A stretch of DNA of 64,000 nucleotides from Tateyamaria omphalii (lineage in GTDB: Bacteria; Pseudomonadota; Alphaproteobacteria; Rhodobacterales; Rhodobacteraceae): the NCBI RefSeq assembly GCF_019802125.1, contig NZ_JAHVHT010000001.1, positions 1,364,001 through 1,428,000 of the forward strand. Reading direction: 5' to 3'. The stretch's first letter is position 1, and every line of letters starts with the position of its first letter. Below the pieces are notes generated by a model. The model was not told the DNA's origin, searched no databases, and saw nothing but the letters and a program-made list of their open reading frames with translations. Positions 1-64,000 of the stretch are shown here, one piece after another. The translations under genes were made by a program, and so were the position numbers.

Positions 1-28
1 TACCGGGCTTTTCAACAACGTTGCTCAT
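1..28 (-). CDS. 5' end of an unidentified protein, cut by window edge
   Basis: Reading leftward, an ATG (28-26) opens the frame MSNVVEKPG and runs off the window edge. A purine-rich GAGAGG stretch sits about 7 bases upstream of the ATG, as a ribosome binding site would. Only nine residues are visible, so the product cannot be named. It is divergent from the thiolase operon and shares the 29-296 control region with it, so it may belong to the same catabolic island. Confidence 0.45.
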
Positions 29-79
29 GTGTCGACCTCTCGAAGCGCATCCTGAATACCATGCTCAATACAAAATAAG

Positions 80-95
80 CAATGATATTTCATAT
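80..95. promoter_or_regulatory. Weak copy of the ATGAA-TTCAT operator palindrome
   Basis: The 16 bases CAATGATATTTCATAT match 12 of 16 positions of the stronger palindrome at 22945-22960 and keep the ATGA and TCAT half sites. The site lies in the divergent control region between the leftward gene at 28 and the thiolase operon. Unlike the two better sites it is not preceded by a TTGAC box at 9 bases. A MarR-type operator is an inference from position and partial symmetry. Confidence 0.35.
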
Positions 96-222
96 GTGTG
101 ATAAAATCCCATAAATGTCACGCCTTGCCTGGATGGATTTTGGCCGCGATAGGACCCGATGATTTTGGGAACGCCATGCTTTCGGGATCAGCCTGATCCG
201 CCGCTGCTTTATAAGTAAATTT

Positions 223-251
223 TTGACTTAAAAACTTAAGCAAGATATATG
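223..251 (+). promoter_or_regulatory. Candidate promoter of the thiolase operon
   Basis: A TTGACT box (223-228) is followed after 17 bases by TATATG (246-251), close to the sigma-70 pattern. The spacer holds two ACTTAA repeats and a CTTAAG palindrome (235-240). If this promoter is real, the ATG at 249 lies inside its -10 box and cannot be the translation start, which favours the ATG at 297 or 315. Confidence 0.45.
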
Positions 252-296
252 ATTTTACATTTAAACGGTGCCAAGCAAAGCGACGCGCCGATAGAG

Positions 297-1487
297 ATGG
301 AAACGTGCCGGGCAATGCGGCAAAGGCAGAAATACGATGGCGTGGCGCTGGTCGCACCATACACGGAACCCTACGCGCGCTACTCCTCACATACGGCGCA
401 CTGGTGGATTGCGCGCGCTCTGCGCGGTTGCCTTCAGACAGCGGGGCTGAACAAGAACGCCCTGGACGGTTTCTGTGCCAGCAGCTTTTCTCTTGCACCT
501 GATACGGCCGTCGGGCTGACACAGCATCTGGGGCTGTGCTTGCGCTGGCTTGACCACATCCCCATGGGCGGCGCCAGTGCGATCGTCGCGCTCAGACGTG
601 CGGCCCGGGCGGTACAGGCCGGGGATGCGGAAATCATTGCCTGCGTGGCCGGCGACACCAACCATACTGACAGCTTTCGCAAACTGCTGTCAGGGTTCTC
701 ACGATTTGCGTCCGATGCTGCATACCCTTACGGCTTCGGCGGCCCGAACATGAGCTTTGCGCTGCTCACCGATCACTACATGAAAACCTACGGTGCCACA
801 CGGGCGGATTTTGGCAAGATCTGTGTGGCGCAACGGGACAACGCCTTGCACGCACCCGGCGCGTTGATGACGAAACCGCTAACGCTGGAGCAATATCTGA
901 ACGCCCGGATGATCTCTGATCCGATCGCGCTTTTTGACTGCGTCATGCCGTGCGCCGGCGCCGAGGCCTTTCTGGTCATGACGACGGACCGGGCAGTGAA
1001 GATGGGCCTGCCCTTCGCCCGGATCTCCGGCCTGATTGAACGGCACAACGCCCATACTGATGACCCGATCCAGTTCCGTGGCGGGTGGACCATGGATGTG
1101 GATGAGCTTTACGCAATGGCCGAAGCGACACCAGAGCAGATCGACCTGCTGCAATCCTATGATGACTATCCGGTGATCTCGATGATGCAGATGGAAGATC
1201 TGGGCTTTTGCGCAAAGGGCGAAGGCCCCGCATTCGTGCGCAGGCACGATCTGACCATCGACGGGTCCTTCCCGCACAATACATCGGGCGGCCAAATCTC
1301 CGGCGGCCAGGCTGGGGCCGCGGGCGGATATCTCGGCCTTGTAGAGGCCATTCGTCAGGTGACGCACACAGCAGGTTCAACGCAGGTGAAGGGTGCCAAA
1401 CGGGCGATGGTGTCGGGCTTCGGGATGATCAATTATGATCGCGGCTTGTGCACAGGCGCCGCAATACTGGAGGCAGGCGACATATGA
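297..1487 (+). CDS. Thiolase-fold protein lacking the catalytic Cys; probable retro-aldolase subunit
   Basis: A thiolase-superfamily (SCP2-thiolase-like) protein of 396 residues. By eye, the motif that normally carries the nucleophilic Cys reads MGGASA (about residues 90-95), with Gly in place of Cys. The C-terminal GHPxGA motif reads GGQAGAAGG (about 335-344), so the usual His is missing too. Such proteins paired with a DUF35 partner, as in the steroid side-chain aldolase Ltp2, perform retro-aldol cleavage of tertiary beta-hydroxyacyl-CoAs rather than thiolysis. The next gene is a DUF35 protein and overlaps it by ATGA, which supports that role. Start: the ATG at 249 has atypical codons and overlaps a promoter-like box; 297 and 315 are both possible. 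Substrate (dioxindole-3-acetyl-CoA) is inferred. Confidence 0.8.
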   Translation: METCRAMRQRQKYDGVALVAPYTEPYARYSSHTAHWWIARALRGCLQTAGLNKNALDGFCASSFSLAPDTAVGLTQHLGLCLRWLDHIPMGGASAIVALRRAARAVQAGDAEIIACVAGDTNHTDSFRKLLSGFSRFASDAAYPYGFGGPNMSFALLTDHYMKTYGATRADFGKICVAQRDNALHAPGALMTKPLTLEQYLNARMISDPIALFDCVMPCAGAEAFLVMTTDRAVKMGLPFARISGLIERHNAHTDDPIQFRGGWTMDVDELYAMAEATPEQIDLLQSYDDYPVISMMQMEDLGFCAKGEGPAFVRRHDLTIDGSFPHNTSGGQISGGQAGAAGGYLGLVEAIRQVTHTAGSTQVKGAKRAMVSGFGMINYDRGLCTGAAILEAGDI

Positions 1488-2737
1488 GCAGCCGCGCACA
1501 CATGCCAAAGAAAGATCCACAAAAGCGGACAAACACGCCTACGCAACCGCCACCACAACGCAGCCGGGCAGCTCTCGGCCTCACAGCTGCAGCAGCCGAA
1601 GGTCGTTTCATGCTCCAGGTCTGTCCGGAATGCCGCGCCGTGCAATACCCACCGCGCGATGCCTGTGTCGATTGCCTCGACACGGCGCTGCAATGGCAAG
1701 ACATCACTCCCACCGGCCAACTGCTTGCCGACACAACAGTTCGAACCTCCACCAACCTTTACTTTCGTGAACGAGGAGATTGGCGTGTCGGGACCGTGGA
1801 ACTTGACGCCGGCCCCAAGATTGTCTGCCATCTCGCGCAGGATTGCAGCGCTCCTGAACGCGTCACATTGCTTGCACGGCTCGACCGGTCCGGCCAGGGC
1901 GTGTTGGTGGCGCAGCCGGAGAACAGCAAGACGCGGCTTGCCGATGACCCCCAACTGAAGGCTTTGACAAGCGATCCACGCCACGCACGGGTGCTGGTGA
2001 CAGATCTCCGCAACGCCAATACTCCCGCACTTGTCGAGCATTTGCTTGCAGCGGGGGCTGAGACTGTTTTCGTTGGGGAAAGCGAGGCTTGGCGCAAGGA
2101 CCCGCAACGCGATGCACTGGCAGCCATACCGGGTGTCGAAATCATGCCACTTGATGTGACGGACACAAATTCTGTCAGGCAACTCGCGGCTGAGATCGGG
2201 GGAAAGATTGAAATCTTGATCAATAATGGGCGCTTCTTGCGCCCTGCCCGCCTACCCTCAGGCGGCGATACGGTCTTTGCGGCGCAGGAGATGGACGTGA
2301 ACTATCTGGGTTTGCTTCGGCTGGCCCAAGGCTTTGGCCCAGCTCTGGCATCGCGGACAGCGGATGGGCAACGCCAGGCGCTTGCGTGGGTCAACATCCT
2401 GTCGATCTTTGCGCTGAACCCAGTGCCTGGCTTTGACACGTTCGCAGCCTCACAGGCCGCTGCGCGATCCCTTTCACTGTCGATGCGCGCTACCTATCAA
2501 TCTTCCGGGTTGCGGGTGATGAACGTCTACGTCGGTGCAACCGAGGATGTCTGGCATCAACCGGTGCACCCGCCCAAACAATCCCCTCGCGCATTGGCGC
2601 GCGACCTTGTTGCCGGGTTGCAGGATGGGCTCGAAGACGTCGTCAGCGGCGACACGGCCCGCGACCTGATGGAACGGTTTCGCGAGCATCCCGGCGTGTT
2701 TGAGCGCGAAGTGACCTTTGGAGAATGGGGCGTTTGA
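1484..2737 (+). CDS. DUF35 zinc-ribbon/OB-fold protein fused to a degenerate SDR domain
   Basis: 417 residues. Residues 40-150 are a DUF35 acyl-CoA-associated domain: a zinc ribbon with Cys47, Cys50, Cys61 and Cys64, then an OB-like region. Residues 165-400 resemble a short-chain dehydrogenase but have lost its active site. The NNAG motif reads NNGR (247-250), and the YxxxK pair is Phe320 and Gln324. The nucleotide-binding glycine motif (VTDLRNANT, 172-180) is also gone. DUF35 proteins are obligate partners of thiolase-like aldolases, so this should form a complex with the upstream gene. The start ATG overlaps the upstream stop, with GGAGG about 10 bases ahead. The SDR-like half is probably structural or a binding module rather than a redox enzyme; this is inference. 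Confidence 0.82.
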   Translation: MSSRAHMPKKDPQKRTNTPTQPPPQRSRAALGLTAAAAEGRFMLQVCPECRAVQYPPRDACVDCLDTALQWQDITPTGQLLADTTVRTSTNLYFRERGDWRVGTVELDAGPKIVCHLAQDCSAPERVTLLARLDRSGQGVLVAQPENSKTRLADDPQLKALTSDPRHARVLVTDLRNANTPALVEHLLAAGAETVFVGESEAWRKDPQRDALAAIPGVEIMPLDVTDTNSVRQLAAEIGGKIEILINNGRFLRPARLPSGGDTVFAAQEMDVNYLGLLRLAQGFGPALASRTADGQRQALAWVNILSIFALNPVPGFDTFAASQAAARSLSLSMRATYQSSGLRVMNVYVGATEDVWHQPVHPPKQSPRALARDLVAGLQDGLEDVVSGDTARDLMERFREHPGVFEREVTFGEWGV

Positions 2738-3516
2738 TGAGCCACAGCCTTCTGACAGATGTGACGCAGGCGCTGACAACAGGCGTTTTGCGACTTGTGG
2801 ACCTGACGCACACGCTGGACCCAGACTTCCCGGTCATTATTCTGCCGCCGGAGTTCGGTCAGTGCGCCAGGTTCCGGATGGAAGAGGTCTCTGCCTATGA
2901 CAATCGTGGCCCGGCGTGGAAATGGCACAATCTGACGCTCAATGAGCATACCGGCACGCATTTCGACGCGCCCGCCCACTGGATTTCCGGGCGTGACGTG
3001 CCAAACGGAACGGTGGACGCGATCCCGGTGGACGCATTCGTCGGGCCTGTGGTTGTCATCAACTGCTCTGCGGGGGCGGCCACGAATGATGATTTCGAAC
3101 TGACGCCCGACATCATTTTCGATCATGAAACTGCGCACGGTACCATTCCCGAAGATAGTTGGGTTCTGATGCGGACCGACTGGTCGAAACGACGTGGCGC
3201 GGATTATCTGAACATGCAGGCGGACGGCCCGCACTCACCTGGCCCCACACCGGATGCCGTTCGCTTACTGGTCGAAGAACGGAACATTCGTGGTTTCGGC
3301 ACTGAAACCGTGGGCACGGATGCAGGCCAAGGCAGCCACTATACACCACCCTACCCGGCACATTTCATTCTGCACGGAGCAGGGAAATTTGGGCTGCAAT
3401 GTCTGTGCAATCTCGACCAACTTCCACCGACGGGAGCCGTTCTGATCGCGGCGCCACTCAAGATCAAAGGCGGCACTGGCAGCCCATTGCGAGTGATGGC
3501 TCTGGTGCCGGGATAG
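2737..3516 (+). CDS. Cyclase-family metal hydrolase, isatin-hydrolase-like
   Basis: 259 residues of the kynurenine formamidase/cyclase fold (PF04199). The metal-binding motif HTGTHFDAPAHW is near residue 72. The blocks DGPHSPGPTPD, GTDAGQ and PPYPAH are shared with the second copy at 10049-10840. These blocks fit marine isatin hydrolases (manganese enzymes opening isatin to isatinate) better than kynurenine formamidase, though this rests on memory of the family. It is the third gene of a tightly overlapping operon (upstream TGA shares its last A with this ATG). That placement fits a product of the upstream retro-aldolase being the substrate. An ATG four codons earlier is also in frame. Another cyclic imide or amide is possible. 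Confidence 0.85.
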   Translation: MSHSLLTDVTQALTTGVLRLVDLTHTLDPDFPVIILPPEFGQCARFRMEEVSAYDNRGPAWKWHNLTLNEHTGTHFDAPAHWISGRDVPNGTVDAIPVDAFVGPVVVINCSAGAATNDDFELTPDIIFDHETAHGTIPEDSWVLMRTDWSKRRGADYLNMQADGPHSPGPTPDAVRLLVEERNIRGFGTETVGTDAGQGSHYTPPYPAHFILHGAGKFGLQCLCNLDQLPPTGAVLIAAPLKIKGGTGSPLRVMALVPG

Positions 3517-3681
3517 GGATTTGCCGGTCATGGACAATGCTCGATCCGAAGGCACTTAGACAATCCTAAAACGACCTGCAAAGCGCATGCTAAATCGCCT
3601 TCTATTGGAGTTTTACACCTAAAATCCACGTATAGGTTACCCACAACGTCGCCGGGAAGCAGAGTTTGAAAGGCATTTCGC

Positions 3682-4233
3682 ATGAGCCAGACTATTCCGA
3701 CCTTCGCATCCGACCCATCAACAAGCGAGCTCGAGCGTAACAACCTGGCGGTGACGAACTTCGAATTCGCTGCGTGGCATCTCGCTTCGGCTTTTGCCAA
3801 GTGGCGGCGTGATTGCAGCGCCTCACTTCCCTACAACGACCTCAGTGGGTCGGAAACGTCGATCCTGCACATCGTACACATGAGCGGGACACCAAAGGGG
3901 CTTTCCGACATTGCACGCCTTTTGCATCGCGACGATACCGCAAACCTGCAATATGGGATCAAGAAATTGCTCTCAATAGGCTACGTTGAGAAAGCGGATG
4001 GTTCCAGTTCTCGCAAGCTGACACGATATCAGGTCACGGAGGAAGGTGAGGCACTGGTAACGGCGTTCCATCAGCGCCGTGAGGAAATCCTGCTGGAACT
4101 TACACAAGCGCTACCTGGTGTTTCCGACACGATTGAGAAAACAACAAACGTCCTGCACGTGATGGCCGGTCTGTATGAGCAAGCAAGTGAAATCGCACTG
4201 ATGCGTTCAGTTCAGAGCCCATCTGAAGATTGA
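3682..4233 (+). CDS. MarR-family winged-helix regulator
   Basis: 183 residues with a winged-helix DNA-binding domain at about 35-145: helices around SGSETSILHIV and SDIARLLHRDD, then the wing GSSSRKLTRYQVTEEG. It belongs to the MarR-related HTH group. A GAAAGG sequence 8 bases ahead of the ATG supports the start. It follows the cyclase gene after 165 bases, so it may have its own promoter. That gap holds a weak inverted repeat, ACCTA at 3617-3621 and TAGGT at 3633-3637. One of three MarR-type genes in the island; it likely senses an aromatic intermediate, but the ligand is not visible. Confidence 0.85.
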   Translation: MSQTIPTFASDPSTSELERNNLAVTNFEFAAWHLASAFAKWRRDCSASLPYNDLSGSETSILHIVHMSGTPKGLSDIARLLHRDDTANLQYGIKKLLSIGYVEKADGSSSRKLTRYQVTEEGEALVTAFHQRREEILLELTQALPGVSDTIEKTTNVLHVMAGLYEQASEIALMRSVQSPSED

Positions 4234-4313
4234 GCTCACCGCTCCTTCGGTGCCATAGTGCAGAAACGGGCCGTGATGACCCACGAATGCAGGGTAGCCG
4301 TCGCCAGTGTCGC

Positions 4314-5852
4314 TCACAAAAAGCTTTTGACGGTCTCTATCGCCCCATCAAGCGCATCACCATCCGGATCTTGCAAAGCAGCCTCGCGCAAACGCTGAAC
4401 CCACGTCGCTGCATCGTCGCGCCCCTTCAAAAGCTCGGCGGCAGACATGACCTTCGTAAACTTGGTGAGACCACGCGCGTGGGTGTCCGAATATCCTTTG
4501 ATCAGACGGCGGTTTTTGAACAGCTCAACGGCAAGTGCATAGTCTTCGGTGCACGCATCCCGGCACGCTGACAACCAGTCTGCCATATGCTGAACTTCAA
4601 CGGCATGTCGACGGGTACGCAGGCGATACCTTTTGAGCCCGCCCAAGACATGCAGCATCAAGAACACCCGCAAAGTGTGTGTTCTCAGGCGACGCCCCTT
4701 GGAAAAGATGCGGTTCAGCAAGGCCATCCTTGCCGGGCTGGCCTCCCAACGGGCGCCCATTTTTGCAGGAAAGAGGCTCACCACCTCTTCCGCTCGCGGA
4801 TGGAAGAACTCGGTCAATTCCAGAACCTTGTCCGCCGATGCATCCATTTCCTCGTGAATGCGCAACAAGCGGGAGGATCTGGTCTTGAGGTCCGCCACAC
4901 GAATGATGTCGTCGTAGACCATTGCGTTGGCAATATACTTCGCGGCCGTCCGAGTTAGTTCCCAATCACGCTCGGGTCCGTCTTGGGTTTGAAACTCCGA
5001 CAGCCGGTCCAAATACAGGGTCCCGTATTCGACATCTTGAAAGTCGACCACTTTCTTGAGCCCGGCGCTGGCTATGGGCTGGACCGGGTGTGCAAGGGCC
5101 GCGACACGGGTGGCGAGGTCATCCCAACCGCGCATCAAGGTTACGGGCCCAACCAACTTCCGCTCGGTCGACACAGTTTCATGTGCCACCGCAGGAGCAA
5201 CACCAGCCGTCGCCGCCTCGAACCCGGCATTGAATGCACGCAGCGACGCGTCAACGCCCTTGCCGCTCCTGCGAATGGCATCCTCGAAAGCATCCCGCGC
5301 AAAGGGCAAAACCCCTGACCCTGCAAGAGCACCGAACAGGCTGGATGAGATCACGGAGCCCTGCTCGACCGCCAGTCGGTCCATATCAGCAAGGATCAGG
5401 GTCTGGGCTGCAATCTCCGCCGCCGCGCGCACCTCCTCTGAATTCGCTATTCCATCCCCGGGGGCGGTTTTCTCAGACACGGCGAGGGCGCGATGGGTCG
5501 AGCCAATCAGAACCGTCCGATCCGGCGTCACGAACCCACGCATGACCGCACGCCCGACCTCCATCATTTCAGCAGCAATGACCACATCCACATCACCCTC
5601 TGCAGGGGCAAGGGAAAAGACCGGTGTCTTGTCCGATGCGGGCATCATTTCGACGTAGTAGATCGTGGCGCCCGTCCGCTGCGCCACGCCCGCGACAGAC
5701 GTGGCCTGACATGTGTAGCCCTGCGCACGAGCCAGGCTTTCGATCCAATTGGTCAGAACACCGCCGCCCTGCCCGCCAACAGCGATTATGGCGATCTTGA
5801 GTATGCGCCCCACCGCCGGATCCACCGGTTTTGGATCAAGCGCGAGGTTCAT
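4314..5852 (-). CDS. iorB: Indolepyruvate-type ferredoxin oxidoreductase, beta subunit
   Basis: 512 residues. The N-terminal gamma/beta domain begins with IAVGGQGGGVLTNW, typical of 2-oxoacid:acceptor oxidoreductase beta subunits, and a long C-terminal extension fits the large IorB form of aerobic proteobacteria. With IorA it oxidatively decarboxylates aryl 2-oxoacids to aryl acyl-CoA, reducing ferredoxin. Start: the ATG at 5852 overlaps the iorA stop by ATGA; the open frame runs further upstream inside iorA, but that part is an out-of-frame shadow. It is the last gene of a five-gene minus operon starting with an isatin-hydrolase-like gene. I therefore suggest isatinate (2-aminophenylglyoxylate) as a possible substrate in addition to indolepyruvate; that is inference. 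Confidence 0.9.
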   Translation of the reverse strand: MNLALDPKPVDPAVGRILKIAIIAVGGQGGGVLTNWIESLARAQGYTCQATSVAGVAQRTGATIYYVEMMPASDKTPVFSLAPAEGDVDVVIAAEMMEVGRAVMRGFVTPDRTVLIGSTHRALAVSEKTAPGDGIANSEEVRAAAEIAAQTLILADMDRLAVEQGSVISSSLFGALAGSGVLPFARDAFEDAIRRSGKGVDASLRAFNAGFEAATAGVAPAVAHETVSTERKLVGPVTLMRGWDDLATRVAALAHPVQPIASAGLKKVVDFQDVEYGTLYLDRLSEFQTQDGPERDWELTRTAAKYIANAMVYDDIIRVADLKTRSSRLLRIHEEMDASADKVLELTEFFHPRAEEVVSLFPAKMGARWEASPARMALLNRIFSKGRRLRTHTLRVFLMLHVLGGLKRYRLRTRRHAVEVQHMADWLSACRDACTEDYALAVELFKNRRLIKGYSDTHARGLTKFTKVMSAAELLKGRDDAATWVQRLREAALQDPDGDALDGAIETVKSFL

Positions 5853-7999
5853 GCTGGTGCGTCCTCGAACCGCAGCCGCTTGGCGTCCCGCCTTTTCTGC
5901 AACCATCGGATTGTGCGGTTGCGCAACCCCGCCCGCCAGCTTTCGAACCCTGCCGGATTGTGAACCACGTCGGCGCGGTAGAAGGATGGGCAAAGAACGG
6001 CAGCATCGGCGACTTCACCGCAGTTGCCACACCCCACACAGGTCTGGTCAATATGCGCGATCGGGTCATCACGCAGCGGGTCATCGAGTTTCTTGAGCGA
6101 GAGTGAGGGGCATCCCGACAAGCGGATACACGCATGATCGCCCGTACAGACATCGGCATCCACACCGAAGCGCGGAACCTCGACACGCTTGCCGTCCTTG
6201 ATGGCCGCCTTGCGGATTGGCTTTTCTCGGCGTTGCTTGTTCAGCATACACTCGGATGACGCCACGATGACTTTTGGACCTTTGAAATCGGTGGTCAGCG
6301 CCTCGCGCACGGTGTCGCGGACATGACCGACGTCATAGGTGTTGTCGATCTGCCTGATCCATTCCACACCAACCCCCTTGAGAGCATCGCTGATCGGATT
6401 GTTGGTCGCCTTGGTCTTGTTCTGCGCGCGAGACGACAGGATGTCCTGCCCCCCCGTCGCCGCAGAATAGTAGTTGTCCACGATCACGACGACATTGTCA
6501 GATTTGTTGAAGACCATGTTGCCGATGGAGGAGCTCAGGCCATTGTGCCAGAAGCCGCCATCACCAAGGATCGAGATCGCGCGCCGCTCTCCCCCTCCGT
6601 CGAAGGCCCCATTCGCGGCCGGCCCAAGACCGTAGCCCATGGTCGCGCCCCCTATCTCGAACGGGGGCAAAGACCCGAACAGATGGCAGCCTATGTCCGC
6701 GCTGATCTGGCTTTTGCCCAGCTCCTGTTCCACCAGTTTCAGACCTGCAAAGATCGGGCGCTCCGGACAGCCGGTACAAAAGCCGGGGGGTCGGCCGGGC
6801 ACGGTCTGCGACAGGTCCGGGATGGCCGGTGCCTCCTGGTTGGGCGCACGGACTTGGCCGGGCAACAGATCTGGTGCTGCCTCTTTCAGGAAATCGGTGA
6901 TCCCATCGAGCATGACCTGACCGGTGTATTCTCCGGCCATCGGCAAAACACCCTTGCCAAGCAATTTGATCTTGTGACCGCCTTTGTAGAGAAAGTTGCC
7001 CAATGCCTGTTCGATATGCTCGGGCTGCCCCTCCTCAACAACCAGAATATGGTCCTTGCCCGCGCAGAAATCGTCAAACTCAGATCGAACCAACGGATAT
7101 GTGACGTTCAGACAATAGATGGCGATATCCGTTTCTCCGAAGACATCTGCCAGGCCCAGACGCTGCAAGGCTCGGATAACCCCATTGTACATCCCGCCCT
7201 GCACAACGATCCCGACTTTCGCATCCTTGGACCCAAAGATTTCGTTCAGGTCATTTTCAACAATGAACGCCTCTGCCGCTGGCCAGCGATGCTCGATCTT
7301 TTCAAGCTCGTGGGTGTAGCTTGCAGGTGGCAGAACAACGCGCTTGAAATCGGACTGCGGATTGGCGATGGCCTCCTTGACTGTCAGGGCCGGAGAAACG
7401 TTATCCCGTGTCTTGAAACTGCCGGTCACATGGCAGGACCGGATGCGCATCATCAGCATCACGGGTGTGTTGCTCGCCTCCGACAATTCGAAACCATCCT
7501 TCACGGCCTTCGTGATACAGGGCAGGTTCGGGCGCGGATCAAGCAGCCAAAACTGGGATTTCATGGCGAAGCCGTGGCTGCGCTCCTGCATGATCGAAGA
7601 GCCTTCACCGTAGTCTTCACCGACGATGATCAGCGCGCCACCGTTCACGCCAGATGAACACAGGTTTGCCAGCGCATCCGACGCAACATTCACACCAACC
7701 GGCCCCTTGAACGTCACGGCGCCCCGGATCGGATAGTGGACGCTGGCAGCGAGCATCGCTGCCGCTGCGGCCTCCGATGCGTTGGCCTCAAAGCGCACGC
7801 CAAGCTCGGTCAGCAGATCTTCGGCATCCGCGAGCACGTCCATCAGGTGGCTGATCGGGGCCCCTTGGTAACCACCGACATAGCCGACACCATTCTCCAA
7901 CAGCGCCTTGGTGATCGCCAGAATCCCCTCGCCCGTGAAAACCTCGCCATCGCCTTTGCGCAGGTGCTCTACCTCAGCCTTGAATGACCGCTCAGCCAT
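5849..7999 (-). CDS. iorA: Indolepyruvate-type ferredoxin oxidoreductase, alpha subunit
   Basis: 716 residues, the size of long IorA proteins. The pyrimidine-binding/pyruvate oxidoreductase domain spans about 1-390. The FCTGCPERP block is at about 407-415 and the thiamine diphosphate motif GDGGFWHNG at 479-487, with DNYYSAATGG after it. The C-terminal iron-sulfur region has CTGDHAC...GCP (618-631) and CVGCGNC...CP (664-681). The complex uses CoA and ferredoxin to convert aryl 2-oxoacids to acyl-CoA and CO2. A strong AGGAGGACC precedes the ATG. It follows the MarR gene by 8 bases and overlaps iorB by 4. Arylpyruvates are the known substrates of the family; the context suggests an aryl glyoxylate. 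Confidence 0.95.
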   Translation of the reverse strand: MAERSFKAEVEHLRKGDGEVFTGEGILAITKALLENGVGYVGGYQGAPISHLMDVLADAEDLLTELGVRFEANASEAAAAAMLAASVHYPIRGAVTFKGPVGVNVASDALANLCSSGVNGGALIIVGEDYGEGSSIMQERSHGFAMKSQFWLLDPRPNLPCITKAVKDGFELSEASNTPVMLMMRIRSCHVTGSFKTRDNVSPALTVKEAIANPQSDFKRVVLPPASYTHELEKIEHRWPAAEAFIVENDLNEIFGSKDAKVGIVVQGGMYNGVIRALQRLGLADVFGETDIAIYCLNVTYPLVRSEFDDFCAGKDHILVVEEGQPEHIEQALGNFLYKGGHKIKLLGKGVLPMAGEYTGQVMLDGITDFLKEAAPDLLPGQVRAPNQEAPAIPDLSQTVPGRPPGFCTGCPERPIFAGLKLVEQELGKSQISADIGCHLFGSLPPFEIGGATMGYGLGPAANGAFDGGGERRAISILGDGGFWHNGLSSSIGNMVFNKSDNVVVIVDNYYSAATGGQDILSSRAQNKTKATNNPISDALKGVGVEWIRQIDNTYDVGHVRDTVREALTTDFKGPKVIVASSECMLNKQRREKPIRKAAIKDGKRVEVPRFGVDADVCTGDHACIRLSGCPSLSLKKLDDPLRDDPIAHIDQTCVGCGNCGEVADAAVLCPSFYRADVVHNPAGFESWRAGLRNRTIRWLQKRRDAKRLRFEDAPA

Positions 8000-8007
8000 T
8001 GGTCCTC

Positions 8008-8487
8008 CTAGAAATCATGCTTTCTGATGTTGCGCAGCATGGTTTGAAGCGTCGCGACAAAGACCCTTTGGTCTTCTTCACTGATACCCTTGAACATGGC
8101 GCTGTAAGACGCCGCCATGCGCGGCCAGATCCGCTCGAAGGCATCGCGGCCGTCGCTCGTCAAAAATATACGCGTTCCGCGATTGTCCTGACTGTCAGCT
8201 TCCCGACGCACCAGGCCGCTTTGCTCTAACGTATCCAGAGCCCGGCTAAGCGTCGATTGCTCGGCTACCGCATAGACGGCCAGATCCCGGATCAAGGGAC
8301 CGTCGATGACGGCCAAAACAGCAATCGCGCGCATCTTGACCGTTGTCAGACCCATGGCGGACATTTCGTCACGCAGCGACGCATTGTATCGCCCCATGAT
8401 GCGGTTCATCAGATAGGGCGCATAATTGCCCAGACCGATCTCCCCAAGTGGTGCGGTCTGTGTTTCGACCTTGTCCTGTTTGTTCAC
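8008..8487 (-). CDS. MarR-family transcriptional regulator
   Basis: 159 residues, the usual MarR length. The winged helix spans about 45-125, with recognition-helix region AEQSTLSRALDTLEQSGLV and wing SQDNRGTRIFLTSDG. It starts with GTG (8487-8485), overlapping the TGA of the FAD oxidoreductase gene as GTGA, so it is translationally coupled inside a catabolic operon rather than transcribed divergently. A regulator embedded between enzymes usually controls its own operon; the inverted repeat at 10878-10895 ahead of the operon is a candidate site. Confidence 0.9.
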   Translation of the reverse strand: MNKQDKVETQTAPLGEIGLGNYAPYLMNRIMGRYNASLRDEMSAMGLTTVKMRAIAVLAVIDGPLIRDLAVYAVAEQSTLSRALDTLEQSGLVRREADSQDNRGTRIFLTSDGRDAFERIWPRMAASYSAMFKGISEEDQRVFVATLQTMLRNIRKHDF

Positions 8488-10052
8488 GCGCCCAGCTCCT
8501 TTGCCACATTAAAGCCTGAGCCGCCGCCCAGGCCGGGCCCGGGATGGGTGGACGCGCCTATGTGATAAAGGTTCTTCACGCCCGTGCTGTAATTCGACTG
8601 CCCAGCATGTGGACGCCATACAAAAAACTGGTCCAAAGTGCACGCGCCGCCATAAGGGTCACCGCCCACCAGGTTCACATTCATTCGGGCCAGATCGGCA
8701 GGCGAATACGCGCGGCGTTTGAGGCGGATTTTCCGCCAGTTGCGGATATGTTGCGAAAGGATGGCTTCGACCCGGTCAGCGAATGCCTCGCGCACAGTTT
8801 CCGTCCATTCCGGCGTCGTGTCGATGCTGCCCGCTGCATCACCCTTGATCGTGCGCGGCGCGTCGGGGATCTGCAGCCAAAGGATTGCCTTACCCTCGGG
8901 GCAGCGCGTGGGGTCCAACCTGTGAGGCTGACCAACACATATCGTTGGCCTTTCGGGCAGCATTCCACGTTCTGCTTCGTTCGCGGATTTCGACACTGAA
9001 TCGATTCCATCAGCCAGATGGATCAGAGCCACATCCTCAAGACCTTCGGCAGTCCAGTCGATCGGGCCGTCCAGAGCGAAATGAAGTTGGAAATTTCCAC
9101 GCCCGTAGCGGTAGGACTTTACGTCCGGCTCATCCTTCTGGGGCGACAAGAGCCCGTCATAAAGCTGAGCTGGTGAAGTGCTTGCGATCACATTGGTTGC
9201 GTGCAGCACGTGCTTGTTCGTGGTTTCCACCCCGACGCAGCGGCCAGTGTCAATAATAGCATGCCGCGCCTCAATTCCGGTGCGGACTTCTCCACCGTGG
9301 CTCTCGATCACCTTGCGCAACGCTTCAGCCGCCTGTCCTGCGCCGCCCTTGACCACCGGCGCCCCCGCGGCCTCAAGGGCAAAGGCAATGACACGTCCCA
9401 TCTGACCGGAATAGGTGGCTTCCGGCGTCAGCCCCACATGCAAGACCCAAGGGGCCCACAGCGCCTGCACATCGGCGCTATCATAGCTTGTTTCCAACCA
9501 CCCGCGCGCGGGCTGCAATGCACGACCGAACCACGCCTTGAGTGGGCCGAGCCCGACCTTCCAGGCGCGCCGTGCCAGCAGCCATGCGATACGTCGTGAC
9601 CACAAGGATTGGCCGAGCAACGCAAACAGAAACTCCGCATCCTGTTCAATTCCGCCCACATCGCGGGCGTGCTGGTCACCATCGCCATCTGCGCGCGCAT
9701 TGAATGCTGCGACATTCGCTGACCGATCCGTGGTCAGCACCAGAGCCGATCCATCAGGTCGCAACACGGCCGTGGGATGTGTTCCGTTGCAATAGGCCAT
9801 GCCATGCGCCGCCAGATCGTCCCCCAATGCCTGTTGCGCGGGCCCGGTCATGAACAAGACGAACGTCGCCGCCATCACATCGTGGTGGAACCCGGGCAAG
9901 GTGACGTCATCGGACGTGTAGAGGCAGCCTCCGATACGGTCTTCGCGTTCAATCACCAGAACACGCGCACCTGATTTCGCCAGCATTGCTGCCGCCACCA
10001 GTCCATTGATGCCAGAGCCAATCACCAAGTGATCGAAACGATCTGCAGTCAT
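8484..10052 (-). CDS. FAD-dependent oxidoreductase, phytoene-desaturase-like (copy 1)
   Basis: 522 residues. The N-terminal Rossmann motif VIGSGINGLVAAAML (about 10-24) with a downstream GGCL block marks an FAD amine-oxidase/phytoene-desaturase-type flavoprotein, and the C-terminal GGSGFNVAKEL block closes the FAD site. It is the same length as the gene at 10955-12523 and shares TLPGFHHD and general organisation, so the two are paralogues transcribed from opposite sides of one control region. It overlaps the cyclase gene upstream and the MarR gene downstream, each by 4 bases. No carotenoid genes are nearby, so it probably dehydrogenates an intermediate of the aromatic pathway; the actual reaction is unknown. 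Confidence 0.85.
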   Translation of the reverse strand: MTADRFDHLVIGSGINGLVAAAMLAKSGARVLVIEREDRIGGCLYTSDDVTLPGFHHDVMAATFVLFMTGPAQQALGDDLAAHGMAYCNGTHPTAVLRPDGSALVLTTDRSANVAAFNARADGDGDQHARDVGGIEQDAEFLFALLGQSLWSRRIAWLLARRAWKVGLGPLKAWFGRALQPARGWLETSYDSADVQALWAPWVLHVGLTPEATYSGQMGRVIAFALEAAGAPVVKGGAGQAAEALRKVIESHGGEVRTGIEARHAIIDTGRCVGVETTNKHVLHATNVIASTSPAQLYDGLLSPQKDEPDVKSYRYGRGNFQLHFALDGPIDWTAEGLEDVALIHLADGIDSVSKSANEAERGMLPERPTICVGQPHRLDPTRCPEGKAILWLQIPDAPRTIKGDAAGSIDTTPEWTETVREAFADRVEAILSQHIRNWRKIRLKRRAYSPADLARMNVNLVGGDPYGGACTLDQFFVWRPHAGQSNYSTGVKNLYHIGASTHPGPGLGGGSGFNVAKELGA

Positions 10053-10840
10053 CCCTTGGGCACAAGCGCAAGCGCGCGGATCGGGCTCCCCGTCCCCTTG
10101 GCGATTTTCAATGGTGCGGCGATCAGAATTGCCCCCTTTGCCGGCAACTTATCGAGGTTGGCGAGCGACGCCAGCCCAAAACAATTGTCCCGATGCAGCA
10201 GGTTGTGTGCTGGGAATGGTGGTTCCATCCCACCGGCCTGCCCGGCATCAGTGCCGATGCATTGCGTGCCCCAGCCAACAATCCTCTTGCTGAGCAGATA
10301 TTCGATGCAATCCGGCGTGGGGCCGGGCGAGTGCGGCCCATCTTCGTCGGCGTTCAGGAATTTTGCCTCATCCCCAACCCGGGCATCCCAATCCGTGCGC
10401 ATGACAACCCACTCGCCCGCACCGATCTCACCATGTTCAGCCTCCCAGGCCTTCACGTGGTCGGCGGTGAGCAGGAAGTCCTCGTTCTCTGCTGCGTCCG
10501 TTGAGCAATCCAGAACGTTCACCGGAGCAATCAAACGCTGCACATCAATGCTATCGGTGTATCCGTCCTCAAAGTCCTTGCCCGTAATCCAATGATGCGG
10601 CGCATCGAAATGCGTGCCTGAGTGCTCACCCAGCACAAGCCAATTCCATGCAAAGAAAGGACCGTCTTCATCATATTCAGAAATCTTGTGTATTTCGACC
10701 TTGGGCGTGTTGCGCGCGAAGTCAGGCGGCAGTTGCAAAATGGGCGTCTCAGGTCCCAGCACACCAGAACAGTCAACAACCTCAACGCCGCCCGAGGCCA
10801 GCAATTCACCCAGGCTCCCTACTATGTCTTTCGCGCTCAA
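10049..10840 (-). CDS. Cyclase-family metal hydrolase, isatin-hydrolase-like (copy 2)
   Basis: 263 residues, a paralogue of the 2737-3516 gene. It has the metal motif HSGTHFDAPHHW (about 76-87), DGPHSPGPTPD, GTDAGQAGG and PPFPAHN. The start is a TTG (10840-10838) with GGGAG about 9 bases upstream; no nearby ATG in frame fits. First gene of the minus operon cyclase, FAD oxidoreductase, MarR, iorA, iorB. Some marine bacteria are known to carry two isatin hydrolase types, and this island has one in each operon. The two proteins are clearly divergent in the N-terminal 50 residues, so substrates may differ. Confidence 0.85.
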   Translation of the reverse strand: MSAKDIVGSLGELLASGGVEVVDCSGVLGPETPILQLPPDFARNTPKVEIHKISEYDEDGPFFAWNWLVLGEHSGTHFDAPHHWITGKDFEDGYTDSIDVQRLIAPVNVLDCSTDAAENEDFLLTADHVKAWEAEHGEIGAGEWVVMRTDWDARVGDEAKFLNADEDGPHSPGPTPDCIEYLLSKRIVGWGTQCIGTDAGQAGGMEPPFPAHNLLHRDNCFGLASLANLDKLPAKGAILIAAPLKIAKGTGSPIRALALVPKG

Positions 10841-10877
10841 TTTTTGATCTCCCTGAATATCGCTGCAACGCCTTCAC

Positions 10878-10895
10878 TTGAATACGTCGATTCAA
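10878..10895. promoter_or_regulatory. Inverted repeat in the divergent control region, candidate operator
   Basis: TTGAAT (10878-10883) and ATTCAA (10890-10895) form a perfect 6-base inverted repeat around ACGTCG. It lies between the leftward cyclase/ior operon (start 10840) and the rightward FAD oxidoreductase/ABC operon (start 10955), where one regulator could control both. The size suits a MarR dimer. A second, weaker symmetric stretch, TGCATTTGCA, follows at about 10912-10922. Confidence 0.45.
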
Positions 10896-10954
10896 AGCTA
10901 GACAGAATTACATGCATTTGCAATTATCTTTCAAGGACGGAAGACAAGACAGCG

Positions 10955-12523
10955 ATGAACAAGCAACCGGATGCCGTATTTGTAGGAGCAGGGCACAACG
11001 CCTTGGCATGTGCGTGCCATCTTGCAGATCGTGGCTGGCGCGTGGAGTTGTTTGAGCAGGCTACGACACCTGGCGGGGCGGTCAAATCGGGCGAATATAC
11101 GCTACCGGGATTTCACCACGATTGGGCCGCGATGAACCTGTCGCTCTTTGCGGGATCCAAATTTCACAGGGAAAACGCAAGCAGTCTGGCCAGACACGGA
11201 CTGACGTTCGCGCCGACTTCACATCCATTCGCATCTGCTTTCCCAAATGGGCGCTGGTTGGGAGTATCTACTGATGTCGCATTGACCACCGCCCGTATTC
11301 GCGGTTTTTCCGAGGCAGACGCACGAGCCTGGACAGAGCTGACAGAAGCATTCGATGGGCAGGCAGAACAGATCCTTGGCCTGCTCGGATCACCGATGAA
11401 ATTCAGTGCGTTTGCATCTTTTGCGTGGAAGGCACACCGCAAACTGGGAATTGGCGGCGTTCTGGATTTGGCGCGGTTCCTTACAATGTCGCCACGGGCC
11501 TGGCTGGATGAGACATTTGAGACGCCACAGGTCAAAGCGATGCTTGCCGCCTGGGGCATGCATCTGGATTTTGCGCCGGACGTCGCGGGCGGGGCAGTGT
11601 TTCCCTATCTTGAAAGCATGGCCGGGCAGGCGTTTGGGATGGTTCTGGGCGCCGGTGGCGCGGACACCATGATCAACGCGATGGTGCGCTTGATCGAGGA
11701 ACGCGGCGGTAAGGTGCATTGCAACGCAAGAGTGGCAGAGATCCGGCACATGTCCGGAGCTGCGACGGGAATTCTCCTTGAGGATGGGAGAGAGGTGCAC
11801 GCCAGCCGCGCCGTAATTGCCAATGTTGCACCCGGTGCTCTCGTCAAGCTGACCGAGGGCACAGGTGACGCCGGGTATGATCGCAAGCTCTCCTCGTTCC
11901 ATCACGCGCCGGGCACAATGATGATCCACCTGGCGCTGAGTGCCCTGCCCAACTGGACGGCGCCGGAATTGAAACGTTTCGCTTACGTCCACCTGGCGCC
12001 ATCTCTTGACCAGATGGCTCGCACCTACGCTCAGGCGAAGGCCGGTCTTTTGCCCGATGAGCCGGTCATCGTCTGTGGGCAGCCGACGGTTGTTGATCCT
12101 TCTCGCGCGCCCGAAGGCAAACACATCCTTTGGCTTCAGGTCCGCATGGTGCCCAGCAAGATCAAGGGCGATGCAGGCGGCGCGATTTCTGCCAGAGCTT
12201 GGCCGGAGGCTGGCCCTGCGATGGCTGACCGCGTGATGAACATCCTGGAGCAATACGCGCCGGGCACCAGCGCACATGTCCTGGGCCGCCATGTGGTGAC
12301 ACCCGATATGCTGGAAGCCGACAATCCCAACCTGGTGGGCGGCGATCAGGTCTGTGGCAGCCATCACCTGCATCAGCATTTCCTCAACCGCCCCGCGCGT
12401 GGCTACGCCGATGGCACCACTCCGCTGCGCAATCTTTACCACACCGGCGCTGCCGTTTGGCCAGGCGGCGGAACCGGGGCTGGCTCCGGCATGATGCTGG
12501 CCGAAAAACTGGCCGGAAAATAA
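10955..12523 (+). CDS. FAD-dependent oxidoreductase, phytoene-desaturase-like (copy 2)
   Basis: 522 residues. The FAD-binding motif VGAGHNALACACHL (about 9-22) and PGGAV follow the phytoene-desaturase/amine-oxidase pattern, with the C-terminal GGGTGAGSGMM block. The open frame extends 111 codons upstream through the divergent control region and into the antisense of the cyclase gene. The ATG at 10955 is preferred because it begins just before the dinucleotide fold and has GGAAGA ahead of it. It leads the ABC importer genes by 24 bases, so importer and enzyme are probably co-transcribed. Same length as copy 1 but well diverged. Reaction unknown. Confidence 0.85.
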   Translation: MNKQPDAVFVGAGHNALACACHLADRGWRVELFEQATTPGGAVKSGEYTLPGFHHDWAAMNLSLFAGSKFHRENASSLARHGLTFAPTSHPFASAFPNGRWLGVSTDVALTTARIRGFSEADARAWTELTEAFDGQAEQILGLLGSPMKFSAFASFAWKAHRKLGIGGVLDLARFLTMSPRAWLDETFETPQVKAMLAAWGMHLDFAPDVAGGAVFPYLESMAGQAFGMVLGAGGADTMINAMVRLIEERGGKVHCNARVAEIRHMSGAATGILLEDGREVHASRAVIANVAPGALVKLTEGTGDAGYDRKLSSFHHAPGTMMIHLALSALPNWTAPELKRFAYVHLAPSLDQMARTYAQAKAGLLPDEPVIVCGQPTVVDPSRAPEGKHILWLQVRMVPSKIKGDAGGAISARAWPEAGPAMADRVMNILEQYAPGTSAHVLGRHVVTPDMLEADNPNLVGGDQVCGSHHLHQHFLNRPARGYADGTTPLRNLYHTGAAVWPGGGTGAGSGMMLAEKLAGK

Positions 12524-12547
12524 TGACAAAAAATAGGGAGACTTTTT

Positions 12548-14071
12548 ATGACACTTTCCAGACGAACACTTCTTAAAAGCACAGCAGCGGCAACAGTATT
12601 TTCGACAATAGGCTTACCGTCCCTTGCCGCGATTGATGAGCTTGTCATTGCCTACAACGTGACTCTGCCCAGCTGGGACCCAACGGTCGGTCCATCCGCG
12701 GTCAACCCCACCCTGCAAGGCTACTATTTGTCCGTCTTCGACCTGTTTATCCCGCAAAACCCCGATCTCAGCTTCGGCTCCGGGATTGTCACCGATTACG
12801 GCTGGACAGACGACAACACCAAGATTTTCCTGGATGTGCGCGACGGGGTGACCTGGCACAATGGTGACCCGCTAACGGCCGAAGACGTGGCTTGGTCGCT
12901 TCAGCGTGCAGCCAATCCCGACACAGGCAACCCCATCCAGTTCATCTGGGGCAAAATCAGTAACATCACGGTCGACGGCAGCCGGGTCACTGCCGATGTT
13001 GTCGAATTCGAACCCACGATTTTCAAGTGGATGTCGTTCCTGACCGGCTATGTCATGCCAAAGAAATACTACGAAGAGGTGGGCGCAGAGGGCTTCGAGG
13101 CTGCCCCCATCGGATCGGGTCCTTACAAGGTCGAACGATTCGAGCGGAATGCCTTTGTCCGTCTTGTCGCCAATGAAGACTACTGGGGCGGGGCGCCAGA
13201 CTTCAAAACGGTCACCATCAAGTTCGTGACCGATGCTGCCAGCCGGGTGGCCGAAGTGGAATCCGGCAACTCTCATGTCACGCTGGAAGTACCCTATGAA
13301 GAGTATGACCGCTTGCGCGAACAGAGCGGTATAGAAGGCACGGCATCTCCCATTTCCGACATCGGGATGATCTTCCTCAACGATATCGAGATCATGCAGG
13401 ACCCGAACGTGCGCAAGGCCGCGGCTCATGCCATCGACAAACAGTTGATCATTGACCGCCTCCTATCCGGCTACGGGATCGCAATCGATACCCTACAAAC
13501 GCCAGACTACATCGCGTTCGACCCAAGCATCGAGGTTCCCTATGATCCGGAACTTGCAAAATCACTGCTCGCAGAGAGCGGTTATGGCCCCGACAATCCG
13601 GCGCGCTTCACGATCCAGACCACGCGCGGTTTCAAGCCAAAGGACTACGAGATGATTCAGGCCGTGGTCGGTCTATGGCGTCGCGTGGGCATCGAGGCCG
13701 AGATCGAAGTCTACGAGATCGCCAAGCACTTCGAGTTGCGCGCGGCGGATCAACTGGCCCCTGCCGCCTTTTACAACTGGGGTAACTCGGTGGGCGATCC
13801 CACCACGTCGACCGGCTTCGCGATGTTTGGCCCCTCCCCCCATTCGGTTTGGGATGGTGAAGACACATTTAACAAGATCCTGCCGCTCTGGGGCGAGGCA
13901 GACGAAGCCAAGCGCATCGCGGGCTGGAAAGACGTCGACCGCAGCATTGCCGAAAATGCCGAGGTCATCCCGTTGTTGCAGTATGTTCAACCGATCCTGC
14001 ATGCCTCCGGCGTGAGGGTAACACCGCACCGCTCGGGCGCCCTGCTGCCTCATCTGATGACACGCGCCTGA
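12548..14071 (+). CDS. ABC importer substrate-binding protein, peptide/opine/nickel family 5
   Basis: 507 residues of the SBP_bac_5 family. The N terminus SRRTLLK followed by a hydrophobic stretch is a Tat-type signal, so the protein is likely exported folded to the periplasm. The motif DVRDGVTWHNGDPLTAEDV (about 97-115) is diagnostic of the family. GGGAG precedes the ATG by about 8 bases. The permease genes follow directly. Family 5 binding proteins carry peptides but also opines, glutathione and various organic acids; here the neighbours suggest an indolic or aromatic acid conjugate. The ligand cannot be read from sequence. Confidence 0.93.
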   Translation: MTLSRRTLLKSTAAATVFSTIGLPSLAAIDELVIAYNVTLPSWDPTVGPSAVNPTLQGYYLSVFDLFIPQNPDLSFGSGIVTDYGWTDDNTKIFLDVRDGVTWHNGDPLTAEDVAWSLQRAANPDTGNPIQFIWGKISNITVDGSRVTADVVEFEPTIFKWMSFLTGYVMPKKYYEEVGAEGFEAAPIGSGPYKVERFERNAFVRLVANEDYWGGAPDFKTVTIKFVTDAASRVAEVESGNSHVTLEVPYEEYDRLREQSGIEGTASPISDIGMIFLNDIEIMQDPNVRKAAAHAIDKQLIIDRLLSGYGIAIDTLQTPDYIAFDPSIEVPYDPELAKSLLAESGYGPDNPARFTIQTTRGFKPKDYEMIQAVVGLWRRVGIEAEIEVYEIAKHFELRAADQLAPAAFYNWGNSVGDPTTSTGFAMFGPSPHSVWDGEDTFNKILPLWGEADEAKRIAGWKDVDRSIAENAEVIPLLQYVQPILHASGVRVTPHRSGALLPHLMTRA

Positions 14072-14136
14072 ATGGCTGCGTCTGACGGGGCCGCAGAGTG
14101 CGTGCTCTCCGGCTCCGTCACTCCTGGAATATTGGC

Positions 14137-15147
14137 ATGATCTTTCTTCGCGCGCTCCTTACGCGACTTCTGACGATGGCCATAACGCTGTTCGGCGTGG
14201 CCGTCGTCGTGTTCTTCCTGATCCGCGTTGTGCCGGGAAACCCCATCGCCATGATGCTTCCCCCCGGTGCAACGGAAGAGGATATCGCGCGCCTGCAAGC
14301 GCTCTACGGATTTGACAAATCGCTGCTTCAGCAGTTCCTGATCTGGTCGGGCGATGTGTTGCGCGGGGATTTTGGTACCTCGATTTCCCTGCGTCAGCCT
14401 GTCTCTGAGCTTGTTCTGGGACGCTTGCCGGCGACGCTGGAACTTTCCCTTTTCGCACTCCTGATCGCGATCGCGCTCGGGGGACTCATGGCTTTCTTGG
14501 GGACGCTTTACCGGCATTCGGCAGCAGAGGCGGCGGTGGATGTCACCACCGGCACAGCCCTGTCCGTCCCGGATTTTCTCTGGGCGTTGGTTCTGATCCT
14601 GCTTTTTGGCGTGCTGTGGCCCGTCTTCAGCATTTCTGGCCGTGTGTCGCCATCACAGGCGTTCGAGTTCACCACGGATTTCTACATCATCGAGGCATTT
14701 CTGCGCCTGCGGTTCGATGTAGTCGCGCACCTGCTGTCCCGGTCGTTCATGCCCGCGCTGGCCCTTGCAATTCCATTGGCCGCCATCATCGCGCAACTGC
14801 TGAAACAATCCCTGAAGGAGACCATGCATCTGGACTATGTCACCCTCGCCCGCACCAAAGGATATAGCGAAACCTGGGTGATCCTGCGCGAAGCGCTGCC
14901 AAATGCGGTCTTGCCTACGCTCACCCTGATTGGCGTGCAGTTCACGTTTCTTATCGGCGGAACGGTCATCATCGAACGGCTGTTCAGCTATGAAGGCTTG
15001 GGCAACATGGCAATCGACGCGGTGATCAACCGCGACCTTCCGCTGATCCAGGGCATCGTGATCCTGTTTGCCGCCCTGTTCACCGTGATCAACCTGGTCG
15101 TGGACATGCTCTATGTCGTTCTGAATCCAAAGCTGCGCCATGCGTGA
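14137..15147 (+). CDS. ABC importer permease, DppB-like
   Basis: 336 residues with an N-terminal transmembrane helix (LLTMAITLFGVAVVVFFLI), the family motif RVVPGNP, and further helices carrying the binding-protein-dependent transport domain; the EAA loop reads ARTKGYSETWVILREALPN. The frame is open from a GTG at 14098, but homologues begin just before the first helix, so the ATG at 14137 is chosen; its ribosome site is weak (TGGA). It overlaps the next permease by 8 bases. Forms the heterodimeric inner-membrane channel with DppC-like. Confidence 0.92.
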   Translation: MIFLRALLTRLLTMAITLFGVAVVVFFLIRVVPGNPIAMMLPPGATEEDIARLQALYGFDKSLLQQFLIWSGDVLRGDFGTSISLRQPVSELVLGRLPATLELSLFALLIAIALGGLMAFLGTLYRHSAAEAAVDVTTGTALSVPDFLWALVLILLFGVLWPVFSISGRVSPSQAFEFTTDFYIIEAFLRLRFDVVAHLLSRSFMPALALAIPLAAIIAQLLKQSLKETMHLDYVTLARTKGYSETWVILREALPNAVLPTLTLIGVQFTFLIGGTVIIERLFSYEGLGNMAIDAVINRDLPLIQGIVILFAALFTVINLVVDMLYVVLNPKLRHA

Positions 15148-15991
15148 CGCCCGTGCACACATCAGGCGTCCGCTAGGCGCGCGCCTTTGGCTCTCGGGCA
15201 CTTGGTTGAGCATTCTGGCGCTGGCGGCCGTTTTTGCGCCTTGGGTGGCGCCGCATGATCCATTGGCACAGGACCTGTTTCTGGGCCGCTTGCCCCCTTT
15301 CTGGATGGACGGGGCCGAGCCCGGATATTGGCTTGGTACCGACAGTCTTGGAAGAGATGTACTGTCACGCATGATCCACGGTGCACGCGTCGCGCTTATG
15401 GTCGCACTGGTGGCAGGAACGCTGACCTGCATCATCGGCGCGTCGCTCGGCGTTCTTGCCGGCTTCTATCGCGGTTGGTCGGATCGCATCATAAGCCGTC
15501 TTGTGGACATCTGGATGGCCTTTCCGCCAGTGCTGTTTGCCATTCTGCTGATCGCAGTCATGGGCCCCGGTCTTGTGTCGATCATTCTGGCCATCGTGGT
15601 TATCGACTGGACGCGATTTGCGCGCGTCATCCGGGCTGAAACACTCAGCCAGGGTGCGATGGATTACGTCGCAAGTGCGCAGATCGCTGGGCGGACGCGG
15701 TTCAACACCATGATCGCAGAGATCCTGCCAAACATCTTGCCGACGGTGGTCGCATTGCTGACGCTTGAGATGGGCATCGCTGTGATCGTCGAAGCGATCT
15801 TGAGCTTTGTGAACCTGTCGATCTCGACCGACAGCCCAACCTGGGGCGGAATGATCGCCGAAGGCCGCACTTCCGTTCACCAAGCATGGTGGGTGCTGGT
15901 CTTTCCGCTGTTCACGCTGTTCCTGACTGTTCTGAGTTTTTCGCAACTGGGCGAAGGGTTGAAGGACCGCTTTGATCCGGTGCTGCGATGA
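15140..15991 (+). CDS. ABC importer permease, DppC-like
   Basis: 283 residues. The start is LSGTWLSILALAAVFAPWVAPHDP-like: one helix followed by the proline-rich DppC signature and WLGTDSLGRDVLSRMIHGAR, which identifies the DppC/OppC class. Five more helices follow. The EAA loop (ARVIRAETLSQGAMDYVASAQ) contacts the ATPases. Overlaps both neighbours (8 bases upstream, ATGA downstream). Second subunit of the channel of the island's ABC importer. Confidence 0.93.
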   Translation: MRDARAHIRRPLGARLWLSGTWLSILALAAVFAPWVAPHDPLAQDLFLGRLPPFWMDGAEPGYWLGTDSLGRDVLSRMIHGARVALMVALVAGTLTCIIGASLGVLAGFYRGWSDRIISRLVDIWMAFPPVLFAILLIAVMGPGLVSIILAIVVIDWTRFARVIRAETLSQGAMDYVASAQIAGRTRFNTMIAEILPNILPTVVALLTLEMGIAVIVEAILSFVNLSISTDSPTWGGMIAEGRTSVHQAWWVLVFPLFTLFLTVLSFSQLGEGLKDRFDPVLR

Positions 15992-16863
15992 CCCAATTTC
16001 TCGACATCAGGAACCTGACCCTTCGCCTGAGGGGCGGACCGATCATTCTGTGGTCTGTCTCACTGAGGGTCACATCGGGCATGGTGCACGGCCTGGTCGG
16101 GGAATCCGGGGCCGGCAAATCAATGATCGGCAAGGCGGTGCTGGGCACCCTGCCCCGCGCCATCGAGGTGATGGGCGGGGAAGTCTGGCTTGATGGTGTT
16201 GACCTGCTTGCACTGCCGCCGCGCGACCGGCGGCGGCGCATCGGGGAAACGGCTGCGCTGATCCCCCAAGACCCGTTGACCGCCCTCAACCCGTCAAAGC
16301 GGGTTGGCCCTCAAATCACACGGCGTCTGATCGATATTCTGGGCTGGTCCAAGTCTGAAGCCGATCAGCGCGCCAGAACTCTTCTGGACGAGGTGCGTAT
16401 ACCTGACATCCCGCGCGTGATGCGCAGCTATCCGCACGAGTTGTCGGGCGGTATGCGTCAGCGCGTGCTGATCGCGTCGGCCTTTGCCGCCGAACCCAAA
16501 CTGATCGTGGCAGATGAACCGACAACCGCCCTGGACGTCACGGTGCAAAAGCAAATCCTCAGGCTGATATCCGAGATGCGCATCCGCCACGGCACTGCGT
16601 TGCTTTTCGTGACGCATGATCTGGGGGTGGTGTCCAAGGTCTGCAATTCGCTTTCGGTGCTCTACGCTGGCAGAGTGGTGGAAGAGGCGCAGATGCCCCG
16701 TTTTTTCATGCGGCCCATTCACCCCTATTCCCGCGCCCTGCTGGCTGCGACACCGACATATCTGGACCCCGATGGCAGCCTGCAACCGGTGCCTGCCAAT
16801 GTCATCGAGGACGTCGAAAACGAAAATCACCATCACGCGCTAAGGGCCGGATATGATGTATGA
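15988..16863 (+). CDS. ABC importer ATPase, DppD-like
   Basis: 291 residues. Walker A GESGAGKSM (about 36-44), ABC signature LSGGMRQR (about 152-159), Walker B LIVADEPTTALD and the H-loop THDLG are present. The C-terminal oligopeptide-transporter extension (HPYSRALLAATP) marks the DppD/OppD class. Start ATG overlaps the upstream stop by ATGA. One of two ATPases powering the importer. Confidence 0.94.
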   Translation: MTQFLDIRNLTLRLRGGPIILWSVSLRVTSGMVHGLVGESGAGKSMIGKAVLGTLPRAIEVMGGEVWLDGVDLLALPPRDRRRRIGETAALIPQDPLTALNPSKRVGPQITRRLIDILGWSKSEADQRARTLLDEVRIPDIPRVMRSYPHELSGGMRQRVLIASAFAAEPKLIVADEPTTALDVTVQKQILRLISEMRIRHGTALLFVTHDLGVVSKVCNSLSVLYAGRVVEEAQMPRFFMRPIHPYSRALLAATPTYLDPDGSLQPVPANVIEDVENENHHHALRAGYDV

Positions 16864-17647
16864 GATCCGTGATCTTCGACTGTCATTCCCGGACATGGCA
16901 CACAAACCGTTTTTGGGGGCGCCGCCACAGATCGAAATCCTCAAGGGTCTGAGCTTCGACATCCCCAAAGGCGAGGTTCTGGGCATCGTCGGAGGCTCCG
17001 GCTCCGGCAAATCAACCTTGGGCCGGGCCATGTTGCGGCTTCTGGAACCGTCCTCCGGCACGATCCGCTTTGACGGCATCGACATCACGCACCGGTCTGA
17101 GCAGCAGTTGCGTCCCCTGCGCAAGAGATTTCAAATGATCTTTCAGGACCCCATGTCCTCGTTAAACCCGCGCAGGCAAGTCCGCGGCTTGATCGCCGGA
17201 CCGCTGCGCTTGCACGGAATGGACAACGTGACCGAACGGGTCGCATCGGCGTTGGACAGGGTTGGCCTGCCCCAGCATTTCGCCACCCGGTACCCGCATG
17301 AGCTGTCCGGAGGACAGCGCCAGAGGGTTGGCATTGCAAGGGCGCTGGCGCTTGAGCCCGACTTCATTCTGGCCGATGAGATCGTGTCGGGCCTTGATGT
17401 CTCATCCCAGGCGCAGGTGCTGAACCTATTGGGACAACTTGTGAACGACCTGGGGATGACACTTGCGTTTATTAGTCACGATTTGTCCGTTGTACGGCGT
17501 CTGTGCACGCAGGTGCTTGTCCTGCATCATGGAGAAATCGTGGAACATGCCGAAACGGACGCGCTGTTCAACACCCCGCGCGCGGCGTATACGCAAGAAC
17601 TTCTGGCTTCCATACCTCTGCCGGATCCCTATCAAGAATGGGCATAG
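16853..17647 (+). CDS. ABC importer ATPase, DppF-like
   Basis: 264 residues. Walker A GGSGSGKSTLG (about 43-53), a Q-loop in MIFQDPMSSLNPR, signature LSGGQRQR and Walker B FILADEIVSGLD are all visible. Note Ile-Val where most family members have Pro-Thr after the Walker B Glu. The gene overlaps dppD-like by 11 bases and ends the plus-strand operon, 33 bases before the converging SDR gene. I see no clear terminator hairpin in that gap. Confidence 0.93.
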   Translation: MMYEIRDLRLSFPDMAHKPFLGAPPQIEILKGLSFDIPKGEVLGIVGGSGSGKSTLGRAMLRLLEPSSGTIRFDGIDITHRSEQQLRPLRKRFQMIFQDPMSSLNPRRQVRGLIAGPLRLHGMDNVTERVASALDRVGLPQHFATRYPHELSGGQRQRVGIARALALEPDFILADEIVSGLDVSSQAQVLNLLGQLVNDLGMTLAFISHDLSVVRRLCTQVLVLHHGEIVEHAETDALFNTPRAAYTQELLASIPLPDPYQEWA

Positions 17648-17680
17648 CGACACCTGCAATACACACGTCATCAAGGCGTC

Positions 17681-18403
17681 CTAGATCGAAATCGCCCCGA
17701 TGCTGGCTCCACCACAGACATAGAGCGTTTGCCCCGTGACAAAGCTGTTGGCAGGATCGGCAAAGAACAAGAATGCGTTGGTCACATCTCGCACTGTACC
17801 GATGCGCCCAACCGGAATGCGTTTGGCAAGGGCCTCTTGCTGAGGGCTATCCTTTTCCACGATGCCCCAGAAGTTATCAGTCAGGATCGGACCGGGCGCG
17901 ACAACATTGACGGTTATCCCATGCGGGGCGAGTTCCAGCGCCCATGTGCGGGCCATACCAATCATCCCCGCCTTGGTCGCGCCATAGGCAGTCCGGGTCG
18001 GCGCCCCCAGAGCAGCGCGCGAGGCATTGAACATCACCCGCCCGAACTGCCTTTCCTTCATGTTGGGAAGAAAGGCCTGCAAGAGCGTGAGCGCCGCGCC
18101 CAAGTGAAGCTGGGCAAGCCCGCCGATATCTTCCGGCTTGGCATCTTCGATCAGGTTTGGCCAGATCAACCCGGCATTGTGAATGAAGTGGGTTACGTCG
18201 AAATGAGCCGCGATCTGTTTGGCCGCGATGTTCACGGCCTCAGGGTCCAGCAGATCGGCTTTGACTGAATGCAGTTTGGGGTGGCTGATCTCGGGGTTGC
18301 GCCGCGCGACCGAGATAACAGTATACTCTTGATCCAAAAGGCGTTCAGCCAAATCGGCGCCGCAGCCTTTGTTCCCACCCGTAATGACGGCTGTGTAGCT
18401 CAT
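17681..18403 (-). CDS. Short-chain dehydrogenase/reductase
   Basis: 240 residues, classical SDR. TGGNKGCG cofactor motif (about 8-15), HNAG (about 76-79), and the catalytic set with Ser in FNASRAA and YGATK (about 142-146) are intact. ARR after the second strand suggests NADP preference. The ATG at 18403 overlaps the stop of a 53-codon ORF by ATGA; an upstream GTG at 18424 is less likely. Last gene of the dioxygenase operon, so it probably oxidises or reduces a hydroxylated indolic or aromatic intermediate; the substrate is not determinable. Confidence 0.9.
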   Translation of the reverse strand: MSYTAVITGGNKGCGADLAERLLDQEYTVISVARRNPEISHPKLHSVKADLLDPEAVNIAAKQIAAHFDVTHFIHNAGLIWPNLIEDAKPEDIGGLAQLHLGAALTLLQAFLPNMKERQFGRVMFNASRAALGAPTRTAYGATKAGMIGMARTWALELAPHGITVNVVAPGPILTDNFWGIVEKDSPQQEALAKRIPVGRIGTVRDVTNAFLFFADPANSFVTGQTLYVCGGASIGAISI

Positions 18404-18561
18404 ATCAATCCCACTGCCAGACACGGCTGGCCCTGTTCTGAAGGGGTGATGCGCGCACCTGAACCATCACACGCATCAGTGAGACCCCATTCGGCAGAAG
18501 ATGCCGCTGAAAGCATCTGGCCGGTCGCCAGCGCTGCCATCATTGAGTACATACCCACCAT
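18400..18561 (-). CDS. 53-codon ORF tightly overlapping both neighbours, function unknown
   Basis: Between the acyl-CoA ligase and the SDR an open frame of 53 codons starts at an ATG sharing its A with the ligase stop (TGATG). It ends at a TGA overlapping the SDR start (ATGA). It fills the only gap in an otherwise overlapping operon. The translation begins MVGMYSMMAALATGQMLSAAS, a hydrophobic Met-rich N terminus that could be a signal peptide or membrane segment. It has two Cys residues and ends in CLAVGLI. No Shine-Dalgarno is evident, so translation would rely on coupling. It may be a real small protein, a remnant of a larger gene, or chance. Confidence 0.45.
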   Translation of the reverse strand: MVGMYSMMAALATGQMLSAASSAEWGLTDACDGSGARITPSEQGQPCLAVGLI

Positions 18562-20177
18562 CAAGCCAGCTGCCGTTTCTTGAGATGCACCGTTTTCACC
18601 GTTTCCGGTGCCCCAAGTAGATCAAGGGCCAGGGCCTTGAGCGCCGCGCGCTGGATCTTTTGCGTAGCTGTCAGCGGCAACTGATCAACAAAGGCGATGT
18701 AGCCGGGTGCCTTGTAATAGGCCATTTGCTCCAGGCACCAGTGAACAATCGCGTCCGCCTCGACTTCAGGATCGCAGTGCAGGCAGGCAAAGACTTCGTC
18801 CCCCCGCACGGCATCCGGCACCGCCGTCACTCCGGCTGCGTGAATGTGCGGGTGGCGCATGAGGATGGACTCCACCTCAACGGCGGCAATGTTTTCACCG
18901 GACCGGCGTATGACATTCTTTTTGCGGTCCACGAAAAACACGTTCTTGTCCGCCGTCTGGCGCACAATGTCACCCGTGTGAAACCACCCGTTTTCCCAAG
19001 CCTCGGCCGTGGCGTCGGCATCCTTGTAGTAGTGCGAGAAGAAACCGTATCGCGGGTTGTCCCCAGCCCGTCGCACCAGCAACTCGCCCGGCTCTCCAAG
19101 CGGAACGGGTGCTCCGGATTCGTCGGCAATCATGCAGTCGAGATCCGAGCCAGGTTTCCCGATGCTCGCTTGTCCCACCAGGCGATCTTTCGTCGACGCA
19201 GCGATCACGGCTCCGGCACCCGTTTCGGTCATCGCCCAAGCCTCGACCAGCGGAAAACCATAGCGCTCCTCGAATGCGACCTGCTTTTTGGGATCAACGC
19301 CTGCCCCGAAGCCAAATCTGACACTATGAGCGGTTTCAGCCGGGCTCCGCTCCAGACCCAGCAGCATGGAGGGCATGACACCCAGGTAGTGCAAGCACGT
19401 CGCCTCTGCATCGCAGACATCCTGCCACCAGCTGCGCGGATGAAACCGGTCCAACGCCGTAAGGCATCCACCCACCGCCACCATCGCCATGAACGAGTAC
19501 GCCATCGCATTCATATGAAAGATCGGAAGCGGCGTGATCATGCGCTCGCCATCGTTGTACAGGGTGGCAATGCCACCGACCTGCGCGTACCAGCGGCCGG
19601 CCAAGAGAAAGTAGGCGTTGGGCAACACGCACCCCTTGGGCTTTCCGGTCGTTCCCGATGTATAGAGGATCGCACCCTCCCGCGCCTCACCACGCAACTG
19701 TTCCGCGACCACGCATTGAGGTCTCGGCGTCGGAGCACGTTCACCCAAAACAATGACCGGAACCGCCAATCCAGCCGCATCCGCCGCAGACTCAAGATCA
19801 TCTCGCCGCGCCGGTATGGTCACGGCCAGAGCAGGCTCTGAATGTCCCATCAGATACTCAAGTTCCGCAGCGCGCAGGTCCGGGTTGACCGGCACGACCG
19901 AAGCGCCGATTCTGTTGGCAGCCAGCCAGTAGACAAAGAATGCAGGCCGGTTTTCCAGCAGAAGCGCGATGCGCATGCCTGCTTCATACCCACAGGCCAG
20001 CAGCTGCTCGGCAAGTGCATCAACCTCGGCCAGCGCCGCGCCGTAGCTGAGCGCACCCGCAGTGATACCGTAAACCTCCGCGGTGTTCGGCAAAACGTTC
20101 AATACGGGCCGATCCGGGTAACGCGCCGCGGTCGCGGCGAACGCATCATAGACGGTGTCCACATGCTCAGCGATCAC
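18561..20177 (-). CDS. AMP-forming acyl/aryl-CoA ligase
   Basis: 538 residues of the ANL superfamily. The P-loop motif YTSGTTGKPKG (about 172-182), GWFHTGD, the hinge region DRKKNVIRRSGENIA and the C-terminal TATQKIQR with the adenylating Lys are all present. It makes a CoA thioester from a carboxylic acid and ATP. The start is a GTG overlapping the dioxygenase beta stop (GTGA), implying coupled translation. In this operon, the likely substrate is the imported aromatic acid or a dioxygenated product; indole-3-acetate is my preferred guess. Family membership is firm, substrate is inference. Confidence 0.93.
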   Translation of the reverse strand: MIAEHVDTVYDAFAATAARYPDRPVLNVLPNTAEVYGITAGALSYGAALAEVDALAEQLLACGYEAGMRIALLLENRPAFFVYWLAANRIGASVVPVNPDLRAAELEYLMGHSEPALAVTIPARRDDLESAADAAGLAVPVIVLGERAPTPRPQCVVAEQLRGEAREGAILYTSGTTGKPKGCVLPNAYFLLAGRWYAQVGGIATLYNDGERMITPLPIFHMNAMAYSFMAMVAVGGCLTALDRFHPRSWWQDVCDAEATCLHYLGVMPSMLLGLERSPAETAHSVRFGFGAGVDPKKQVAFEERYGFPLVEAWAMTETGAGAVIAASTKDRLVGQASIGKPGSDLDCMIADESGAPVPLGEPGELLVRRAGDNPRYGFFSHYYKDADATAEAWENGWFHTGDIVRQTADKNVFFVDRKKNVIRRSGENIAAVEVESILMRHPHIHAAGVTAVPDAVRGDEVFACLHCDPEVEADAIVHWCLEQMAYYKAPGYIAFVDQLPLTATQKIQRAALKALALDLLGAPETVKTVHLKKRQLA

Positions 20178-20662
20178 GGCAGCAACTGAATACTGCCAAA
20201 AGCAGCGTCCGAATTCAGCAGATCAACGCGCTTGTTGGCGATGCGGAGCTGCCCCTCGACAACTCTCAACTCATGTGTCGCCACCAACGCCAGCAAAAAC
20301 TGCTCATCCAACCGCGTCTCGACATAGTGCATGGACGTGTTGGTGACGATGCGCTCGGGCGTGAACTCGTCGATGAACGGGCGCTGGATCACATGGTGAC
20401 AGCGGCTTTTGGGCTTCTGACTGAATGTGCGCGCGCCGTTCAACCGCTCAACCCGAAGCCGCAGCATGAAATTGTCTTCGTAAAGCAAGGACGTCACCAG
20501 ATGCGGATCGGTCTGCTTGTAGTCCAGCGGCATCCAGTAGTGGCCATCGGGCAGCCAAAGCGCCAGCCATTCGTCGTAGCGGCCTTCATCCAGCATTCGT
20601 GCCTCATCATAGATGAAGTCGACTACCTGATCCTTCGTGACATCCGCGGCTTTGTCCAACAT
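20174..20662 (-). CDS. Aromatic-ring-hydroxylating dioxygenase, beta subunit
   Basis: 162 residues, the normal length of the cystatin-like beta subunit. Recognisable parts are DEARMLDEGRYDEWLALWLPDGHYWMP-like N-terminal sequence and the SRCHHVIQRPF region. The frame is open further upstream inside the alpha gene, but the ATG at 20662 overlaps the alpha stop (TAATG) and is the coupled start. With the alpha subunit it forms a structural hetero-oligomer. Followed by the ligase through GTGA overlap. Confidence 0.93.
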   Translation of the reverse strand: MLDKAADVTKDQVVDFIYDEARMLDEGRYDEWLALWLPDGHYWMPLDYKQTDPHLVTSLLYEDNFMLRLRVERLNGARTFSQKPKSRCHHVIQRPFIDEFTPERIVTNTSMHYVETRLDEQFLLALVATHELRVVEGQLRIANKRVDLLNSDAAFGSIQLLP

Positions 20663-21972
20663 TACGCGGTCCCCATCGACACGGTCATGAATTTGACCCA
20701 TGCGTCGAACTGGTTGCGCATCTGTCGTTCCGTGGTGCCGTTTTCCACCACCTCTTCGGAATAGTCCTCGACACCCGTCATCAGACGCTGGATGTCCACC
20801 CACTCCAACCCGTTTGAAACCAGGCCCTCCTGGGCGCGTTCGTACATCTCCAAATCGTCATGCCCGACAATCGAAGTCGGTGCATTGATCATGCGATTGT
20901 ACATCGCCGTCCGTGCCAGCAACTCGTCCGGCGCATCAACGAGGCGGTAGATATAGCTTTCCACCAACGTCCTGTCCGGCCCGAGCGGGATGAAGTTCCG
21001 TAACTGCTGGATTGGACCTTTGATCATTATGTTGGGAAAGTAGACGGTGTTGTGGCGATTTTCGTTCAGGATTTCCTTTGCACGTTGTTCGCCATACGCT
21101 TCGCTCAGCGCCGGAAAATAACCCGGAACCTCTGAATACTCCGAGTGGATCGAATGATTTACCCCCGTATGGCCATGGCCATTGGGCCAGGTGCGGATGC
21201 CCATGTTTTCAAAGAATTCATAGGGCGACATGAAAGGCGCGATGATCTCCATTGCAGGTGGACGTGGCTCCGGGTTGCCCATCTCCTTCCAGATACCGAC
21301 GGCCGTGCCCGCGCTGCTTTCATGCGCCACCATCGGGTGGCAGGTGTCAGTCTGGTTTTCGACCAGCATCTTCCAATTGCATTGATGCATATAGCGAAGG
21401 GGTGGACCCGCCACCTCCAGCCGCCCGGCAGGTGAGCGATCCACCGTATTGTCGATCGAACTCAGGCTATCGCCGAAGTAGTCCTCGAACGATATGCCCT
21501 CGTCCGCAAGCCGCGCAAAGACAAAGCCACGATAGACCCGCACCGCACCAACAGCTTTCATGCCCTTGGCATTTTCGGTCTTGTTCAACTCGGTGTCCTG
21601 GTAGCCCTTCTTCAGCGGGATCGCGAGCAGGCAACCGTCCGTCTTGAAACTCCACGCATGATAGGGACAACGAAAGAACTTTCCGGTGTTGCCGGATCGG
21701 TCGATGGCAATCTTTGTCCCTTTGTGCGGGCAGCGATTGTGGAGAACCTTGATCTCTCCATCACCGTGGCGCACCTGAATGACCGGCTGTGCGCCGATCT
21801 GCGTTGTGTAGTAGTCGCCCTTGTGCGGCGTCTGGCTTTCATGCCCCACGAAAACCCACGTATTCACAAAGAGATGGCGCATCTCCAGATCATAGACCTG
21901 TTGACTGGTGTACACATCGCGGTGGACCTGTGGCCCTCGAACCATGGCTGAAACATCACCGGCTGTGAGCAT
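20662..21972 (-). CDS. Rieske non-heme iron dioxygenase, alpha subunit
   Basis: 436 residues. The Rieske [2Fe-2S] motif uses Cys81-x-His83 and Cys102-x2-His105. The mononuclear iron facial triad appears as Asp209, His212 and His217 with Asn206 ahead. It uses O2 and electrons from the adjacent reductase to hydroxylate an aromatic ring. The start ATG at 21972 has GAGGAGATC upstream; an in-frame start five codons earlier overlaps the reductase end. Related alpha subunits act on benzoates, anthranilate and indole-3-acetate; the surrounding isatin-hydrolase-like and ior genes favour an indolic substrate. Confidence 0.95.
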   Translation of the reverse strand: MLTAGDVSAMVRGPQVHRDVYTSQQVYDLEMRHLFVNTWVFVGHESQTPHKGDYYTTQIGAQPVIQVRHGDGEIKVLHNRCPHKGTKIAIDRSGNTGKFFRCPYHAWSFKTDGCLLAIPLKKGYQDTELNKTENAKGMKAVGAVRVYRGFVFARLADEGISFEDYFGDSLSSIDNTVDRSPAGRLEVAGPPLRYMHQCNWKMLVENQTDTCHPMVAHESSAGTAVGIWKEMGNPEPRPPAMEIIAPFMSPYEFFENMGIRTWPNGHGHTGVNHSIHSEYSEVPGYFPALSEAYGEQRAKEILNENRHNTVYFPNIMIKGPIQQLRNFIPLGPDRTLVESYIYRLVDAPDELLARTAMYNRMINAPTSIVGHDDLEMYERAQEGLVSNGLEWVDIQRLMTGVEDYSEEVVENGTTERQMRNQFDAWVKFMTVSMGTA

Positions 21973-21983
21973 GGCTGATCTCC

Positions 21984-22922
21984 TCAAATGTCGAGAACAA
22001 GGCGCTTGGAGGTGGCGCGGCTGACACAGATTTGCATGACTTTTCCCGCGAGACGTTCCTCTTCCGAAAGAACCACATCCCGGTGATCAGGCGTGCCAGA
22101 CAGCACATCGCACTGGCAGATACCACAATCACCGCGTTGGCAATCGTACATGACATCGACCCCTGCTGCCTCGAGCACCTCAATGATGGTCCGGCCAACC
22201 GGGACCTGAAAGACGCGGCCATCGTTGATTTCAACCTCGAAGTCCGTGTCGTCGGTTTTCATGTCGTGGGGCGCAAAAAGCTCGACATTGATATGGGTCA
22301 GTCCTGCCGCTTCGGCCGCGCGTCGTGCGGCGCTGATCATGCCGCTTGGGCCGCAGATGTAGAGTGCCGTGTTCTGCGGCTGGGTCGTCATCAAGTCATC
22401 AAGATCAAGTGGCTCCACATCGTCGAAATGGAAAACCGTCTGCTCTTTGAAAGCAGTTGTCAAAGCGCTCACAAAGCCCATCGCAGCTGCGCTACGCCCG
22501 GTATAGTGAAGCGCAAAACATCGTGTCGTCTTCGAAAGCGCTGTTGCCATCGAGATCATTGGGGTGATGCCGATACCGCCCGCAAGCAGGAGCACCGGAG
22601 CGTCCGTTACGTCCAGTGGAAAATCGTTGGCCGGGGCACTTGCATCCACAACCGCCCCAACATCAAGGGCATGCATGGCCTTCGAACCACCCGCGCCCTC
22701 GTCTTCGCGCTGGACCGCCACCACGTAGTCCTGCCGTGGGCCTGTTTGGGAATTCGGCCAGTCAATGAGAGAATAGGACCGCTGCCCTGCCACCCCCAAG
22801 TCAAACTCCACATGCGCCCCAGCCTCGTACGCTGGAAGGCGCGCGCCATCTGCCGATTGAAACCGAAAGACCCGAATACGCGGTGTCTCATCAACGATCT
22901 CTGTCAATCTGAGCGCAGTCAT
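21984..22922 (-). CDS. Dioxygenase reductase (flavin/NAD domain plus C-terminal [2Fe-2S])
   Basis: 312 residues of the phthalate-dioxygenase-reductase/vanillate-demethylase reductase type. The flavin motif RSYSL is at about 48-52 and the NAD motif GGIGITPM at about 115-122. The C-terminal plant-type ferredoxin domain has Cys ligands in CQRGDCGICQC and a last Cys in QICVSRA. It passes electrons from NAD(P)H to the Rieske oxygenase. The start at 22922 has AGGAGGAG just upstream; the frame stays open 12 codons further, through the promoter palindrome. First gene of the dioxygenase operon. Confidence 0.94.
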   Translation of the reverse strand: MTALRLTEIVDETPRIRVFRFQSADGARLPAYEAGAHVEFDLGVAGQRSYSLIDWPNSQTGPRQDYVVAVQREDEGAGGSKAMHALDVGAVVDASAPANDFPLDVTDAPVLLLAGGIGITPMISMATALSKTTRCFALHYTGRSAAAMGFVSALTTAFKEQTVFHFDDVEPLDLDDLMTTQPQNTALYICGPSGMISAARRAAEAAGLTHINVELFAPHDMKTDDTDFEVEINDGRVFQVPVGRTIIEVLEAAGVDVMYDCQRGDCGICQCDVLSGTPDHRDVVLSEEERLAGKVMQICVSRATSKRLVLDI

Positions 22923-22944
22923 GGCTCCTCCTAGCCCGACTATT

Positions 22945-22960
22945 ATATGAATTTTCATAT
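22945..22960 (-). promoter_or_regulatory. MarR-type operator inside the dioxygenase operon promoter
   Basis: ATATGAATTTTCATAT is a near-perfect 16-base palindrome, 23 bases upstream of the reductase start. Read leftward it sits within a promoter: TTGACC (22972-22967) and an exact TATAAT (22947-22942), spacing 19. The core ATGAAAATTCAT starts 9 bases after TTGAC, exactly as in the TRAP operon promoter at 27009-27036. A repressor bound here would block polymerase. The divergent MarR gene at 23039 is the obvious candidate. Confidence 0.75.
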
Positions 22961-23004
22961 TTATATGGTCAAGAGTTTTCTGCTTGTGAAGGCGGGGGAA
23001 ATAT

Positions 23005-23016
23005 GACCCAAGGGTC
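23005..23016. promoter_or_regulatory. GACCC/GGGTC inverted repeat before the MarR gene
   Basis: GACCCAAGGGTC has perfect 5-base arms around AA, 22 bases before the GTG start of the MarR gene and just ahead of its ribosome site. It could be a second operator or an mRNA hairpin modulating translation. Short arms make chance possible. Confidence 0.3.
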
Positions 23017-23038
23017 CAGGTTTTGAAGGAGGTCCCCG

Positions 23039-23491
23039 GTGAGCAAAGGATTTGTAAAATCCTACCTGTTGTATTTGCTCGCAGCCTGCAGCGAGACGGC
23101 CAGCGCCGAATTTCACGCCAAGGTCCGCAAATCAGGTCTGAGGGTGCCGGAATGGCGCGTTCTGGCGTGTTTGAACGACGAAGACGGGCAGATGATCACG
23201 CATTTGGCCCATGTGGCCCTTGCCGAGCAGTCCCGCCTCACACGCATTATCGACGGTATGGTCAAACGGGATTTGCTGGAGCGTCGCAGCGATAAATCCG
23301 ACGGACGACGCGTGCGCATCTATCTGACCGATAAAGGTCGGGCGATTGCGACAGATCTGGTGGAACAGGCCAAAGCCCACGAGACGGATCTTCTCTCCCG
23401 TCTACCAGAAGCGCAGGTGAGTGCATTGAAGCCAGCGCTCACAACGCTGTTGGAGGTTCTGGAACAAAAAGAGGGCGAGACACACACCTAG
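23039..23491 (+). CDS. MarR-family transcriptional regulator, divergent from the dioxygenase operon
   Basis: 150 residues. The winged helix spans about 35-110, with recognition-helix region AEQSRLTRIIDGMVKRDLLER and wing SDKSDGRRVRIYLTDKG. The start is GTG with a perfect GAAGGAGGT (23025-23033). Divergent orientation from the dioxygenase operon with a 16-base palindrome between them is the textbook MarR arrangement. The same palindrome precedes the TRAP operon, so this protein probably represses both and is released by a pathway ligand. Confidence 0.93.
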   Translation: MSKGFVKSYLLYLLAACSETASAEFHAKVRKSGLRVPEWRVLACLNDEDGQMITHLAHVALAEQSRLTRIIDGMVKRDLLERRSDKSDGRRVRIYLTDKGRAIATDLVEQAKAHETDLLSRLPEAQVSALKPALTTLLEVLEQKEGETHT

Positions 23492-23612
23492 GCAAAAGAA
23501 CGTCCGAGCGCGACGAGGGTGGGGCCGCTGGGATTTTCTCGCATTAGGGTTCACATTTGCATATTTTGCGCATTGTCTTGCGAAAACCCACTCTCCAGTC
23601 TCGAGTATCTGA

Positions 23613-24044
23613 ATGGCACTTGTCTTCACCACTGATCGCGAACTTCGCTTCGGAGATTGCGACATTTCCGGCACCGCGTACTTCCCGGCCTACGTCAACA
23701 TTCTGAATGGCGTGAACGAGGAATTCTGGGCGCATATCGGATATCCATGGCATGAGATCATCTGGAAAGAGCGTTGGGGCACGCCAACCGTGCACCTGAG
23801 GTGCGACTTTTCAAAACCGTCTATGTTTGGCGAAACGCTGACATTCCACCTCGGCGTGATCCGACTTGGCCGGTCCTCGATGACCGTGCGCCACAAGATC
23901 AACTGTGGTGGCGAACAACGGTGGACCAGCACGCAGATCCTGGCGGCCAGTGATCTGGACAAGCACAGCTCGATCCCCTGGCCCGACGCCGTGCGCGACA
24001 CGCTGCAAGACTGGCTCACCACGCAGGAAGAGCTGGGTTTCTGA
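23613..24044 (+). CDS. Hotdog-fold acyl-CoA thioesterase, 4-hydroxybenzoyl-CoA thioesterase type
   Basis: 143 residues, the standard single-hotdog length. The N-terminal motif FGDCDISGTAYFPAYVNILN carries the Asp of 4HBT-type enzymes (about residue 17). It hydrolyses aromatic or short acyl-CoA esters. Its place 121 bases after the MarR gene, within the island, suggests it releases a pathway product from CoA; anthraniloyl-CoA to anthranilate would fit the proposed route. The ribosome site is weak. Confidence 0.85.
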   Translation: MALVFTTDRELRFGDCDISGTAYFPAYVNILNGVNEEFWAHIGYPWHEIIWKERWGTPTVHLRCDFSKPSMFGETLTFHLGVIRLGRSSMTVRHKINCGGEQRWTSTQILAASDLDKHSSIPWPDAVRDTLQDWLTTQEELGF

Positions 24045-24056
24045 TCCTGACCAAGT

Positions 24057-25370
24057 CTACATCTGGCCCGGCAGAAACAGCACCAGCGCCGGTATCGCGA
24101 GCAGCAATATCAGCCGGATGATGTCCACGACCCAGAAGGGTGTAACCCCGCGGAAAATCGTTCCCGTCGACACATCGCCGACGACCCCCTTCAAGACAAA
24201 GACATTCAGTCCGACGGGTGGCGTGATCAGGCTGATTTCGGTCACCACAACGACAATGATGCCGAACCAGATCGGATCGTAGCCAAGCTGGATCACGATC
24301 GGAAAGAAGATGGGTACCGTCAGAAGCAGCATCGACAGGCTTTCGAACACACACCCCAGCAGGATGTAGATCACGAGAATGCAAGCCATGACCTGCCATG
24401 GTTGCAAATCGTATTGGGTCACGAACCCGCTCAAGGCACCAGGCAGCCCCGCAATATTGACGAAGTTCGAGAAGATCCAGGCGCCGATCAAGACGACAAA
24501 CAGACCCGCGGCCGTCATTGCGGTTTCCTGCAGGACTTCAAGTGTGTCACGAAAACTCAGGCGCCGCCGCGCCAATGCGATCAGGAACGCCCCCATCGCA
24601 CCCATGCCAGCCGCTTCGGTTGGGGAAAAGTTCAGGTTCAGCGGCGGAACATCAAAGATCCCGTAAAGCCCGCCGATGACCAGAAAGAACAAAAGCAACA
24701 CGGCCCAGACATCGCGCAACGCGGCAAGCCGGTCTTTCAGGGACGTGCGAGGGCCTGCAGGGCCCGCATTCGGGTCACGATAGACAACAAACCGAACCGC
24801 GACGAGATAAAGAACAATCCCAAGCAGGCCAGGCACGATGCCTGCCACGAACAGCTTGCCGATGGAGGTTTCCGTCAACAAACCGTAGATCACCAGGATC
24901 ACGGAAGGCGGGATCAGAATGCCGAGTGTGCCGCCCGATGCGATGGAGGCGGTCGAGAGACGATCCGAATAGCCAAAGCGGCGCATTTCCGGCATCGCGA
25001 CCTTGGCCATTGTCGCAGCTGTCGCCAATGACGATCCGGAAATGGCGGCAAACCCACCGCATGCCACAATTGTTGCCATGGCCAGGCCGCCCCGGAAATG
25101 CCCAAGAAACGCGTTGGACGCCGCATAAAGCTCCCGACTGATCCCCCCCTTGTTCACGAAAAGGCCCATCAGAATGAACAGCGGTACGACCGACAGCCCA
25201 TAGTCCTGAGAGGTGTCGATGATCAACCGCGCGACCATGGAAATCGCGGCACGAAAACTTGTCTCGAACATGAAGCCGATCATGCCGACACATCCCATGG
25301 CAAAGGCAATCGGGATGCGGACCAGCACAAGGACAAGGACGGCTGCGAAGCCAATCAGGCTCTCGATCAT
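24057..25370 (-). CDS. TRAP transporter large permease, DctM type
   Basis: 437 residues with about 12 hydrophobic helices and DctM-family blocks such as GLFVNKGGISREL, PPSVILVIYG and a C-terminal SLITPPVGLNVFVLKG. It carries the Na+-coupled transport pathway. The start at 25370 has GGAGGAACG upstream and overlaps the small-permease stop by ATGA. The preceding open 32 codons lie antisense-free inside DctQ and are not used. Last gene of the TRAP operon. Confidence 0.95.
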   Translation of the reverse strand: MIESLIGFAAVLVLVLVRIPIAFAMGCVGMIGFMFETSFRAAISMVARLIIDTSQDYGLSVVPLFILMGLFVNKGGISRELYAASNAFLGHFRGGLAMATIVACGGFAAISGSSLATAATMAKVAMPEMRRFGYSDRLSTASIASGGTLGILIPPSVILVIYGLLTETSIGKLFVAGIVPGLLGIVLYLVAVRFVVYRDPNAGPAGPRTSLKDRLAALRDVWAVLLLFFLVIGGLYGIFDVPPLNLNFSPTEAAGMGAMGAFLIALARRRLSFRDTLEVLQETAMTAAGLFVVLIGAWIFSNFVNIAGLPGALSGFVTQYDLQPWQVMACILVIYILLGCVFESLSMLLLTVPIFFPIVIQLGYDPIWFGIIVVVVTEISLITPPVGLNVFVLKGVVGDVSTGTIFRGVTPFWVVDIIRLILLLAIPALVLFLPGQM

Positions 25371-25852
25371 TGCCGTTCCTCCAGGTGATGCGGAGCAAAG
25401 GCAAAAACCAGACCACGTATGAGCAGGACCAGAGCCGTCACGGCGGTCATCGCCGCGATAAACCACCCGATGTAGAAAAGCGGCAGTCTCAGATACTCGC
25501 TTACATCACCATAAGACCGGCTGCGCTCTGCCAGAACCCAGACGCGCTGCGCGGGCCAAACAAGGAGCAATCCACAAAACACATTGCCCACGGCATCCCG
25601 CCACCGCGCCAGACCCCAGCGCCGGAATGGCCCGTCCAGAAGGTCCACGCTCACGTGTTGTCCCTTCCCCGAAAGTACGGGCAGCACGGAAAAGACCATG
25701 ATCGCCATCAGCACCCGGGTCAGGTCCGCCGCGACCTCAATGGGCGCGTTCAGCATCGACCGAAGCATGACATCGGCAAATGTGAGCAGCATCAGCGCAA
25801 ACAGAGCCGTGGATGCCAAAAGGCCGGGCAAGCGCGTTAGGAGTGAAAGCAT
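25367..25852 (-). CDS. TRAP transporter small permease, DctQ type
   Basis: 161 residues with four hydrophobic segments and the DctQ pattern TFADVMLRSMLNAPIEVAADLTR near the N terminus. The open frame begins at a GTG at 25927, adding 25 polar residues; the ATG at 25852 is preferred because homologues start just before helix 1, though neither start has a good ribosome site. It sits between the binding protein and DctM. Confidence 0.88.
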   Translation of the reverse strand: MLSLLTRLPGLLASTALFALMLLTFADVMLRSMLNAPIEVAADLTRVLMAIMVFSVLPVLSGKGQHVSVDLLDGPFRRWGLARWRDAVGNVFCGLLLVWPAQRVWVLAERSRSYGDVSEYLRLPLFYIGWFIAAMTAVTALVLLIRGLVFAFAPHHLEERQ

Positions 25853-25953
25853 GAGCAAGCCGGAACCTGGGAAGTGGCGATGGGATTTTCGGGGGTCAAT
25901 GCTGCCGCGGGACGTACCTGCCAGCACAGTAGCTCGAGATGCGCGGGATACAC

Positions 25954-26970
25954 TCAGTCCGCTGCCATGTCCGCCTTCACCTGGGCATAGGCCGCTGCGG
26001 CATCGACACCCGCGTCGCTAAGCTCGCTCAAGACCGCGGTGATCACGGTGTCCGCGATTTCGGCAAACGCGGCCTGATCTTCGGCAGATGCAACGACGAC
26101 ATTCACATCTTCTGCACTTTCGGAGGCCTCATAGCCAAGCTGATCTGACTTGTCCCACGCAGCTCCTGCCATTCGGCTCGCGGGCTCCCCGAAAACTTGT
26201 GTGTCCAACGCAACCTGAGCATCCTGCGGGAGAGCGGCGAAGGTCTCCTCGCTCATGATGATTGCAAACGAGCCGCGATAGAGGCCGCCCGGCATATCGT
26301 AGAGTGTCTGTGCGACCTCGTTCAGCTTAAATCCGATCCGCTCGCCAACATTCATGGCCACCGCATCGGCAGCGCCGGATTCAAGTGTTTCGTACACTTT
26401 CGGGGCAGGCACATTGATACCCACCAGTCCCAACGCTGCGCCCACATCGCCTGCGACACCGCCACCAATACGCGTTTTCAAACCAGCCAGATCGGACAGG
26501 TCGTTGACCGTACCGTTGATATGCATCTGGCCCGGGCCATGCGTGTTCAGCGAAATCAATTTGACGCCACGGTGCTCGTTCAACTGTGCAAGATGCGTTT
26601 CGTGCACACGCCAATACGCGACAGAGGCTTGCTCGGCATTGCCTGTGTACCCTGGCAATTCAATCAGCTTGGTACCGACAAAGCGACCGGGCTGATAGCC
26701 ATGAAAGATAATGGCTATATCAGCTGCGCCATCAAGGATCAGGTCCATCTGCGCGGGTGGCGGCGCGAGGCCAAAGATCAACTCACCGGTCACCGCGCCA
26801 CCGGTAGCGTCTTCCATCATCTCCACCAGGCCCGCGAAAATCTCGGTGTTCACACCATGGGTGGGAGGTAGCCATGTCGAGATTCTCAGCGTCGTGTCAG
26901 CGGCCAAGGCCGAGGCTGCGCTCAGGACGCCTGCCACAACGGCAGCCAGCAATGCATTCACGTTTTTCAT
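25954..26970 (-). CDS. TRAP transporter substrate-binding protein, DctP type
   Basis: 338 residues. A Sec signal peptide (NALLAAVVAGVLSAASALA) is followed by TLRISTWLPPTHGVNTE, typical of DctP binding proteins. The start ATG at 26970 has GGGAG 8 bases ahead; nine upstream codons are in frame but unlikely. TRAP systems import carboxylic acids, and the shared operator with the dioxygenase operon implies that the ligand is the aromatic acid degraded by the island or a close relative. Confidence 0.95.
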   Translation of the reverse strand: MKNVNALLAAVVAGVLSAASALAADTTLRISTWLPPTHGVNTEIFAGLVEMMEDATGGAVTGELIFGLAPPPAQMDLILDGAADIAIIFHGYQPGRFVGTKLIELPGYTGNAEQASVAYWRVHETHLAQLNEHRGVKLISLNTHGPGQMHINGTVNDLSDLAGLKTRIGGGVAGDVGAALGLVGINVPAPKVYETLESGAADAVAMNVGERIGFKLNEVAQTLYDMPGGLYRGSFAIIMSEETFAALPQDAQVALDTQVFGEPASRMAGAAWDKSDQLGYEASESAEDVNVVVASAEDQAAFAEIADTVITAVLSELSDAGVDAAAAYAQVKADMAAD

Positions 26971-27008
26971 ACAATTTACTCCCGGTTGTGCTTTCATTTT
27001 TCAAAACA

Positions 27009-27024
27009 ACATGAATTTTCATGT
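27009..27024 (-). promoter_or_regulatory. MarR-type operator inside the TRAP operon promoter
   Basis: ACATGAATTTTCATGT is a palindrome with the same 12-base core (ATGAATTTTCAT) as 22945-22960. Read leftward, an exact TTGACA (27036-27031) lies 9 bases before the core on that strand, the same geometry as in the dioxygenase promoter. The -10 equivalent (TGTTGT) is poor. It lies 38 bases upstream of the DctP start. Two independent promoters sharing sequence and spacing is strong evidence for one regulon. Confidence 0.75.
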
Positions 27025-27036
27025 ATTTTATGTCAA

Positions 27037-27549
27037 GCGTCATGATCGGGACGGAAGCCGGTGAAACGAGATTGGGGGCTGATCCTAACCCCTGCACGAA
27101 AGATCGGTGGCTGTTGACGACCTGCTTGTGCGACCGAGCGCATTCAGGACCGCGAGCGCATGTAGAAGCAGGGCGCAATCAGTGATCGAAAAGCGTTCAG
27201 CCGAGCCTTGCCGCAACAGCCAGCACCCCTCAAAGCACTAGAAACACGTGCCTTTCAGATCACCTTGCAGTGACCAAATCCCGCCCAAGGCAACACTGTT
27301 GCACACGCCGCCAAAACCGATGCGCAAGTTGGCTCGGGCGTCGGGTCTCCTTGCCTCGAGCATTCCGAACCTGTTTCAAAGCAAACCCAGGGACCCCGTA
27401 TCGCGTTACACGACTTTCAAGGACCAGGTCGATCCGGCGCACCGTGATCACATCCCCGTAACCTAGCTTACATGTTTTCGTTTCGCGTTGCTTGCGAAGT
27501 GAGCATTCGGTACCGATCCCGAACAAGTTTGAAAACCGTGCCCAACCAG
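27037..27549. other. Non-coding boundary region with no convincing gene
   Basis: About 510 bases between the TRAP operon promoter and the ynjF-like gene. Open frames of 70-100 codons on both strands look like chance, with no ribosome sites or recognisable domains. It marks the right edge of the catabolic island. No tRNA, integrase or repeat was found that would define an insertion boundary. Confidence 0.5.
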
Positions 27550-28179
27550 ATGCTTGACGCCCATATCCGTCCACTGATTGATCCGCCTTTGGATGCGGCA
27601 GGACGTTATCTTGCAGCCAGCGGCATGACCGCAAACCTGGTAACGCTGGTCGGATTGGGCATCGGACTCCTTGCAGCTCTTGCGATCGCGTTCGGCTTTT
27701 GGCTCGCGGCAATCCTCTTGATCCTGATGTCGCGCATTGCGGACGGTCTGGATGGCGCAATCGCGCGCGCCACCGGCAAAACCGACTTTGGCGGCTACCT
27801 GGATATCACCTGCGACTTTCTGTTCTACGGCGTCGTTCCCATGGCGTTCGTGTGGGTGGACCCTGTCGGAAACGGAGCGGCCGGTGCCTGGCTGCTGGCC
27901 AGCTTCTACATCAACGGCGCAACATTCCTGGGGTATGCGATCCTTGCTGAAAAGCACGGTTTGGCCACAAGCAAGCATGGCGCAAAGTCGCTCTACTTTA
28001 CCGGGGGCCTCCTGGAAGGCACGGAAACCATCATGTTTTTCGTCGCAATCTGTGTGTGGCCGGACTGGTTTGCACCGATGGCATGGGTGTTTGGCGGGGT
28101 ATGCTTTGTGACGGCTGCGTCGCGCATCCTGCTGGCCCGTCAGGTGTTCGAACACACAAACGATAAGGATAACGGATGA
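27550..28179 (+). CDS. ynjF: CDP-alcohol phosphatidyltransferase family protein, YnjF-like
   Basis: 209 residues, membrane protein. The CDP-alcohol phosphotransferase motif is present in DGLDGAIARATG through GGYLDITCD (about 64-88), with the metal-binding Asp residues. Several hydrophobic helices follow. The frame opens earlier (27472), but the ATG at 27550 begins just before the conserved part; no good ribosome site is seen. It overlaps the YnjB-like gene by ATGA. In E. coli ynjF lies in the same cluster as ynjBCD, which supports this identification. The alcohol acceptor is unknown. Confidence 0.85.
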   Translation: MLDAHIRPLIDPPLDAAGRYLAASGMTANLVTLVGLGIGLLAALAIAFGFWLAAILLILMSRIADGLDGAIARATGKTDFGGYLDITCDFLFYGVVPMAFVWVDPVGNGAAGAWLLASFYINGATFLGYAILAEKHGLATSKHGAKSLYFTGGLLEGTETIMFFVAICVWPDWFAPMAWVFGGVCFVTAASRILLARQVFEHTNDKDNG

Positions 28180-29372
28180 AACAATTTCTGTGTGCCATGT
28201 CCATGGCCATGGCGGGGGCTGCGGCCGCAGATCCCGACCCGGCGGCATGGGACTCGGTTCTGAAAGAGGCCGAGGGACAGGTCGTCTACTGGAACGCTTG
28301 GGGCGGTTCCACGACGACAAACGATTTCATCTCTTGGGTCGGAACCCGTGTCTATGACGAGTTCGGCGTCACACTTGAACATGTGAAACTGTCCGACACC
28401 GCAGATGCGGTTGGCCGCGTGATTGCAGAAAAGTCCAGCGGTCAGGATGAAGGCGGTGCCGTCGACATGATCTGGATCAACGGCGCCAATTTCAGCGCCA
28501 TGAAGGACGCAAATCTACTGTTCGGACCTTTCGCCGAGGCATTGCCAAACTGGCAATTTGTGGATGTCGAGGGAAAGTCCGTCACCCGGGATTTCACAGT
28601 GCCGACAGAGGGGTTCGAAAGCCCCTGGGCCATGGCACAAGTGGTTTTCATCTACGACAGCGCAGTGCTGCCTGATCCACCGAGGTCCGCAAAAGCAATC
28701 AGCGCATGGATTGCGGAGAACCCGGGCCGGTTCACGTTTCCGCAGCCTCCCGATTTCTTGGGCACGACCTTTCTCAAACAAATGCTGATTGAACTGGTTC
28801 ACGATCCTGATTTGCTTCAGCAGCCCGTCGGCGATGACTATGCAACCGTGACGCAGCCTTTGTGGGAGTGGCTGGACACGGTCACGCCGCACCTTTGGCG
28901 AAGCGGTCGGGCGTACCCAAAGACCGGCCCGCTTCAACTGCAGCTGATCAACGACGGTGAAATCGACATGGCCATCAGCTTCTCCCCCGGAGAAGCCACG
29001 GCAGCCATCGCGAATGCGCAACTTCCCGACACCGCACGAACTTTCGTTCTGGATGGCGGAACGCTGGGCAATGCCAGTTTCGTTGCAATCCCCTACAATG
29101 CATCGGCAAAGGCCGGCGCAATGGTGGTTGCCAACTTCTTGATAAGTCCGGAAGCGCAACTCAGAGCGCAGAACCCCGAAATCCTGGGCTATGGCACTGT
29201 TTTGGACATGGGCGCGCTGCCTGAAGCGGATCGCGCTGCATTTGACTCGCTGGACCTCGGCATTGCCACACTGTCACCGGCAGAGCTTGGTTCGGCCCTG
29301 CCGGAACCGCATCCAAGTTGGATGACCCGGATCGAAGCCGATTGGGCCAAGACATACGGGGTAGGAAAGTAG
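28176..29372 (+). CDS. ynjB: ABC importer substrate-binding protein, YnjB-like
   Basis: 398 residues with a short signal peptide (cleavage after about residue 18, GAAAA). The sequence VVYWNAWGGSTTTNDFISWV and the block GFESPWAMAQVVFIYD are typical of the YnjB group (COG4134), distantly related to thiamine and iron binding proteins. Periplasmic. Start overlaps the ynjF-like stop by ATGA; permease follows after 1 base. Ligand is unknown in all homologues I know of. Confidence 0.88.
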   Translation: MKQFLCAMSMAMAGAAAADPDPAAWDSVLKEAEGQVVYWNAWGGSTTTNDFISWVGTRVYDEFGVTLEHVKLSDTADAVGRVIAEKSSGQDEGGAVDMIWINGANFSAMKDANLLFGPFAEALPNWQFVDVEGKSVTRDFTVPTEGFESPWAMAQVVFIYDSAVLPDPPRSAKAISAWIAENPGRFTFPQPPDFLGTTFLKQMLIELVHDPDLLQQPVGDDYATVTQPLWEWLDTVTPHLWRSGRAYPKTGPLQLQLINDGEIDMAISFSPGEATAAIANAQLPDTARTFVLDGGTLGNASFVAIPYNASAKAGAMVVANFLISPEAQLRAQNPEILGYGTVLDMGALPEADRAAFDSLDLGIATLSPAELGSALPEPHPSWMTRIEADWAKTYGVGK

Positions 29373-29373
29373 C

Positions 29374-31074
29374 GTGAAGCCCGGTGTTGGTTGGGCCATG
29401 GCACCAACCGTGACCATCGTACTGCTATTTGGCCCGATTTTGGCCGGCTTGATCGGAACGATCCTGCCAGCCTTCGGCGGGCTGCGTGCGGACGGGTCGA
29501 ATGCGTTTTCCGTCGATCCATGGCGGCAGTTGATGGTCGAGCCGGGTGTGTGGACAGCGATCTGGCTGTCGATAAAGACCGGGGTTGTGTCAACTTTGGG
29601 CGCCCTTGCGGGATGCTTCCTGTTGATCGCAGGATGGCATGACACCCGGGCCTTTCGCATGATGGAAAGAGTGCTGTCGCCTTTGCTGTCCGTACCGCAT
29701 GCCGCAGCAGCACTTGGCCTGGCCTTTCTGGTGGCCCCCTCGGGATGGCTCGCACGTTTGACGACGCCCTGGTTGACCGGCTGGGACCGGCCGCCCGATC
29801 TGCTCATCCTCAACGACCCCGGCGGATGGACGTTGATCCTGGGGCTGCTCAGCAAGGAGTTGCCCTTCCTCTTGCTGGTTTCGCTGGCGGCCTTGCCGCA
29901 AATCCGGGCTGCGCAAAGCATGAGGGTCACCCAGGCGCTTGGCTACGGCAAGGTGCGGGGCTGGGTCCTTGCGGTCATGCCCTCCCTTTACGCGCAGGTG
30001 CGCCTGCCCGTTTACGCCGTGCTTGCCTATGCGATGTCAAACGTCGACATCGCCGTGGTGCTGGGGCCAAGCAGGCCCCCACCCTTGGCCGTACTTGTAT
30101 TGCAATGGATGACGGACCCGGATCTCGGCCTGCGCGCACAGGCGGCCGCAGCGGCACTCGTGCAACTTGTGTTGGTTGTTGCCGCCATTGCCATGTGGCG
30201 CTGTGGCGAACGGTTTGCTGCCGGGCTTGCCACGCGGGCTGTCGAGAGCGGAGACCGTGGTGTCGGCGCGCGTGACTACGCATCACGGGGTGTCGGGCTC
30301 GGGATTGCAATGCTCGTGGGTGGCATCGTTTTCAGTGGTCTGTTCGCGCAATCTGTCTGGTCATTTGCCGGACGGTGGCGGTTTCCCGAGGCATTGCCGG
30401 ACAGCTTCACCCTGATGGCATGGGCACGCCATGGGGGATCTGTCTTGGACGTCACCCTTGTCACCTTGGCGCTGGCATTCTCGACGGCATTCATCGCGTT
30501 GGTCCTTGTCATCGGATGTCTGGAGACCGAGATACGACGTGGCAAAACTGTCGGCAAAACCGCGCTTCTGACGATCTACTTGCCCCTGATCCTGCCGCAA
30601 ATCGCCTTCTTGCCGGGTCTGCAAATCCTTTTGCTTCACATCGGCGCGGCACGGGGCATCGTCCCGGTCGTCTTTGCACATGTGGTCTTTGTGCTGCCCT
30701 ATGTCTTTCTCACGCTTGCAGAACCTTTCCGTTCTCTGGACAGTCGCTACGCCACACTCGGCGCCACGCTGGGTGTCAGCGAAACGGGGGCGTTGTGGCG
30801 CATTCGGTTGCCATTGCTGTTGTCACCAATCCTGACCGCATTGGCGGTCGGAATGGCCGTGTCGGTCGGGCAATACCTCGCGACACTCCTCATTTCAGGC
30901 GGACGCGTCAGCACACTCACCACCGAAGCCCTTGCCTTGTTCTCCGGCGGGGATCGACGGGCCATCGGCGTTTGGACCCTCGCCCTGACCGGGGCGGCAT
31001 GGCTGCCATTTGCCATCGCACTTGTCGTGCCTAGACTTGTCTACAGAAACAGAGGCGAAATGCGACATGGGTGA
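29374..31074 (+). CDS. ynjC: ABC importer fused permease, YnjC-like
   Basis: 566 residues, about twice a normal permease, because two permease domains are fused, as in ThiP-type and YnjC proteins. Domain 1 (about 10-280) and domain 2 (about 300-560) each have five to six helices. The EAA-type loops read TQALGYGKVRGWVLAVMP and GATLGVSETGALWRIRLP. GTG start with TAGGAAAG upstream. Overlaps the ATPase gene by 8 bases. Confidence 0.9.
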   Translation: MKPGVGWAMAPTVTIVLLFGPILAGLIGTILPAFGGLRADGSNAFSVDPWRQLMVEPGVWTAIWLSIKTGVVSTLGALAGCFLLIAGWHDTRAFRMMERVLSPLLSVPHAAAALGLAFLVAPSGWLARLTTPWLTGWDRPPDLLILNDPGGWTLILGLLSKELPFLLLVSLAALPQIRAAQSMRVTQALGYGKVRGWVLAVMPSLYAQVRLPVYAVLAYAMSNVDIAVVLGPSRPPPLAVLVLQWMTDPDLGLRAQAAAAALVQLVLVVAAIAMWRCGERFAAGLATRAVESGDRGVGARDYASRGVGLGIAMLVGGIVFSGLFAQSVWSFAGRWRFPEALPDSFTLMAWARHGGSVLDVTLVTLALAFSTAFIALVLVIGCLETEIRRGKTVGKTALLTIYLPLILPQIAFLPGLQILLLHIGAARGIVPVVFAHVVFVLPYVFLTLAEPFRSLDSRYATLGATLGVSETGALWRIRLPLLLSPILTALAVGMAVSVGQYLATLLISGGRVSTLTTEALALFSGGDRRAIGVWTLALTGAAWLPFAIALVVPRLVYRNRGEMRHG

Positions 31075-31726
31075 TCGTGGGCTTGTTCTTGATCAGCTTG
31101 CGATCCGCTATGCCGATGGCACTCCGCTGCTGTCCATTTCGGCAGAGATTGCGCCCGGCCACGTGCTGAGCCTCATGGGGCCATCCGGCATCGGCAAATC
31201 GACCGTGCTGGCCGCGATTACAGGGACACTGCCCTCCGCGTTTCGCTGCGATGGGACAATTGCACTGAACGGTCGCATGCTGAACGGATTGCCACCACAA
31301 AAGCGCCGGGTCGGGATCCTGTTTCAAGACCACCTCTTGTTTCCGCACCTTTCGGTCGGCCAGAACATCGGGTTCGGCTTGCCCAAGGGGACACCCAACC
31401 GCAGTGACCAGGTACACGGGGCACTGACCGAAATCGGACTTGCGGGATTTGCCGATCGCGATCCCGCGACATTGTCCGGCGGGCAACGCGCACGTGTCGC
31501 CCTGATGCGAATGCTCCTGTCAAAACCCGAGGCGCTTCTGCTCGACGAACCATTTTCGCGCCTGGATATCGGTTTGCGGGCGCAGGTCCGCAGTCTGGTC
31601 TTTGAGCGTGCGCGCTCAGCCAGGCTTCCGGTGCTTATGGTGACCCATGACGCGGCGGACGCGGAAGCCGCAAACGGTCAGATCATCTCGCTGCCGATGC
31701 AGAATGGGCAATCTCTTCCACTTTGA
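31067..31726 (+). CDS. ynjD: ABC importer ATPase, YnjD-like
   Basis: 219 residues. Walker A GPSGIGKSTV (about 37-46), Q-loop LFQDHLLFPHLSV, signature LSGGQRARVAL and Walker B ALLLDEPFSRLD are visible, with THDAADAE after. Short for an ATPase, as YnjD is. The ATG at 31067 has GAGGCGAAA upstream and overlaps the permease end; the longer frame from 31010 is not needed. Closes the ynjF-B-C-D operon. Confidence 0.9.
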   Translation: MGDRGLVLDQLAIRYADGTPLLSISAEIAPGHVLSLMGPSGIGKSTVLAAITGTLPSAFRCDGTIALNGRMLNGLPPQKRRVGILFQDHLLFPHLSVGQNIGFGLPKGTPNRSDQVHGALTEIGLAGFADRDPATLSGGQRARVALMRMLLSKPEALLLDEPFSRLDIGLRAQVRSLVFERARSARLPVLMVTHDAADAEAANGQIISLPMQNGQSLPL

Positions 31727-31874
31727 ACACAGGCCGCGCGTCTCAAACCGTGGCCAAATATGAGGCATCAGGACTTGCAACCACACCGAGCCAATGAAAA
31801 CGATGCAAAGGCCCTCCGAACTTCACGGGCCGGCTGCTGCGCGCTGCAAAGTCGAATGAAAACGAGGTGACCAA

Positions 31875-33062
31875 GTGAACACGCCCGCATCCCCCCGCAA
31901 AATGCGCGATTTCGGTCTGGAAGTGTATTTCTCGAAGTGGGAATTCACAGCAAAGCATCACATGACCGCTTCGGACTTTGAAAGCATGACGCTATCCGAC
32001 TTGCTGGCACTTGCATCGGCAGAGGACCGGGCCGCGTTTGATGATTTGTGGCTCGGCTACACCGAGACATGGGGCGCCCCTGCCCTCCGGCACGAGATTG
32101 CGGCCACCTACGAGACCATGACCGACAAAAACATCCTGTGCCATGCAGGCGCTGGCGAGGCCCTCTATGCAATCCCCCGTGTGCTGTTGGACAAGGACGA
32201 TCACGTGATCGTACCGACGCCGAACTACCAGGGGGCGGAAACCATCCCGCTTTCGATCTGCGAGGTCACCGGTGTGCCGATGGATCACACCCCGGGTCGG
32301 AACCAGAAAGGGGGATGGCGGCTGGACATCGACCGCATCAAACATGCGATCCGCCCGAATACCAAGCTGATCTCGGTCAACTTTCCACACAACCCGACCG
32401 GATTGCTCCTGGCCCGAGACGATCTGGATGCACTGATCGCACTCTGCCGGGACCACGGTATCTATCTGCTGAGTGACGAGGTCTACCGCGGAGTTGAAAT
32501 CGATCCCGAAGATCAGATGCCGCAGGTCGCGGATCTGTATGAAAAGGGCATATCGCTGAACGTGATGTCCAAGGCCTATGGCCTGCCCGGCTTGCGCATC
32601 GGTTGGATCGCATCGCAGGACACGGACCTTTTGCAAAAGGTCGAGCGGTACAAGCACTACCTGTCCATCTGCAACTCGGGTCCATCAGAAATGCTGGCAC
32701 TGATTGCACTGCGGTCACGGGATGGGATCCTGAAGCGGAACCGAGCAATCGTGACGCAAAACCTCTTGGCACTCGAAAACATGCTGCTCGACTTTCCCGA
32801 CCTTTTCGAATGGTCGCGACCAATGGGCGGTTGCGTCGCCTTTCCAAGGTATTTGGGCCCGGACGGAGGGGAAGAGTTTTGCCGCAAGCTCATTGAGGAA
32901 AGCGGTGTTCTGCTGCTGCCCTCATCGATCTATGCCAGCGATCTGGGCGACACACCGGCAGATCACTTCAGGATCGGGATTGGCCGCGACCAGGTCTTCA
33001 AAAACGGGCTCATCGCATTGCGTGCGCATCTCGACAAGCACTACGGCGACTATCGGACCTAG
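31875..33062 (+). CDS. PLP-dependent aminotransferase, class I/II
   Basis: 395 residues, fold type I. The substrate loop NFPHNPTG (about 170-177), DEVYRGVE and the PLP lysine in SKAYGLPGLRIGW (about 232-244) are intact. GTG start with GAGGTGA about 6 bases ahead. It stands alone between the ynj operon and the sensor kinase. The overall shape, with a short N terminus, recalls capreomycidine-synthase-like and succinylornithine-type members; substrate not assignable. Confidence 0.9.
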   Translation: MNTPASPRKMRDFGLEVYFSKWEFTAKHHMTASDFESMTLSDLLALASAEDRAAFDDLWLGYTETWGAPALRHEIAATYETMTDKNILCHAGAGEALYAIPRVLLDKDDHVIVPTPNYQGAETIPLSICEVTGVPMDHTPGRNQKGGWRLDIDRIKHAIRPNTKLISVNFPHNPTGLLLARDDLDALIALCRDHGIYLLSDEVYRGVEIDPEDQMPQVADLYEKGISLNVMSKAYGLPGLRIGWIASQDTDLLQKVERYKHYLSICNSGPSEMLALIALRSRDGILKRNRAIVTQNLLALENMLLDFPDLFEWSRPMGGCVAFPRYLGPDGGEEFCRKLIEESGVLLLPSSIYASDLGDTPADHFRIGIGRDQVFKNGLIALRAHLDKHYGDYRT

Positions 33063-33305
33063 AAACCAGCGCAACAACAAAGCCGCTGTAAACAATGGTT
33101 TTAAGGTGTCTTGAGCACAAGAACTGCCGCCGCACGCACCCCTTCCCTGCCGGCGCAGCTTTCCGGCACACATCCGGCTGCATTTGCTGAATACATGGTC
33201 GGATGTCACTGGACCTGACGACGCGCTTGCCGCTACTATGGCGGGAACGTCCTGGGCGCCGGTCCTGGTTCCAGAGGCATTTCTGATCACAATCAATCGA
33301 GTGGC

Positions 33306-35141
33306 ATGGATCAGCTTTCCACGAAACTACTGGATACCGTACCCGTACCGATCCTTGTGGTGAGCGAGGACGGCACAATCTCGTTTGCCAATGCCTCTGC
33401 ACGGAGTCTGACAGGCTTTCCAGCAAAGAACCTGCATGGGAACAGCATTATCGACCACATTGCGACGGGTGATGAGACGCCCGTCCTGGATCTCTTAGAC
33501 CGTGCAGAAGACCGTTTCGTGATCGAACGTGTCCTTGTGCGCCAGACATCGGGTCAGACCGTCCCTGCCCTGCTCAATGTCGAACGTTGGTCCGAAAATG
33601 GCAAGGTTCTTTATACCATAGCGGTGCGCGATCTGACGTCTCAACAACAGCGCGAAGATGAGCATCTGGCCGTGTTTGCACGATTGGACCACGCCGTACG
33701 CGGCGCAAATATCGGTGTTTTCGAGGTCGACGTCGTCAATCAAAAATCCATCGTGTCTGACACGTGGAAAGAGCTGATGGGTCTTGAGCCCGACGAGGAC
33801 ATCGACTTTCAGGCGGAGTGGGAAAGCCGGGTTCACCCCGAGGATCTGCCCCGCACACAGCAAGCGGATGCGGAATGCATTGCCAACCCCAACACCAGCA
33901 CGCTGTCCGAGTATCGGGTCAAAAACCGATCCGGGACCGGATGGCGCTGGATGATGTCCGACGCAATTGGCATTGACCGTGATCAGTCCGGGCAGGCCAA
34001 AAAGATCATCGGCGCCCAGACAGACGTCACCGACCGGAAGAACGCGGAAGAGGCGTTGCGCTCCAGTGAACGACAGCTTCGCTCCCTGATCGAGGAATCA
34101 CCCGTCGGCAAGGGCACGGTCAATCTCGAAGGACTGTACGTTCAGGCGAACAAGGCGTTGTGCCAATTCGTGGGTTACGAAGACCACGAGCTTATCGGCC
34201 AACCAGCCGGCGACATCATTCACCCTGACGATCTTCCCGAAGATATCAGGCAGGCCACCGAATTGCTGTCGGGGACCCAGTCCGTCTATTCCCGGGAAAA
34301 GAGATATATTCGAAAAGACGGCGCGTTCGTCTGGGGACTGGTGACCGTCAAACTTGTGCGCGACGTGCTGGGCGAGCCCAAGCATTTCATAACGCAGGTT
34401 TTCGACATCACAGAGCGTCGCTTTCTGCAGGAAATGAAAAAGGATTTCGTGGCGACCGTCAGCCACGAATTGCGAACACCCGTCACATCAATCCTCGCGG
34501 CGCTGGACCTGCTTGTGCCCGATATTCCCGCAGACGCGCCCGAGACGACGCATCGGCTTTTGTCCATAATGCGGTTGAATGGGGACAGGCTGAACGCGCT
34601 GATCAATGACATCCTGACCATGCAAAAGCTCTCCGCCGGAGAGATGGCCGTGCATTTGCAATCTGTCGACATGACACATCTGGTCAGGCAAGCCGCCGAA
34701 CTCAATCAACCCTATGTCGACAAGTGCAATGTCACATACAGCTTTGACCTGCCGGAACAGGAAATGCTGTGCCGCACCGATCCCGCTCGGTTCCAGCAGA
34801 TTGCCGCAAACCTCATCTCCAACGCCGCAAAATTCTCGGATCCGGAGGGGCGTGTCGAACTCATTGTAGCCGAAGCACAGGACCGCATACGGTTTACTGT
34901 TCGAGATCACGGCCAAGGGCTTTCCGAACACCAGCAACACCATATCTTCGAACCCTTTGCACAGTTCGAAACCCCGTCACCCACCATGCAGGTCGGAACC
35001 GGATTGGGCCTGAGCATTACGAAGCGCCTTGTTGAAATTCAGGGCGGGGCGATCTCGGTGCAAAGCACGCCCGGGCAAGGATCCGCGTTTTCCGTAGAGT
35101 TCCGCCGTACGACTTCGCATGATGCGACTACACCAGCTTAG
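33306..35141 (+). CDS. Multi-PAS hybrid-free sensor histidine kinase
   Basis: 611 residues, no transmembrane segment, so probably cytosolic. Three PAS/PAC units: about 5-110, 125-245 and 255-375. The dimerisation/phosphoacceptor motif FVATVSHELRTPVTSI is at about 380-395. The ATPase domain has the N-box NLISNAAKFSD, G1 DHGQGL, F-box and G2 GTGLGLSITK. It probably senses redox state or a small ligand via PAS. Its 3' end overlaps the end of the converging response regulator gene by 3 bases, so the pair likely works together. Confidence 0.95.
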   Translation: MDQLSTKLLDTVPVPILVVSEDGTISFANASARSLTGFPAKNLHGNSIIDHIATGDETPVLDLLDRAEDRFVIERVLVRQTSGQTVPALLNVERWSENGKVLYTIAVRDLTSQQQREDEHLAVFARLDHAVRGANIGVFEVDVVNQKSIVSDTWKELMGLEPDEDIDFQAEWESRVHPEDLPRTQQADAECIANPNTSTLSEYRVKNRSGTGWRWMMSDAIGIDRDQSGQAKKIIGAQTDVTDRKNAEEALRSSERQLRSLIEESPVGKGTVNLEGLYVQANKALCQFVGYEDHELIGQPAGDIIHPDDLPEDIRQATELLSGTQSVYSREKRYIRKDGAFVWGLVTVKLVRDVLGEPKHFITQVFDITERRFLQEMKKDFVATVSHELRTPVTSILAALDLLVPDIPADAPETTHRLLSIMRLNGDRLNALINDILTMQKLSAGEMAVHLQSVDMTHLVRQAAELNQPYVDKCNVTYSFDLPEQEMLCRTDPARFQQIAANLISNAAKFSDPEGRVELIVAEAQDRIRFTVRDHGQGLSEHQQHHIFEPFAQFETPSPTMQVGTGLGLSITKRLVEIQGGAISVQSTPGQGSAFSVEFRRTTSHDATTPA

Positions 35142-36091
35142 CGCACGTTCCTGCGTATTTCGATTGGCCTTGGCGCGTCGATTATTTCCTTGATGCGCAT
35201 GTCAACGCGCGCAGTGGTCCGGAACTTCAGATCTTCGAAATCAATATCGCCATTTGACAGCGGCGAAACGCTGGCACCAACAGCTATGTCGAGATCGATG
35301 GGCAAATCCTGCTCGGAGACGAGGTTCTTTTCATCCAATACGCCCTGTATCTCGCTCTCAAGCTCGATCGCAGGTCGGGTGTTCATCGCGGTTGAACTGG
35401 AAAGGAACACACCTTTGCCCAGATATGTCGTCAGTGCGTTGTAGCGCGACAGCACACCAAGAATGGTGTCCGCGGCATGGGAGATCGCATATTTGAAATC
35501 CGCCTCCGAAAGCGTCTCGTAGAGCTTTCGTGCGTTCGACACGCTGGTTGCGTGAAAAAGCGTCGCCTGCAAGCCGGATCGGGACAACTGGCGCACATAG
35601 TTCGAAAAGGCGAGCGGCTGGAGCAGCCCTTTGACGCCTTGCAATGCCACCGTGTTCTCGAACGAACACGCGGCGGGAATGCTGGCGGGTTTCGCAATTT
35701 CAACCCGGGAAGCCTGTCCATTGCGCGCCGTGACCTGCCGTATCCGAAGGCCAACCTCCGAAATGTTGAACGGCTTGGTCAAATAGTCGTCCGCTCCCGC
35801 CTGAAAGGCCTGTTCGACGAAATCCCGTTCGTTCATTGCTGTCAGCATAATGATGGGCACGTGCGAATATGCCTCGATTTCACGAATGTCGGCGCACAGT
35901 TCGACACCGCTTTGCTGTGGCATCTGAATATCGAGCAGAAAGCACTCAAACCGCTCTTCGGCCTCTGAAACGGCGCTAAGTGCCTCACTCGCCGATGCGG
36001 CAACGACCACGTTGTCGTACCCGACTTTCCCCAGAATCATCGGAAGCAATTCGCGGATCGAAGCGTCATCATCGACAGCCAATATTTTCAT
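35138..36091 (-). CDS. Response regulator with degenerate GGDEF-like output domain
   Basis: 317 residues. The receiver domain (1-125) has the acidic triad VDDDAS, phosphoacceptor Asp in FLLDIQMPQQSG (about 54) and the Lys in LTKPFN (about 105). The C-terminal 170 residues have no HTH. The stretch RYNALTTYLGKGVFLS and the later IDLDIAVGASVSP line up with the GGDEF fold, with the GGDEF loop replaced by LGKGV, so no cyclase activity is expected. ATG at 36091 has GGAGTTCAGAG upstream. It converges on the kinase gene. Confidence 0.85.
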   Translation of the reverse strand: MKILAVDDDASIRELLPMILGKVGYDNVVVAASASEALSAVSEAEERFECFLLDIQMPQQSGVELCADIREIEAYSHVPIIMLTAMNERDFVEQAFQAGADDYLTKPFNISEVGLRIRQVTARNGQASRVEIAKPASIPAACSFENTVALQGVKGLLQPLAFSNYVRQLSRSGLQATLFHATSVSNARKLYETLSEADFKYAISHAADTILGVLSRYNALTTYLGKGVFLSSSTAMNTRPAIELESEIQGVLDEKNLVSEQDLPIDLDIAVGASVSPLSNGDIDFEDLKFRTTARVDMRIKEIIDAPRPIEIRRNVR

Positions 36092-36998
36092 CTCTGAACT
36101 CCAAACGACATCGGATGCCGACAAGGCGCAGCAAAAAACAAGCTGAGGAAAGCAAGGGCTGAAGAACAATGTGAGATCAGCGCCGCTCGGTACAATACGG
36201 TAGGGTCTTGTTGCTCGTTATACGAGTATCGCAACGCGATGGAAATGTCTTTTACGCAAGTAAGTCGCCGTTTTTGTGTTGCTCGTTTGAAACAGCGCAT
36301 GACATACCGCCCGTTCAGCGCCGTAGCTGACCAGTGATCGCAATCCGACACGGATGATCGCTTGCGCAGCGAAAAAAGCCGCCCGTTGCGCCCGAACAGG
36401 TTGCGGTCAGTGCCCGTCATTCACAGCCGCGTATTCCGGCCCCCGCCTCTTCCCATCAGTACCCGGTACGGTTGAGGACGAAACAGGTGGTGATCCCGGG
36501 GCCCGAGCCTCTGCTTCGCCTCAGTGATGCGGTCTGCCCGACGGCCCTTGGCCAGCAAATGGCAAAAGTCGCAACCAAGAGCGTTTCGGAATCGAGTTTC
36601 TGCTTCTGAATGCGCCCTATGTCGGGGGAAACAATCACGGCATCCGCCATGCAGACCAACCACTGCGATACAACACGCACACAGCGGCTCCCGGGTTTCA
36701 CCAACCTGCACAGTGTCCTCGGCAAGTTTCTGCGTAGGACGGACCTCTGCCGCCTCTTCCGGTTCAAAACCGATTGAAGCAACGCGCTGCATTGATACAA
36801 CCACGTCATATTCCCGCCGGATCAGATGGTCAGGCGCAATAGATCAAAACTGCTTGTAGCCATTTCCTCATAGCTCCGCCTCATCGGTTCCTATTGTCAG
36901 GCCCGACAATCGATACGCCATGCGGCATCGAACCCGGCGGATTGCCAAAACTACAAAACCGTTTTGCCACCCACCCTTCCCACATTTCGGAGTTTTCC
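36092..36998. other. 907-base stretch with no supportable gene
   Basis: Lies between the response regulator start and the lyase gene. Frames of 110-127 codons exist at 36421-36809 (minus, two frames) and 36524-36859 (plus). All have Arg/Cys-rich composition typical of noncoding frames, and none has a recognisable domain. The lyase promoter and leader must lie at the right end. It could contain gene remnants. Confidence 0.4.
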
Positions 36999-39326
36999 AT
37001 GCTCAAGCATGTCACTGTCTTTCCCGTCCTTGTCTGTATGGCCCACACATCAACCGCGGCGCCGCTGCGCCTTCCGATCACGGTCAAGCCATTCGAAAAC
37101 GTAAGGCTGCTTGGGCCTGCACGGCAAAATCAGGAATTGCGTCTGGATTACATCGGTGACATCGGGAACACGGCCGCATTCTCCTGCTACCGGGACGGCG
37201 AACGCGTTGCAGGTCTTTCCGAACGGCTTCGATCCTATCGAACCAGCGCCGCAGATGTGGGCACACTGGTGGAATGTGCGCTTACCGACCCCTATAGCGG
37301 CTTTGAAATGCGCTCGCCCCCGGTCGGACCAATCCGTTCCGGCACGCTGGAGGCCGACAGCGAAACGATCACCACCGAAGTGCTGCATACCATCCCCGAA
37401 GGTTCATTTTCGACCGACGTGAAAAACCTGCGGCAAATGCCATCCGTGGTGACCTTCCGCGGCGAGACATATTTCGTCTACGTCGACGAAAACCTGTTTC
37501 CCATCATCGGAAAGGTCGCCCTTGACGGCACCGTGACCGAAGCAAGACTGGAACCCGATGACGCGTTCGAAGTCACACGAGATGACCACCACAATTTTTC
37601 AATCGGCGTGGACAGTCAGGGCTATCTCCACGTGGCCGGCAACATGCACCGCTACACCGGTCTCGGAAACTCGACCGCAGAACAGGAGCTGCCCGAAAAG
37701 TATCGCGGCCAGCGCATCCTGTTGTGGCGCAGCAACCAACCCGGCGACATCTCACAGTTCGACTTCAAAGGGCGCGCCAGTGACGGTGCACCGGACGGGA
37801 CCGGGTTCACATACACCGCCTTCAAGTCCGGTATGGACGCGGAGCTCTATATGCGCGCGCGCAAGAACCTCGGTCAAACGACGCCCTTTCGCTATCCACT
37901 GAGTGCGTGGGGCCTTTATAAATACGATCCCGAAAGAGAAACCTGGACCGCGATCGAGGGCGACATCGATCAACAGGCATACAGCGCCTACTTCGACTTC
38001 ACGCCGCGCGCTTTCCTGTGGGAAGACAATGGCAACGATGGCTTGGGGTACCAGGGCTATCTGTCTGGCATGATGATCGATTTCGACAATACGATCCATA
38101 TCGCCAGCGCCGTGAACAACAACGACGGGCCAGCGGCGACGCATATCGTATACGCACGATCCAACGATGGCGGCGCCTCGTGGGAACGCAGCGACGGCAG
38201 CGCAATAGACGAATTGCCACTGCGGGTCGACCCCGGTCCGGGACAGGCTGACATCGTATACACCCTCGGCGACAATGCGGATGGTTTTTTCACTCAAGTC
38301 CACGTGTCCGCCAGCATGTCCGGGGCGCCAGTGATGACCAGCGGCACAATGAACACGATGACGGACTCCGGTTTCGACCGAGGAAGCTTTCGCCTCTACG
38401 ATGATCGCATCAAGGTCTGGTCAACGGTTCAGCCCGATCCACTCGAGGCGACAAACGACACGTCCATCGTCACCGATGTGAACGGCATTACGACACTGAT
38501 GCACCACAAGGGATACGGACAGGTGTATCGCATGTATTCGGGCGACATCACCGGATACAAAACGCAGGTTTTCCCGGATTATGGCCTGAGCGGTCACGAT
38601 GAACGCGCATTGCGTGAAAAGGCTGCAATTGTCGGATTGGGCTATTGGTCCAACGCGGGCGACACATCGGCGGCGCATGATCTGAAACTGCTCAGCATCA
38701 AGACGGATGTGGCCGGCATCCCCCTGCCCGAGTTGGCCGAAACGGATGAGCAGGTTGACGGAGACTGGCGCTGGCGCCGGACACAGATCGGAGGTCGCCA
38801 GGGCACGGCGACAATTGCAAACAGCATTGTGAAACTCACGGGCACTGGCGCGGGTTTCGACGAGAACGGACTGAAAAGCCTGCAATTCACGAACAAGCTT
38901 GTCACCGGCGATTTCGAACTCCTCGCGAGGGTCATAAATGTCGATTATACCGGCCCTGACAGCTTTGCGGGACTGATGATCGCGAACGGCCCGGACAGCG
39001 AAAGCGACGCCGTCGCCGCCTACATCACAGCCAGCGCGAACCTGATGACCCACAGGCAGATCGGCGGAGTAAAGACGCCCCTGCAATCCGTGGCGCGCGA
39101 AGCCAGCGAATGGCTGAAAATTGCCCGCATTGATGGCCTGATCCGCGTCTACCATGGCTCAAACGGCAAAGACTGGACCATACTGTCGGAAACATTCGTG
39201 CCCTCTCTCAACCCGCAACTGCATGTCGGCCTGATCAACGGCGGTGGCGTCGACCCGAATGACGTCGGAGACAAGGAACCCAATGGCGTCACACGCATCG
39301 ACAACATCCAGCTTTTCAAGATGTAG
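36999..39326 (+). CDS. Secreted BNR_4 beta-propeller protein, polysaccharide-lyase-like
   Basis: 775 residues. A signal peptide (about 1-20, ending in TSTAA) is followed by a BNR_4-type beta-propeller (about 120-560) and a C-terminal laminin-G/concanavalin-like domain (about 600-775, FELLARVINVDYTGPDSFAG). The block DDHHNFSIGVDSQGYLHV (about 195-212) with AGNMHRY resembles the catalytic histidine region of ulvan lyases PL24/PL25 and related rhamnose-glucuronate lyases. Marine algal polysaccharide degradation is a fair inference. The ATG at 36999 has CGGAG 6 bases upstream. No other carbohydrate genes are adjacent, so the role is uncertain. Confidence 0.8.
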   Translation: MLKHVTVFPVLVCMAHTSTAAPLRLPITVKPFENVRLLGPARQNQELRLDYIGDIGNTAAFSCYRDGERVAGLSERLRSYRTSAADVGTLVECALTDPYSGFEMRSPPVGPIRSGTLEADSETITTEVLHTIPEGSFSTDVKNLRQMPSVVTFRGETYFVYVDENLFPIIGKVALDGTVTEARLEPDDAFEVTRDDHHNFSIGVDSQGYLHVAGNMHRYTGLGNSTAEQELPEKYRGQRILLWRSNQPGDISQFDFKGRASDGAPDGTGFTYTAFKSGMDAELYMRARKNLGQTTPFRYPLSAWGLYKYDPERETWTAIEGDIDQQAYSAYFDFTPRAFLWEDNGNDGLGYQGYLSGMMIDFDNTIHIASAVNNNDGPAATHIVYARSNDGGASWERSDGSAIDELPLRVDPGPGQADIVYTLGDNADGFFTQVHVSASMSGAPVMTSGTMNTMTDSGFDRGSFRLYDDRIKVWSTVQPDPLEATNDTSIVTDVNGITTLMHHKGYGQVYRMYSGDITGYKTQVFPDYGLSGHDERALREKAAIVGLGYWSNAGDTSAAHDLKLLSIKTDVAGIPLPELAETDEQVDGDWRWRRTQIGGRQGTATIANSIVKLTGTGAGFDENGLKSLQFTNKLVTGDFELLARVINVDYTGPDSFAGLMIANGPDSESDAVAAYITASANLMTHRQIGGVKTPLQSVAREASEWLKIARIDGLIRVYHGSNGKDWTILSETFVPSLNPQLHVGLINGGGVDPNDVGDKEPNGVTRIDNIQLFKM

Positions 39327-39660
39327 ACAGGTCAAAAGCCAATTCTGAATGGTGGGCACGCAGCGTCAGCATCGCTGCGATGCCTGCCTCAGCCGCATAT
39401 TCGTTTCAAGGCCGCTGGGACTGAGCCAATTGCTGTTACACACGCGCCCAAGCAGGCACCTACCGTGTCATCGCGACATGAAGCCCCGCCGGACCGTATG
39501 CCATTCACGGCAACCGCCCCCATCATGAACCACGCTTCGCTCCATCGGACGGAACGACCGAAGGCGCTTCGGCATGGTTCAGCCGCACCGGGTAAAACCC
39601 GTTTGCACAGGCATCAGATATCCGATTTCAAAACACATCTGAGCGGCCGGAGACCTGCGC
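39327..39660. other. Intergenic region with a hairpin after the lyase gene
   Basis: 334 bases with no gene recognised. A perfect 7-base stem, CGCAGCG (39359-39365) and CGCTGCG (39373-39379), lies 33 bases after the lyase stop. It lacks a T-run, so it may be a transcript-stabilising structure rather than an intrinsic terminator. Confidence 0.45.
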
Positions 39661-40176
39661 ATGTCGAAACACGCGACATCTGACGCACCCATCAATGTTG
39701 CACGGGACAGGATTTCCCTGTCCGAGGCACGACCGTTTCTCAAGCGCTGTTTCGTCGCCGCATACCCCGCTTTTGTCACCTCCGAAATGCTGGCGCATCT
39801 GGAACAGGTGCAGGCGGCGGACATCCTGGCCAATGATGTAGAGGATCGTATCCTCGTCACTGCGCGGCGCAACACACAGCTCTTCGGCATGGGCGTCGGG
39901 GTCCTGCGTCATGCCACTTTTTACGTATGGGGGTTCTACGTGGCGCCCGAACTGCAGCGCACAGGTCTTGGGCGTCGGATCATGGCGGTTCTATGCGCGG
40001 ACCTGCCCGACGACACTGTGGTGGAGCTACATGTCTACACCGAAAGCCACGATGCCCTTGCCTTCTATGCCACGCTCGGGTTCCGCAAAACGGGTGATAC
40101 ACGGGCTGAATTGTTCCCCGGACAGATATGCAATCTCTCCATCCTGTCCGCCAAACGCACCGCGCTCCGCCTCTAG
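39661..40176 (+). CDS. GNAT-family N-acetyltransferase
   Basis: 171 residues. The acetyl-CoA pyrophosphate loop is VAPELQRTGLGRRIM (about 98-112), followed by YTESHDALAFYATLGFRKTG, a classical GNAT end. GGAGACC precedes the ATG. It is a single gene; substrate unknown. Confidence 0.88.
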   Translation: MSKHATSDAPINVARDRISLSEARPFLKRCFVAAYPAFVTSEMLAHLEQVQAADILANDVEDRILVTARRNTQLFGMGVGVLRHATFYVWGFYVAPELQRTGLGRRIMAVLCADLPDDTVVELHVYTESHDALAFYATLGFRKTGDTRAELFPGQICNLSILSAKRTALRL

Positions 40177-40303
40177 TCGGTACGTCGAAACAGCACCCGC
40201 TCCCTGTGTTTCAACTTTGAGCCACGATCCATACGGCCTGCACAATTCAGTTTCGGCCCACCAAACGTTCACCCGATCAAAGCGCCGACCCGGGCAATGT
40301 CCA

Positions 40304-41221
40304 CTACCTGCTCTTCGCGATCAGCGCCTTGTACGCGGCCCGCAACTTCAAAAACACCGGCCCCGCAGCACCACCGCCGATCACGCGCCCGTCAATCTCG
40401 AACACAGGGGTCTGGGCGCCAAAGGTGCCAGTCAAAAACGCCTCGTCGGCCGCGTAGGTATCGACCAGCGAATAGTTCCGCTCGAACACCGGAATGCCCT
40501 CCGCCCGACACAGATCAATCACCTTCTGCCGCGTGATCCCGTTCATGCAGTAATCCCCGGTCGACGTCCAAACCGCCCCCTTCTTCACGATGAAGAAGTT
40601 GCAGGCATTCGTCGTGTTCACGAACCCGAACGGGTCCAACATCAGCGCCTCATCCGCCCCCGCCCGCACCGCATGGTTCAGGGCGATGATGCAGTTCAAC
40701 TTCGAATGCGAGTTCAGCTTGGCGTCCTGCGTCAGCGGAAGGCCCCGATGATGCGGCACGGTGTGCAGGCGAATGCCGCGCTCCACAACGCTTTCATCAG
40801 GTTTCGAGTGCTCGGCAATAATGACGATGGTCGAGCCCCACAGGCTCAGGTGCGGATGCTGAAACGGTTTGGCCTTGCGCCCCCGCGTCACCATCAGACG
40901 CACATGAACATCGGTCTGCATCTCATTGGCCTGCAACGTTTTCCACACCGCATCCTTCAGCCCATCCCGGTCCAAGCCGATGTCGATCTCGGTATAGGCG
41001 GCCGCCTCGAACAGCCGATCCAGATGGTCGTCAAAGAACGGGATATGCCCGTCATAGAGGCGCAGACCTTCCCAGATCCCGTCCCCCAGCATGAAGCCGC
41101 TGTCATAAACGGACACAACGGCCTGATCGCGCGGCACGATCTGCCCGTCGACATAGATCAGGATATGATCGTTGCGGTCATCGGCGGCGGCGTCATGGGT
41201 AGAAATGGGCTTGTCTGTCAT
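40304..41221 (-). CDS. Aminotransferase class IV (branched-chain or D-amino-acid type)
   Basis: 305 residues, fold type IV. YVDGQIVPRDQAVVSVYDSGFMLGDGIWEGLR (about 23-54, quoted in part) and the PLP lysine in SHSKLN (about 177) fit branched-chain/D-alanine aminotransferases and 4-amino-4-deoxychorismate lyase relatives. An ATG at 41233 is also possible, with GGCGGGGTGG upstream. It is divergent from a GNAT gene. The substrate class cannot be separated by eye. Confidence 0.88.
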   Translation of the reverse strand: MTDKPISTHDAAADDRNDHILIYVDGQIVPRDQAVVSVYDSGFMLGDGIWEGLRLYDGHIPFFDDHLDRLFEAAAYTEIDIGLDRDGLKDAVWKTLQANEMQTDVHVRLMVTRGRKAKPFQHPHLSLWGSTIVIIAEHSKPDESVVERGIRLHTVPHHRGLPLTQDAKLNSHSKLNCIIALNHAVRAGADEALMLDPFGFVNTTNACNFFIVKKGAVWTSTGDYCMNGITRQKVIDLCRAEGIPVFERNYSLVDTYAADEAFLTGTFGAQTPVFEIDGRVIGGGAAGPVFLKLRAAYKALIAKSR

Positions 41222-41321
41222 AAGCACCGTCATGCCACCCCGCCGCAGCACCGCGCAAGGCGCTTTGCACTCGGACGCGCCCTGCCCTAAACCTGTGCCG
41301 AACCCAGCGGAGCGGACGGAC

Positions 41322-41777
41322 ATGATCACACGGGATGGCACTCTCGACGACGTAGAGCAGATGAGCGCGTTCCTGCAGGAACTGACCGCCCTGGGCAAAC
41401 GCACCAGCCCCGATGACCCAGACCACGTGCGCACCTACTACATCCTCGGCGAAAACAGGATCCGCCTGACCGTCGCCGAAGAAGATGGCACGATCCTCGG
41501 CTTCCAATCCCTGAAACTGGCAGAGTCCGGCAACCAATGGGGGGTCGAGCCGGGCTGGGGCATCATCGGCACCCATATTGCCCCCTCGGCCGCACGGCGC
41601 GGTGTTGGACGCACGCTGTTTCCCATCACACGGCAGGCGGCGCGCGATGCCGGTTTGTCCTCCATCGACGCCTCCATCGGCGCCACCAACGCCGAAGGCC
41701 AAGCCTATTACGAAGCCATGGGCTTCCGCACTTACCGTGAACCCGACGGACTGGTCTGCAAACGCTACGACCTCTAG
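41322..41777 (+). CDS. GNAT-family N-acetyltransferase
   Basis: 151 residues. The acetyl-CoA loop APSAARRGVGRTLF (about 86-99) and NAEGQAYYEAMGFRTYR near the C terminus mark GNAT. The ATG at 41322 has CGGAGCGG upstream and replaces the long frame start at 41172, which would run through the divergent promoter. Substrate unknown. Confidence 0.88.
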   Translation: MITRDGTLDDVEQMSAFLQELTALGKRTSPDDPDHVRTYYILGENRIRLTVAEEDGTILGFQSLKLAESGNQWGVEPGWGIIGTHIAPSAARRGVGRTLFPITRQAARDAGLSSIDASIGATNAEGQAYYEAMGFRTYREPDGLVCKRYDL

Positions 41778-41824
41778 GCACAGACCCGTTTGCATGGGCA
41801 AAAGACCTGCGCCATGGTGCGCCG

Positions 41825-42742
41825 ATGACCAAGACCTACACGATCCATTCCGACCGCCTGACGGCCACGTTCGACCCCGACGGTGCAAGGATGCGCAGCC
41901 TGCAGCTCGATGGTGGACCCAACCTGATCCTCGACGTCGATGATGCGGTCACTCCAGCCCTGCGCGACGCTTATGGAGGTACCATAGTGGGACCTTTGGC
42001 AAACCGGGTGCGCGGCGGCAAGGTTCCCATGGGCAACGTCATCCACCAGATGCCCTGCAACGAAGTCGGGATCACAGCGCTTCACAGTGGGCCCGATGGC
42101 CTCGACCGGATGCAGTGGACGGTCACCGGTCAGCACCCGGCGCGCCTGTGTTTGCAATATCATCTGCCGGACGGACATGGCGGCCTGCCCGGCAACCGGG
42201 TCATCGACCTTGAATACTCCGTGTGGCGCAGCACGCTGACCGTCAACATCTGGATGCAAACAGACGCGCCTACCCCCGCCTCGATTGCCCATCACCCCTA
42301 CTGGCGGGTCACCGGCGGCCACAGCCTGCGCATTCATGCGGATCAATACCTGCCAACGGACAACACCAACCTGCCAACAGGCGACATCGCAGATGTCGCA
42401 GGCACCCCGTTCGACCACCGCACACCGCGTGCCATCGACAAGGACACAGACCATAACTTCTGCGTGTCGACGACCCGCGCACCGGACCCGCGCCCGATGG
42501 CCGAATTGACCACAGCGCATTCCCGCCTGAAAATCGACAGCACCGAACCCGGGTTACAGGCCTATTCCGGTGCGTTTTTGCCCGACATCCCTCAGGCCGA
42601 GATCGCGCCGCTGTCCGGCATCGCGCTGGAGCCGCAGGGATGGCCCGATGCAGTCAACAACGCGCATTTCCCAAACGTGATCTGCGCACCAGATCACCGC
42701 TATTCACAAACCACCCGCTACACGCTGAACTCTGCCACATAA
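41825..42742 (+). CDS. Aldose 1-epimerase (galactose mutarotase) family protein
   Basis: 305 residues. The conserved region GPLANRVRGG (about 56-65) and the catalytic His block HHPYWRV (about 156-162) are visible, with the C-terminal SGIALEPQGWPDA stretch carrying the catalytic Glu. It interconverts alpha and beta sugar anomers. It follows the GNAT gene by 47 bases. No sugar pathway genes are adjacent. Confidence 0.92.
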   Translation: MTKTYTIHSDRLTATFDPDGARMRSLQLDGGPNLILDVDDAVTPALRDAYGGTIVGPLANRVRGGKVPMGNVIHQMPCNEVGITALHSGPDGLDRMQWTVTGQHPARLCLQYHLPDGHGGLPGNRVIDLEYSVWRSTLTVNIWMQTDAPTPASIAHHPYWRVTGGHSLRIHADQYLPTDNTNLPTGDIADVAGTPFDHRTPRAIDKDTDHNFCVSTTRAPDPRPMAELTTAHSRLKIDSTEPGLQAYSGAFLPDIPQAEIAPLSGIALEPQGWPDAVNNAHFPNVICAPDHRYSQTTRYTLNSAT

Positions 42743-42837
42743 TTGCCACATTTCAGCCACTGCCACGGCACAGTCCCGTGCTGGGCTGACAGTGCCGCGC
42801 AAGCGCGCGGCCAATGTCAAACGTAAGAGGTGAAGAA

Positions 42838-42942
42838 ATGTCGAGCAAACAACGCCCACCGGACGCGCAGCAACCGCCGCAGCCACAACCCAAGAAAGAG
42901 GCCAAACCGGCCCCGATCATCACGGACTACGCCAGCATCTAA
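42838..42942 (+). CDS. 34-residue Pro/Gln-rich small protein
   Basis: An ATG preceded by AAGAGGTGAA opens a 34-codon frame rich in Pro, Gln and Lys, ending PIITDYASI. The good ribosome site and fit between two genes make it plausible. A GC hairpin (GCCGCGC at 42794-42800, GCGCGGC at 42805-42811) lies just upstream and may separate it from the mutarotase transcript. No function is suggested by the sequence, and it is below usual annotation cutoffs. Confidence 0.5.
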   Translation: MSSKQRPPDAQQPPQPQPKKEAKPAPIITDYASI

Positions 42943-42983
42943 GTCCGCGTGACAGCACCCGGATGGCTGGATAAGGTCGCGGC

Positions 42984-43313
42984 ATGAGCGAGCCTGTTTC
43001 CTCCATCCGCAACCTTGGCCCGGCCATGGACGCCGCCTGTGCCAAGGCAGGCATTCACGATGCCGAAACGGTCCGTTCGCTGGGCGCGGATGAAACCTAC
43101 GCCCGCCTCCTACGCACCGGTGTACGCCCCCATTTCATAGGCTATTACGTGCTGGTCATGGGGCTTCAGGGTCGACCTTGGAACGACTGCAAGGGCGACG
43201 AGAAAAAGGCCCTGCGCAAACGCTTCGACGCGATCAAGGCGCAAGCCTTCGACAAGGACCTCAGCGCCTTCGAACGCACCCTGAACGAGATCGGTGTGAT
43301 CGCCAAACCCTGA
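42984..43313 (+). CDS. TfoX C-terminal domain protein
   Basis: 109 residues consisting of a TfoX_C domain (helix-hairpin-helix-like; IRNLGPAMDAACAKAGIHDAETVRSLGADETYARLL, quoted in parts). The N-terminal half of true TfoX/Sxy competence regulators is absent, which is common in alphaproteobacteria. A role in competence is not implied. ATG start without a strong ribosome site. Confidence 0.85.
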   Translation: MSEPVSSIRNLGPAMDAACAKAGIHDAETVRSLGADETYARLLRTGVRPHFIGYYVLVMGLQGRPWNDCKGDEKKALRKRFDAIKAQAFDKDLSAFERTLNEIGVIAKP

Positions 43314-43383
43314 TTTTTTGGGAACCTATACCCCTGTCGCCCTGTTGATTGTGCAAATGCAGCACAATCGAAAGGACGACATC

Positions 43384-43554
43384 ATGGACCTGATCCGTAT
43401 CATCCTCGCAGTCATTCTGCCCCCGCTGGGCGTCTTCCTGCAGGTGGGCATCGGCAAACACTTTTGGATCAACATCCTGCTGACCCTTCTGGGCTACATC
43501 CCCGGCATCGTGCACGCCGTCTGGGTGATCGCACGCACGCCTGAACATGCCTGA
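43384..43554 (+). CDS. Pmp3/YqaE family small membrane protein
   Basis: 56 residues, two hydrophobic helices with ILAVILPPLGVFLQVG and the loop WINILLTLLGYIPG, diagnostic of UPF0057 (Pmp3/YqaE). Members affect membrane potential and salt or cold tolerance. The ATG at 43384 has AAAGGACG upstream; the longer frame from 43318 is not used. It overlaps the DUF4112 gene by 8 bases. Confidence 0.93.
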   Translation: MDLIRIILAVILPPLGVFLQVGIGKHFWINILLTLLGYIPGIVHAVWVIARTPEHA

Positions 43555-43924
43555 TCGAGCGGCACAACTCGACCGGCTTGACCGCATCGCCCGCAGCATG
43601 GACAGGGCGATGCGGTTGCCTGTTGTCGGCGTGCGCGTCGGCTGGGACAGCATTCTGGGCCTGATCCCCGGCATCGGCGACGCGCTGACACTCGGCCCCG
43701 CCGGCTACATCGTGCTGCAGGCGCACAGGATGGGTACGCCCGGTGTCCTCAAGGCGCGCATGCTCGGCAATATCGGCATCGACGCGCTGATCGGGTCCAT
43801 TCCGTTGATCGGCGACCTCTTCGACATCGGCTGGAAAGCCAACACCCGTAACGTGGCCCTTCTGCGAAGGCATTTTGAACGACATCCGGAACGAGCAGCG
43901 CACGGTGCGGTCACCTCCTCTTAA
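43547..43924 (+). CDS. DUF4112 domain membrane protein
   Basis: 125 residues. VGWDSILGLIPGIGDAL and IGSIPLIGDLFDIGWKAN are the paired signature of DUF4112, with two membrane-associated hairpins. Starts inside the end of the Pmp3 gene, so the two are co-translated. Function unknown; the pairing with Pmp3 suggests an envelope stress role, which is speculation. Confidence 0.9.
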   Translation: MPDRAAQLDRLDRIARSMDRAMRLPVVGVRVGWDSILGLIPGIGDALTLGPAGYIVLQAHRMGTPGVLKARMLGNIGIDALIGSIPLIGDLFDIGWKANTRNVALLRRHFERHPERAAHGAVTSS

Positions 43925-43989
43925 CCCTCAATGGCCAAGCTTTGCCGAATACCACATCCGGTGGTTCTCCGGCCAAAGAGCACAAGGCC

Positions 43990-44040
43990 GGTGTACAGGG
44001 GGTGCACAAGGGGTGTACGGGTGGTGCATGGGTGTCACCG
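43990..44040. repeat. Five imperfect G-rich repeats with about 11-base period
   Basis: GTGTAC, GTGCAC, GTGTAC, GTGCAT and GTGTCA begin at 43991, 44002, 44013, 44024 and 44032, each preceded by a run of G. The first four steps are exactly 11 bases, about one helical turn. It lies between the converging DUF4112 and ndk genes. Function unknown; a protein-binding array or decayed sequence are options. Confidence 0.5.
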
Positions 44041-44157
44041 CCCCGAAATAAACTAAAAGTGCCTTATTTTCATACAGCTACCGAACGGTCTTGAACTTGA
44101 CTGGGCGCAAAAACAACACCCGTTGCCCGCACGGCCCATTAACCATCCATCAACCAA

Positions 44158-44190
44158 CAAAAAACCGGCGCACCCAAAGGGCACGCCGGT
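44158..44190 (-). terminator. Intrinsic terminator of ndk
   Basis: On the minus-strand transcript a 12-pair stem (44190-44179 with 44175-44164) closes a UUU loop and is followed by a run of five to six U (44164-44159). Two central pairs are G-U wobbles, which become C-A mismatches on the other strand. The terminator therefore works best for the leftward ndk transcript, which stops 32 bases before it. Confidence 0.85.
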
Positions 44191-44221
44191 GTATCACATC
44201 TGCACGGAAAGTGCGGCAGGC

Positions 44222-44644
44222 TTAGCCCACCAACTCCAGCCCCGAGAAGAAGTAGGCGATCTCGACCGCAGCCGTCTCAGGCGCGTCCGACCCGTGGACA
44301 GAGTTCTCACCCACGCTCTCCGCAAACTCCGCCCGGATCGTCCCCGGCTCTGCATCCGCAGGGTTGGTCGCACCCATCACTTCGCGGTTCTTGGCAATGG
44401 CACCTTCGCCTTCCAGAACCTGCGCCACGATCGGGGCCGACGCCATGAACTCGCACAGCTCATCGTAGAACGGACGCTCCTTGTGCACGGCATAGAACTC
44501 GCCCGCCTGCGCCTTGGTCAGGTGGATGCGCTTCTGCGCCACGATCCGCAGGCCCGCGTCCTCGAACTTGGCGTTGATCTTGCCCGTCAGGTTGCGGCGG
44601 GTGGCATCGGGTTTGATGATGGAAAAGGTGCGTTCGAGCGCCAT
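44222..44644 (-). CDS. ndk: Nucleoside diphosphate kinase
   Basis: 140 residues, the standard bacterial length. The ATP-binding start [10 protein letters not shown] and the active-site block with the phosphorylated histidine, [12 protein letters not shown] (about 114-125), are intact. It transfers the gamma phosphate from ATP to nucleoside diphosphates in the cytosol. AGGAGAGATCC precedes the ATG and a strong terminator follows. Confidence 0.98.
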
Positions 44645-44704
44645 TGGATCTCTCCTGTCAGGGTGCGCCGGGACCGTCCCGCCGCGAAATTCTGCGCCCC
44701 CGTA

Positions 44705-45898
44705 TCACGGGGTTTTGGGCTTGGAAACCCCTGTCTCACTTGTCTCCCAGGCCGCAGCCGCAAGTGCTGCAATCAACGCCAGAACCAGAGTGGCAAGCAT
44801 CAAAGACAGCAGACCGTCAGCCGTCGCCCGCCCACTCAGCGCAGCCGTCGTCACCCAGCTGTGCGCCGCGCCGACAGCCAGCACAATCGCCCCGCCGAAC
44901 CCCGACGCACTGCCCGCCAGATCAGGCCGCACCGACAGCGCCCCCGCATTGGCGTTGGCCAACGACAAGCCGTTGCCGATGCCCACGGTCACCGTGCTCA
45001 GAAACAGCGGCCAGACCAGCGCACCGCCACCCGCGTAGTAGGCAAAGGCCACACCGAGTCCCGCAATCGGCACCACGCGGCCCAGCAGGATCAACCGCAT
45101 CGGCCCCACCCGCTGCACCAGCCGCGCCGATGCACCGGCACCCAGGATGAACCCCGCCGTCGTGGACCCCAGCCCGATCCCGATCTGCGCCGGGTTCAGA
45201 CCGAACACATCCGCCGCCACAAAGGGCGCGCCCGTCAGAAACATGAAAAACGTCCCAACCCCAAGGGCTTGCACGCCGACATAAGCCCAGAACAGCCGTG
45301 CGCGCAGCAGCGCTGCAACCTCCATCCGACGTCCCGGCCCCGGTGTATGCGTCTCGCCCAAGTCCCGCGCGCACCACAAAAGCAGACCGAGTCCCAGCGC
45401 TCCATAAGTCACAAAAACCGACCGCCAGCCAAAGGCCGTCTCAAGCACCCCACCGACCATCGGCGCCAGCATCGGTGCAATCGCCATCGCCGACGCAATC
45501 AGTGACAGCTTCGCCGCCGCCACACGCCCGTCATACAAGTCACGCACCACGGCAGAGGCGAGTACACTGCCACCCACAGCCACCGCCTGCCCCGTCCGCG
45601 CAATCAAGAACAGCGTGATGTTTTCCGCCAGCAAGCACAGCACCGAGGCCACCGCGTAGACCACCAGTAGCCCAAGGATCACAGGCCGTCGCCCCACCCG
45701 ATCCGACAACGGCCCGATCAGCACCTGCAGCACCGCTGCCGCCAGCATGTAAAGCGAGATGGACCGGCCCATCACCGCCTCCGACACCCCGAACGCCTCA
45801 CGCATCGCAGGCAGCGCAGGCAGGAACATGTTCAGCGTCAGCACACTCAGCGCCGTCAGCAGAACAAGGGTCACAAGATGGGGCGGCGTCCGGGTCAT
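44705..45898 (-). CDS. Bcr/CflA-family MFS multidrug exporter
   Basis: 397 residues, 12 hydrophobic helices. The N-terminal motif TLNMFLPALPAM and the MFS motif A GPLSDRVGRRPVIL (about 62-75) are characteristic of Bcr/CflA drug:H+ antiporters. It likely exports drugs or metabolites. It lies 60 bases upstream of ndk on the same strand but ndk has its own ribosome site and probably its own promoter. Confidence 0.93.
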   Translation of the reverse strand: MTRTPPHLVTLVLLTALSVLTLNMFLPALPAMREAFGVSEAVMGRSISLYMLAAAVLQVLIGPLSDRVGRRPVILGLLVVYAVASVLCLLAENITLFLIARTGQAVAVGGSVLASAVVRDLYDGRVAAAKLSLIASAMAIAPMLAPMVGGVLETAFGWRSVFVTYGALGLGLLLWCARDLGETHTPGPGRRMEVAALLRARLFWAYVGVQALGVGTFFMFLTGAPFVAADVFGLNPAQIGIGLGSTTAGFILGAGASARLVQRVGPMRLILLGRVVPIAGLGVAFAYYAGGGALVWPLFLSTVTVGIGNGLSLANANAGALSVRPDLAGSASGFGGAIVLAVGAAHSWVTTAALSGRATADGLLSLMLATLVLALIAALAAAAWETSETGVSKPKTP

Positions 45899-45943
45899 CC
45901 GCCGGGGCTAGCACGCCCCGCGACCCTCTGCTAGAGCGCGCCT

Positions 45944-47791
45944 ATGCTGCGGATTTCAGATATCACCTACGCAATAGCAGGCCGCCCCCTCTTCGAAGGG
46001 GCCAGCGCCGTGATCCCCGAGGGCCACAAGGTCGGCCTTGTCGGTCGCAACGGCACCGGCAAGACCACGCTTTTCCGCCTGATCCGGGGCGAGTTGGCAC
46101 TGGAATCAGGCGACATCGCCCTGCCCTCCGGCGCCCGCATCGGAGGCGTCGCGCAGGAAGTGCCAGCCTCCAACACCTCCCTGCTCGACACGGTGCTTGC
46201 CGCCGACACCGAGCGTGCCGCCCTGCTGGCAGAAGACACCGAAGACGCCACCCGCATCGCAGACATCCAGACCCGCCTCGCCGATATCGACGCCTGGTCA
46301 GCCGAAGCGCGCGCGGCCACGATCCTCAAAGGCCTCGGCTTCGATGACGAAGATCAGCTGAAACCCTGCGCCGACTTCTCCGGCGGCTGGCGCATGCGCG
46401 TGGCCCTTGCCGCCGTTCTCTTTGCCCAGCCTGACCTGTTGCTGCTCGACGAACCGACCAACTATCTCGACCTCGAAGGCGCGCTGTGGCTGGAAAGCTA
46501 CCTCGCCAAATACCCCCACACCGTGGTCATCATCAGCCACGACCGCGGCCTGCTTAATCGCGCCGTGGGCAGCATACTGCACCTCGAAGACCGAAAGCTG
46601 ACCTACTACCAAGGCCCCTACGACCAGTTCGCCCGGCAGCGGGCCGAAAAGCTGGCGCTGGCGGCCGCCCAGGCCAAGAAACAGGAGGCGCGACGCGCTC
46701 ACCTGCAATCCTACGTCGACCGCTTCCGCTACAAGGCGGACAAGGCGCGACAGGCCCAATCGCGGCTCAAGGCGCTCGCCAAGATGCAGCCCATCACCAC
46801 CCCGCAAGAGGCCGGGCTTAAACGCTTCGACTTCCCCAATCCCGAAGAGTTGTCGCCCCCGATCATCCACCTCGACGGCTCAAGCACAGGCTACGGCGAA
46901 ACAACCGTTCTCAGCAAACTGAACCTGCGCATCGACCAGGACGACCGCATCGCCCTTCTGGGCAAGAACGGCCAGGGCAAGTCGACACTGTCCAAGCTGC
47001 TCAGCGACCGACTGCCGTCGATGTCGGGCAAGATGACCAAATCCTCCAAGCTGCGCATCGGCTATTTCGCCCAGCACCAGGTGGATGAGTTGCACGTCGA
47101 CGAAACCCCGCTCGACCACCTGCGCCGCGAACGCCCTGCGGAAAGCCCCGCCAAATGGCGCGCGCGCCTGTCGGGATTCGGGCTGATGGCGGACCAGGCG
47201 GACACACTGGTGGGCCAGCTCTCGGGCGGACAAAAGGCCCGCCTGTCGCTCCTGCTGGCAACGCTTGACGCGCCACACATGCTGATCCTCGACGAGCCCA
47301 CGAACCACCTCGACATCGAAAGCCGCGAGGCACTGGTCGAAGCGCTCACCAACTACACCGGCGCGGTGATCCTCGTGAGCCACGACATGCACCTGCTGGA
47401 ACTCGTGGCCGACCGGCTGTGGTTGGTGTCGCACGGCACGGTCAAACCATTCGAAGACGATCTCGAAGCCTACCGCAAACTCCTGCTCAGCGATGGCAAG
47501 CCCGCCAAAACCAGCAAGGCGGACACGCCGAAACCCAAGAAACCCAGCCGCGACGCCATCCTCGCGCTCCGCTCCGAAGTGCGCAAATCCGAGGCGCGTG
47601 TCGAAAAGCTGAACCAGATGCGCGACAAGCTGGCGGACAAGCTGGCCGACCCGACGCTCTACGAAGATGAAAACATCTCGGAAATGGCAGTCTGGCAAAA
47701 GAAATATGCCGAAGTGATGGATGCGCTCGACCGCGCCGAAAGCATCTGGATGCAGGACCTCGAAAAACTCGAAACCGCAGAGCGTGCCTGA
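45944..47791 (+). CDS. ABC-F family ATPase (Uup/EttA-like)
   Basis: 615 residues with two ABC domains and no transmembrane segment. Domain 1 has Walker A GRNGTGKTT (about 34-42) and signature FSGGWRMRVAL. Domain 2 has GKNGQGKST (about 338-346) and LSGGQKARLSL. The linker (about 230-300) is charged and Arg/Lys-rich. A C-terminal coiled coil (about 530-610) fits the Uup type. ABC-F proteins act on ribosomes or DNA rather than in transport. Confidence 0.93.
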   Translation: MLRISDITYAIAGRPLFEGASAVIPEGHKVGLVGRNGTGKTTLFRLIRGELALESGDIALPSGARIGGVAQEVPASNTSLLDTVLAADTERAALLAEDTEDATRIADIQTRLADIDAWSAEARAATILKGLGFDDEDQLKPCADFSGGWRMRVALAAVLFAQPDLLLLDEPTNYLDLEGALWLESYLAKYPHTVVIISHDRGLLNRAVGSILHLEDRKLTYYQGPYDQFARQRAEKLALAAAQAKKQEARRAHLQSYVDRFRYKADKARQAQSRLKALAKMQPITTPQEAGLKRFDFPNPEELSPPIIHLDGSSTGYGETTVLSKLNLRIDQDDRIALLGKNGQGKSTLSKLLSDRLPSMSGKMTKSSKLRIGYFAQHQVDELHVDETPLDHLRRERPAESPAKWRARLSGFGLMADQADTLVGQLSGGQKARLSLLLATLDAPHMLILDEPTNHLDIESREALVEALTNYTGAVILVSHDMHLLELVADRLWLVSHGTVKPFEDDLEAYRKLLLSDGKPAKTSKADTPKPKKPSRDAILALRSEVRKSEARVEKLNQMRDKLADKLADPTLYEDENISEMAVWQKKYAEVMDALDRAESIWMQDLEKLETAERA

Positions 47792-47820
47792 GTTTCTTCT
47801 GACTGAAAATACCACGGGGT

Positions 47821-47863
47821 TTGGGGCAGAGCCCCAATAAAGAATGGAACGCGCCAAAGGCGC
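47821..47863. repeat. Two adjacent hairpins between ABC-F and MarC genes
   Basis: TTGGGGC-AGA-GCCCCAA (47821-47837) and GCGCC-AAA-GGCGC (47851-47863) are perfect stems. The first resembles the short GGGGC-GCCCC intergenic palindromes frequent in Rhodobacteraceae genomes. Either may attenuate the ABC-F transcript; there is no T-run. Confidence 0.5.
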
Positions 47864-47879
47864 TCAATGTAACAAGACC

Positions 47880-48503
47880 ATGATCGACACCGCCTTCCTC
47901 ATCACCGCATTCGTGACCATGTTCGTGGTGATCGACCCAATCGGGCTGGCCCCACTTTTCGTGGCCCTGACCCAAGGCGTCCCCGAACGCCAACGCCGCG
48001 CCATCGCGCTGCGTGCCTGCGCCATCGGCATGATCATCCTGATCGTCTTTGCCCTCTTCGGCGAAGCGGTGCTGGGTTTCGTCGGTATCTCTATGCCCGC
48101 CTTCCGGGTGGCGGGCGGCATCCTTTTGTTCCTCACCGCGCTCGACATGCTGTTCGAACGGCGCACCAAGCGGCGCGAGGACCAGTCGGAGGACACGGAT
48201 CACGACGACCCGTCTGTCTTCCCGCTCGCCATCCCGCTCATCTCGGGGCCTGGCTCCATCGCTTCGGTGATCCTGCTCACAGGCCAGAAACCGGGGGTGG
48301 AAGGGCTGGCCCTTGTCCTCGCCATCACCGCACTGGTGCTGTGCGTCTGCCTCGTGCTTTTCCTCGCCTCCAGCCTCTTGGAACGCGCATTGGGAAAGAC
48401 AGGCATTACGGTCGTCACGCGCCTTCTTGGCATGTTGCTCGCGGCGCTGTCGGTCCAGTTCGTACTGGACGGTCTGCGCAATTTCGGGCTGATGCCGGGC
48501 TGA
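47880..48503 (+). CDS. MarC-family integral membrane protein
   Basis: 207 residues with six hydrophobic helices. TMFVVIDPIGLAPLF near the N terminus and FPLAIPLISGPGSI (about 106-119) are MarC/NAAT family signatures. An acidic loop (EDQSEDTDHDD) lies between helices 3 and 4. The ATG at 47880 is chosen over an in-frame start 12 codons earlier that lies in the hairpin region. Function in this family is unresolved. Confidence 0.92.
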   Translation: MIDTAFLITAFVTMFVVIDPIGLAPLFVALTQGVPERQRRAIALRACAIGMIILIVFALFGEAVLGFVGISMPAFRVAGGILLFLTALDMLFERRTKRREDQSEDTDHDDPSVFPLAIPLISGPGSIASVILLTGQKPGVEGLALVLAITALVLCVCLVLFLASSLLERALGKTGITVVTRLLGMLLAALSVQFVLDGLRNFGLMPG

Positions 48504-48534
48504 CACCCATACGCGCCCGACCTATATAAGCTCC

Positions 48535-49116
48535 ATGAGCGGCGACAGCATTGCACAACTGATCTATCTAGGCACCTTTGCCCTCGTCCTTGGGGGCGGG
48601 TTTCTGCTGTCCTCGAAACTGAAACTCAGCCAGACCCTGCAGATGGCCGCTATCTGGGCTCTTATCTTCATCGGAGCCATCGGCGTGGTGGGCCTCTGGG
48701 GCGACATCCAGGACGACCTGCTGTCCAACCAAACCCGCTTTGACGACAGCGGCACGGTCACGATCCCGCGCAGTTTCGACGGGCACTACTATCTCACCCT
48801 AGACATCAACGGCCAGCCCACCGATTTCATCGTGGACACGGGCGCGACCGACATCGTGCTGAACCGCGCGGATGCCGAAGCTGCGGGTCTCGACCCCGCC
48901 AACCTGCACTTTCTAGGCCGCGCAGCCACCGCAAATGGCGAGGTGCGGACAGCGCCGGTCCGGCTGGACAGTGTCATCATCGGACCGCACGAGGACACGA
49001 ATGTGCCCGCGGTGGTCAACGATGGTGAGCTTGGACAGTCCCTCTTGGGCATGGGCTACCTGCAACGATGGGGCCGCATCGAAATCTTCGGCGGAGAAAT
49101 GACGCTGAGCCGCTAG
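48535..49116 (+). CDS. Membrane-anchored retropepsin-like aspartic protease (TIGR02281 type)
   Basis: 193 residues. Two N-terminal transmembrane segments (about 8-26 and 36-54) anchor a periplasmic protease domain with the active site IVDTGATDIVL (about 98-108) and a second block LLGMGYLQRW. One Asp per chain, so it should work as a dimer like retropepsins. It overlaps the end of the converging holC gene by 4 bases. Physiological substrate unknown. Confidence 0.9.
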   Translation: MSGDSIAQLIYLGTFALVLGGGFLLSSKLKLSQTLQMAAIWALIFIGAIGVVGLWGDIQDDLLSNQTRFDDSGTVTIPRSFDGHYYLTLDINGQPTDFIVDTGATDIVLNRADAEAAGLDPANLHFLGRAATANGEVRTAPVRLDSVIIGPHEDTNVPAVVNDGELGQSLLGMGYLQRWGRIEIFGGEMTLSR

Positions 49117-49568
49117 GTCTCGGCTTTCTTCTCCCACCGCCCGCTTTCCTCGGACCAGTACTGCGCAGACGCGCCTGCATCCTTGAGCGCCTTCCACTGC
49201 GCCCGCGCGACGTTCAACGCCTCTGGATCGTTGCCATCAAAAAGCACGCAAACCCGGTCCAGTGCGGCCACTTCTTCGGCCGTCACCTCGGCCCCGTCGA
49301 TGGTCATGACACAGGTTGCATTGTTGGCGGCCTCGCCTGTGGTCAACAGGATCGGCTGATCCGCATCATGCGGCTCACCTGAAAGCCCATGGGGCAAAAA
49401 CCCCTCATCGGGGCCAAGCCACAGCTTTTCATCCAGCCACCCGAGCCGACCTACATCCGGCCCACGCACGGCCACACGCCAACCTGCCTGGAGGGCCTTG
49501 CCCAGCAGCATGGTCAGCGTGTCCTCAAGCGGGCGGCGCGTCAGGTGGTAGAAATAGGCAGCCCCCAT
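49113..49568 (-). CDS. holC: DNA polymerase III subunit chi
   Basis: 151 residues. The beginning YFYHLTRRPLEDTLTMLLGKALQAGWRV (quoted in part) and LWLGPDEGFLPHG (about 49-61) match HolC. It links the clamp loader to single-strand binding protein at the fork. The gene starts 1 base after pepA ends, so the two are one transcript, an arrangement usual in alphaproteobacteria. Confidence 0.94.
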   Translation of the reverse strand: MGAAYFYHLTRRPLEDTLTMLLGKALQAGWRVAVRGPDVGRLGWLDEKLWLGPDEGFLPHGLSGEPHDADQPILLTTGEAANNATCVMTIDGAEVTAEEVAALDRVCVLFDGNDPEALNVARAQWKALKDAGASAQYWSEESGRWEKKAET

Positions 49569-49569
49569 G

Positions 49570-51042
49570 TCACTCCGTCTCGTATTCGTCGGCCACCAGC
49601 CGGTTCAGGGCCATCACACCCCAGCCCGTCGCCCCCGCAGGCGCCAGCGCCGTTGCGGATTTGACCGAAGCCACGCCCGCGATGTCGAGGTGGATCCACG
49701 GCGTGTCCTCCTTGACGAACCGCTGCAGGAACTGCGCCGCCGTGATTGAGCCTGCGGGCCGTCCGCCCACATTCTTCATGTCCGCAATCCGGGACTTGAG
49801 CTGCTCGTCATAGGCCTTGCCCAACGGCATCCGCCAGGCCCCTTCGTTTTCCTTGTCTGCCGCTTTCAGAAAGGCATCGCAGAAGTCGTCATTGTTGGAA
49901 AACACGCCCGCCTTCTCGTGACCAAGCCCAATGATGATCGCCCCCGTCAGCGTGGCCAGATCTACCATACCCGCCGGTTCAAACCGATCCTGCGCGTACC
50001 ACATCACGTCACACAGAACGAGCCGCCCCTCGGCATCGGTGTTGATGATCTCGACCGTGTCGCCCTTCATCGACTTGACCACATCGCCGGGGCGCGTTGC
50101 GTTGCCCGACGGCATGTTCTCGACCAGGCCAACAAGGCCCACGACATTCGCCTTGGCCTTGCGCTTGGCCAGCGCGCGCATGGTGCCCGCCACAACACCC
50201 GCGCCGCCCATGTCCATGGTCATGTCTTCCATGCCTGCCGCGGGCTTCAGACTGATACCGCCTGTGTCAAAGACGACGCCTTTGCCGACGAGCGCAAGCG
50301 GCGCCGCGCCCTTCTCACCGCCGTTCCACTGCATGACGACGACCTTGGACGGGCTGTCGGACCCCTGCCCCACGGACAAGAGCGTGCGCATGCCCAGCTT
50401 TTCCAGTTCCGCCTCTTCCAGCACCTCGACCTCAAGGCCCAGATCCTTCATCTCGACCAGCCGGTTGGCAAACTCGGTGGTGGTCAGTACGTTGGCAGGT
50501 TCGTTGGTCAGGTCACGGGTCATGAACACGCCCTCGGCAATGGCCATCAGCGGAGCAGCGGCCGCCTCAGCCTCGTCCGGTTTCGAGCACATGACCGTCA
50601 CGCCGGTATCGCTGTCTTTCGCATCTGTCTTGTGGGCGGAAAAATCATAGTCCCGCATCGCAAGACCAAAGGCGATTTCGGCCACGCGGCGGGCACCGTC
50701 AGCCGCCAGCAGAACCGCCTTGCCCCCGCGCGCCTTGCCCAAAGCGGCACCGGCCTTGCGTGCGTCCTCCACCGAGTGATTGCGCGCCAGGCACACGACA
50801 TCCAGCGCCTCCGCCGCCATGCCCACAGGCCAGGCAAAACTGGTCACCTGCCCCGGCTTCACCTTCTCGAAACCTTCACTGTCCACAAAGCGCTGCACAG
50901 CGCCCTTGGTCAGTCGATTGGCGCGCCGCGCGCTCTGCTCCAGCTTGCCTTCGGGCGTGACGATGACCGCGACGCGGCCCTCGTGCCCGGCAATGGCATC
51001 AAGATCGGTGGCAATAAAGGTGACGGGGGTCAGGTCGGTCAT
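49570..51042 (-). CDS. pepA: Leucyl aminopeptidase
   Basis: 490 residues, family M17. The signature NTDAEGRLVLCD (about 327-338) and the metal-binding KGVVFDTGGISLK stretch are intact. Cytosolic zinc/manganese enzyme removing N-terminal residues. The ATG at 51042 has CGGAGCATCCC upstream; the seven upstream codons are not needed. It is divergent from lptF. Confidence 0.97.
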   Translation of the reverse strand: MTDLTPVTFIATDLDAIAGHEGRVAVIVTPEGKLEQSARRANRLTKGAVQRFVDSEGFEKVKPGQVTSFAWPVGMAAEALDVVCLARNHSVEDARKAGAALGKARGGKAVLLAADGARRVAEIAFGLAMRDYDFSAHKTDAKDSDTGVTVMCSKPDEAEAAAAPLMAIAEGVFMTRDLTNEPANVLTTTEFANRLVEMKDLGLEVEVLEEAELEKLGMRTLLSVGQGSDSPSKVVVMQWNGGEKGAAPLALVGKGVVFDTGGISLKPAAGMEDMTMDMGGAGVVAGTMRALAKRKAKANVVGLVGLVENMPSGNATRPGDVVKSMKGDTVEIINTDAEGRLVLCDVMWYAQDRFEPAGMVDLATLTGAIIIGLGHEKAGVFSNNDDFCDAFLKAADKENEGAWRMPLGKAYDEQLKSRIADMKNVGGRPAGSITAAQFLQRFVKEDTPWIHLDIAGVASVKSATALAPAGATGWGVMALNRLVADEYETE

Positions 51043-51216
51043 GGGATGCTCCGAATATGTCATGGACCAAGACGTAACCCGGCACCGCCCGGGTGACCAG
51101 CGCTCGCGTCTGCTTTCGCATCAGTTTTGGAGTTTTCCCCGACCGCACCTTGGGGTAGGTTCCCGACAAACGCTGCCGCGTCCAAAAAGACGAACACACC
51201 ACAACCGGGGGTCCCC

Positions 51217-52344
51217 TTGGTCAGATTTGACCGCTATATGTTGTCACAGCTCATGTGGCTCTTTGGCTTTTTTGCCCTCGTTCTGGTGTCCGTTTTCTGG
51301 ATCAATCGCGCCGTTCAGTTGTTCGACCGCTTGATCGGAGACGGGCAGACGGCGCTGGTGTTTCTGGAGTTTTCGGCACTCGGCCTCCCGCGGCTCATAA
51401 CGACGGTCCTGCCCATCGCAACCTTCGCCGCCGCGGTCTACGTCACCAACCGGCTGAACAACGAAAGCGAACTGACCGTGATGATGTCCACCGGCTCATC
51501 ACCCTGGCGCCTGGCCCGGCCTGTTGCCGTCTTCGGTTTGATTTCCGCGCTGATGATGTCTGTTCTCAGCCATGTTCTCGTGCCGGCAGCGAGCGAACAA
51601 CTGAACCAGCGCGAGGGCGAGATTTCCCGCAATGTCACATCGCGCCTGCTGACCGAGGGAACATTCCTCAACCCGACGCCGGGTGTGACCTTCTACACGC
51701 GGGCGATAAGCGAGGACGGCGTGTTGCAGGATGTGTTCCTCGCGGACCGACGCACGCCAAATGAGCGGGTCATATACACTGCCGCCGAAGCGTATCTTGT
51801 CAGAAACACCGACAACACATCCCTGATCATGGTCGACGGATTGGCGCAGCGTCTTTCGACAAACGACAACCGGCTGTCTACCGCCAAGTTTCAAGACTTT
51901 TCATTCGATATATCGCCGCTGATGACAGGGGATGACGAAGTTTCCCTGTCGCTGCAATTCCTGCGCACACCCGCCTTGTTGGCTGGTTGGAATGAAACCG
52001 CGAGAACGTTCGGCACCACACCCGGCGCCGTGGCTGAGGAGGTTCACAGCCGGTTTGCACGGTCGGCCTTTTGCTTTGTCACCGCGCTGATCGGATTCGC
52101 GACCCTCTTGGTCGGCGGCTATTCGCGGTTCGGCGCGTGGCGCGAGGTTGTGATCGCCTTCCTGCTGCTGATTGCCCTGGATGGAATGCGGAGCCCGCTC
52201 TCGACACCCGTGCTGGACGATGCGCGATACTGGCCGATCCTGTATACGCCGTCGCTCATTGGCCTGGGTCTGACCGTTGGACTGTTGTGGGTTGCGTCGG
52301 GCGGCGGCGCACGGTTGCGCAATATGCGGAGGCGCACGGCATGA
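51217..52344 (+). CDS. lptF: LPS export ABC transporter permease LptF
   Basis: 375 residues with the YjgP/YjgQ permease architecture: three N-terminal helices, a periplasmic beta-jellyroll (about 130-265) and three C-terminal helices. Roseobacter homologues begin with a short RFDRYMLSQLM sequence, and here that is reached from a TTG at 51217 with GGGGGTCC just ahead, so TTG is the likely start. The open frame to 51127 lies in the pepA divergent promoter. LptF works with LptG and LptB to extract LPS from the inner membrane. Confidence 0.93.
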   Translation: MVRFDRYMLSQLMWLFGFFALVLVSVFWINRAVQLFDRLIGDGQTALVFLEFSALGLPRLITTVLPIATFAAAVYVTNRLNNESELTVMMSTGSSPWRLARPVAVFGLISALMMSVLSHVLVPAASEQLNQREGEISRNVTSRLLTEGTFLNPTPGVTFYTRAISEDGVLQDVFLADRRTPNERVIYTAAEAYLVRNTDNTSLIMVDGLAQRLSTNDNRLSTAKFQDFSFDISPLMTGDDEVSLSLQFLRTPALLAGWNETARTFGTTPGAVAEEVHSRFARSAFCFVTALIGFATLLVGGYSRFGAWREVVIAFLLLIALDGMRSPLSTPVLDDARYWPILYTPSLIGLGLTVGLLWVASGGGARLRNMRRRTA

Positions 52345-53438
52345 TCCTTCACGTGTATTTCGCCCGCCGCTTCGCGATCGCACTTCTCGGGATTGCAGCC
52401 GTGCTCACGGCATTGGTCGCGCTTGTGGACCTGATCGATCAGACACGGAAATTTGCGCAATTCGGTGTCGGCTTTGGCCAACGCATCGGCCTGACGCTGT
52501 TAAAAGTACCGGAAACGCTGAACCAGATCCTGCCACTGATCATGATCTTGGGCACTGTTGCGCTCTTTGTCTCACTGGCCCGATCATCGGAATTGGTGGT
52601 TACACGCGCTGCCGGACGGTCGGCACTTCGGGCGCTGACGGGACCGGTTGTCGTGTCGATCATCATCGGCATTCTGGCGACAACCACGCTTGGCCCCATG
52701 GTCGCTGCGACGTCCAAGCGCTACGCGACATTGGCGGAAACCTATCGCTCTGGCGGCGTATCGGCATTGTCGATATCAGAAGAGGGCCTGTGGCTGCGCC
52801 AGGGCAGCGAGGCCGGGCAGACCGTGATACGGGCGGCCCGTTCGAATGCGGATGCCTCCGTGCTCTATGGGGTTACATTCGTTGCCTATGCGCCCAACGG
52901 AGGTCCGATTCGGCGGATCGAGGCTGCAAGCGCTGCGCTGCGCGACGGCGCCTGGTCTCTACGCAGGGCCAAGGCGTGGCCGCTCACCGTCGGAATCAAT
53001 CCAGAGGCAAACGCGGTCGAACACGAGCTTCTCGAAGTGCCCTCTACCCTGACGCTTGACAGCATACGCGAACGTCTCGGCACCCCGGCAGGCGTTTCGA
53101 TCTGGGATATGCCCGAGTTCATCGCACAATTGGAACAGGCAGGTTTTTCAGCACGCAAGCACGTGGTCTGGATGCAGTCGGAACTGGCGCGCCCGATCTT
53201 TCTGATGGGCATGGTTCTTGTTGCCGCTGCCTTCACGATGCGCCATACCCGGTTTGGGGGGACCGGCACGGCAGTGCTGGCTGCGGTGTTGCTGGGGTTT
53301 GGCTTGTACTTCATCCGAAGCTTTGCACAGATACTGGGCGAAAATGGCCAGATACCGGTGTTGCTTGCGGCATGGGCACCGCCAGTTGCTTCGATTCTCT
53401 TGGCACTTGGTCTGCTCCTTCGGGCCGAGGACGGCTAG
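52341..53438 (+). CDS. lptG: LPS export ABC transporter permease LptG
   Basis: 365 residues, paralogue of LptF with the same six-helix plus jellyroll layout. Features include LVDLIDQTRKFAQFGVGF after helix 1 and ALFVSLARSSELVVTRAAGRS in the coupling region. The start ATG overlaps the lptF stop by ATGA. Partner permease of LptF in the inner-membrane LptB2FG complex. Confidence 0.95.
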   Translation: MILHVYFARRFAIALLGIAAVLTALVALVDLIDQTRKFAQFGVGFGQRIGLTLLKVPETLNQILPLIMILGTVALFVSLARSSELVVTRAAGRSALRALTGPVVVSIIIGILATTTLGPMVAATSKRYATLAETYRSGGVSALSISEEGLWLRQGSEAGQTVIRAARSNADASVLYGVTFVAYAPNGGPIRRIEAASAALRDGAWSLRRAKAWPLTVGINPEANAVEHELLEVPSTLTLDSIRERLGTPAGVSIWDMPEFIAQLEQAGFSARKHVVWMQSELARPIFLMGMVLVAAAFTMRHTRFGGTGTAVLAAVLLGFGLYFIRSFAQILGENGQIPVLLAAWAPPVASILLALGLLLRAEDG

Positions 53439-53439
53439 G

Positions 53440-55629
53440 ATGCGGCGCAGTTTTGGACATGTTCTAGCGCTGGTTCTGCTCATGACGGGGTGGAGTGGTC
53501 CTTCTGCGGCGCAATCCCAGCCTGACGCCCCGGCCACCGAACCGCCGCCTGCGGTCCTGGTGGCCGACGATATCGAGGTCACGCGCGACCGACGCCTGAT
53601 CGCACGCGGCAATGTCGAAGCATTTCAGGGTGCAACCCGACTGAGTGCGCAGGCCATCGAGTACAACCCCGATACAGGCGCTCTGACCATCACCGGCCCC
53701 ATCGTCGTCGAAGAAGGCGACGACGTTCTGATCCTGGCAAGCCAGGCGGAGTTGAGCGAGGATCTGCAAAACGGCCTTCTGACCGGAGCACGGCTCGTGC
53801 TGAATGACCAGCTGCAACTGGCCTCCGTCCAGATGAACCGTGTCGGCGGACGATATACGCAACTCTACAAGACCGCGGTCACGTCCTGCCGCATATGCGA
53901 GGACGATCCAAAGCCCCCATTGTGGCAAATCCGCGCCAAGCGCGTCATCCACGATCGGGAGGCGCGCCAGCTTTACTTTGACGGGGCGCAGTTGCGGGTG
54001 CTGAACGTGCCCATCTTTTACCTGCCGAGGCTGCGGCTGCCTGACCCGACACTCGAACGTACGTCCGGTGTGCTGTTTCCGCAGATCCGGTCGAACTCGC
54101 GCCTCGGGACCGGGCTGGCCGTACCGTATTTCATCGCACTTGGGGATCACAGGGACCTGACACTGACCCCCTACCTGTCCAGCAGCACCCGCACTTTGGA
54201 GTTCCGGTATCGTCAGGCGTTCCGACGGGGAAACATCATCGTCCAGGGCGCATACTCCAATGACGATGTGCAGCCAGACGACACGCGCGGCTATCTGTTT
54301 GCCGCCGGTGAATTTGCGCTTGAGCGCGGCTTCGTCCTGGAATTCGATCTCGAGTCGATTTCTGACGACGCCTACTTCAACGACTACGGCTTTTTCGGCA
54401 AGGACAGGCTGGACAGCACCATACAGCTGTCGCGGACGCGCAGGGATGAGTTCATCCGGCTGTCCTATGTGAACTTCAAATCGCTGCGCGATGATGAGGA
54501 TGATGACCTGCTTCCCTCGGATGTGATCGACGCGCTCTATGAGCGGCGGTTCCATCCGAACCTGATTGGAGGAGAGGTCAGACTGGCTGCCGAAGCACAT
54601 GCGCATGAACGCCCGTCTGACGTCGATTTCGATGCCGATGGCGACGGGTTTGCCGATGGCACGGATGTCCTGCGGTTCAGCTTCGACGCGGAATGGTTGC
54701 GCACGATGCAGTTTGGCGGCTTGCAAACGCAAACAACGCTCGGGCTCGCCGCCGATGTCATTCGGGTCAGCGACGACGCTACTTTTGATGGCGGAGACAG
54801 CGGTCTCGCCCCCAAGCTCGGCGTTACCCTGCGCTATCCACTGGTTCGGCGCGGCAACAATGGCGTTCGTCAGTTCTTTGAACCGATTGCCCAGTTCGCA
54901 TGGGTTGGCGGGGATGGTTTGCATGTTCCCAACGACGAAAGCACCCGGGTTGAGTTTGATGAAGGAAATCTTCTGTCTCTCAGCCGCTTTCCATCCGAAG
55001 ACCGGCGCGAGCGCGGCTGGGCACTGGCCTATGGTGGCACCTGGGCGCGCCTGGATCCGGATGGGTGGTCGGCCAGCCTGACGATGGCACAGATCCTGCG
55101 CGAAGAGGAACAGGTGGATTTCAACGACACATCCGGCTTGTCCGGCACGACGTCCGACTTTCTGCTGGCCGGCAAGCTGGAGTTTGATGGCGGCTTGGCG
55201 CTTTATGGCCGCACACTGTTCAACGAAAGTTTTGACGTATCCAAGGCCGAAGTCCGTGGCGCCTGGAGCAGCAATCGGCTGCGGCTCGGCGGCAGCTACA
55301 TCTGGATTTCCGAGGATGCAGATATCGATCTGGACTCGCCAATCGGCGAAGTGACGTTCGATGGCGGCTTCAAGATCGATCGGTTTTGGACGGCAAATGC
55401 GAGCTGGCGATATGATCTGGAGGAGGGCCGCGCCGCGACGGCAGGCGCCGAGATTGCATATACCAACGAATGCGTGACGGTGGGGCTGTCGGTCAATCGC
55501 AGCTTCGCGGACTCGACAACTCTTGAGCCCTCCACCAGTCTGGGGTTAACAGTGTCCCTGCGTGGGTTCTCGGTCAACACCGGGGAACGCGTGGAAACAC
55601 GATCATGCGGAAAGCAGGCGACAAGATGA
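53440..55629 (+). CDS. lptD: LPS-assembly outer-membrane protein LptD
   Basis: 729 residues. A signal peptide (about 1-24) precedes an N-terminal LptA-like jellyroll (LVADDIEVTRDRRLIARGNVEA, about 37-58) and a large beta-barrel domain (about 200-729). CRICEDD (about 150) and a C-terminal Cys (ETRSCG) are candidates for the disulfide seen in LptD. It inserts LPS into the outer leaflet. ATG at 53440 follows GAGGACGGC. Confidence 0.95.
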   Translation: MRRSFGHVLALVLLMTGWSGPSAAQSQPDAPATEPPPAVLVADDIEVTRDRRLIARGNVEAFQGATRLSAQAIEYNPDTGALTITGPIVVEEGDDVLILASQAELSEDLQNGLLTGARLVLNDQLQLASVQMNRVGGRYTQLYKTAVTSCRICEDDPKPPLWQIRAKRVIHDREARQLYFDGAQLRVLNVPIFYLPRLRLPDPTLERTSGVLFPQIRSNSRLGTGLAVPYFIALGDHRDLTLTPYLSSSTRTLEFRYRQAFRRGNIIVQGAYSNDDVQPDDTRGYLFAAGEFALERGFVLEFDLESISDDAYFNDYGFFGKDRLDSTIQLSRTRRDEFIRLSYVNFKSLRDDEDDDLLPSDVIDALYERRFHPNLIGGEVRLAAEAHAHERPSDVDFDADGDGFADGTDVLRFSFDAEWLRTMQFGGLQTQTTLGLAADVIRVSDDATFDGGDSGLAPKLGVTLRYPLVRRGNNGVRQFFEPIAQFAWVGGDGLHVPNDESTRVEFDEGNLLSLSRFPSEDRRERGWALAYGGTWARLDPDGWSASLTMAQILREEEQVDFNDTSGLSGTTSDFLLAGKLEFDGGLALYGRTLFNESFDVSKAEVRGAWSSNRLRLGGSYIWISEDADIDLDSPIGEVTFDGGFKIDRFWTANASWRYDLEEGRAATAGAEIAYTNECVTVGLSVNRSFADSTTLEPSTSLGLTVSLRGFSVNTGERVETRSCGKQATR

Positions 55630-56855
55630 GCGGTAAGAAGTTTCGGCGAGCGGTCATTGCAACATGCGCCCTGATCCTGTCCACGGTGCAGGCTCCGGCG
55701 CAAGGGCTGTTCGACCCCGTCGCACAGGTAGATCAACGGACGATCACCGAATTCGAGGTGCAGCAGCGTCAGCGCTTTCTGCGCTTGCTCGGTGCCAGCG
55801 GCAGCAGCCGCAGCGAAGTGATCGAAGAGTTGATCCGTGACCGCCTGCGCGAAGCGGAAACACGGGCGGTGGGCATTGTCCTTGGCCCGGATGAACTGGC
55901 CGCAGGGCTCGCAGAGTTTGCAGGCCGCGCCGATCTGAGCACCGAAGAATTCGTTCAGGGCCTCGCCAGCGAGGGCGTGGCCGAAGAAACATTCCGTGAT
56001 TTTGTGAATGCGCAGCTGGTGTGGCGTGACTATATCCGTGCGCGCTTCGGCAACCGGGTGCGCATCGACGATCGCGAGATCGACCGCGCCGTTCAGTCCG
56101 CGCGCGGCAATTCGGGTATCGAAGTCCTCGTTTCCGAGATCATCATCCCTGCACCACCGCAGGAAGCCGAACGGGTTCTGGAACAGGCCGAAATCATCGC
56201 CCAGACCAAGTCCGAGGCCGAATTCTCGAACTTCGCGCGCCGTTTTTCCGCCACCGCATCACGCGGAGCGGGGGGCCGCCTGCCCTGGACACCAATCTCG
56301 GACCTGCCGCCCGTGCTGCGCCCGCTTCTGCTGGCGCTTGGACCGGGCGATGTGACGGCACCCTTGCAGATCCCCAATGCCGTCGCCTTGTTCCAGTTGC
56401 GCGACATCCGCGAAACCGAAGCTCCGCAGCAGACATTCTCCGCCATTGAGTACGCGGCGTACTACATCAACGGTGGACGCACGCCGGAAGCGCTGTCGCG
56501 GGCTCAGTCGATTGCAGCCCGCGTCGACCGCTGCGACGACCTCTACGGTGTGGCACGCGGGCAGGATCCGTCGGTTCTCGACCGTGGCAGCTTGCCGCCG
56601 GACGAGATCCCCGATGACATCGCCATCGAGCTGTCCAAGCTCGACCCCGGCGAGGTGTCCACGGCCCTGACACGCGCAAATGGCAATACGCTTGTGTTCC
56701 TGATGCTTTGCGGCCGCACGCCGACACTGGAAGAGGATCAGGAAATCGACCGTGGCGCCGTCGCATCGCAGTTGCGCAACCAGCGCCTGAATGCCTTCTC
56801 CGAGACGTTGCTGGCCGATTTGCGGGCTGACGCCGACGTGCGCATCTTCGAATGA
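55626..56855 (+). CDS. surA: SurA-like periplasmic chaperone/peptidyl-prolyl isomerase
   Basis: 409 residues. A signal peptide (to about 26, VQAPAQ) and SurA_N chaperone domain (about 30-150) are followed by one parvulin domain (VSEIIIPAPPQEAERVLEQAE and RRFSATASRGAGGRLPW, about 160-260). This is the shortened single-parvulin form usual in alphaproteobacteria. It escorts outer membrane proteins such as LptD. ATGA overlap with lptD. Confidence 0.9.
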   Translation: MSGKKFRRAVIATCALILSTVQAPAQGLFDPVAQVDQRTITEFEVQQRQRFLRLLGASGSSRSEVIEELIRDRLREAETRAVGIVLGPDELAAGLAEFAGRADLSTEEFVQGLASEGVAEETFRDFVNAQLVWRDYIRARFGNRVRIDDREIDRAVQSARGNSGIEVLVSEIIIPAPPQEAERVLEQAEIIAQTKSEAEFSNFARRFSATASRGAGGRLPWTPISDLPPVLRPLLLALGPGDVTAPLQIPNAVALFQLRDIRETEAPQQTFSAIEYAAYYINGGRTPEALSRAQSIAARVDRCDDLYGVARGQDPSVLDRGSLPPDEIPDDIAIELSKLDPGEVSTALTRANGNTLVFLMLCGRTPTLEEDQEIDRGAVASQLRNQRLNAFSETLLADLRADADVRIFE

Positions 56856-57814
56856 CGGCACGGCCCATCGCCATCTGCTGTGGCGAACCGGCGGGCATCG
56901 GCCCGGAAATTGCGGCAAAAGCCTGGACAGAACTGCGCAATGACATCCCGATGGTCTTGCTGGGTGATCCACGGCATCTGCCGGATGGCACGCCTTGGGT
57001 CGAGGTTGGTGACGGTCGCCTGACAGGGCCGACAGACGCCCTGCCCGTTCTGCGCCACGACTTTCCCGCCCCCGCCACGGCGGGCACACCGACGCTGGAA
57101 AACGCACAGGGTGTGATAGACGTGATCGCCCGCGGGGTTGATCTGGTGACCCGTGGCGAGGCAGCGGCGCTGTGCACCGCTCCCATCCACAAGAAGGTGC
57201 TGATGGACGGTGCCGACTTTGCCTATCCGGGACATACCGAATACCTCGAAGCGCTGACCGGTGCTGCGCGCGCAGTCATGATGCTCGCCTCGGACGAATT
57301 GCGCGTGGTGCCGACCACGATCCACATCGCGCTTGAAGATGTGCCAAGCGCGCTCACACCCGATCTGCTGCGAGAGACGGTCCAGATCACCGCAAACGGC
57401 CTGCGCGATCAGTTCCACCTGCCCGACCCGCGCATTGCCGTGGCCGGTCTGAATCCCCACGCGGGCGAAGGCGGCGCCATGGGACGACAGGAGCTCGATT
57501 GGATCGCCGACCTGATCACGGACATGGCGAAGGACGGTCTGAACATAACCGGTCCCTGGCCTGCCGACACGATGTTCCACGCCGCCGCGCGCAAACAGTA
57601 CGACGCGGCGATCTGCATGTACCATGATCAGGCCCTGATCCCGATCAAGACATTGGATTTCGACCGGGGCGTGAACGTGACACTCGGTTTGCCCATCATC
57701 CGCACATCGCCGGACCATGGCACCGCCTTCGACATCGCAGGCCGCGGCACCGCCAACCCCACAAGCATGATCGAAGCGATCCGGCTGGCGCACAAGATGG
57801 CGCAAGGCTCATGA
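56852..57814 (+). CDS. pdxA: 4-hydroxythreonine-4-phosphate dehydrogenase
   Basis: 320 residues. [10 protein letters not shown] near the N terminus, the catalytic PGHTEYLE region and the metal-binding His residues in LNPHAGEGG and [10 protein letters not shown] are intact. It makes the amino-propanone phosphate used in pyridoxal phosphate synthesis. Overlaps surA and rsmA by ATGA on each side, the same order as in E. coli and most proteobacteria. Confidence 0.97.
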
Positions 57815-58653
57815 GCGCCATTGACGATCTGCCGCCGTTGCGCGAGGTGATTGCAACGCACGGGCTGAGTGCGCGCAAGGCATTGGGCCAGAACTTTCTG
57901 CTCGACCTGAACCTGACAGCCAAGATCGCACGGCAGGCCGGTGACCTGAGTGGTTCCGATGTTCTGGAAATCGGTCCAGGCCCCGGCGGGTTGACCCGCG
58001 GGCTCTTGTCCGAAGGCGCACGCAAGGTCCTTGCCATCGAAAAGGATGCACGTTGCCTGCCCGCGCTGGCAGAGATTGCCGACCGCTATCCGGGCCGTTT
58101 GCAGGTGATCGAGGGCGACGCGCTCGAAATTGATCCGCTGGAGCACCTCACGCCGCCCATCCGGGTTGCCGCCAACCTGCCCTACAACGTCGGCACGGAG
58201 TTGCTGGTGCGCTGGCTCACACCGCAGACATGGCCGCCTTTCTGGCAATCCCTGACGTTGATGTTTCAGCGCGAGGTGGCCGAACGGATCGTGGCGCAAC
58301 CGGGGTCCAAGACCTATGGCCGTCTCGCCGTACTGGCCCAGTGGCGGGCCGATGCAAGGATCGTCATGTCACTGCCCCCCGGTGCGTTTACCCCACCGCC
58401 AAAGGTGTCGAGCGCCGTTGTGCACCTGACCGCCCTGCCCCAGCCCAGGTTCGAAGCGCAGGCCGATGTGCTAAGCCGTGTCGTGGCCGCCGCCTTCAAT
58501 CAACGGCGCAAGATGTTGCGCGCCGCGCTGAAGGGCACGGCTCCCGATATTGAAGATCGATTGATCGCTGCCGGCATCAAACCGACGGACCGCGCAGAAC
58601 AGGTTCCGCTCGAGGCGTTTTGCGCCCTCGCGCGTGAAGTAGCAAAGGGCTGA
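57811..58653 (+). CDS. rsmA: 16S rRNA dimethyladenosine methyltransferase
   Basis: 280 residues. [15 protein letters not shown] at the start, SAM motif [12 protein letters not shown]-like sequence ([16 protein letters not shown], about 50-65) and the catalytic NLPYN (about 121-125) identify RsmA/KsgA, which dimethylates A1518 and A1519. Last gene of the lpt-surA-pdxA-rsmA operon. Confidence 0.97.
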
Positions 58654-58710
58654 CACAGCACCTGGCACGCCAGCGGCAAGCGCCCGTACTACCGAGAACA
58701 AAGGAAGCGC

Positions 58711-59280
58711 TTACTCAGCCGCCTCGGACGCCTCTGGCGCTGATCCGTCGGCTTCTGATTGCGAAGCGGCTTCAGCCTGCTCGGCCACGGGTTCGGCCTT
58801 GGGCTTGCGCGGGGCCCGGCTGCGCGTGGATTTCGGCTTTGGTTTGGGCTGACTTTCGGGCGTTTCCACCAAGCCGCTGTCGCCATCGCTATCGACAACG
58901 TCAGGCTGCGGCGCCTGTGCGGGATCGGGATTGGCCTCCTGCTCCTGGCGGGCAGCGCGTTCGCGGTCACGCTCGGCCTGGCGTTCACGGTTCTGGCGAT
59001 CCTGCTCCTCCCGGCGCGCTTCGATCTCGCGCTGCGCTTCGGCCAACATGCGCAGGTAGTGCTCCGCGTGCTGCTGAAAGTTCTCGGTCGCGACACGGTC
59101 ACCAGACAGCTGCGCGTCACGGGCGAGCTGGTTGTACTTGTCGATAATCTGCTGCGGCGTGCCGCGCACCTTGCCCTCGGGGCCGGAACTGTCGAACACG
59201 CGATTGACGACGTTGCCGCCACCACCGGAATTGCGGTTGCGGTTGCTCTTGGACCGGGACCGTGATCTCGAAGACTTCAT
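58711..59280 (-). CDS. DUF4167 protein, RNA-binding-like, disordered tail
   Basis: 189 residues. The Ser/Arg/Asn-rich N terminus (KSSRSRSRSKSNRNRN) leads into the DUF4167 core GTPQQIIDKYNQLARDAQ and HAEHYLRMLAEA (about 40-85). A long charged, low-complexity tail (about 90-189) follows. Typical of alphaproteobacteria, gene usually next to prmC-prfA as here. The ATG at 59280 begins the conserved part; the longer frame to 59403 is not supported. Function unknown. Confidence 0.9.
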   Translation of the reverse strand: MKSSRSRSRSKSNRNRNSGGGGNVVNRVFDSSGPEGKVRGTPQQIIDKYNQLARDAQLSGDRVATENFQQHAEHYLRMLAEAQREIEARREEQDRQNRERQAERDRERAARQEQEANPDPAQAPQPDVVDSDGDSGLVETPESQPKPKPKSTRSRAPRKPKAEPVAEQAEAASQSEADGSAPEASEAAE

Positions 59281-59483
59281 GGATGTGTTCAGCTCTCTGG
59301 CAAAATACTTTGGGATCGCCTGTGCCGCATCAGCCTGGTTGCGTGTCACAGTCTCTTGGCGATCTTGTGGATGGGACGCTGCTGCATGACCAAGGCCGCG
59401 CAATCTGCGTCTGATCCCGAATATGCACGCTCAGACCCGGACGACAAGGGTTAATGGGGCATTTTCGACACTTTTTGACCCAC

Positions 59484-60320
59484 TCACGCCGGATTCCGCG
59501 CAATAAGGACCCTGTCGCGCCCGTCAAGATCGGGCAGGATGTCGACCGTGCCCCATCCACCGTTCTCAAAAATGGTGCGCACATCCGGCCCCTGCTGCCA
59601 CCCTATCTCGCACAGGACGCGGCCTTGCGCAGTCAGATAGCTGCCCGCTTCGTTGGCGATGGTGCGATAAGCGTTAAGACCGTCGCCCTCGTCGGTCAGA
59701 GCCATGCGAGGTTCGTGATCGCGCAACTCCGGCGCGATCTCTTCCATTTCGAATGCAGACAGGTATGGCGGGTTCGCAACAATCAGGTCAAACCGCTCTT
59801 CGACCGGGTCAAACCAGTCGCCTTGCAGAATGGTCGCCCTGGCAGCAACTTTGTGCAGTACAGCATTGGCAGAGGCTTGCAGACAGGCTGCCTCCGAAAG
59901 ATCGACACCGACGCCATGCGCTTCTGTCCGTTCCGCTAAGAGGGTAACCAGCAAGCAACCGGACCCGATGCCCAGATCAAGGACGCGCCCGAAATCCTCT
60001 GTCAGCGCCGCCTCGACCAGTGTTTCGGTTTCCGGGCGCGGGTCCAGCACATCCGAGCTGACCTTGAAAGCGCGCCCATAGAACTCACGCTGACCGATCA
60101 GGTGGCTGACGGGCACACGGACCGCACGCAAGGCGATGAGATGATCATACCTGTCGGCGATGTCAGGGGCGATGTCCTCGGGTGCGATAAGGGTCACGCG
60201 CGCCGCATCGACCTGCGCCGCGTGCGCAAGAAGCACCCGCGCGTCGCGCGCCGGATCAGGCACACCCGCTGCCCGCAGCCGCGCGGTGGCCGCGACCATG
60301 GCCTGTGCGGCCGTGGTCAC
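59484..60320 (-). CDS. prmC: Release-factor glutamine methyltransferase
   Basis: 278 residues. The SAM motif [13 protein letters not shown] (about 114-126) and catalytic NPPY (about 186-189) are intact, with the N-terminal helical domain ahead. It methylates the Gln of the GGQ motif in RF1/RF2. GTG start overlapping the prfA stop (GTGA). Confidence 0.96.
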
Positions 60321-61366
60321 GTGCCCATCTCGGCCATCAGCCGCGCCTGCGCATCCGCCGTCAACGCATCGATCACCTCGTCCAGATCGCCCTGCATCAC
60401 CTGATCCAGCTTGTAGAGGGTGAGGTTGATCCGATGATCGGTCATGCGGCCTTGGGGGAAGTTGTAAGTGCGAATGCGCTCCGACCGGTCGCCCGAGCCA
60501 ACCTGCGCCGCCCTGTCGGCGGACCGTTCGCTGTCCACCCGGCTGCGCTCAAGGTCGTAAAGCCGCGCGCGCAGCACCTGCATGGCGATCTCGCGGTTGC
60601 GGTGCTGCGACTTCTCGCTGCTGGTTACCACGATGCCTGTTGGCAGGTGCGTGATGCGCACGGCACTGTCGGTGGTGTTGACGTGCTGACCGCCCGCGCC
60701 GGAGGCGCGCATCGTGTCGATGCGGATATCCTGTTGAGAGATGTCGATGTCGACATCCTCGGCCTCGGGCAGCACGGCCACCGTCGCCGCTGACGTATGA
60801 ATACGCCCGCCGCTTTCGGTCGTGGGCACACGCTGCACGCGGTGCACACCGCTTTCATACTTCATCCGGGCAAAGACGTTGTTACCGGTAATATGGGCCA
60901 CAACCTCCTTGATCCCGCCCAGCTCCGTCGCCTGTTCCTCAACGATATCAAGCTTCCAGCCCCGCCCCTCGGCGTAGCGCTGGTACATGCGCAAAAGGTC
61001 GCCCGCGAACAGGGCTGCTTCGTCGCCTCCCGTCCCGGGTCGGATCTCAAGCATGGCGGGTTTTGCGTCTGCGGCATCCTTGGGCAAGAGCGCGATCTGC
61101 AAGGCTGCTTCGGCGTCTGGCAGAGCTGCCTTGAGGCGGGGCAACTCCTCTTCCGCCAGTTCTGCCATATCGGGATCGGACAACATGGCCTCGGCTTCTT
61201 CCATGTCGGCCACGATCTGCTGATACGCATTGATCTGATCCACGACAGGTTTGAGGTCGGAATACTCCTTGGCCAGCGCCGCAATGTCACCGGACCCGTC
61301 GGCCATGGCGGCCTCAAGATACTGAAAGCGCTGGGTGATCTGCAAAAGGCGGTCTTGGGGGATCAT
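60317..61366 (-). CDS. prfA: Peptide chain release factor 1
   Basis: 349 residues. The anticodon-mimic region [16 protein letters not shown] and the [15 protein letters not shown] peptidyl-hydrolysis motif (GGQ about 225-227) are intact. The codon-recognition domain lies in [16 protein letters not shown]. Recognises UAA and UAG. The ATG at 61366 is chosen over an in-frame TTG at 61384. Couples to prmC. Confidence 0.97.
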
Positions 61367-61428
61367 AACGCCGGTTTGATCCAAGCCCGACTATTGGTCA
61401 AGAGGCCGTCTGTGCTATACTCCTACTC

Positions 61429-61719
61429 ATGCTGCGCAACACGTTGATTTTTCTGATGATGGCCAGCCCCGCGCTGGCAGATGTCACCTCACCCTCTGGC
61501 AAGACGGTCGAGTGCTACTGCACGGACAAGGCTGGTAGCAGGATCGAATTGGGTCAAACGATCTGCATGCAGGTGGATGGTCGCATGTTCATGGCCCAGT
61601 GCCAGATGTCGCTGAACTCGCCCATGTGGCGCGAGGTGCAGGAAGGCTGCATGAGCTCATCCCTGCGCGGCGGCGAGAAGCAACCGCTCCAGTCGTTCGC
61701 GGTTGACGCCAAAATCTGA
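61429..61719 (+). CDS. Small secreted Cys-containing protein, unknown function
   Basis: 96 residues. A signal peptide (LIFLMMASPALA, cleavage about residue 17) is followed by an 80-residue mature part with five Cys, arranged in ECYCTDK, TICMQ, AQCQM and EGCMSS. Disulfides in the periplasm are likely. Its last 63 bases overlap the converging DUF1499 gene. I do not recognise the family. Confidence 0.75.
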   Translation: MLRNTLIFLMMASPALADVTSPSGKTVECYCTDKAGSRIELGQTICMQVDGRMFMAQCQMSLNSPMWREVQEGCMSSSLRGGEKQPLQSFAVDAKI

Positions 61720-62073
61720 GCGACCGAAACGCAACCGGGCATGCATCCTGAGCAGCCCATCGCTGTATTCCACCGTTGTGTAATCCGGAAAGCCGATCCA
61801 TTTGGAGCGGGTCACGTATGTGATCCGCCCTTCTTCAACCGATCCGGCGATTGCATGCGTGCGCGGCAGGCTGCGCGCGGCTGCGTCAACCCGCGCCAAC
61901 GCGTCAGGCTCCGCCGGCGCAACCCGTATGGCACCGCCCGCCATGTTCTGGTTGTTGGTTTCTGCAACCGGCCTGTGCCACTGGCCCACATCTGTCGGGG
62001 CGAGCCGGACAAAGGCGAGCAATCCGATAACAAAAACACAAGCAACGACAAAGAGATACATCACAAACCTCAT
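61657..62073 (-). CDS. DUF1499 family protein
   Basis: 138 residues, one N-terminal transmembrane helix (about 3-23). The C-terminal half FPDYTTVEYSDGLLRMHARLRFGRSDFGVNRERLERLL (quoted in parts) is the DUF1499 signature. Function unknown. It overlaps the 3' end of the small secreted protein gene on the other strand. Confidence 0.88.
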   Translation of the reverse strand: MRFVMYLFVVACVFVIGLLAFVRLAPTDVGQWHRPVAETNNQNMAGGAIRVAPAEPDALARVDAAARSLPRTHAIAGSVEEGRITYVTRSKWIGFPDYTTVEYSDGLLRMHARLRFGRSDFGVNRERLERLLLAAAQG

Positions 62074-62124
62074 TCCATGCTCTTCACTTTGCCAGATAAA
62101 CCGCCGCCGGAGGCTCCCGCAATC

Positions 62125-63072
62125 TCAACGATAGGCCACGCCCGGAAGGACGCATAACAGTTCATACAGGATATTCGCTCCTGTCAGCGCTGTATTGCCG
62201 GATGTATCGTATGGCGGAGAGACTTCAACGAGGTCGCAACCCACAATGTTGAGACCGCGCAATGCCCGGATCAATTGTAGCGCCTGCGGCGTGGTCAGGC
62301 CAGCGATTTCGGGAGTGCCGGTGCCGGGCGCAAACGCCGGATCCAGACTGTCGATATCATAGCTGACATAGGTTGGAACATCCCCGATATCCCGCCGGAT
62401 TTCAGCCCCGAGCTGGCTCAGATCGCGCCCCCACAACTCGGAGGCTGGAAAATGCTGAAAACCCCAACCCTGCGCCTCGGTAAAGTCTTCTGCCGAATAG
62501 CCAGTGCCGCGCAAACCGATCTGGTAGACCTTCTCGAGCTGGACAAGACCCTCTTCAAAGGCGCGGCGAAACACGGTGCCGTGCGTCTCCTTCTCGCCGA
62601 ACATCTCGTCATTGACGTCTGCATGGGCATCCACATGCACCAACGCGACGCGACCATGGCGTTTGGCCATCGCCCGCAGAATGGGAAGCGTAATGGAATG
62701 GTCGCCACCGATGGCCAACGGCACTGCGTCGAAGTCGAGGATCGCCTCGTAACTCTCTGCAATGATACGCAAACTATCGGCCAGAGAGAACGTATTGATC
62801 GCAAGATCACCAATATCCGCCACCTGCAAACTGTCAAAGGGCGCAGCCCCCGTCTGCAGATTGTAGGGCCGGATCATCGCGGATTCGCTGCGCACCTGTT
62901 TCGGTCCGAACCGCGTGCCTGACCGCCACGAGGTCCCGATGTCCATTGGCACGCCAAGAACGGCCACATCCAGCTTTTGCAATTCGTTCGAAAACGGCAG
63001 GCGCATGAACGTGTTCGGCCCGGAAAACCGCGCCAGATCATTGCCGCTGATCGGCTGATTTCTAGGCGCCAC
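62125..63072 (-). CDS. Agmatinase/ureohydrolase family protein (copy 1)
   Basis: 315 residues. The binuclear manganese motifs GGDHS, DAHAD and SYDIDSLDPAFAPG are intact, and the active-site His is in HGTVF. The start is a GTG (63072-63070) with GGAGG about 8 bases ahead, and it lies inside the end of the upstream paralogue (11-base overlap). Members hydrolyse agmatine, guanidinobutyrate or related guanidino compounds to urea; the substrate is not certain. Confidence 0.93.
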   Translation of the reverse strand: MAPRNQPISGNDLARFSGPNTFMRLPFSNELQKLDVAVLGVPMDIGTSWRSGTRFGPKQVRSESAMIRPYNLQTGAAPFDSLQVADIGDLAINTFSLADSLRIIAESYEAILDFDAVPLAIGGDHSITLPILRAMAKRHGRVALVHVDAHADVNDEMFGEKETHGTVFRRAFEEGLVQLEKVYQIGLRGTGYSAEDFTEAQGWGFQHFPASELWGRDLSQLGAEIRRDIGDVPTYVSYDIDSLDPAFAPGTGTPEIAGLTTPQALQLIRALRGLNIVGCDLVEVSPPYDTSGNTALTGANILYELLCVLPGVAYR

Positions 63073-64000
63073 TGCGCATCCTCCATCCCAGAAGCTGACA
63101 AATCTCGGTCGCCACATGCGCGCCCGCGATGGCCGTGGCACCGGTTGTGTCAAAGGGGGGTGAAACCTCGACCACGTCCCCGCCTTGAATGTTGATACCC
63201 GCCAGCCCACGCAGCAGCGCCGCCGCCTGAGCGGAACTGAGACCGCCCCACACAGGCGTGCCTGTGCCGGGGGCAAAGGCCGGGTCCAAACCGTCGATGT
63301 CGAAACTCAGATAAACCGGCCTGTCACCTACGATCTCCCGCGCACGTGCCGCCGCCGCCTCCGGCCCAATGCGATGGAATTCCGGCGCGTCGATGATGTT
63401 CACGCCCAGTGTATCCTCGTTCGTCGTCCGGATCCCGATTTGGACCGACGTGGCAGGGTCCACGATCCCGGACTTCACCGCCTTGTAGAACATTGTACCG
63501 TGATCGACGCGGGCCATGTCGTCATCCGCCCAGGTATCGGTATGGGCGTCGATCTGGATCAACGAAATAGGCCCATGTTTCTCGGCATATGCTTTGAGAA
63601 TGGGGAACGAAATGTAGTGATCGCCGCCCAGTACGACGCTCGCTGCACCCGCGTCGAGGATACCGCGGACATGCAACGTCAACGTCTCTGGAAAGGCGGG
63701 AATATTGGCGTAGTCGAACGCCAAATCGCCATAGTCGACGATGACACGCTCGCTGAGCACATCAAATGGCCAGCCATAGGGCGCGTCCGGCGCCAGCAGA
63801 GACGACGCCTCTCGGATAGCGCGCGGGCCCAGCCGTGTGCCGGGCCGGTTCGTCACCGCCTGATCAAAGGGCACACCGGTCACCGCAATGTCCACGCCAG
63901 TCAGATCCTTGGTGTAACGTCGCCGCAAAAACGACGTCGCCCCGCCAAAGGTCAGCTCATAGGACGGCCCACGTGGGTCTTCGCGGGTAAAGGCATGATC
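63062..64000 (-). CDS. speB: Agmatinase, 5' end beyond window edge
   Basis: The visible 313 codons include LGGDHYISF, IDAHTDTW and LSFDIDGLDPAFAPGTG, with all ureohydrolase metal ligands. The frame continues to the window edge (beginning HAFTREDPRGPSYELTFGG), so the start is missing, probably by about 10 residues. The N-terminal TFGGATSFLRRRYTKDL matches Rhodobacterales agmatinases. Paralogous to and overlapping the gene at 62125-63072; both may handle polyamine or guanidino compounds. Confidence 0.93.
   Translation of the reverse strand, partial: DHAFTREDPRGPSYELTFGGATSFLRRRYTKDLTGVDIAVTGVPFDQAVTNRPGTRLGPRAIREASSLLAPDAPYGWPFDVLSERVIVDYGDLAFDYANIPAFPETLTLHVRGILDAGAASVVLGGDHYISFPILKAYAEKHGPISLIQIDAHTDTWADDDMARVDHGTMFYKAVKSGIVDPATSVQIGIRTTNEDTLGVNIIDAPEFHRIGPEAAAARAREIVGDRPVYLSFDIDGLDPAFAPGTGTPVWGGLSSAQAAALLRGLAGINIQGGDVVEVSPPFDTTGATAIAGAHVATEICQLLGWRMRSGA

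Follow-up and report, generated by a model that had tools for sequence, protein, structure and literature searches.

The closest described system for the breakdown of the auxin indole-3-acetate (IAA) is the iad locus of Variovorax paradoxus CL14 (iadA-N, R). In this strain, the oxygenase IadCDE accepts free IAA and shows the behavior of a monooxygenase, iadCDE alone uses up free IAA when the other genes of the locus are missing, IadJ then yields dioxindole-3-acetate, and the ligase IadF, whose reaction was assigned from annotation and mutants, is placed later (PMC12633357). The same preprint reads IadG and IadH as a ketothiolase and an alcohol dehydrogenase, respectively, and reports C8H7NO2, the formula of dioxindole, rather than isatin after IadFGH (PMC12633357). 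A plasmid with iadC-K2 was described there as restoring anthranilate in a deletion strain (PMC12633357); since the deletion covers genes 77-53, including iadA as gene 72 (PMC9613470), IorAB (IadAB) is dispensable for anthranilate in Variovorax. The iadA and iadB genes are not mentioned in the main text of PMC12633357. Isatin hydrolases A and B have solved structures, both from Labrenzia aggregata (PMC6117287).

The window, a 64,000-nucleotide stretch of the Tateyamaria omphalii genome, contains a genuine iad locus. Its minus strand encodes the NAD/2Fe-2S reductase IadC (21984..22958, start probably 22922), the Rieske oxygenase alpha subunit IadD (20662..21987), the oxygenase beta subunit IadE (20174..20662, inferred start), the AMP-forming acyl-CoA ligase IadF (18561..20177), and the SDR dehydrogenase IadJ (17681..18424). 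The plus strand encodes IadG (249..1487), IadH (1484..2737), and isatin hydrolase A, IadI (2725..3516). Among solved structures, IadD matches 9o71 (E 2e-168) and 7yls, both at about 1e-168, and the next family reaches only 2e-40; 9o71 is Variovorax IadDE (PMC12633357). Locus L166, whose IadD is almost identical to 9o71 (963 bits), is of the Variovorax type; its iadA-J and iadR all have orthologs in the window, with identities of 40% (IadC), 55% (IadD), 46% (IadE), 53% (IadF), 63% (IadG), 48% (IadH), 59% (IadI), 54% (IadJ), 62% (IorA), 42% (IorB), and 35% (IadR). The iadCDEFGHIJ order is unbroken in 51 out of 80 related genome loci, and the eight-gene run also occurs on four annotated plasmids of Roseibium, Sulfitobacter, and Ruegeria; thus, the grouping recurs far beyond chance. 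Compared with Variovorax, iadGHI in the window are detached and inverted, with an 11-gene isatin module in between; despite this split, iadFGHIJ remain linked to iadCDE, all within 23 kb. Upstream, the island extends beyond the window and there includes a kynureninase-like gene and a cupin protein.

All components listed by a first-pass annotation of this DNA (ligase, Rieske set, SDR, thiolase, DUF35 protein, cyclases, iorAB, thioesterase, and importers) were found at about the positions proposed, and the suspected likeness to iad loci is confirmed by the orthology of IadD, IadR, and iadC-J. The two features thought to set the locus apart do not distinguish it: the same ligase and thiolase occur in Variovorax iad (PMC12633357), and a regulator from the roseobacter Ruegeria pomeroyi has already been treated as an iad regulator (PMC9613470). 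R. pomeroyi has iad loci in SZCCDBG043 and on the DSS-3 megaplasmid. As in the window, SZCCDBG043 has iadC-J, TRAP, 4HBT, MarR, and iorAB genes close together; however, its iadC-J run is unsplit and it encodes a single isatin hydrolase, without isatin hydrolase B. We consider it likely that the iad locus of the window is inducible by IAA and acquired a second isatin module, one that is separate in most relatives.

Three winged-helix regulators, all expected to be of the MarR family, are encoded in the window; two match MarR models (8008..8487, minus strand; 23039..23491, plus strand), and the third (3682..4233, plus strand) matches HTH_27 only. Weak relatives of the latter (32-36%) are encoded close to iorB in three of 20 stretches, with another farther away in L157. 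The regulator at 23039, IadR, has 3cdh as its nearest solved structure. In R. pomeroyi SZCCDBG043, a near copy of 3cdh, 58% identical to the window IadR, adjoins iadC-J close to iorAB. IadR retains Tyr15, Ser28, His32, Trp45, and Arg46 (IAA-binding residues in MarR_73 numbering), and hence the carboxylate-contacting Ser28, His32, and Arg46 that define the IadR group; the MarR regulator of the isatin module keeps Tyr15 and Arg46 and lacks Ser28, His32, and Trp45. Four candidate IadR operators were identified by their match to ATATGAAATTTCATAT: before iadC (22945..22960, 15/16), upstream of iadG (80..95, 13/16), at the start of the iadG ORF (247..262, 12/16), whose true start is probably 297 or 315, and before the TRAP genes (27009..27024, 13/16). 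Auxin-type sites in the window thus precede only iadC, iadG, and the TRAP importer, and none was found in the isatin module. Among 82 loci, 92 of 94 predicted sites precede iadC/iadR, TRAP, iorA, iadD, or iadJ genes, two iorA genes being included. From orthology and these sites, IadR would act as a repressor of iadCDEFJ, iadGHI, and the TRAP genes that is released by IAA binding. By its operator, the TRAP system (24057..26997, minus strand) is a candidate IAA importer, and it may differ from the IadK2 type of binding protein.

The isatin module consists of isatin hydrolase B (10049..10840), the MarR regulator, IorA (5849..7999), a TPP-dependent 2-oxoacid:acceptor oxidoreductase alpha subunit resembling IOR, IorB (4314..5852) with a POR domain and DUF6537, and a CrtO/CrtI-like, phytoene-desaturase-like FAD oxidoreductase (8484..10052), all on the minus strand, followed on the plus strand by a second CrtO-like FAD oxidoreductase (10955..12523) and an Opp/Dpp-type ABC importer (12548..17647; family 5 substrate-binding protein, two permeases, two ATPases). 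The two phytoene-desaturase-like proteins had been overlooked in the first-pass annotation. A conserved promoter element (10912..10926, plus strand) is unlike the IadR site. Relative to V. paradoxus CL14, the extra isatin hydrolase, both FAD enzymes, and the Opp-type importer are additions inside the locus, and iorAB are part of the module. Judged by comparative genomics, isatin hydrolase B and iorAB form a module separate from iad, because in 13 relatives examined it lies away from iadD, on a different contig in nine and at 19-31 kb in four; the single route originally envisaged conceals this separation. The two cyclases are orthologs of LaIHA and LaIHB from Labrenzia, IadI matching 5nnb (E 2.7e-150) and isatin hydrolase B matching 4j0n (E 3.2e-159), which agrees with the proposed isatin and isatinate intermediates. 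In Roseibium aggregatum IAM 12614, which we take to be the same species as Labrenzia aggregata, enzyme A is within iad and the module with enzyme B occupies a different contig, whereas in the window they are 6.5 kb apart.

Retro-aldol cleavage to isatin and acetyl-CoA by a Cys-less thiolase with a DUF35 partner, as suggested previously, is well supported, and IadG is likely a Sal/Ltp2-type retro-aldolase. The Sal aldolase 9myr is its best match both by fold and by sequence, and Ltp2 (6ok1) comes second by fold and third by sequence. IadGH share with the steroid side-chain aldolases Sal-Shy and Ltp2-ChsH2 the thiolase fold, a catalytic Tyr in a YD motif, the lack of a thiolase nucleophile, and a DUF35 partner. 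However, the motif is YDDY instead of YDCY or YDHF, with Asp at the position of the Sal catalytic Cys and the Ltp2 His; therefore, IadG cannot simply be equated with one or the other. YDDY and a Gly-Gly at the nucleophile region are found in 71/71 distinct IadG proteins, which thus lack the second catalytic residue of Sal (Cys of YDCY); that of Ltp2 (Tyr344) is also missing, its region aligning with a Gln in a conserved GGQxSxGQAG stretch. On these grounds, IadG appears to work like Sal/Ltp2 and yet to form a separate group. The partner protein, originally labeled DUF35, is a fusion of a ChsH2-like DUF35 domain, whose four zinc Cys are kept in 84/84 rows, with a degenerate SDR-like domain, where the steroid aldolases have a MaoC hydratase.

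The substrate of the locus is almost certainly IAA, in line with the initial proposal: IadD, the full operon orthology, the IAA-pocket residues of the regulator, the two isatin hydrolases, and the shared operators all speak against a non-indolic aromatic acid as substrate of an oxygenase and ligase in a gene set merely resembling iad. This alternative is very improbable; homologs of iadDE do exist away from any other pathway genes, as in genome G324 (62% identity), where isatin hydrolase was not found. Equally improbable is CoA ligation before oxygenation of indole-3-acetyl-CoA to dioxindole-3-acetyl-CoA, the order assumed at first; the adjoining ligase and oxygenase genes leave the order undecided, but the Variovorax ortholog of the window oxygenase consumes free IAA without the ligase (PMC12633357), and oxygenase-first chemistry is expected here. 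Both loci also encode a MarR of the IAA-binding type. An active IadH dehydrogenase, converting isatin to dioxindole so that IadGH would remove the acetyl group reductively, is unlikely, even though the solved structure closest in fold, 5u4s, is an SDR with bound NADP and C8H7NO2 builds up in Variovorax without iadI (PMC12633357). The YxxxK Tyr and Lys occur together in 0/84 IadH rows and the TG glycine is lost in all 84, whereas nearly all IadJ keep them (YxxxK in at least 91 of 93 rows; both motifs in the window). The SDR domain of IadH is thus fairly likely to be inert.

It is moderately likely that IorAB acts on isatinate (2-aminophenylglyoxylate), giving anthraniloyl-CoA, since iorA co-occurs with isatin hydrolase and an anthraniloyl-CoA-type operon lies 20 kb upstream, beyond the window; this comparative evidence is what the first-pass assignment of the step can draw on. 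Phenylglyoxylate oxidoreductases carry out an analogous oxidative decarboxylation to benzoyl-CoA. With 280 bits, the window IorA falls well short of the curated TIGR03336 IOR-alpha cut-off of 651 and thus does not qualify as a true indolepyruvate:ferredoxin oxidoreductase by this profile. The rival reading, in which free anthranilate is the end product of iad, as it is in Variovorax, and IorAB together with isatin hydrolase B serve, for instance, isatin removal or indolepyruvate oxidation, is less likely but has some support: the published end product is formed without iadAB, the module has its own MarR and promoter element and no IadR site in the window, and 21 of 198 Rhodobacteraceae genomes encode isatin hydrolase B and iorA but no iadD. 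Against it, iorA is present in 37/37 genomes with isatin hydrolase versus 1/161 without, an association almost without exception outside the family too; a 2-aminobenzoyl-CoA-type enzyme is encoded in 32/37 versus 34/161 of these genomes; and iorAB lie beside or less than 5 kb from iadC in Azospirillum, the Variovorax-type locus, R. pomeroyi, and an alphaproteobacterial locus (G217). The iorAB genes have been called exclusive markers of iad-like operons (PMC9613470), and this marker is present here, though inside the isatin module. In Azospirillum, the anthraniloyl-CoA-type operon forms one run with iorAB-iadCDEFJ, in a stretch without iadG, iadH, and iadI. Like the aerobic 2-aminobenzoyl-CoA pathway, the upstream operon encodes a monooxygenase/reductase-type enzyme, an SDR, and a hydratase, as well as an acyl-CoA dehydrogenase, ligase, thioesterase, and RidA; its tie to isatinate is inferred. 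Whether anthraniloyl-CoA drains into this operon is evenly balanced: its enzyme is missing at the level of at least 60% identity from 3 of 16 iad genomes, and with its own CoA ligase the operon may also run on free anthranilate. The 4HBT thioesterase (23613..24044, plus strand) is a candidate anthraniloyl-CoA hydrolase; in L269, a relative at 69% is encoded between isatin hydrolase and iorA.

Thus, we propose that IadCDE oxidizes free IAA and IadJ completes dioxindole-3-acetate, as in Variovorax, and that IadF would form its CoA ester. As predicted from sequence and fold, IadG with the IadH DUF35 domain would split this ester into isatin and acetyl-CoA, with the SDR part of IadH probably inactive. 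Isatin would be opened to isatinate by IadI and isatin hydrolase B, an activity shown for the Labrenzia orthologs, and IorAB would yield anthraniloyl-CoA for the upstream operon or, via the 4HBT thioesterase, anthranilate. A broader reading, to which we give somewhat less than an even chance, is that iad is a CoA-thioester pathway to the end: IadGH would be a new YDDY-type, DUF35-dependent retro-aldolase branch with a pseudo-dehydrogenase partner, and iadAB an isatinate:acceptor oxidoreductase feeding anthraniloyl-CoA directly into the 2-aminobenzoyl-CoA pathway, with free anthranilate as overflow. Isatin hydrolase and IorAB would then be a portable unit also serving a non-auxin indole source, with uptake through the Opp-type importer and ring opening by the two CrtO-like FAD enzymes.

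Bacterial auxin breakdown by iad influences the form of plant roots, and efforts to engineer it into root bacteria are under way (PMC12633357). Several iad steps have so far been assigned by annotation alone, and our comparison offers new candidate assignments, a retro-aldolase instead of a thiolase and an inert domain instead of a dehydrogenase. The isatinate oxidoreductase, if true, would make anthraniloyl-CoA the end point in place of anthranilate. The predicted operator sequence is a marker for the IAA regulon and suggests uptake by the TRAP importer in Rhodobacteraceae.

The window spans C1:1364001-1428000 in a genome of 4.49 Mb. All parts of the catabolic island named by the first-pass annotation were recovered in the window by ORF listing and Pfam search, and its comparison with iad-type auxin degradation loci was borne out. 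The Rieske alpha subunit matches the solved Variovorax IadD with an E-value of about 1e-168, the next family reaching only 2e-40, and the gene set is orthologous to that of the Variovorax-type locus L166, whose IadD is nearly identical to 9o71 (963 bits, 427 residues) and whose genes follow the order iadR, then iorA-iorB-iadC-D-E-F-G-H-I-J, each with a window orthologue at 35-63% identity. Read along the minus strand, the window carries iadC-D-E-F-J, followed by an ABC importer and one FAD gene on the opposite strand; then isatin hydrolase B (IHB), a second FAD gene, a MarR gene and iorA-iorB; and finally an HTH_27 regulator and iadI-H-G on the opposite strand. Past iadC lie iadR, a 4HBT thioesterase gene and a TRAP importer. 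An 810-aa ORF with BNR repeats (PF15892) at 36894-39326 is unconnected to the iad locus.

In related loci, the first of the two SDR-labelled genes aligns over its full length with the DUF35-SDR fusion of the window, iadH. The reductase-alpha-beta-ligase-thiolase-SDR-cyclase-SDR set forms a single run on annotated plasmids of Roseibium aggregatum, Sulfitobacter indolifex, R. pomeroyi DSS-3 and Sulfitobacter sp. THAF37, and the order C-D-E-F-G-H-I-J is unbroken in 51 of 80 named loci retrieved from genomes with IadD; the remaining 29 include some cut by contig ends and others that are rearranged or without some genes in the stretch. Among 198 Rhodobacteraceae genomes (one per genus), 16 encode iadD. 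The core of the window belongs among the iad loci, a kind already recorded for R. pomeroyi, with auxin loci of both types together in 221 genera (PMC9613470), and has iad-like counterparts in marine MAGs (2 of 304; PMC11630574).

Several more distant oxygenase sets were also observed. Plasmid p33.1_1 of Pantoea agglomerans (L110:11072-18116) carries an iadCDE-like set, with IadD 52.5% identical to that of the window, adjoining an FAD oxidoreductase, an amidase and an aromatic amino acid transporter in place of iadF-J. The R. pomeroyi DSS-3 megaplasmid (L109:14013-22331) holds a divergent iadC-J set (IadD 63.6%) with no annotated MarR gene adjoining and no listed gene in the gap 11227-14012, the gene table being known to be incomplete. 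Past iadJ of the Variovorax-type locus there is a second oxygenase pair (L166:2200-3900, genome G379; IadD-like 49%, IadE-like 47%), and G324 encodes iadDE homologues at 62 and 55% (L165:10700-12500); its 20 kb stretch yielded no further iad gene, and an isatin hydrolase was not detected anywhere in G324.

The enzyme assignments for the iad steps are predictions, among them that of IadG and IadH to a retro-aldolase. Both by sequence and by fold (Foldseek E-value 7e-28, from an AlphaFold model with a mean pLDDT of 79.5), IadG is closest to the steroid side-chain aldolase Sal (9myr); the related aldolase Ltp2 (6ok1) ranks second in the fold comparison and third in the sequence comparison, there behind 4u4e, a putative thiolase of unknown function. 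The published description of these aldolases gives the catalytic pair of Sal as Tyr302 and Cys304 of YDCY, with Gly replacing the thiolase nucleophile, and that of Ltp2 as Tyr294 of YDHF and Tyr344 (PMC12329534). IadG has YDDY in all 71 distinct sequences (72 alignment rows) and Gly-Gly at the nucleophile region. Sal and Ltp2 have a DUF35 partner, and IadH likewise carries a DUF35 domain, whose four zinc Cys are kept in 84 of 84 rows (70 distinct sequences); rows below 38% identity or 75% of length were left out, namely 3 of 87 for IadH and none for IadG. In the SDR-like part of IadH the YxxxK pair is complete in 0 of the 84 rows and the glycine after Thr is replaced by Asp in 80 and by Asn in four, whereas in IadJ the YxxxK motif is intact in at least 91 of 93 rows and TGxxxGxG in at least 78 of them (counting the five commonest forms). 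Foldseek returned only SDR-type folds among the 50 matches listed for IadH, the DUF35 part being absent among them. A ketothiolase role for IadG was rejected because the nucleophilic Cys is missing and because C3 of dioxindole-3-acetate, a tertiary carbinol, cannot become the beta-ketone that a thiolase requires. In a 2025 preprint IadG is described as a ketothiolase and IadH as an alcohol dehydrogenase (PMC12633357), and our literature search found, among the matches listed, no paper connecting IadG with retro-aldol cleavage or DUF35.

The order of steps proposed by the first-pass annotation, with the CoA ester formed before ring oxidation, is contradicted by Variovorax data and was rejected. 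For IorAB, the evidence comes from co-occurrence and linkage. At a threshold of at least 60% identity, iorA is present in all 37 family genomes with isatin hydrolase vs. 1 of 161 without (198 genomes), and of the 29 genomes with IHB and iorA on one contig, 27 have them no more than 3 kb apart. Across the phylum panel (378 genomes) the corresponding counts are 21 of 23 vs. 2 of 355 (12 of 14 vs. 2 of 186 by genus; 18 of 20 outside the family), with two candidates scored per genome, so that misses are possible. Genomes G237 and G327 have isatin hydrolase but no such iorA, and G262, G019 and G546 have iorA but no isatin hydrolase; incomplete iorA matches (386-415 residues) were obtained in G019, G225 and G322. 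These counts cover iorA of the two ior genes. Phylogeny is not taken into account in the Fisher tests, the family panel comprising one genome per genus and the phylum panel being tested also at genus level. The co-occurrence of isatin hydrolase and iorA makes the use of isatinate, an aryl-glyoxylate, the natural reading for IorAB, in parallel with phenylglyoxylate oxidoreductases, which act on their aryl-glyoxylate. Also fitting this reading is that iadC-K2 does not restore iadA in the Variovorax deletion background, which lacks genes 77-53 and with them iadA, gene 72 (PMC9613470). However, anthranilate is reported to be restored in this background by iadC-K2, so a way past IorAB exists in Variovorax; the authors of the preprint read the compounds of the deletion background as ordinary intermediates (PMC12633357).

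The isatin genes recur as a unit of their own. The order ABC, FAD, IHB, FAD, MarR, iorA, iorB is the same around IHB in 11 of the 13 relatives fetched for IHB (ABC and FAD on the opposite side of the divide from IHB); the exceptions are L155, without FAD and ABC genes, and L158, at a contig end, which is without MarR and iorAB and whose second FAD gene shares a strand with the ABC genes. Nine of these 13 genomes have iadD on a different contig from IHB and four have it 19-31 kb away on the same contig, and 21 of the 198 family genomes have IHB and iorA without iadD. Locus L097 from an uncultured Sulfitobacter has C-D-E-F-J and next to it I-H-G in inverted orientation, with no isatin module; thus the window looks like the same arrangement with the module inserted between iadJ and iadI. 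The joining of iad and isatin genes is not unique to the window, as L088 has IHB, MarR, iorA and iorB (no FAD or ABC genes) directly beside iadR. Of the 80 iad loci, only 12 include iorA in the fetched stretch, the end of which is 10 kb from iadD in most loci and nearer in some. Both CrtO-like FAD proteins gave only weak matches, to carotenoid desaturases and an oxidoreductase, and the binding protein of the ABC importer had no matches beyond general binders of peptides, opines, nickel and heme. In the isatin module of a genome without iadD, a luciferase-like monooxygenase (L257:7966-9057) is encoded between a relative of the HTH_27 regulator and iorB, and is a possible source of isatin; L260 has an ORF of equal length in the equivalent place.

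An operon 20 kb upstream of the island, at about C1:1335945-1343927, encodes RidA, a thioesterase, a benzoate-type CoA ligase, an acyl-CoA dehydrogenase, an enoyl-CoA hydratase, a MarR regulator, an SDR and a hydroxylase/oxidoreductase. The last exceeds the curated threshold for 'bifunctional salicylyl-CoA 5-hydroxylase/oxidoreductase', and by domain make-up we take it to belong to the 2-aminobenzoyl-CoA monooxygenase/reductase family. In Azospirillum thermophilum, iorA-iorB-iadC-D-E-F-J continue in one run into the 2-aminobenzoyl-CoA-type enzyme, SDR, hydratase, dehydrogenase, thioesterase and RidA; the stretch holds no iadG, H or I, and its gene table, which may be incomplete, no second ligase. 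Within the family, the enzyme (at least 60% identity) is found in 32 of 37 isatin-hydrolase genomes vs. 34 of 161 others. Among the 36 genomes having both iorA and the enzyme, the two are at most 26 kb apart in only eight (one of them, G533, on a contig of just 41 kb), on one contig but far apart in two, and on different contigs in 26. A literature search found, among the papers covered, none combining 'isatinate' and 'aminobenzoyl-CoA'. A separate group of genes, coding for a kynureninase-like protein, a cupin protein and an HTH-cupin regulator, lies just upstream of the window, directly before iadG (L148:15171-18028); kynureninase support comes from Pfam only (PF22580, 3.4e-8), with no NCBIfam match at E 1e-20, and relatives of this gene also occur near isatin modules in L260, L264, L269 and L271.

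The window's regulators differ in their IAA-binding residues. In MarR_73, Ser28, His32 and Arg46 bind the carboxylate of IAA, and Tyr15 and Trp45 are among the residues that hold its ring (PMC9613470). All five are kept in the MarR protein encoded at 23039, only Tyr15 and Arg46 in that at 8008, and none in the HTH protein at 3682. The regulator adjoining iadC-J in R. pomeroyi SZCCDBG043 is almost identical to 3CDH, the tightest IAA binder in that study (0.237 µM; PMC9613470). A palindrome near ATATGAAATTTCATAT is located between iadR and iadC, with at least 13 of 16 matches in 29 of 50 iadR-iadC gaps vs. 0.045 gaps expected from mononucleotide shuffles, where the consensus was derived from the same gaps and the window's own site, overlapping the iadC ORF start and hence outside the gap as cut, was scored as a miss. 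The 82 loci searched (1.57 Mb) contain 94 such sites, of which 92 stand before iadC/iadR, the TRAP binding protein, iorA (2), iadD (1) or iadJ (1), and two elsewhere. Four candidate sites with at least 12 matches occur in the window: at 80 and 247 before iadG, at 22945 before iadC and at 27009 before the TRAP genes; among 20 mononucleotide shuffles of the window, five contained one such site and none more. Searching with the window's own site and three mismatches, which returns one of its three places by construction, found two further places vs. 0.12 matches expected from dinucleotide shuffles. The isatin module carries a different conserved element at 10912, found without mismatch in 13 of the 33 stretches searched, each being an isatin-module stretch or a neighbour of one.

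Three features are perhaps new: the module inserted into the locus, the regulon that the operator sites define together with the TRAP importer, and the predicted enzyme assignments; none was found in the literature by searches with aims other than the operator itself or the layout of the module. With sites before iadG, iadC and the TRAP genes, and no IadR-type site in the isatin module by operator search of the window, the split iad parts and the TRAP importer still look, as judged from these sequence elements, like one IAA regulon, and the isatin module appears to be controlled apart.
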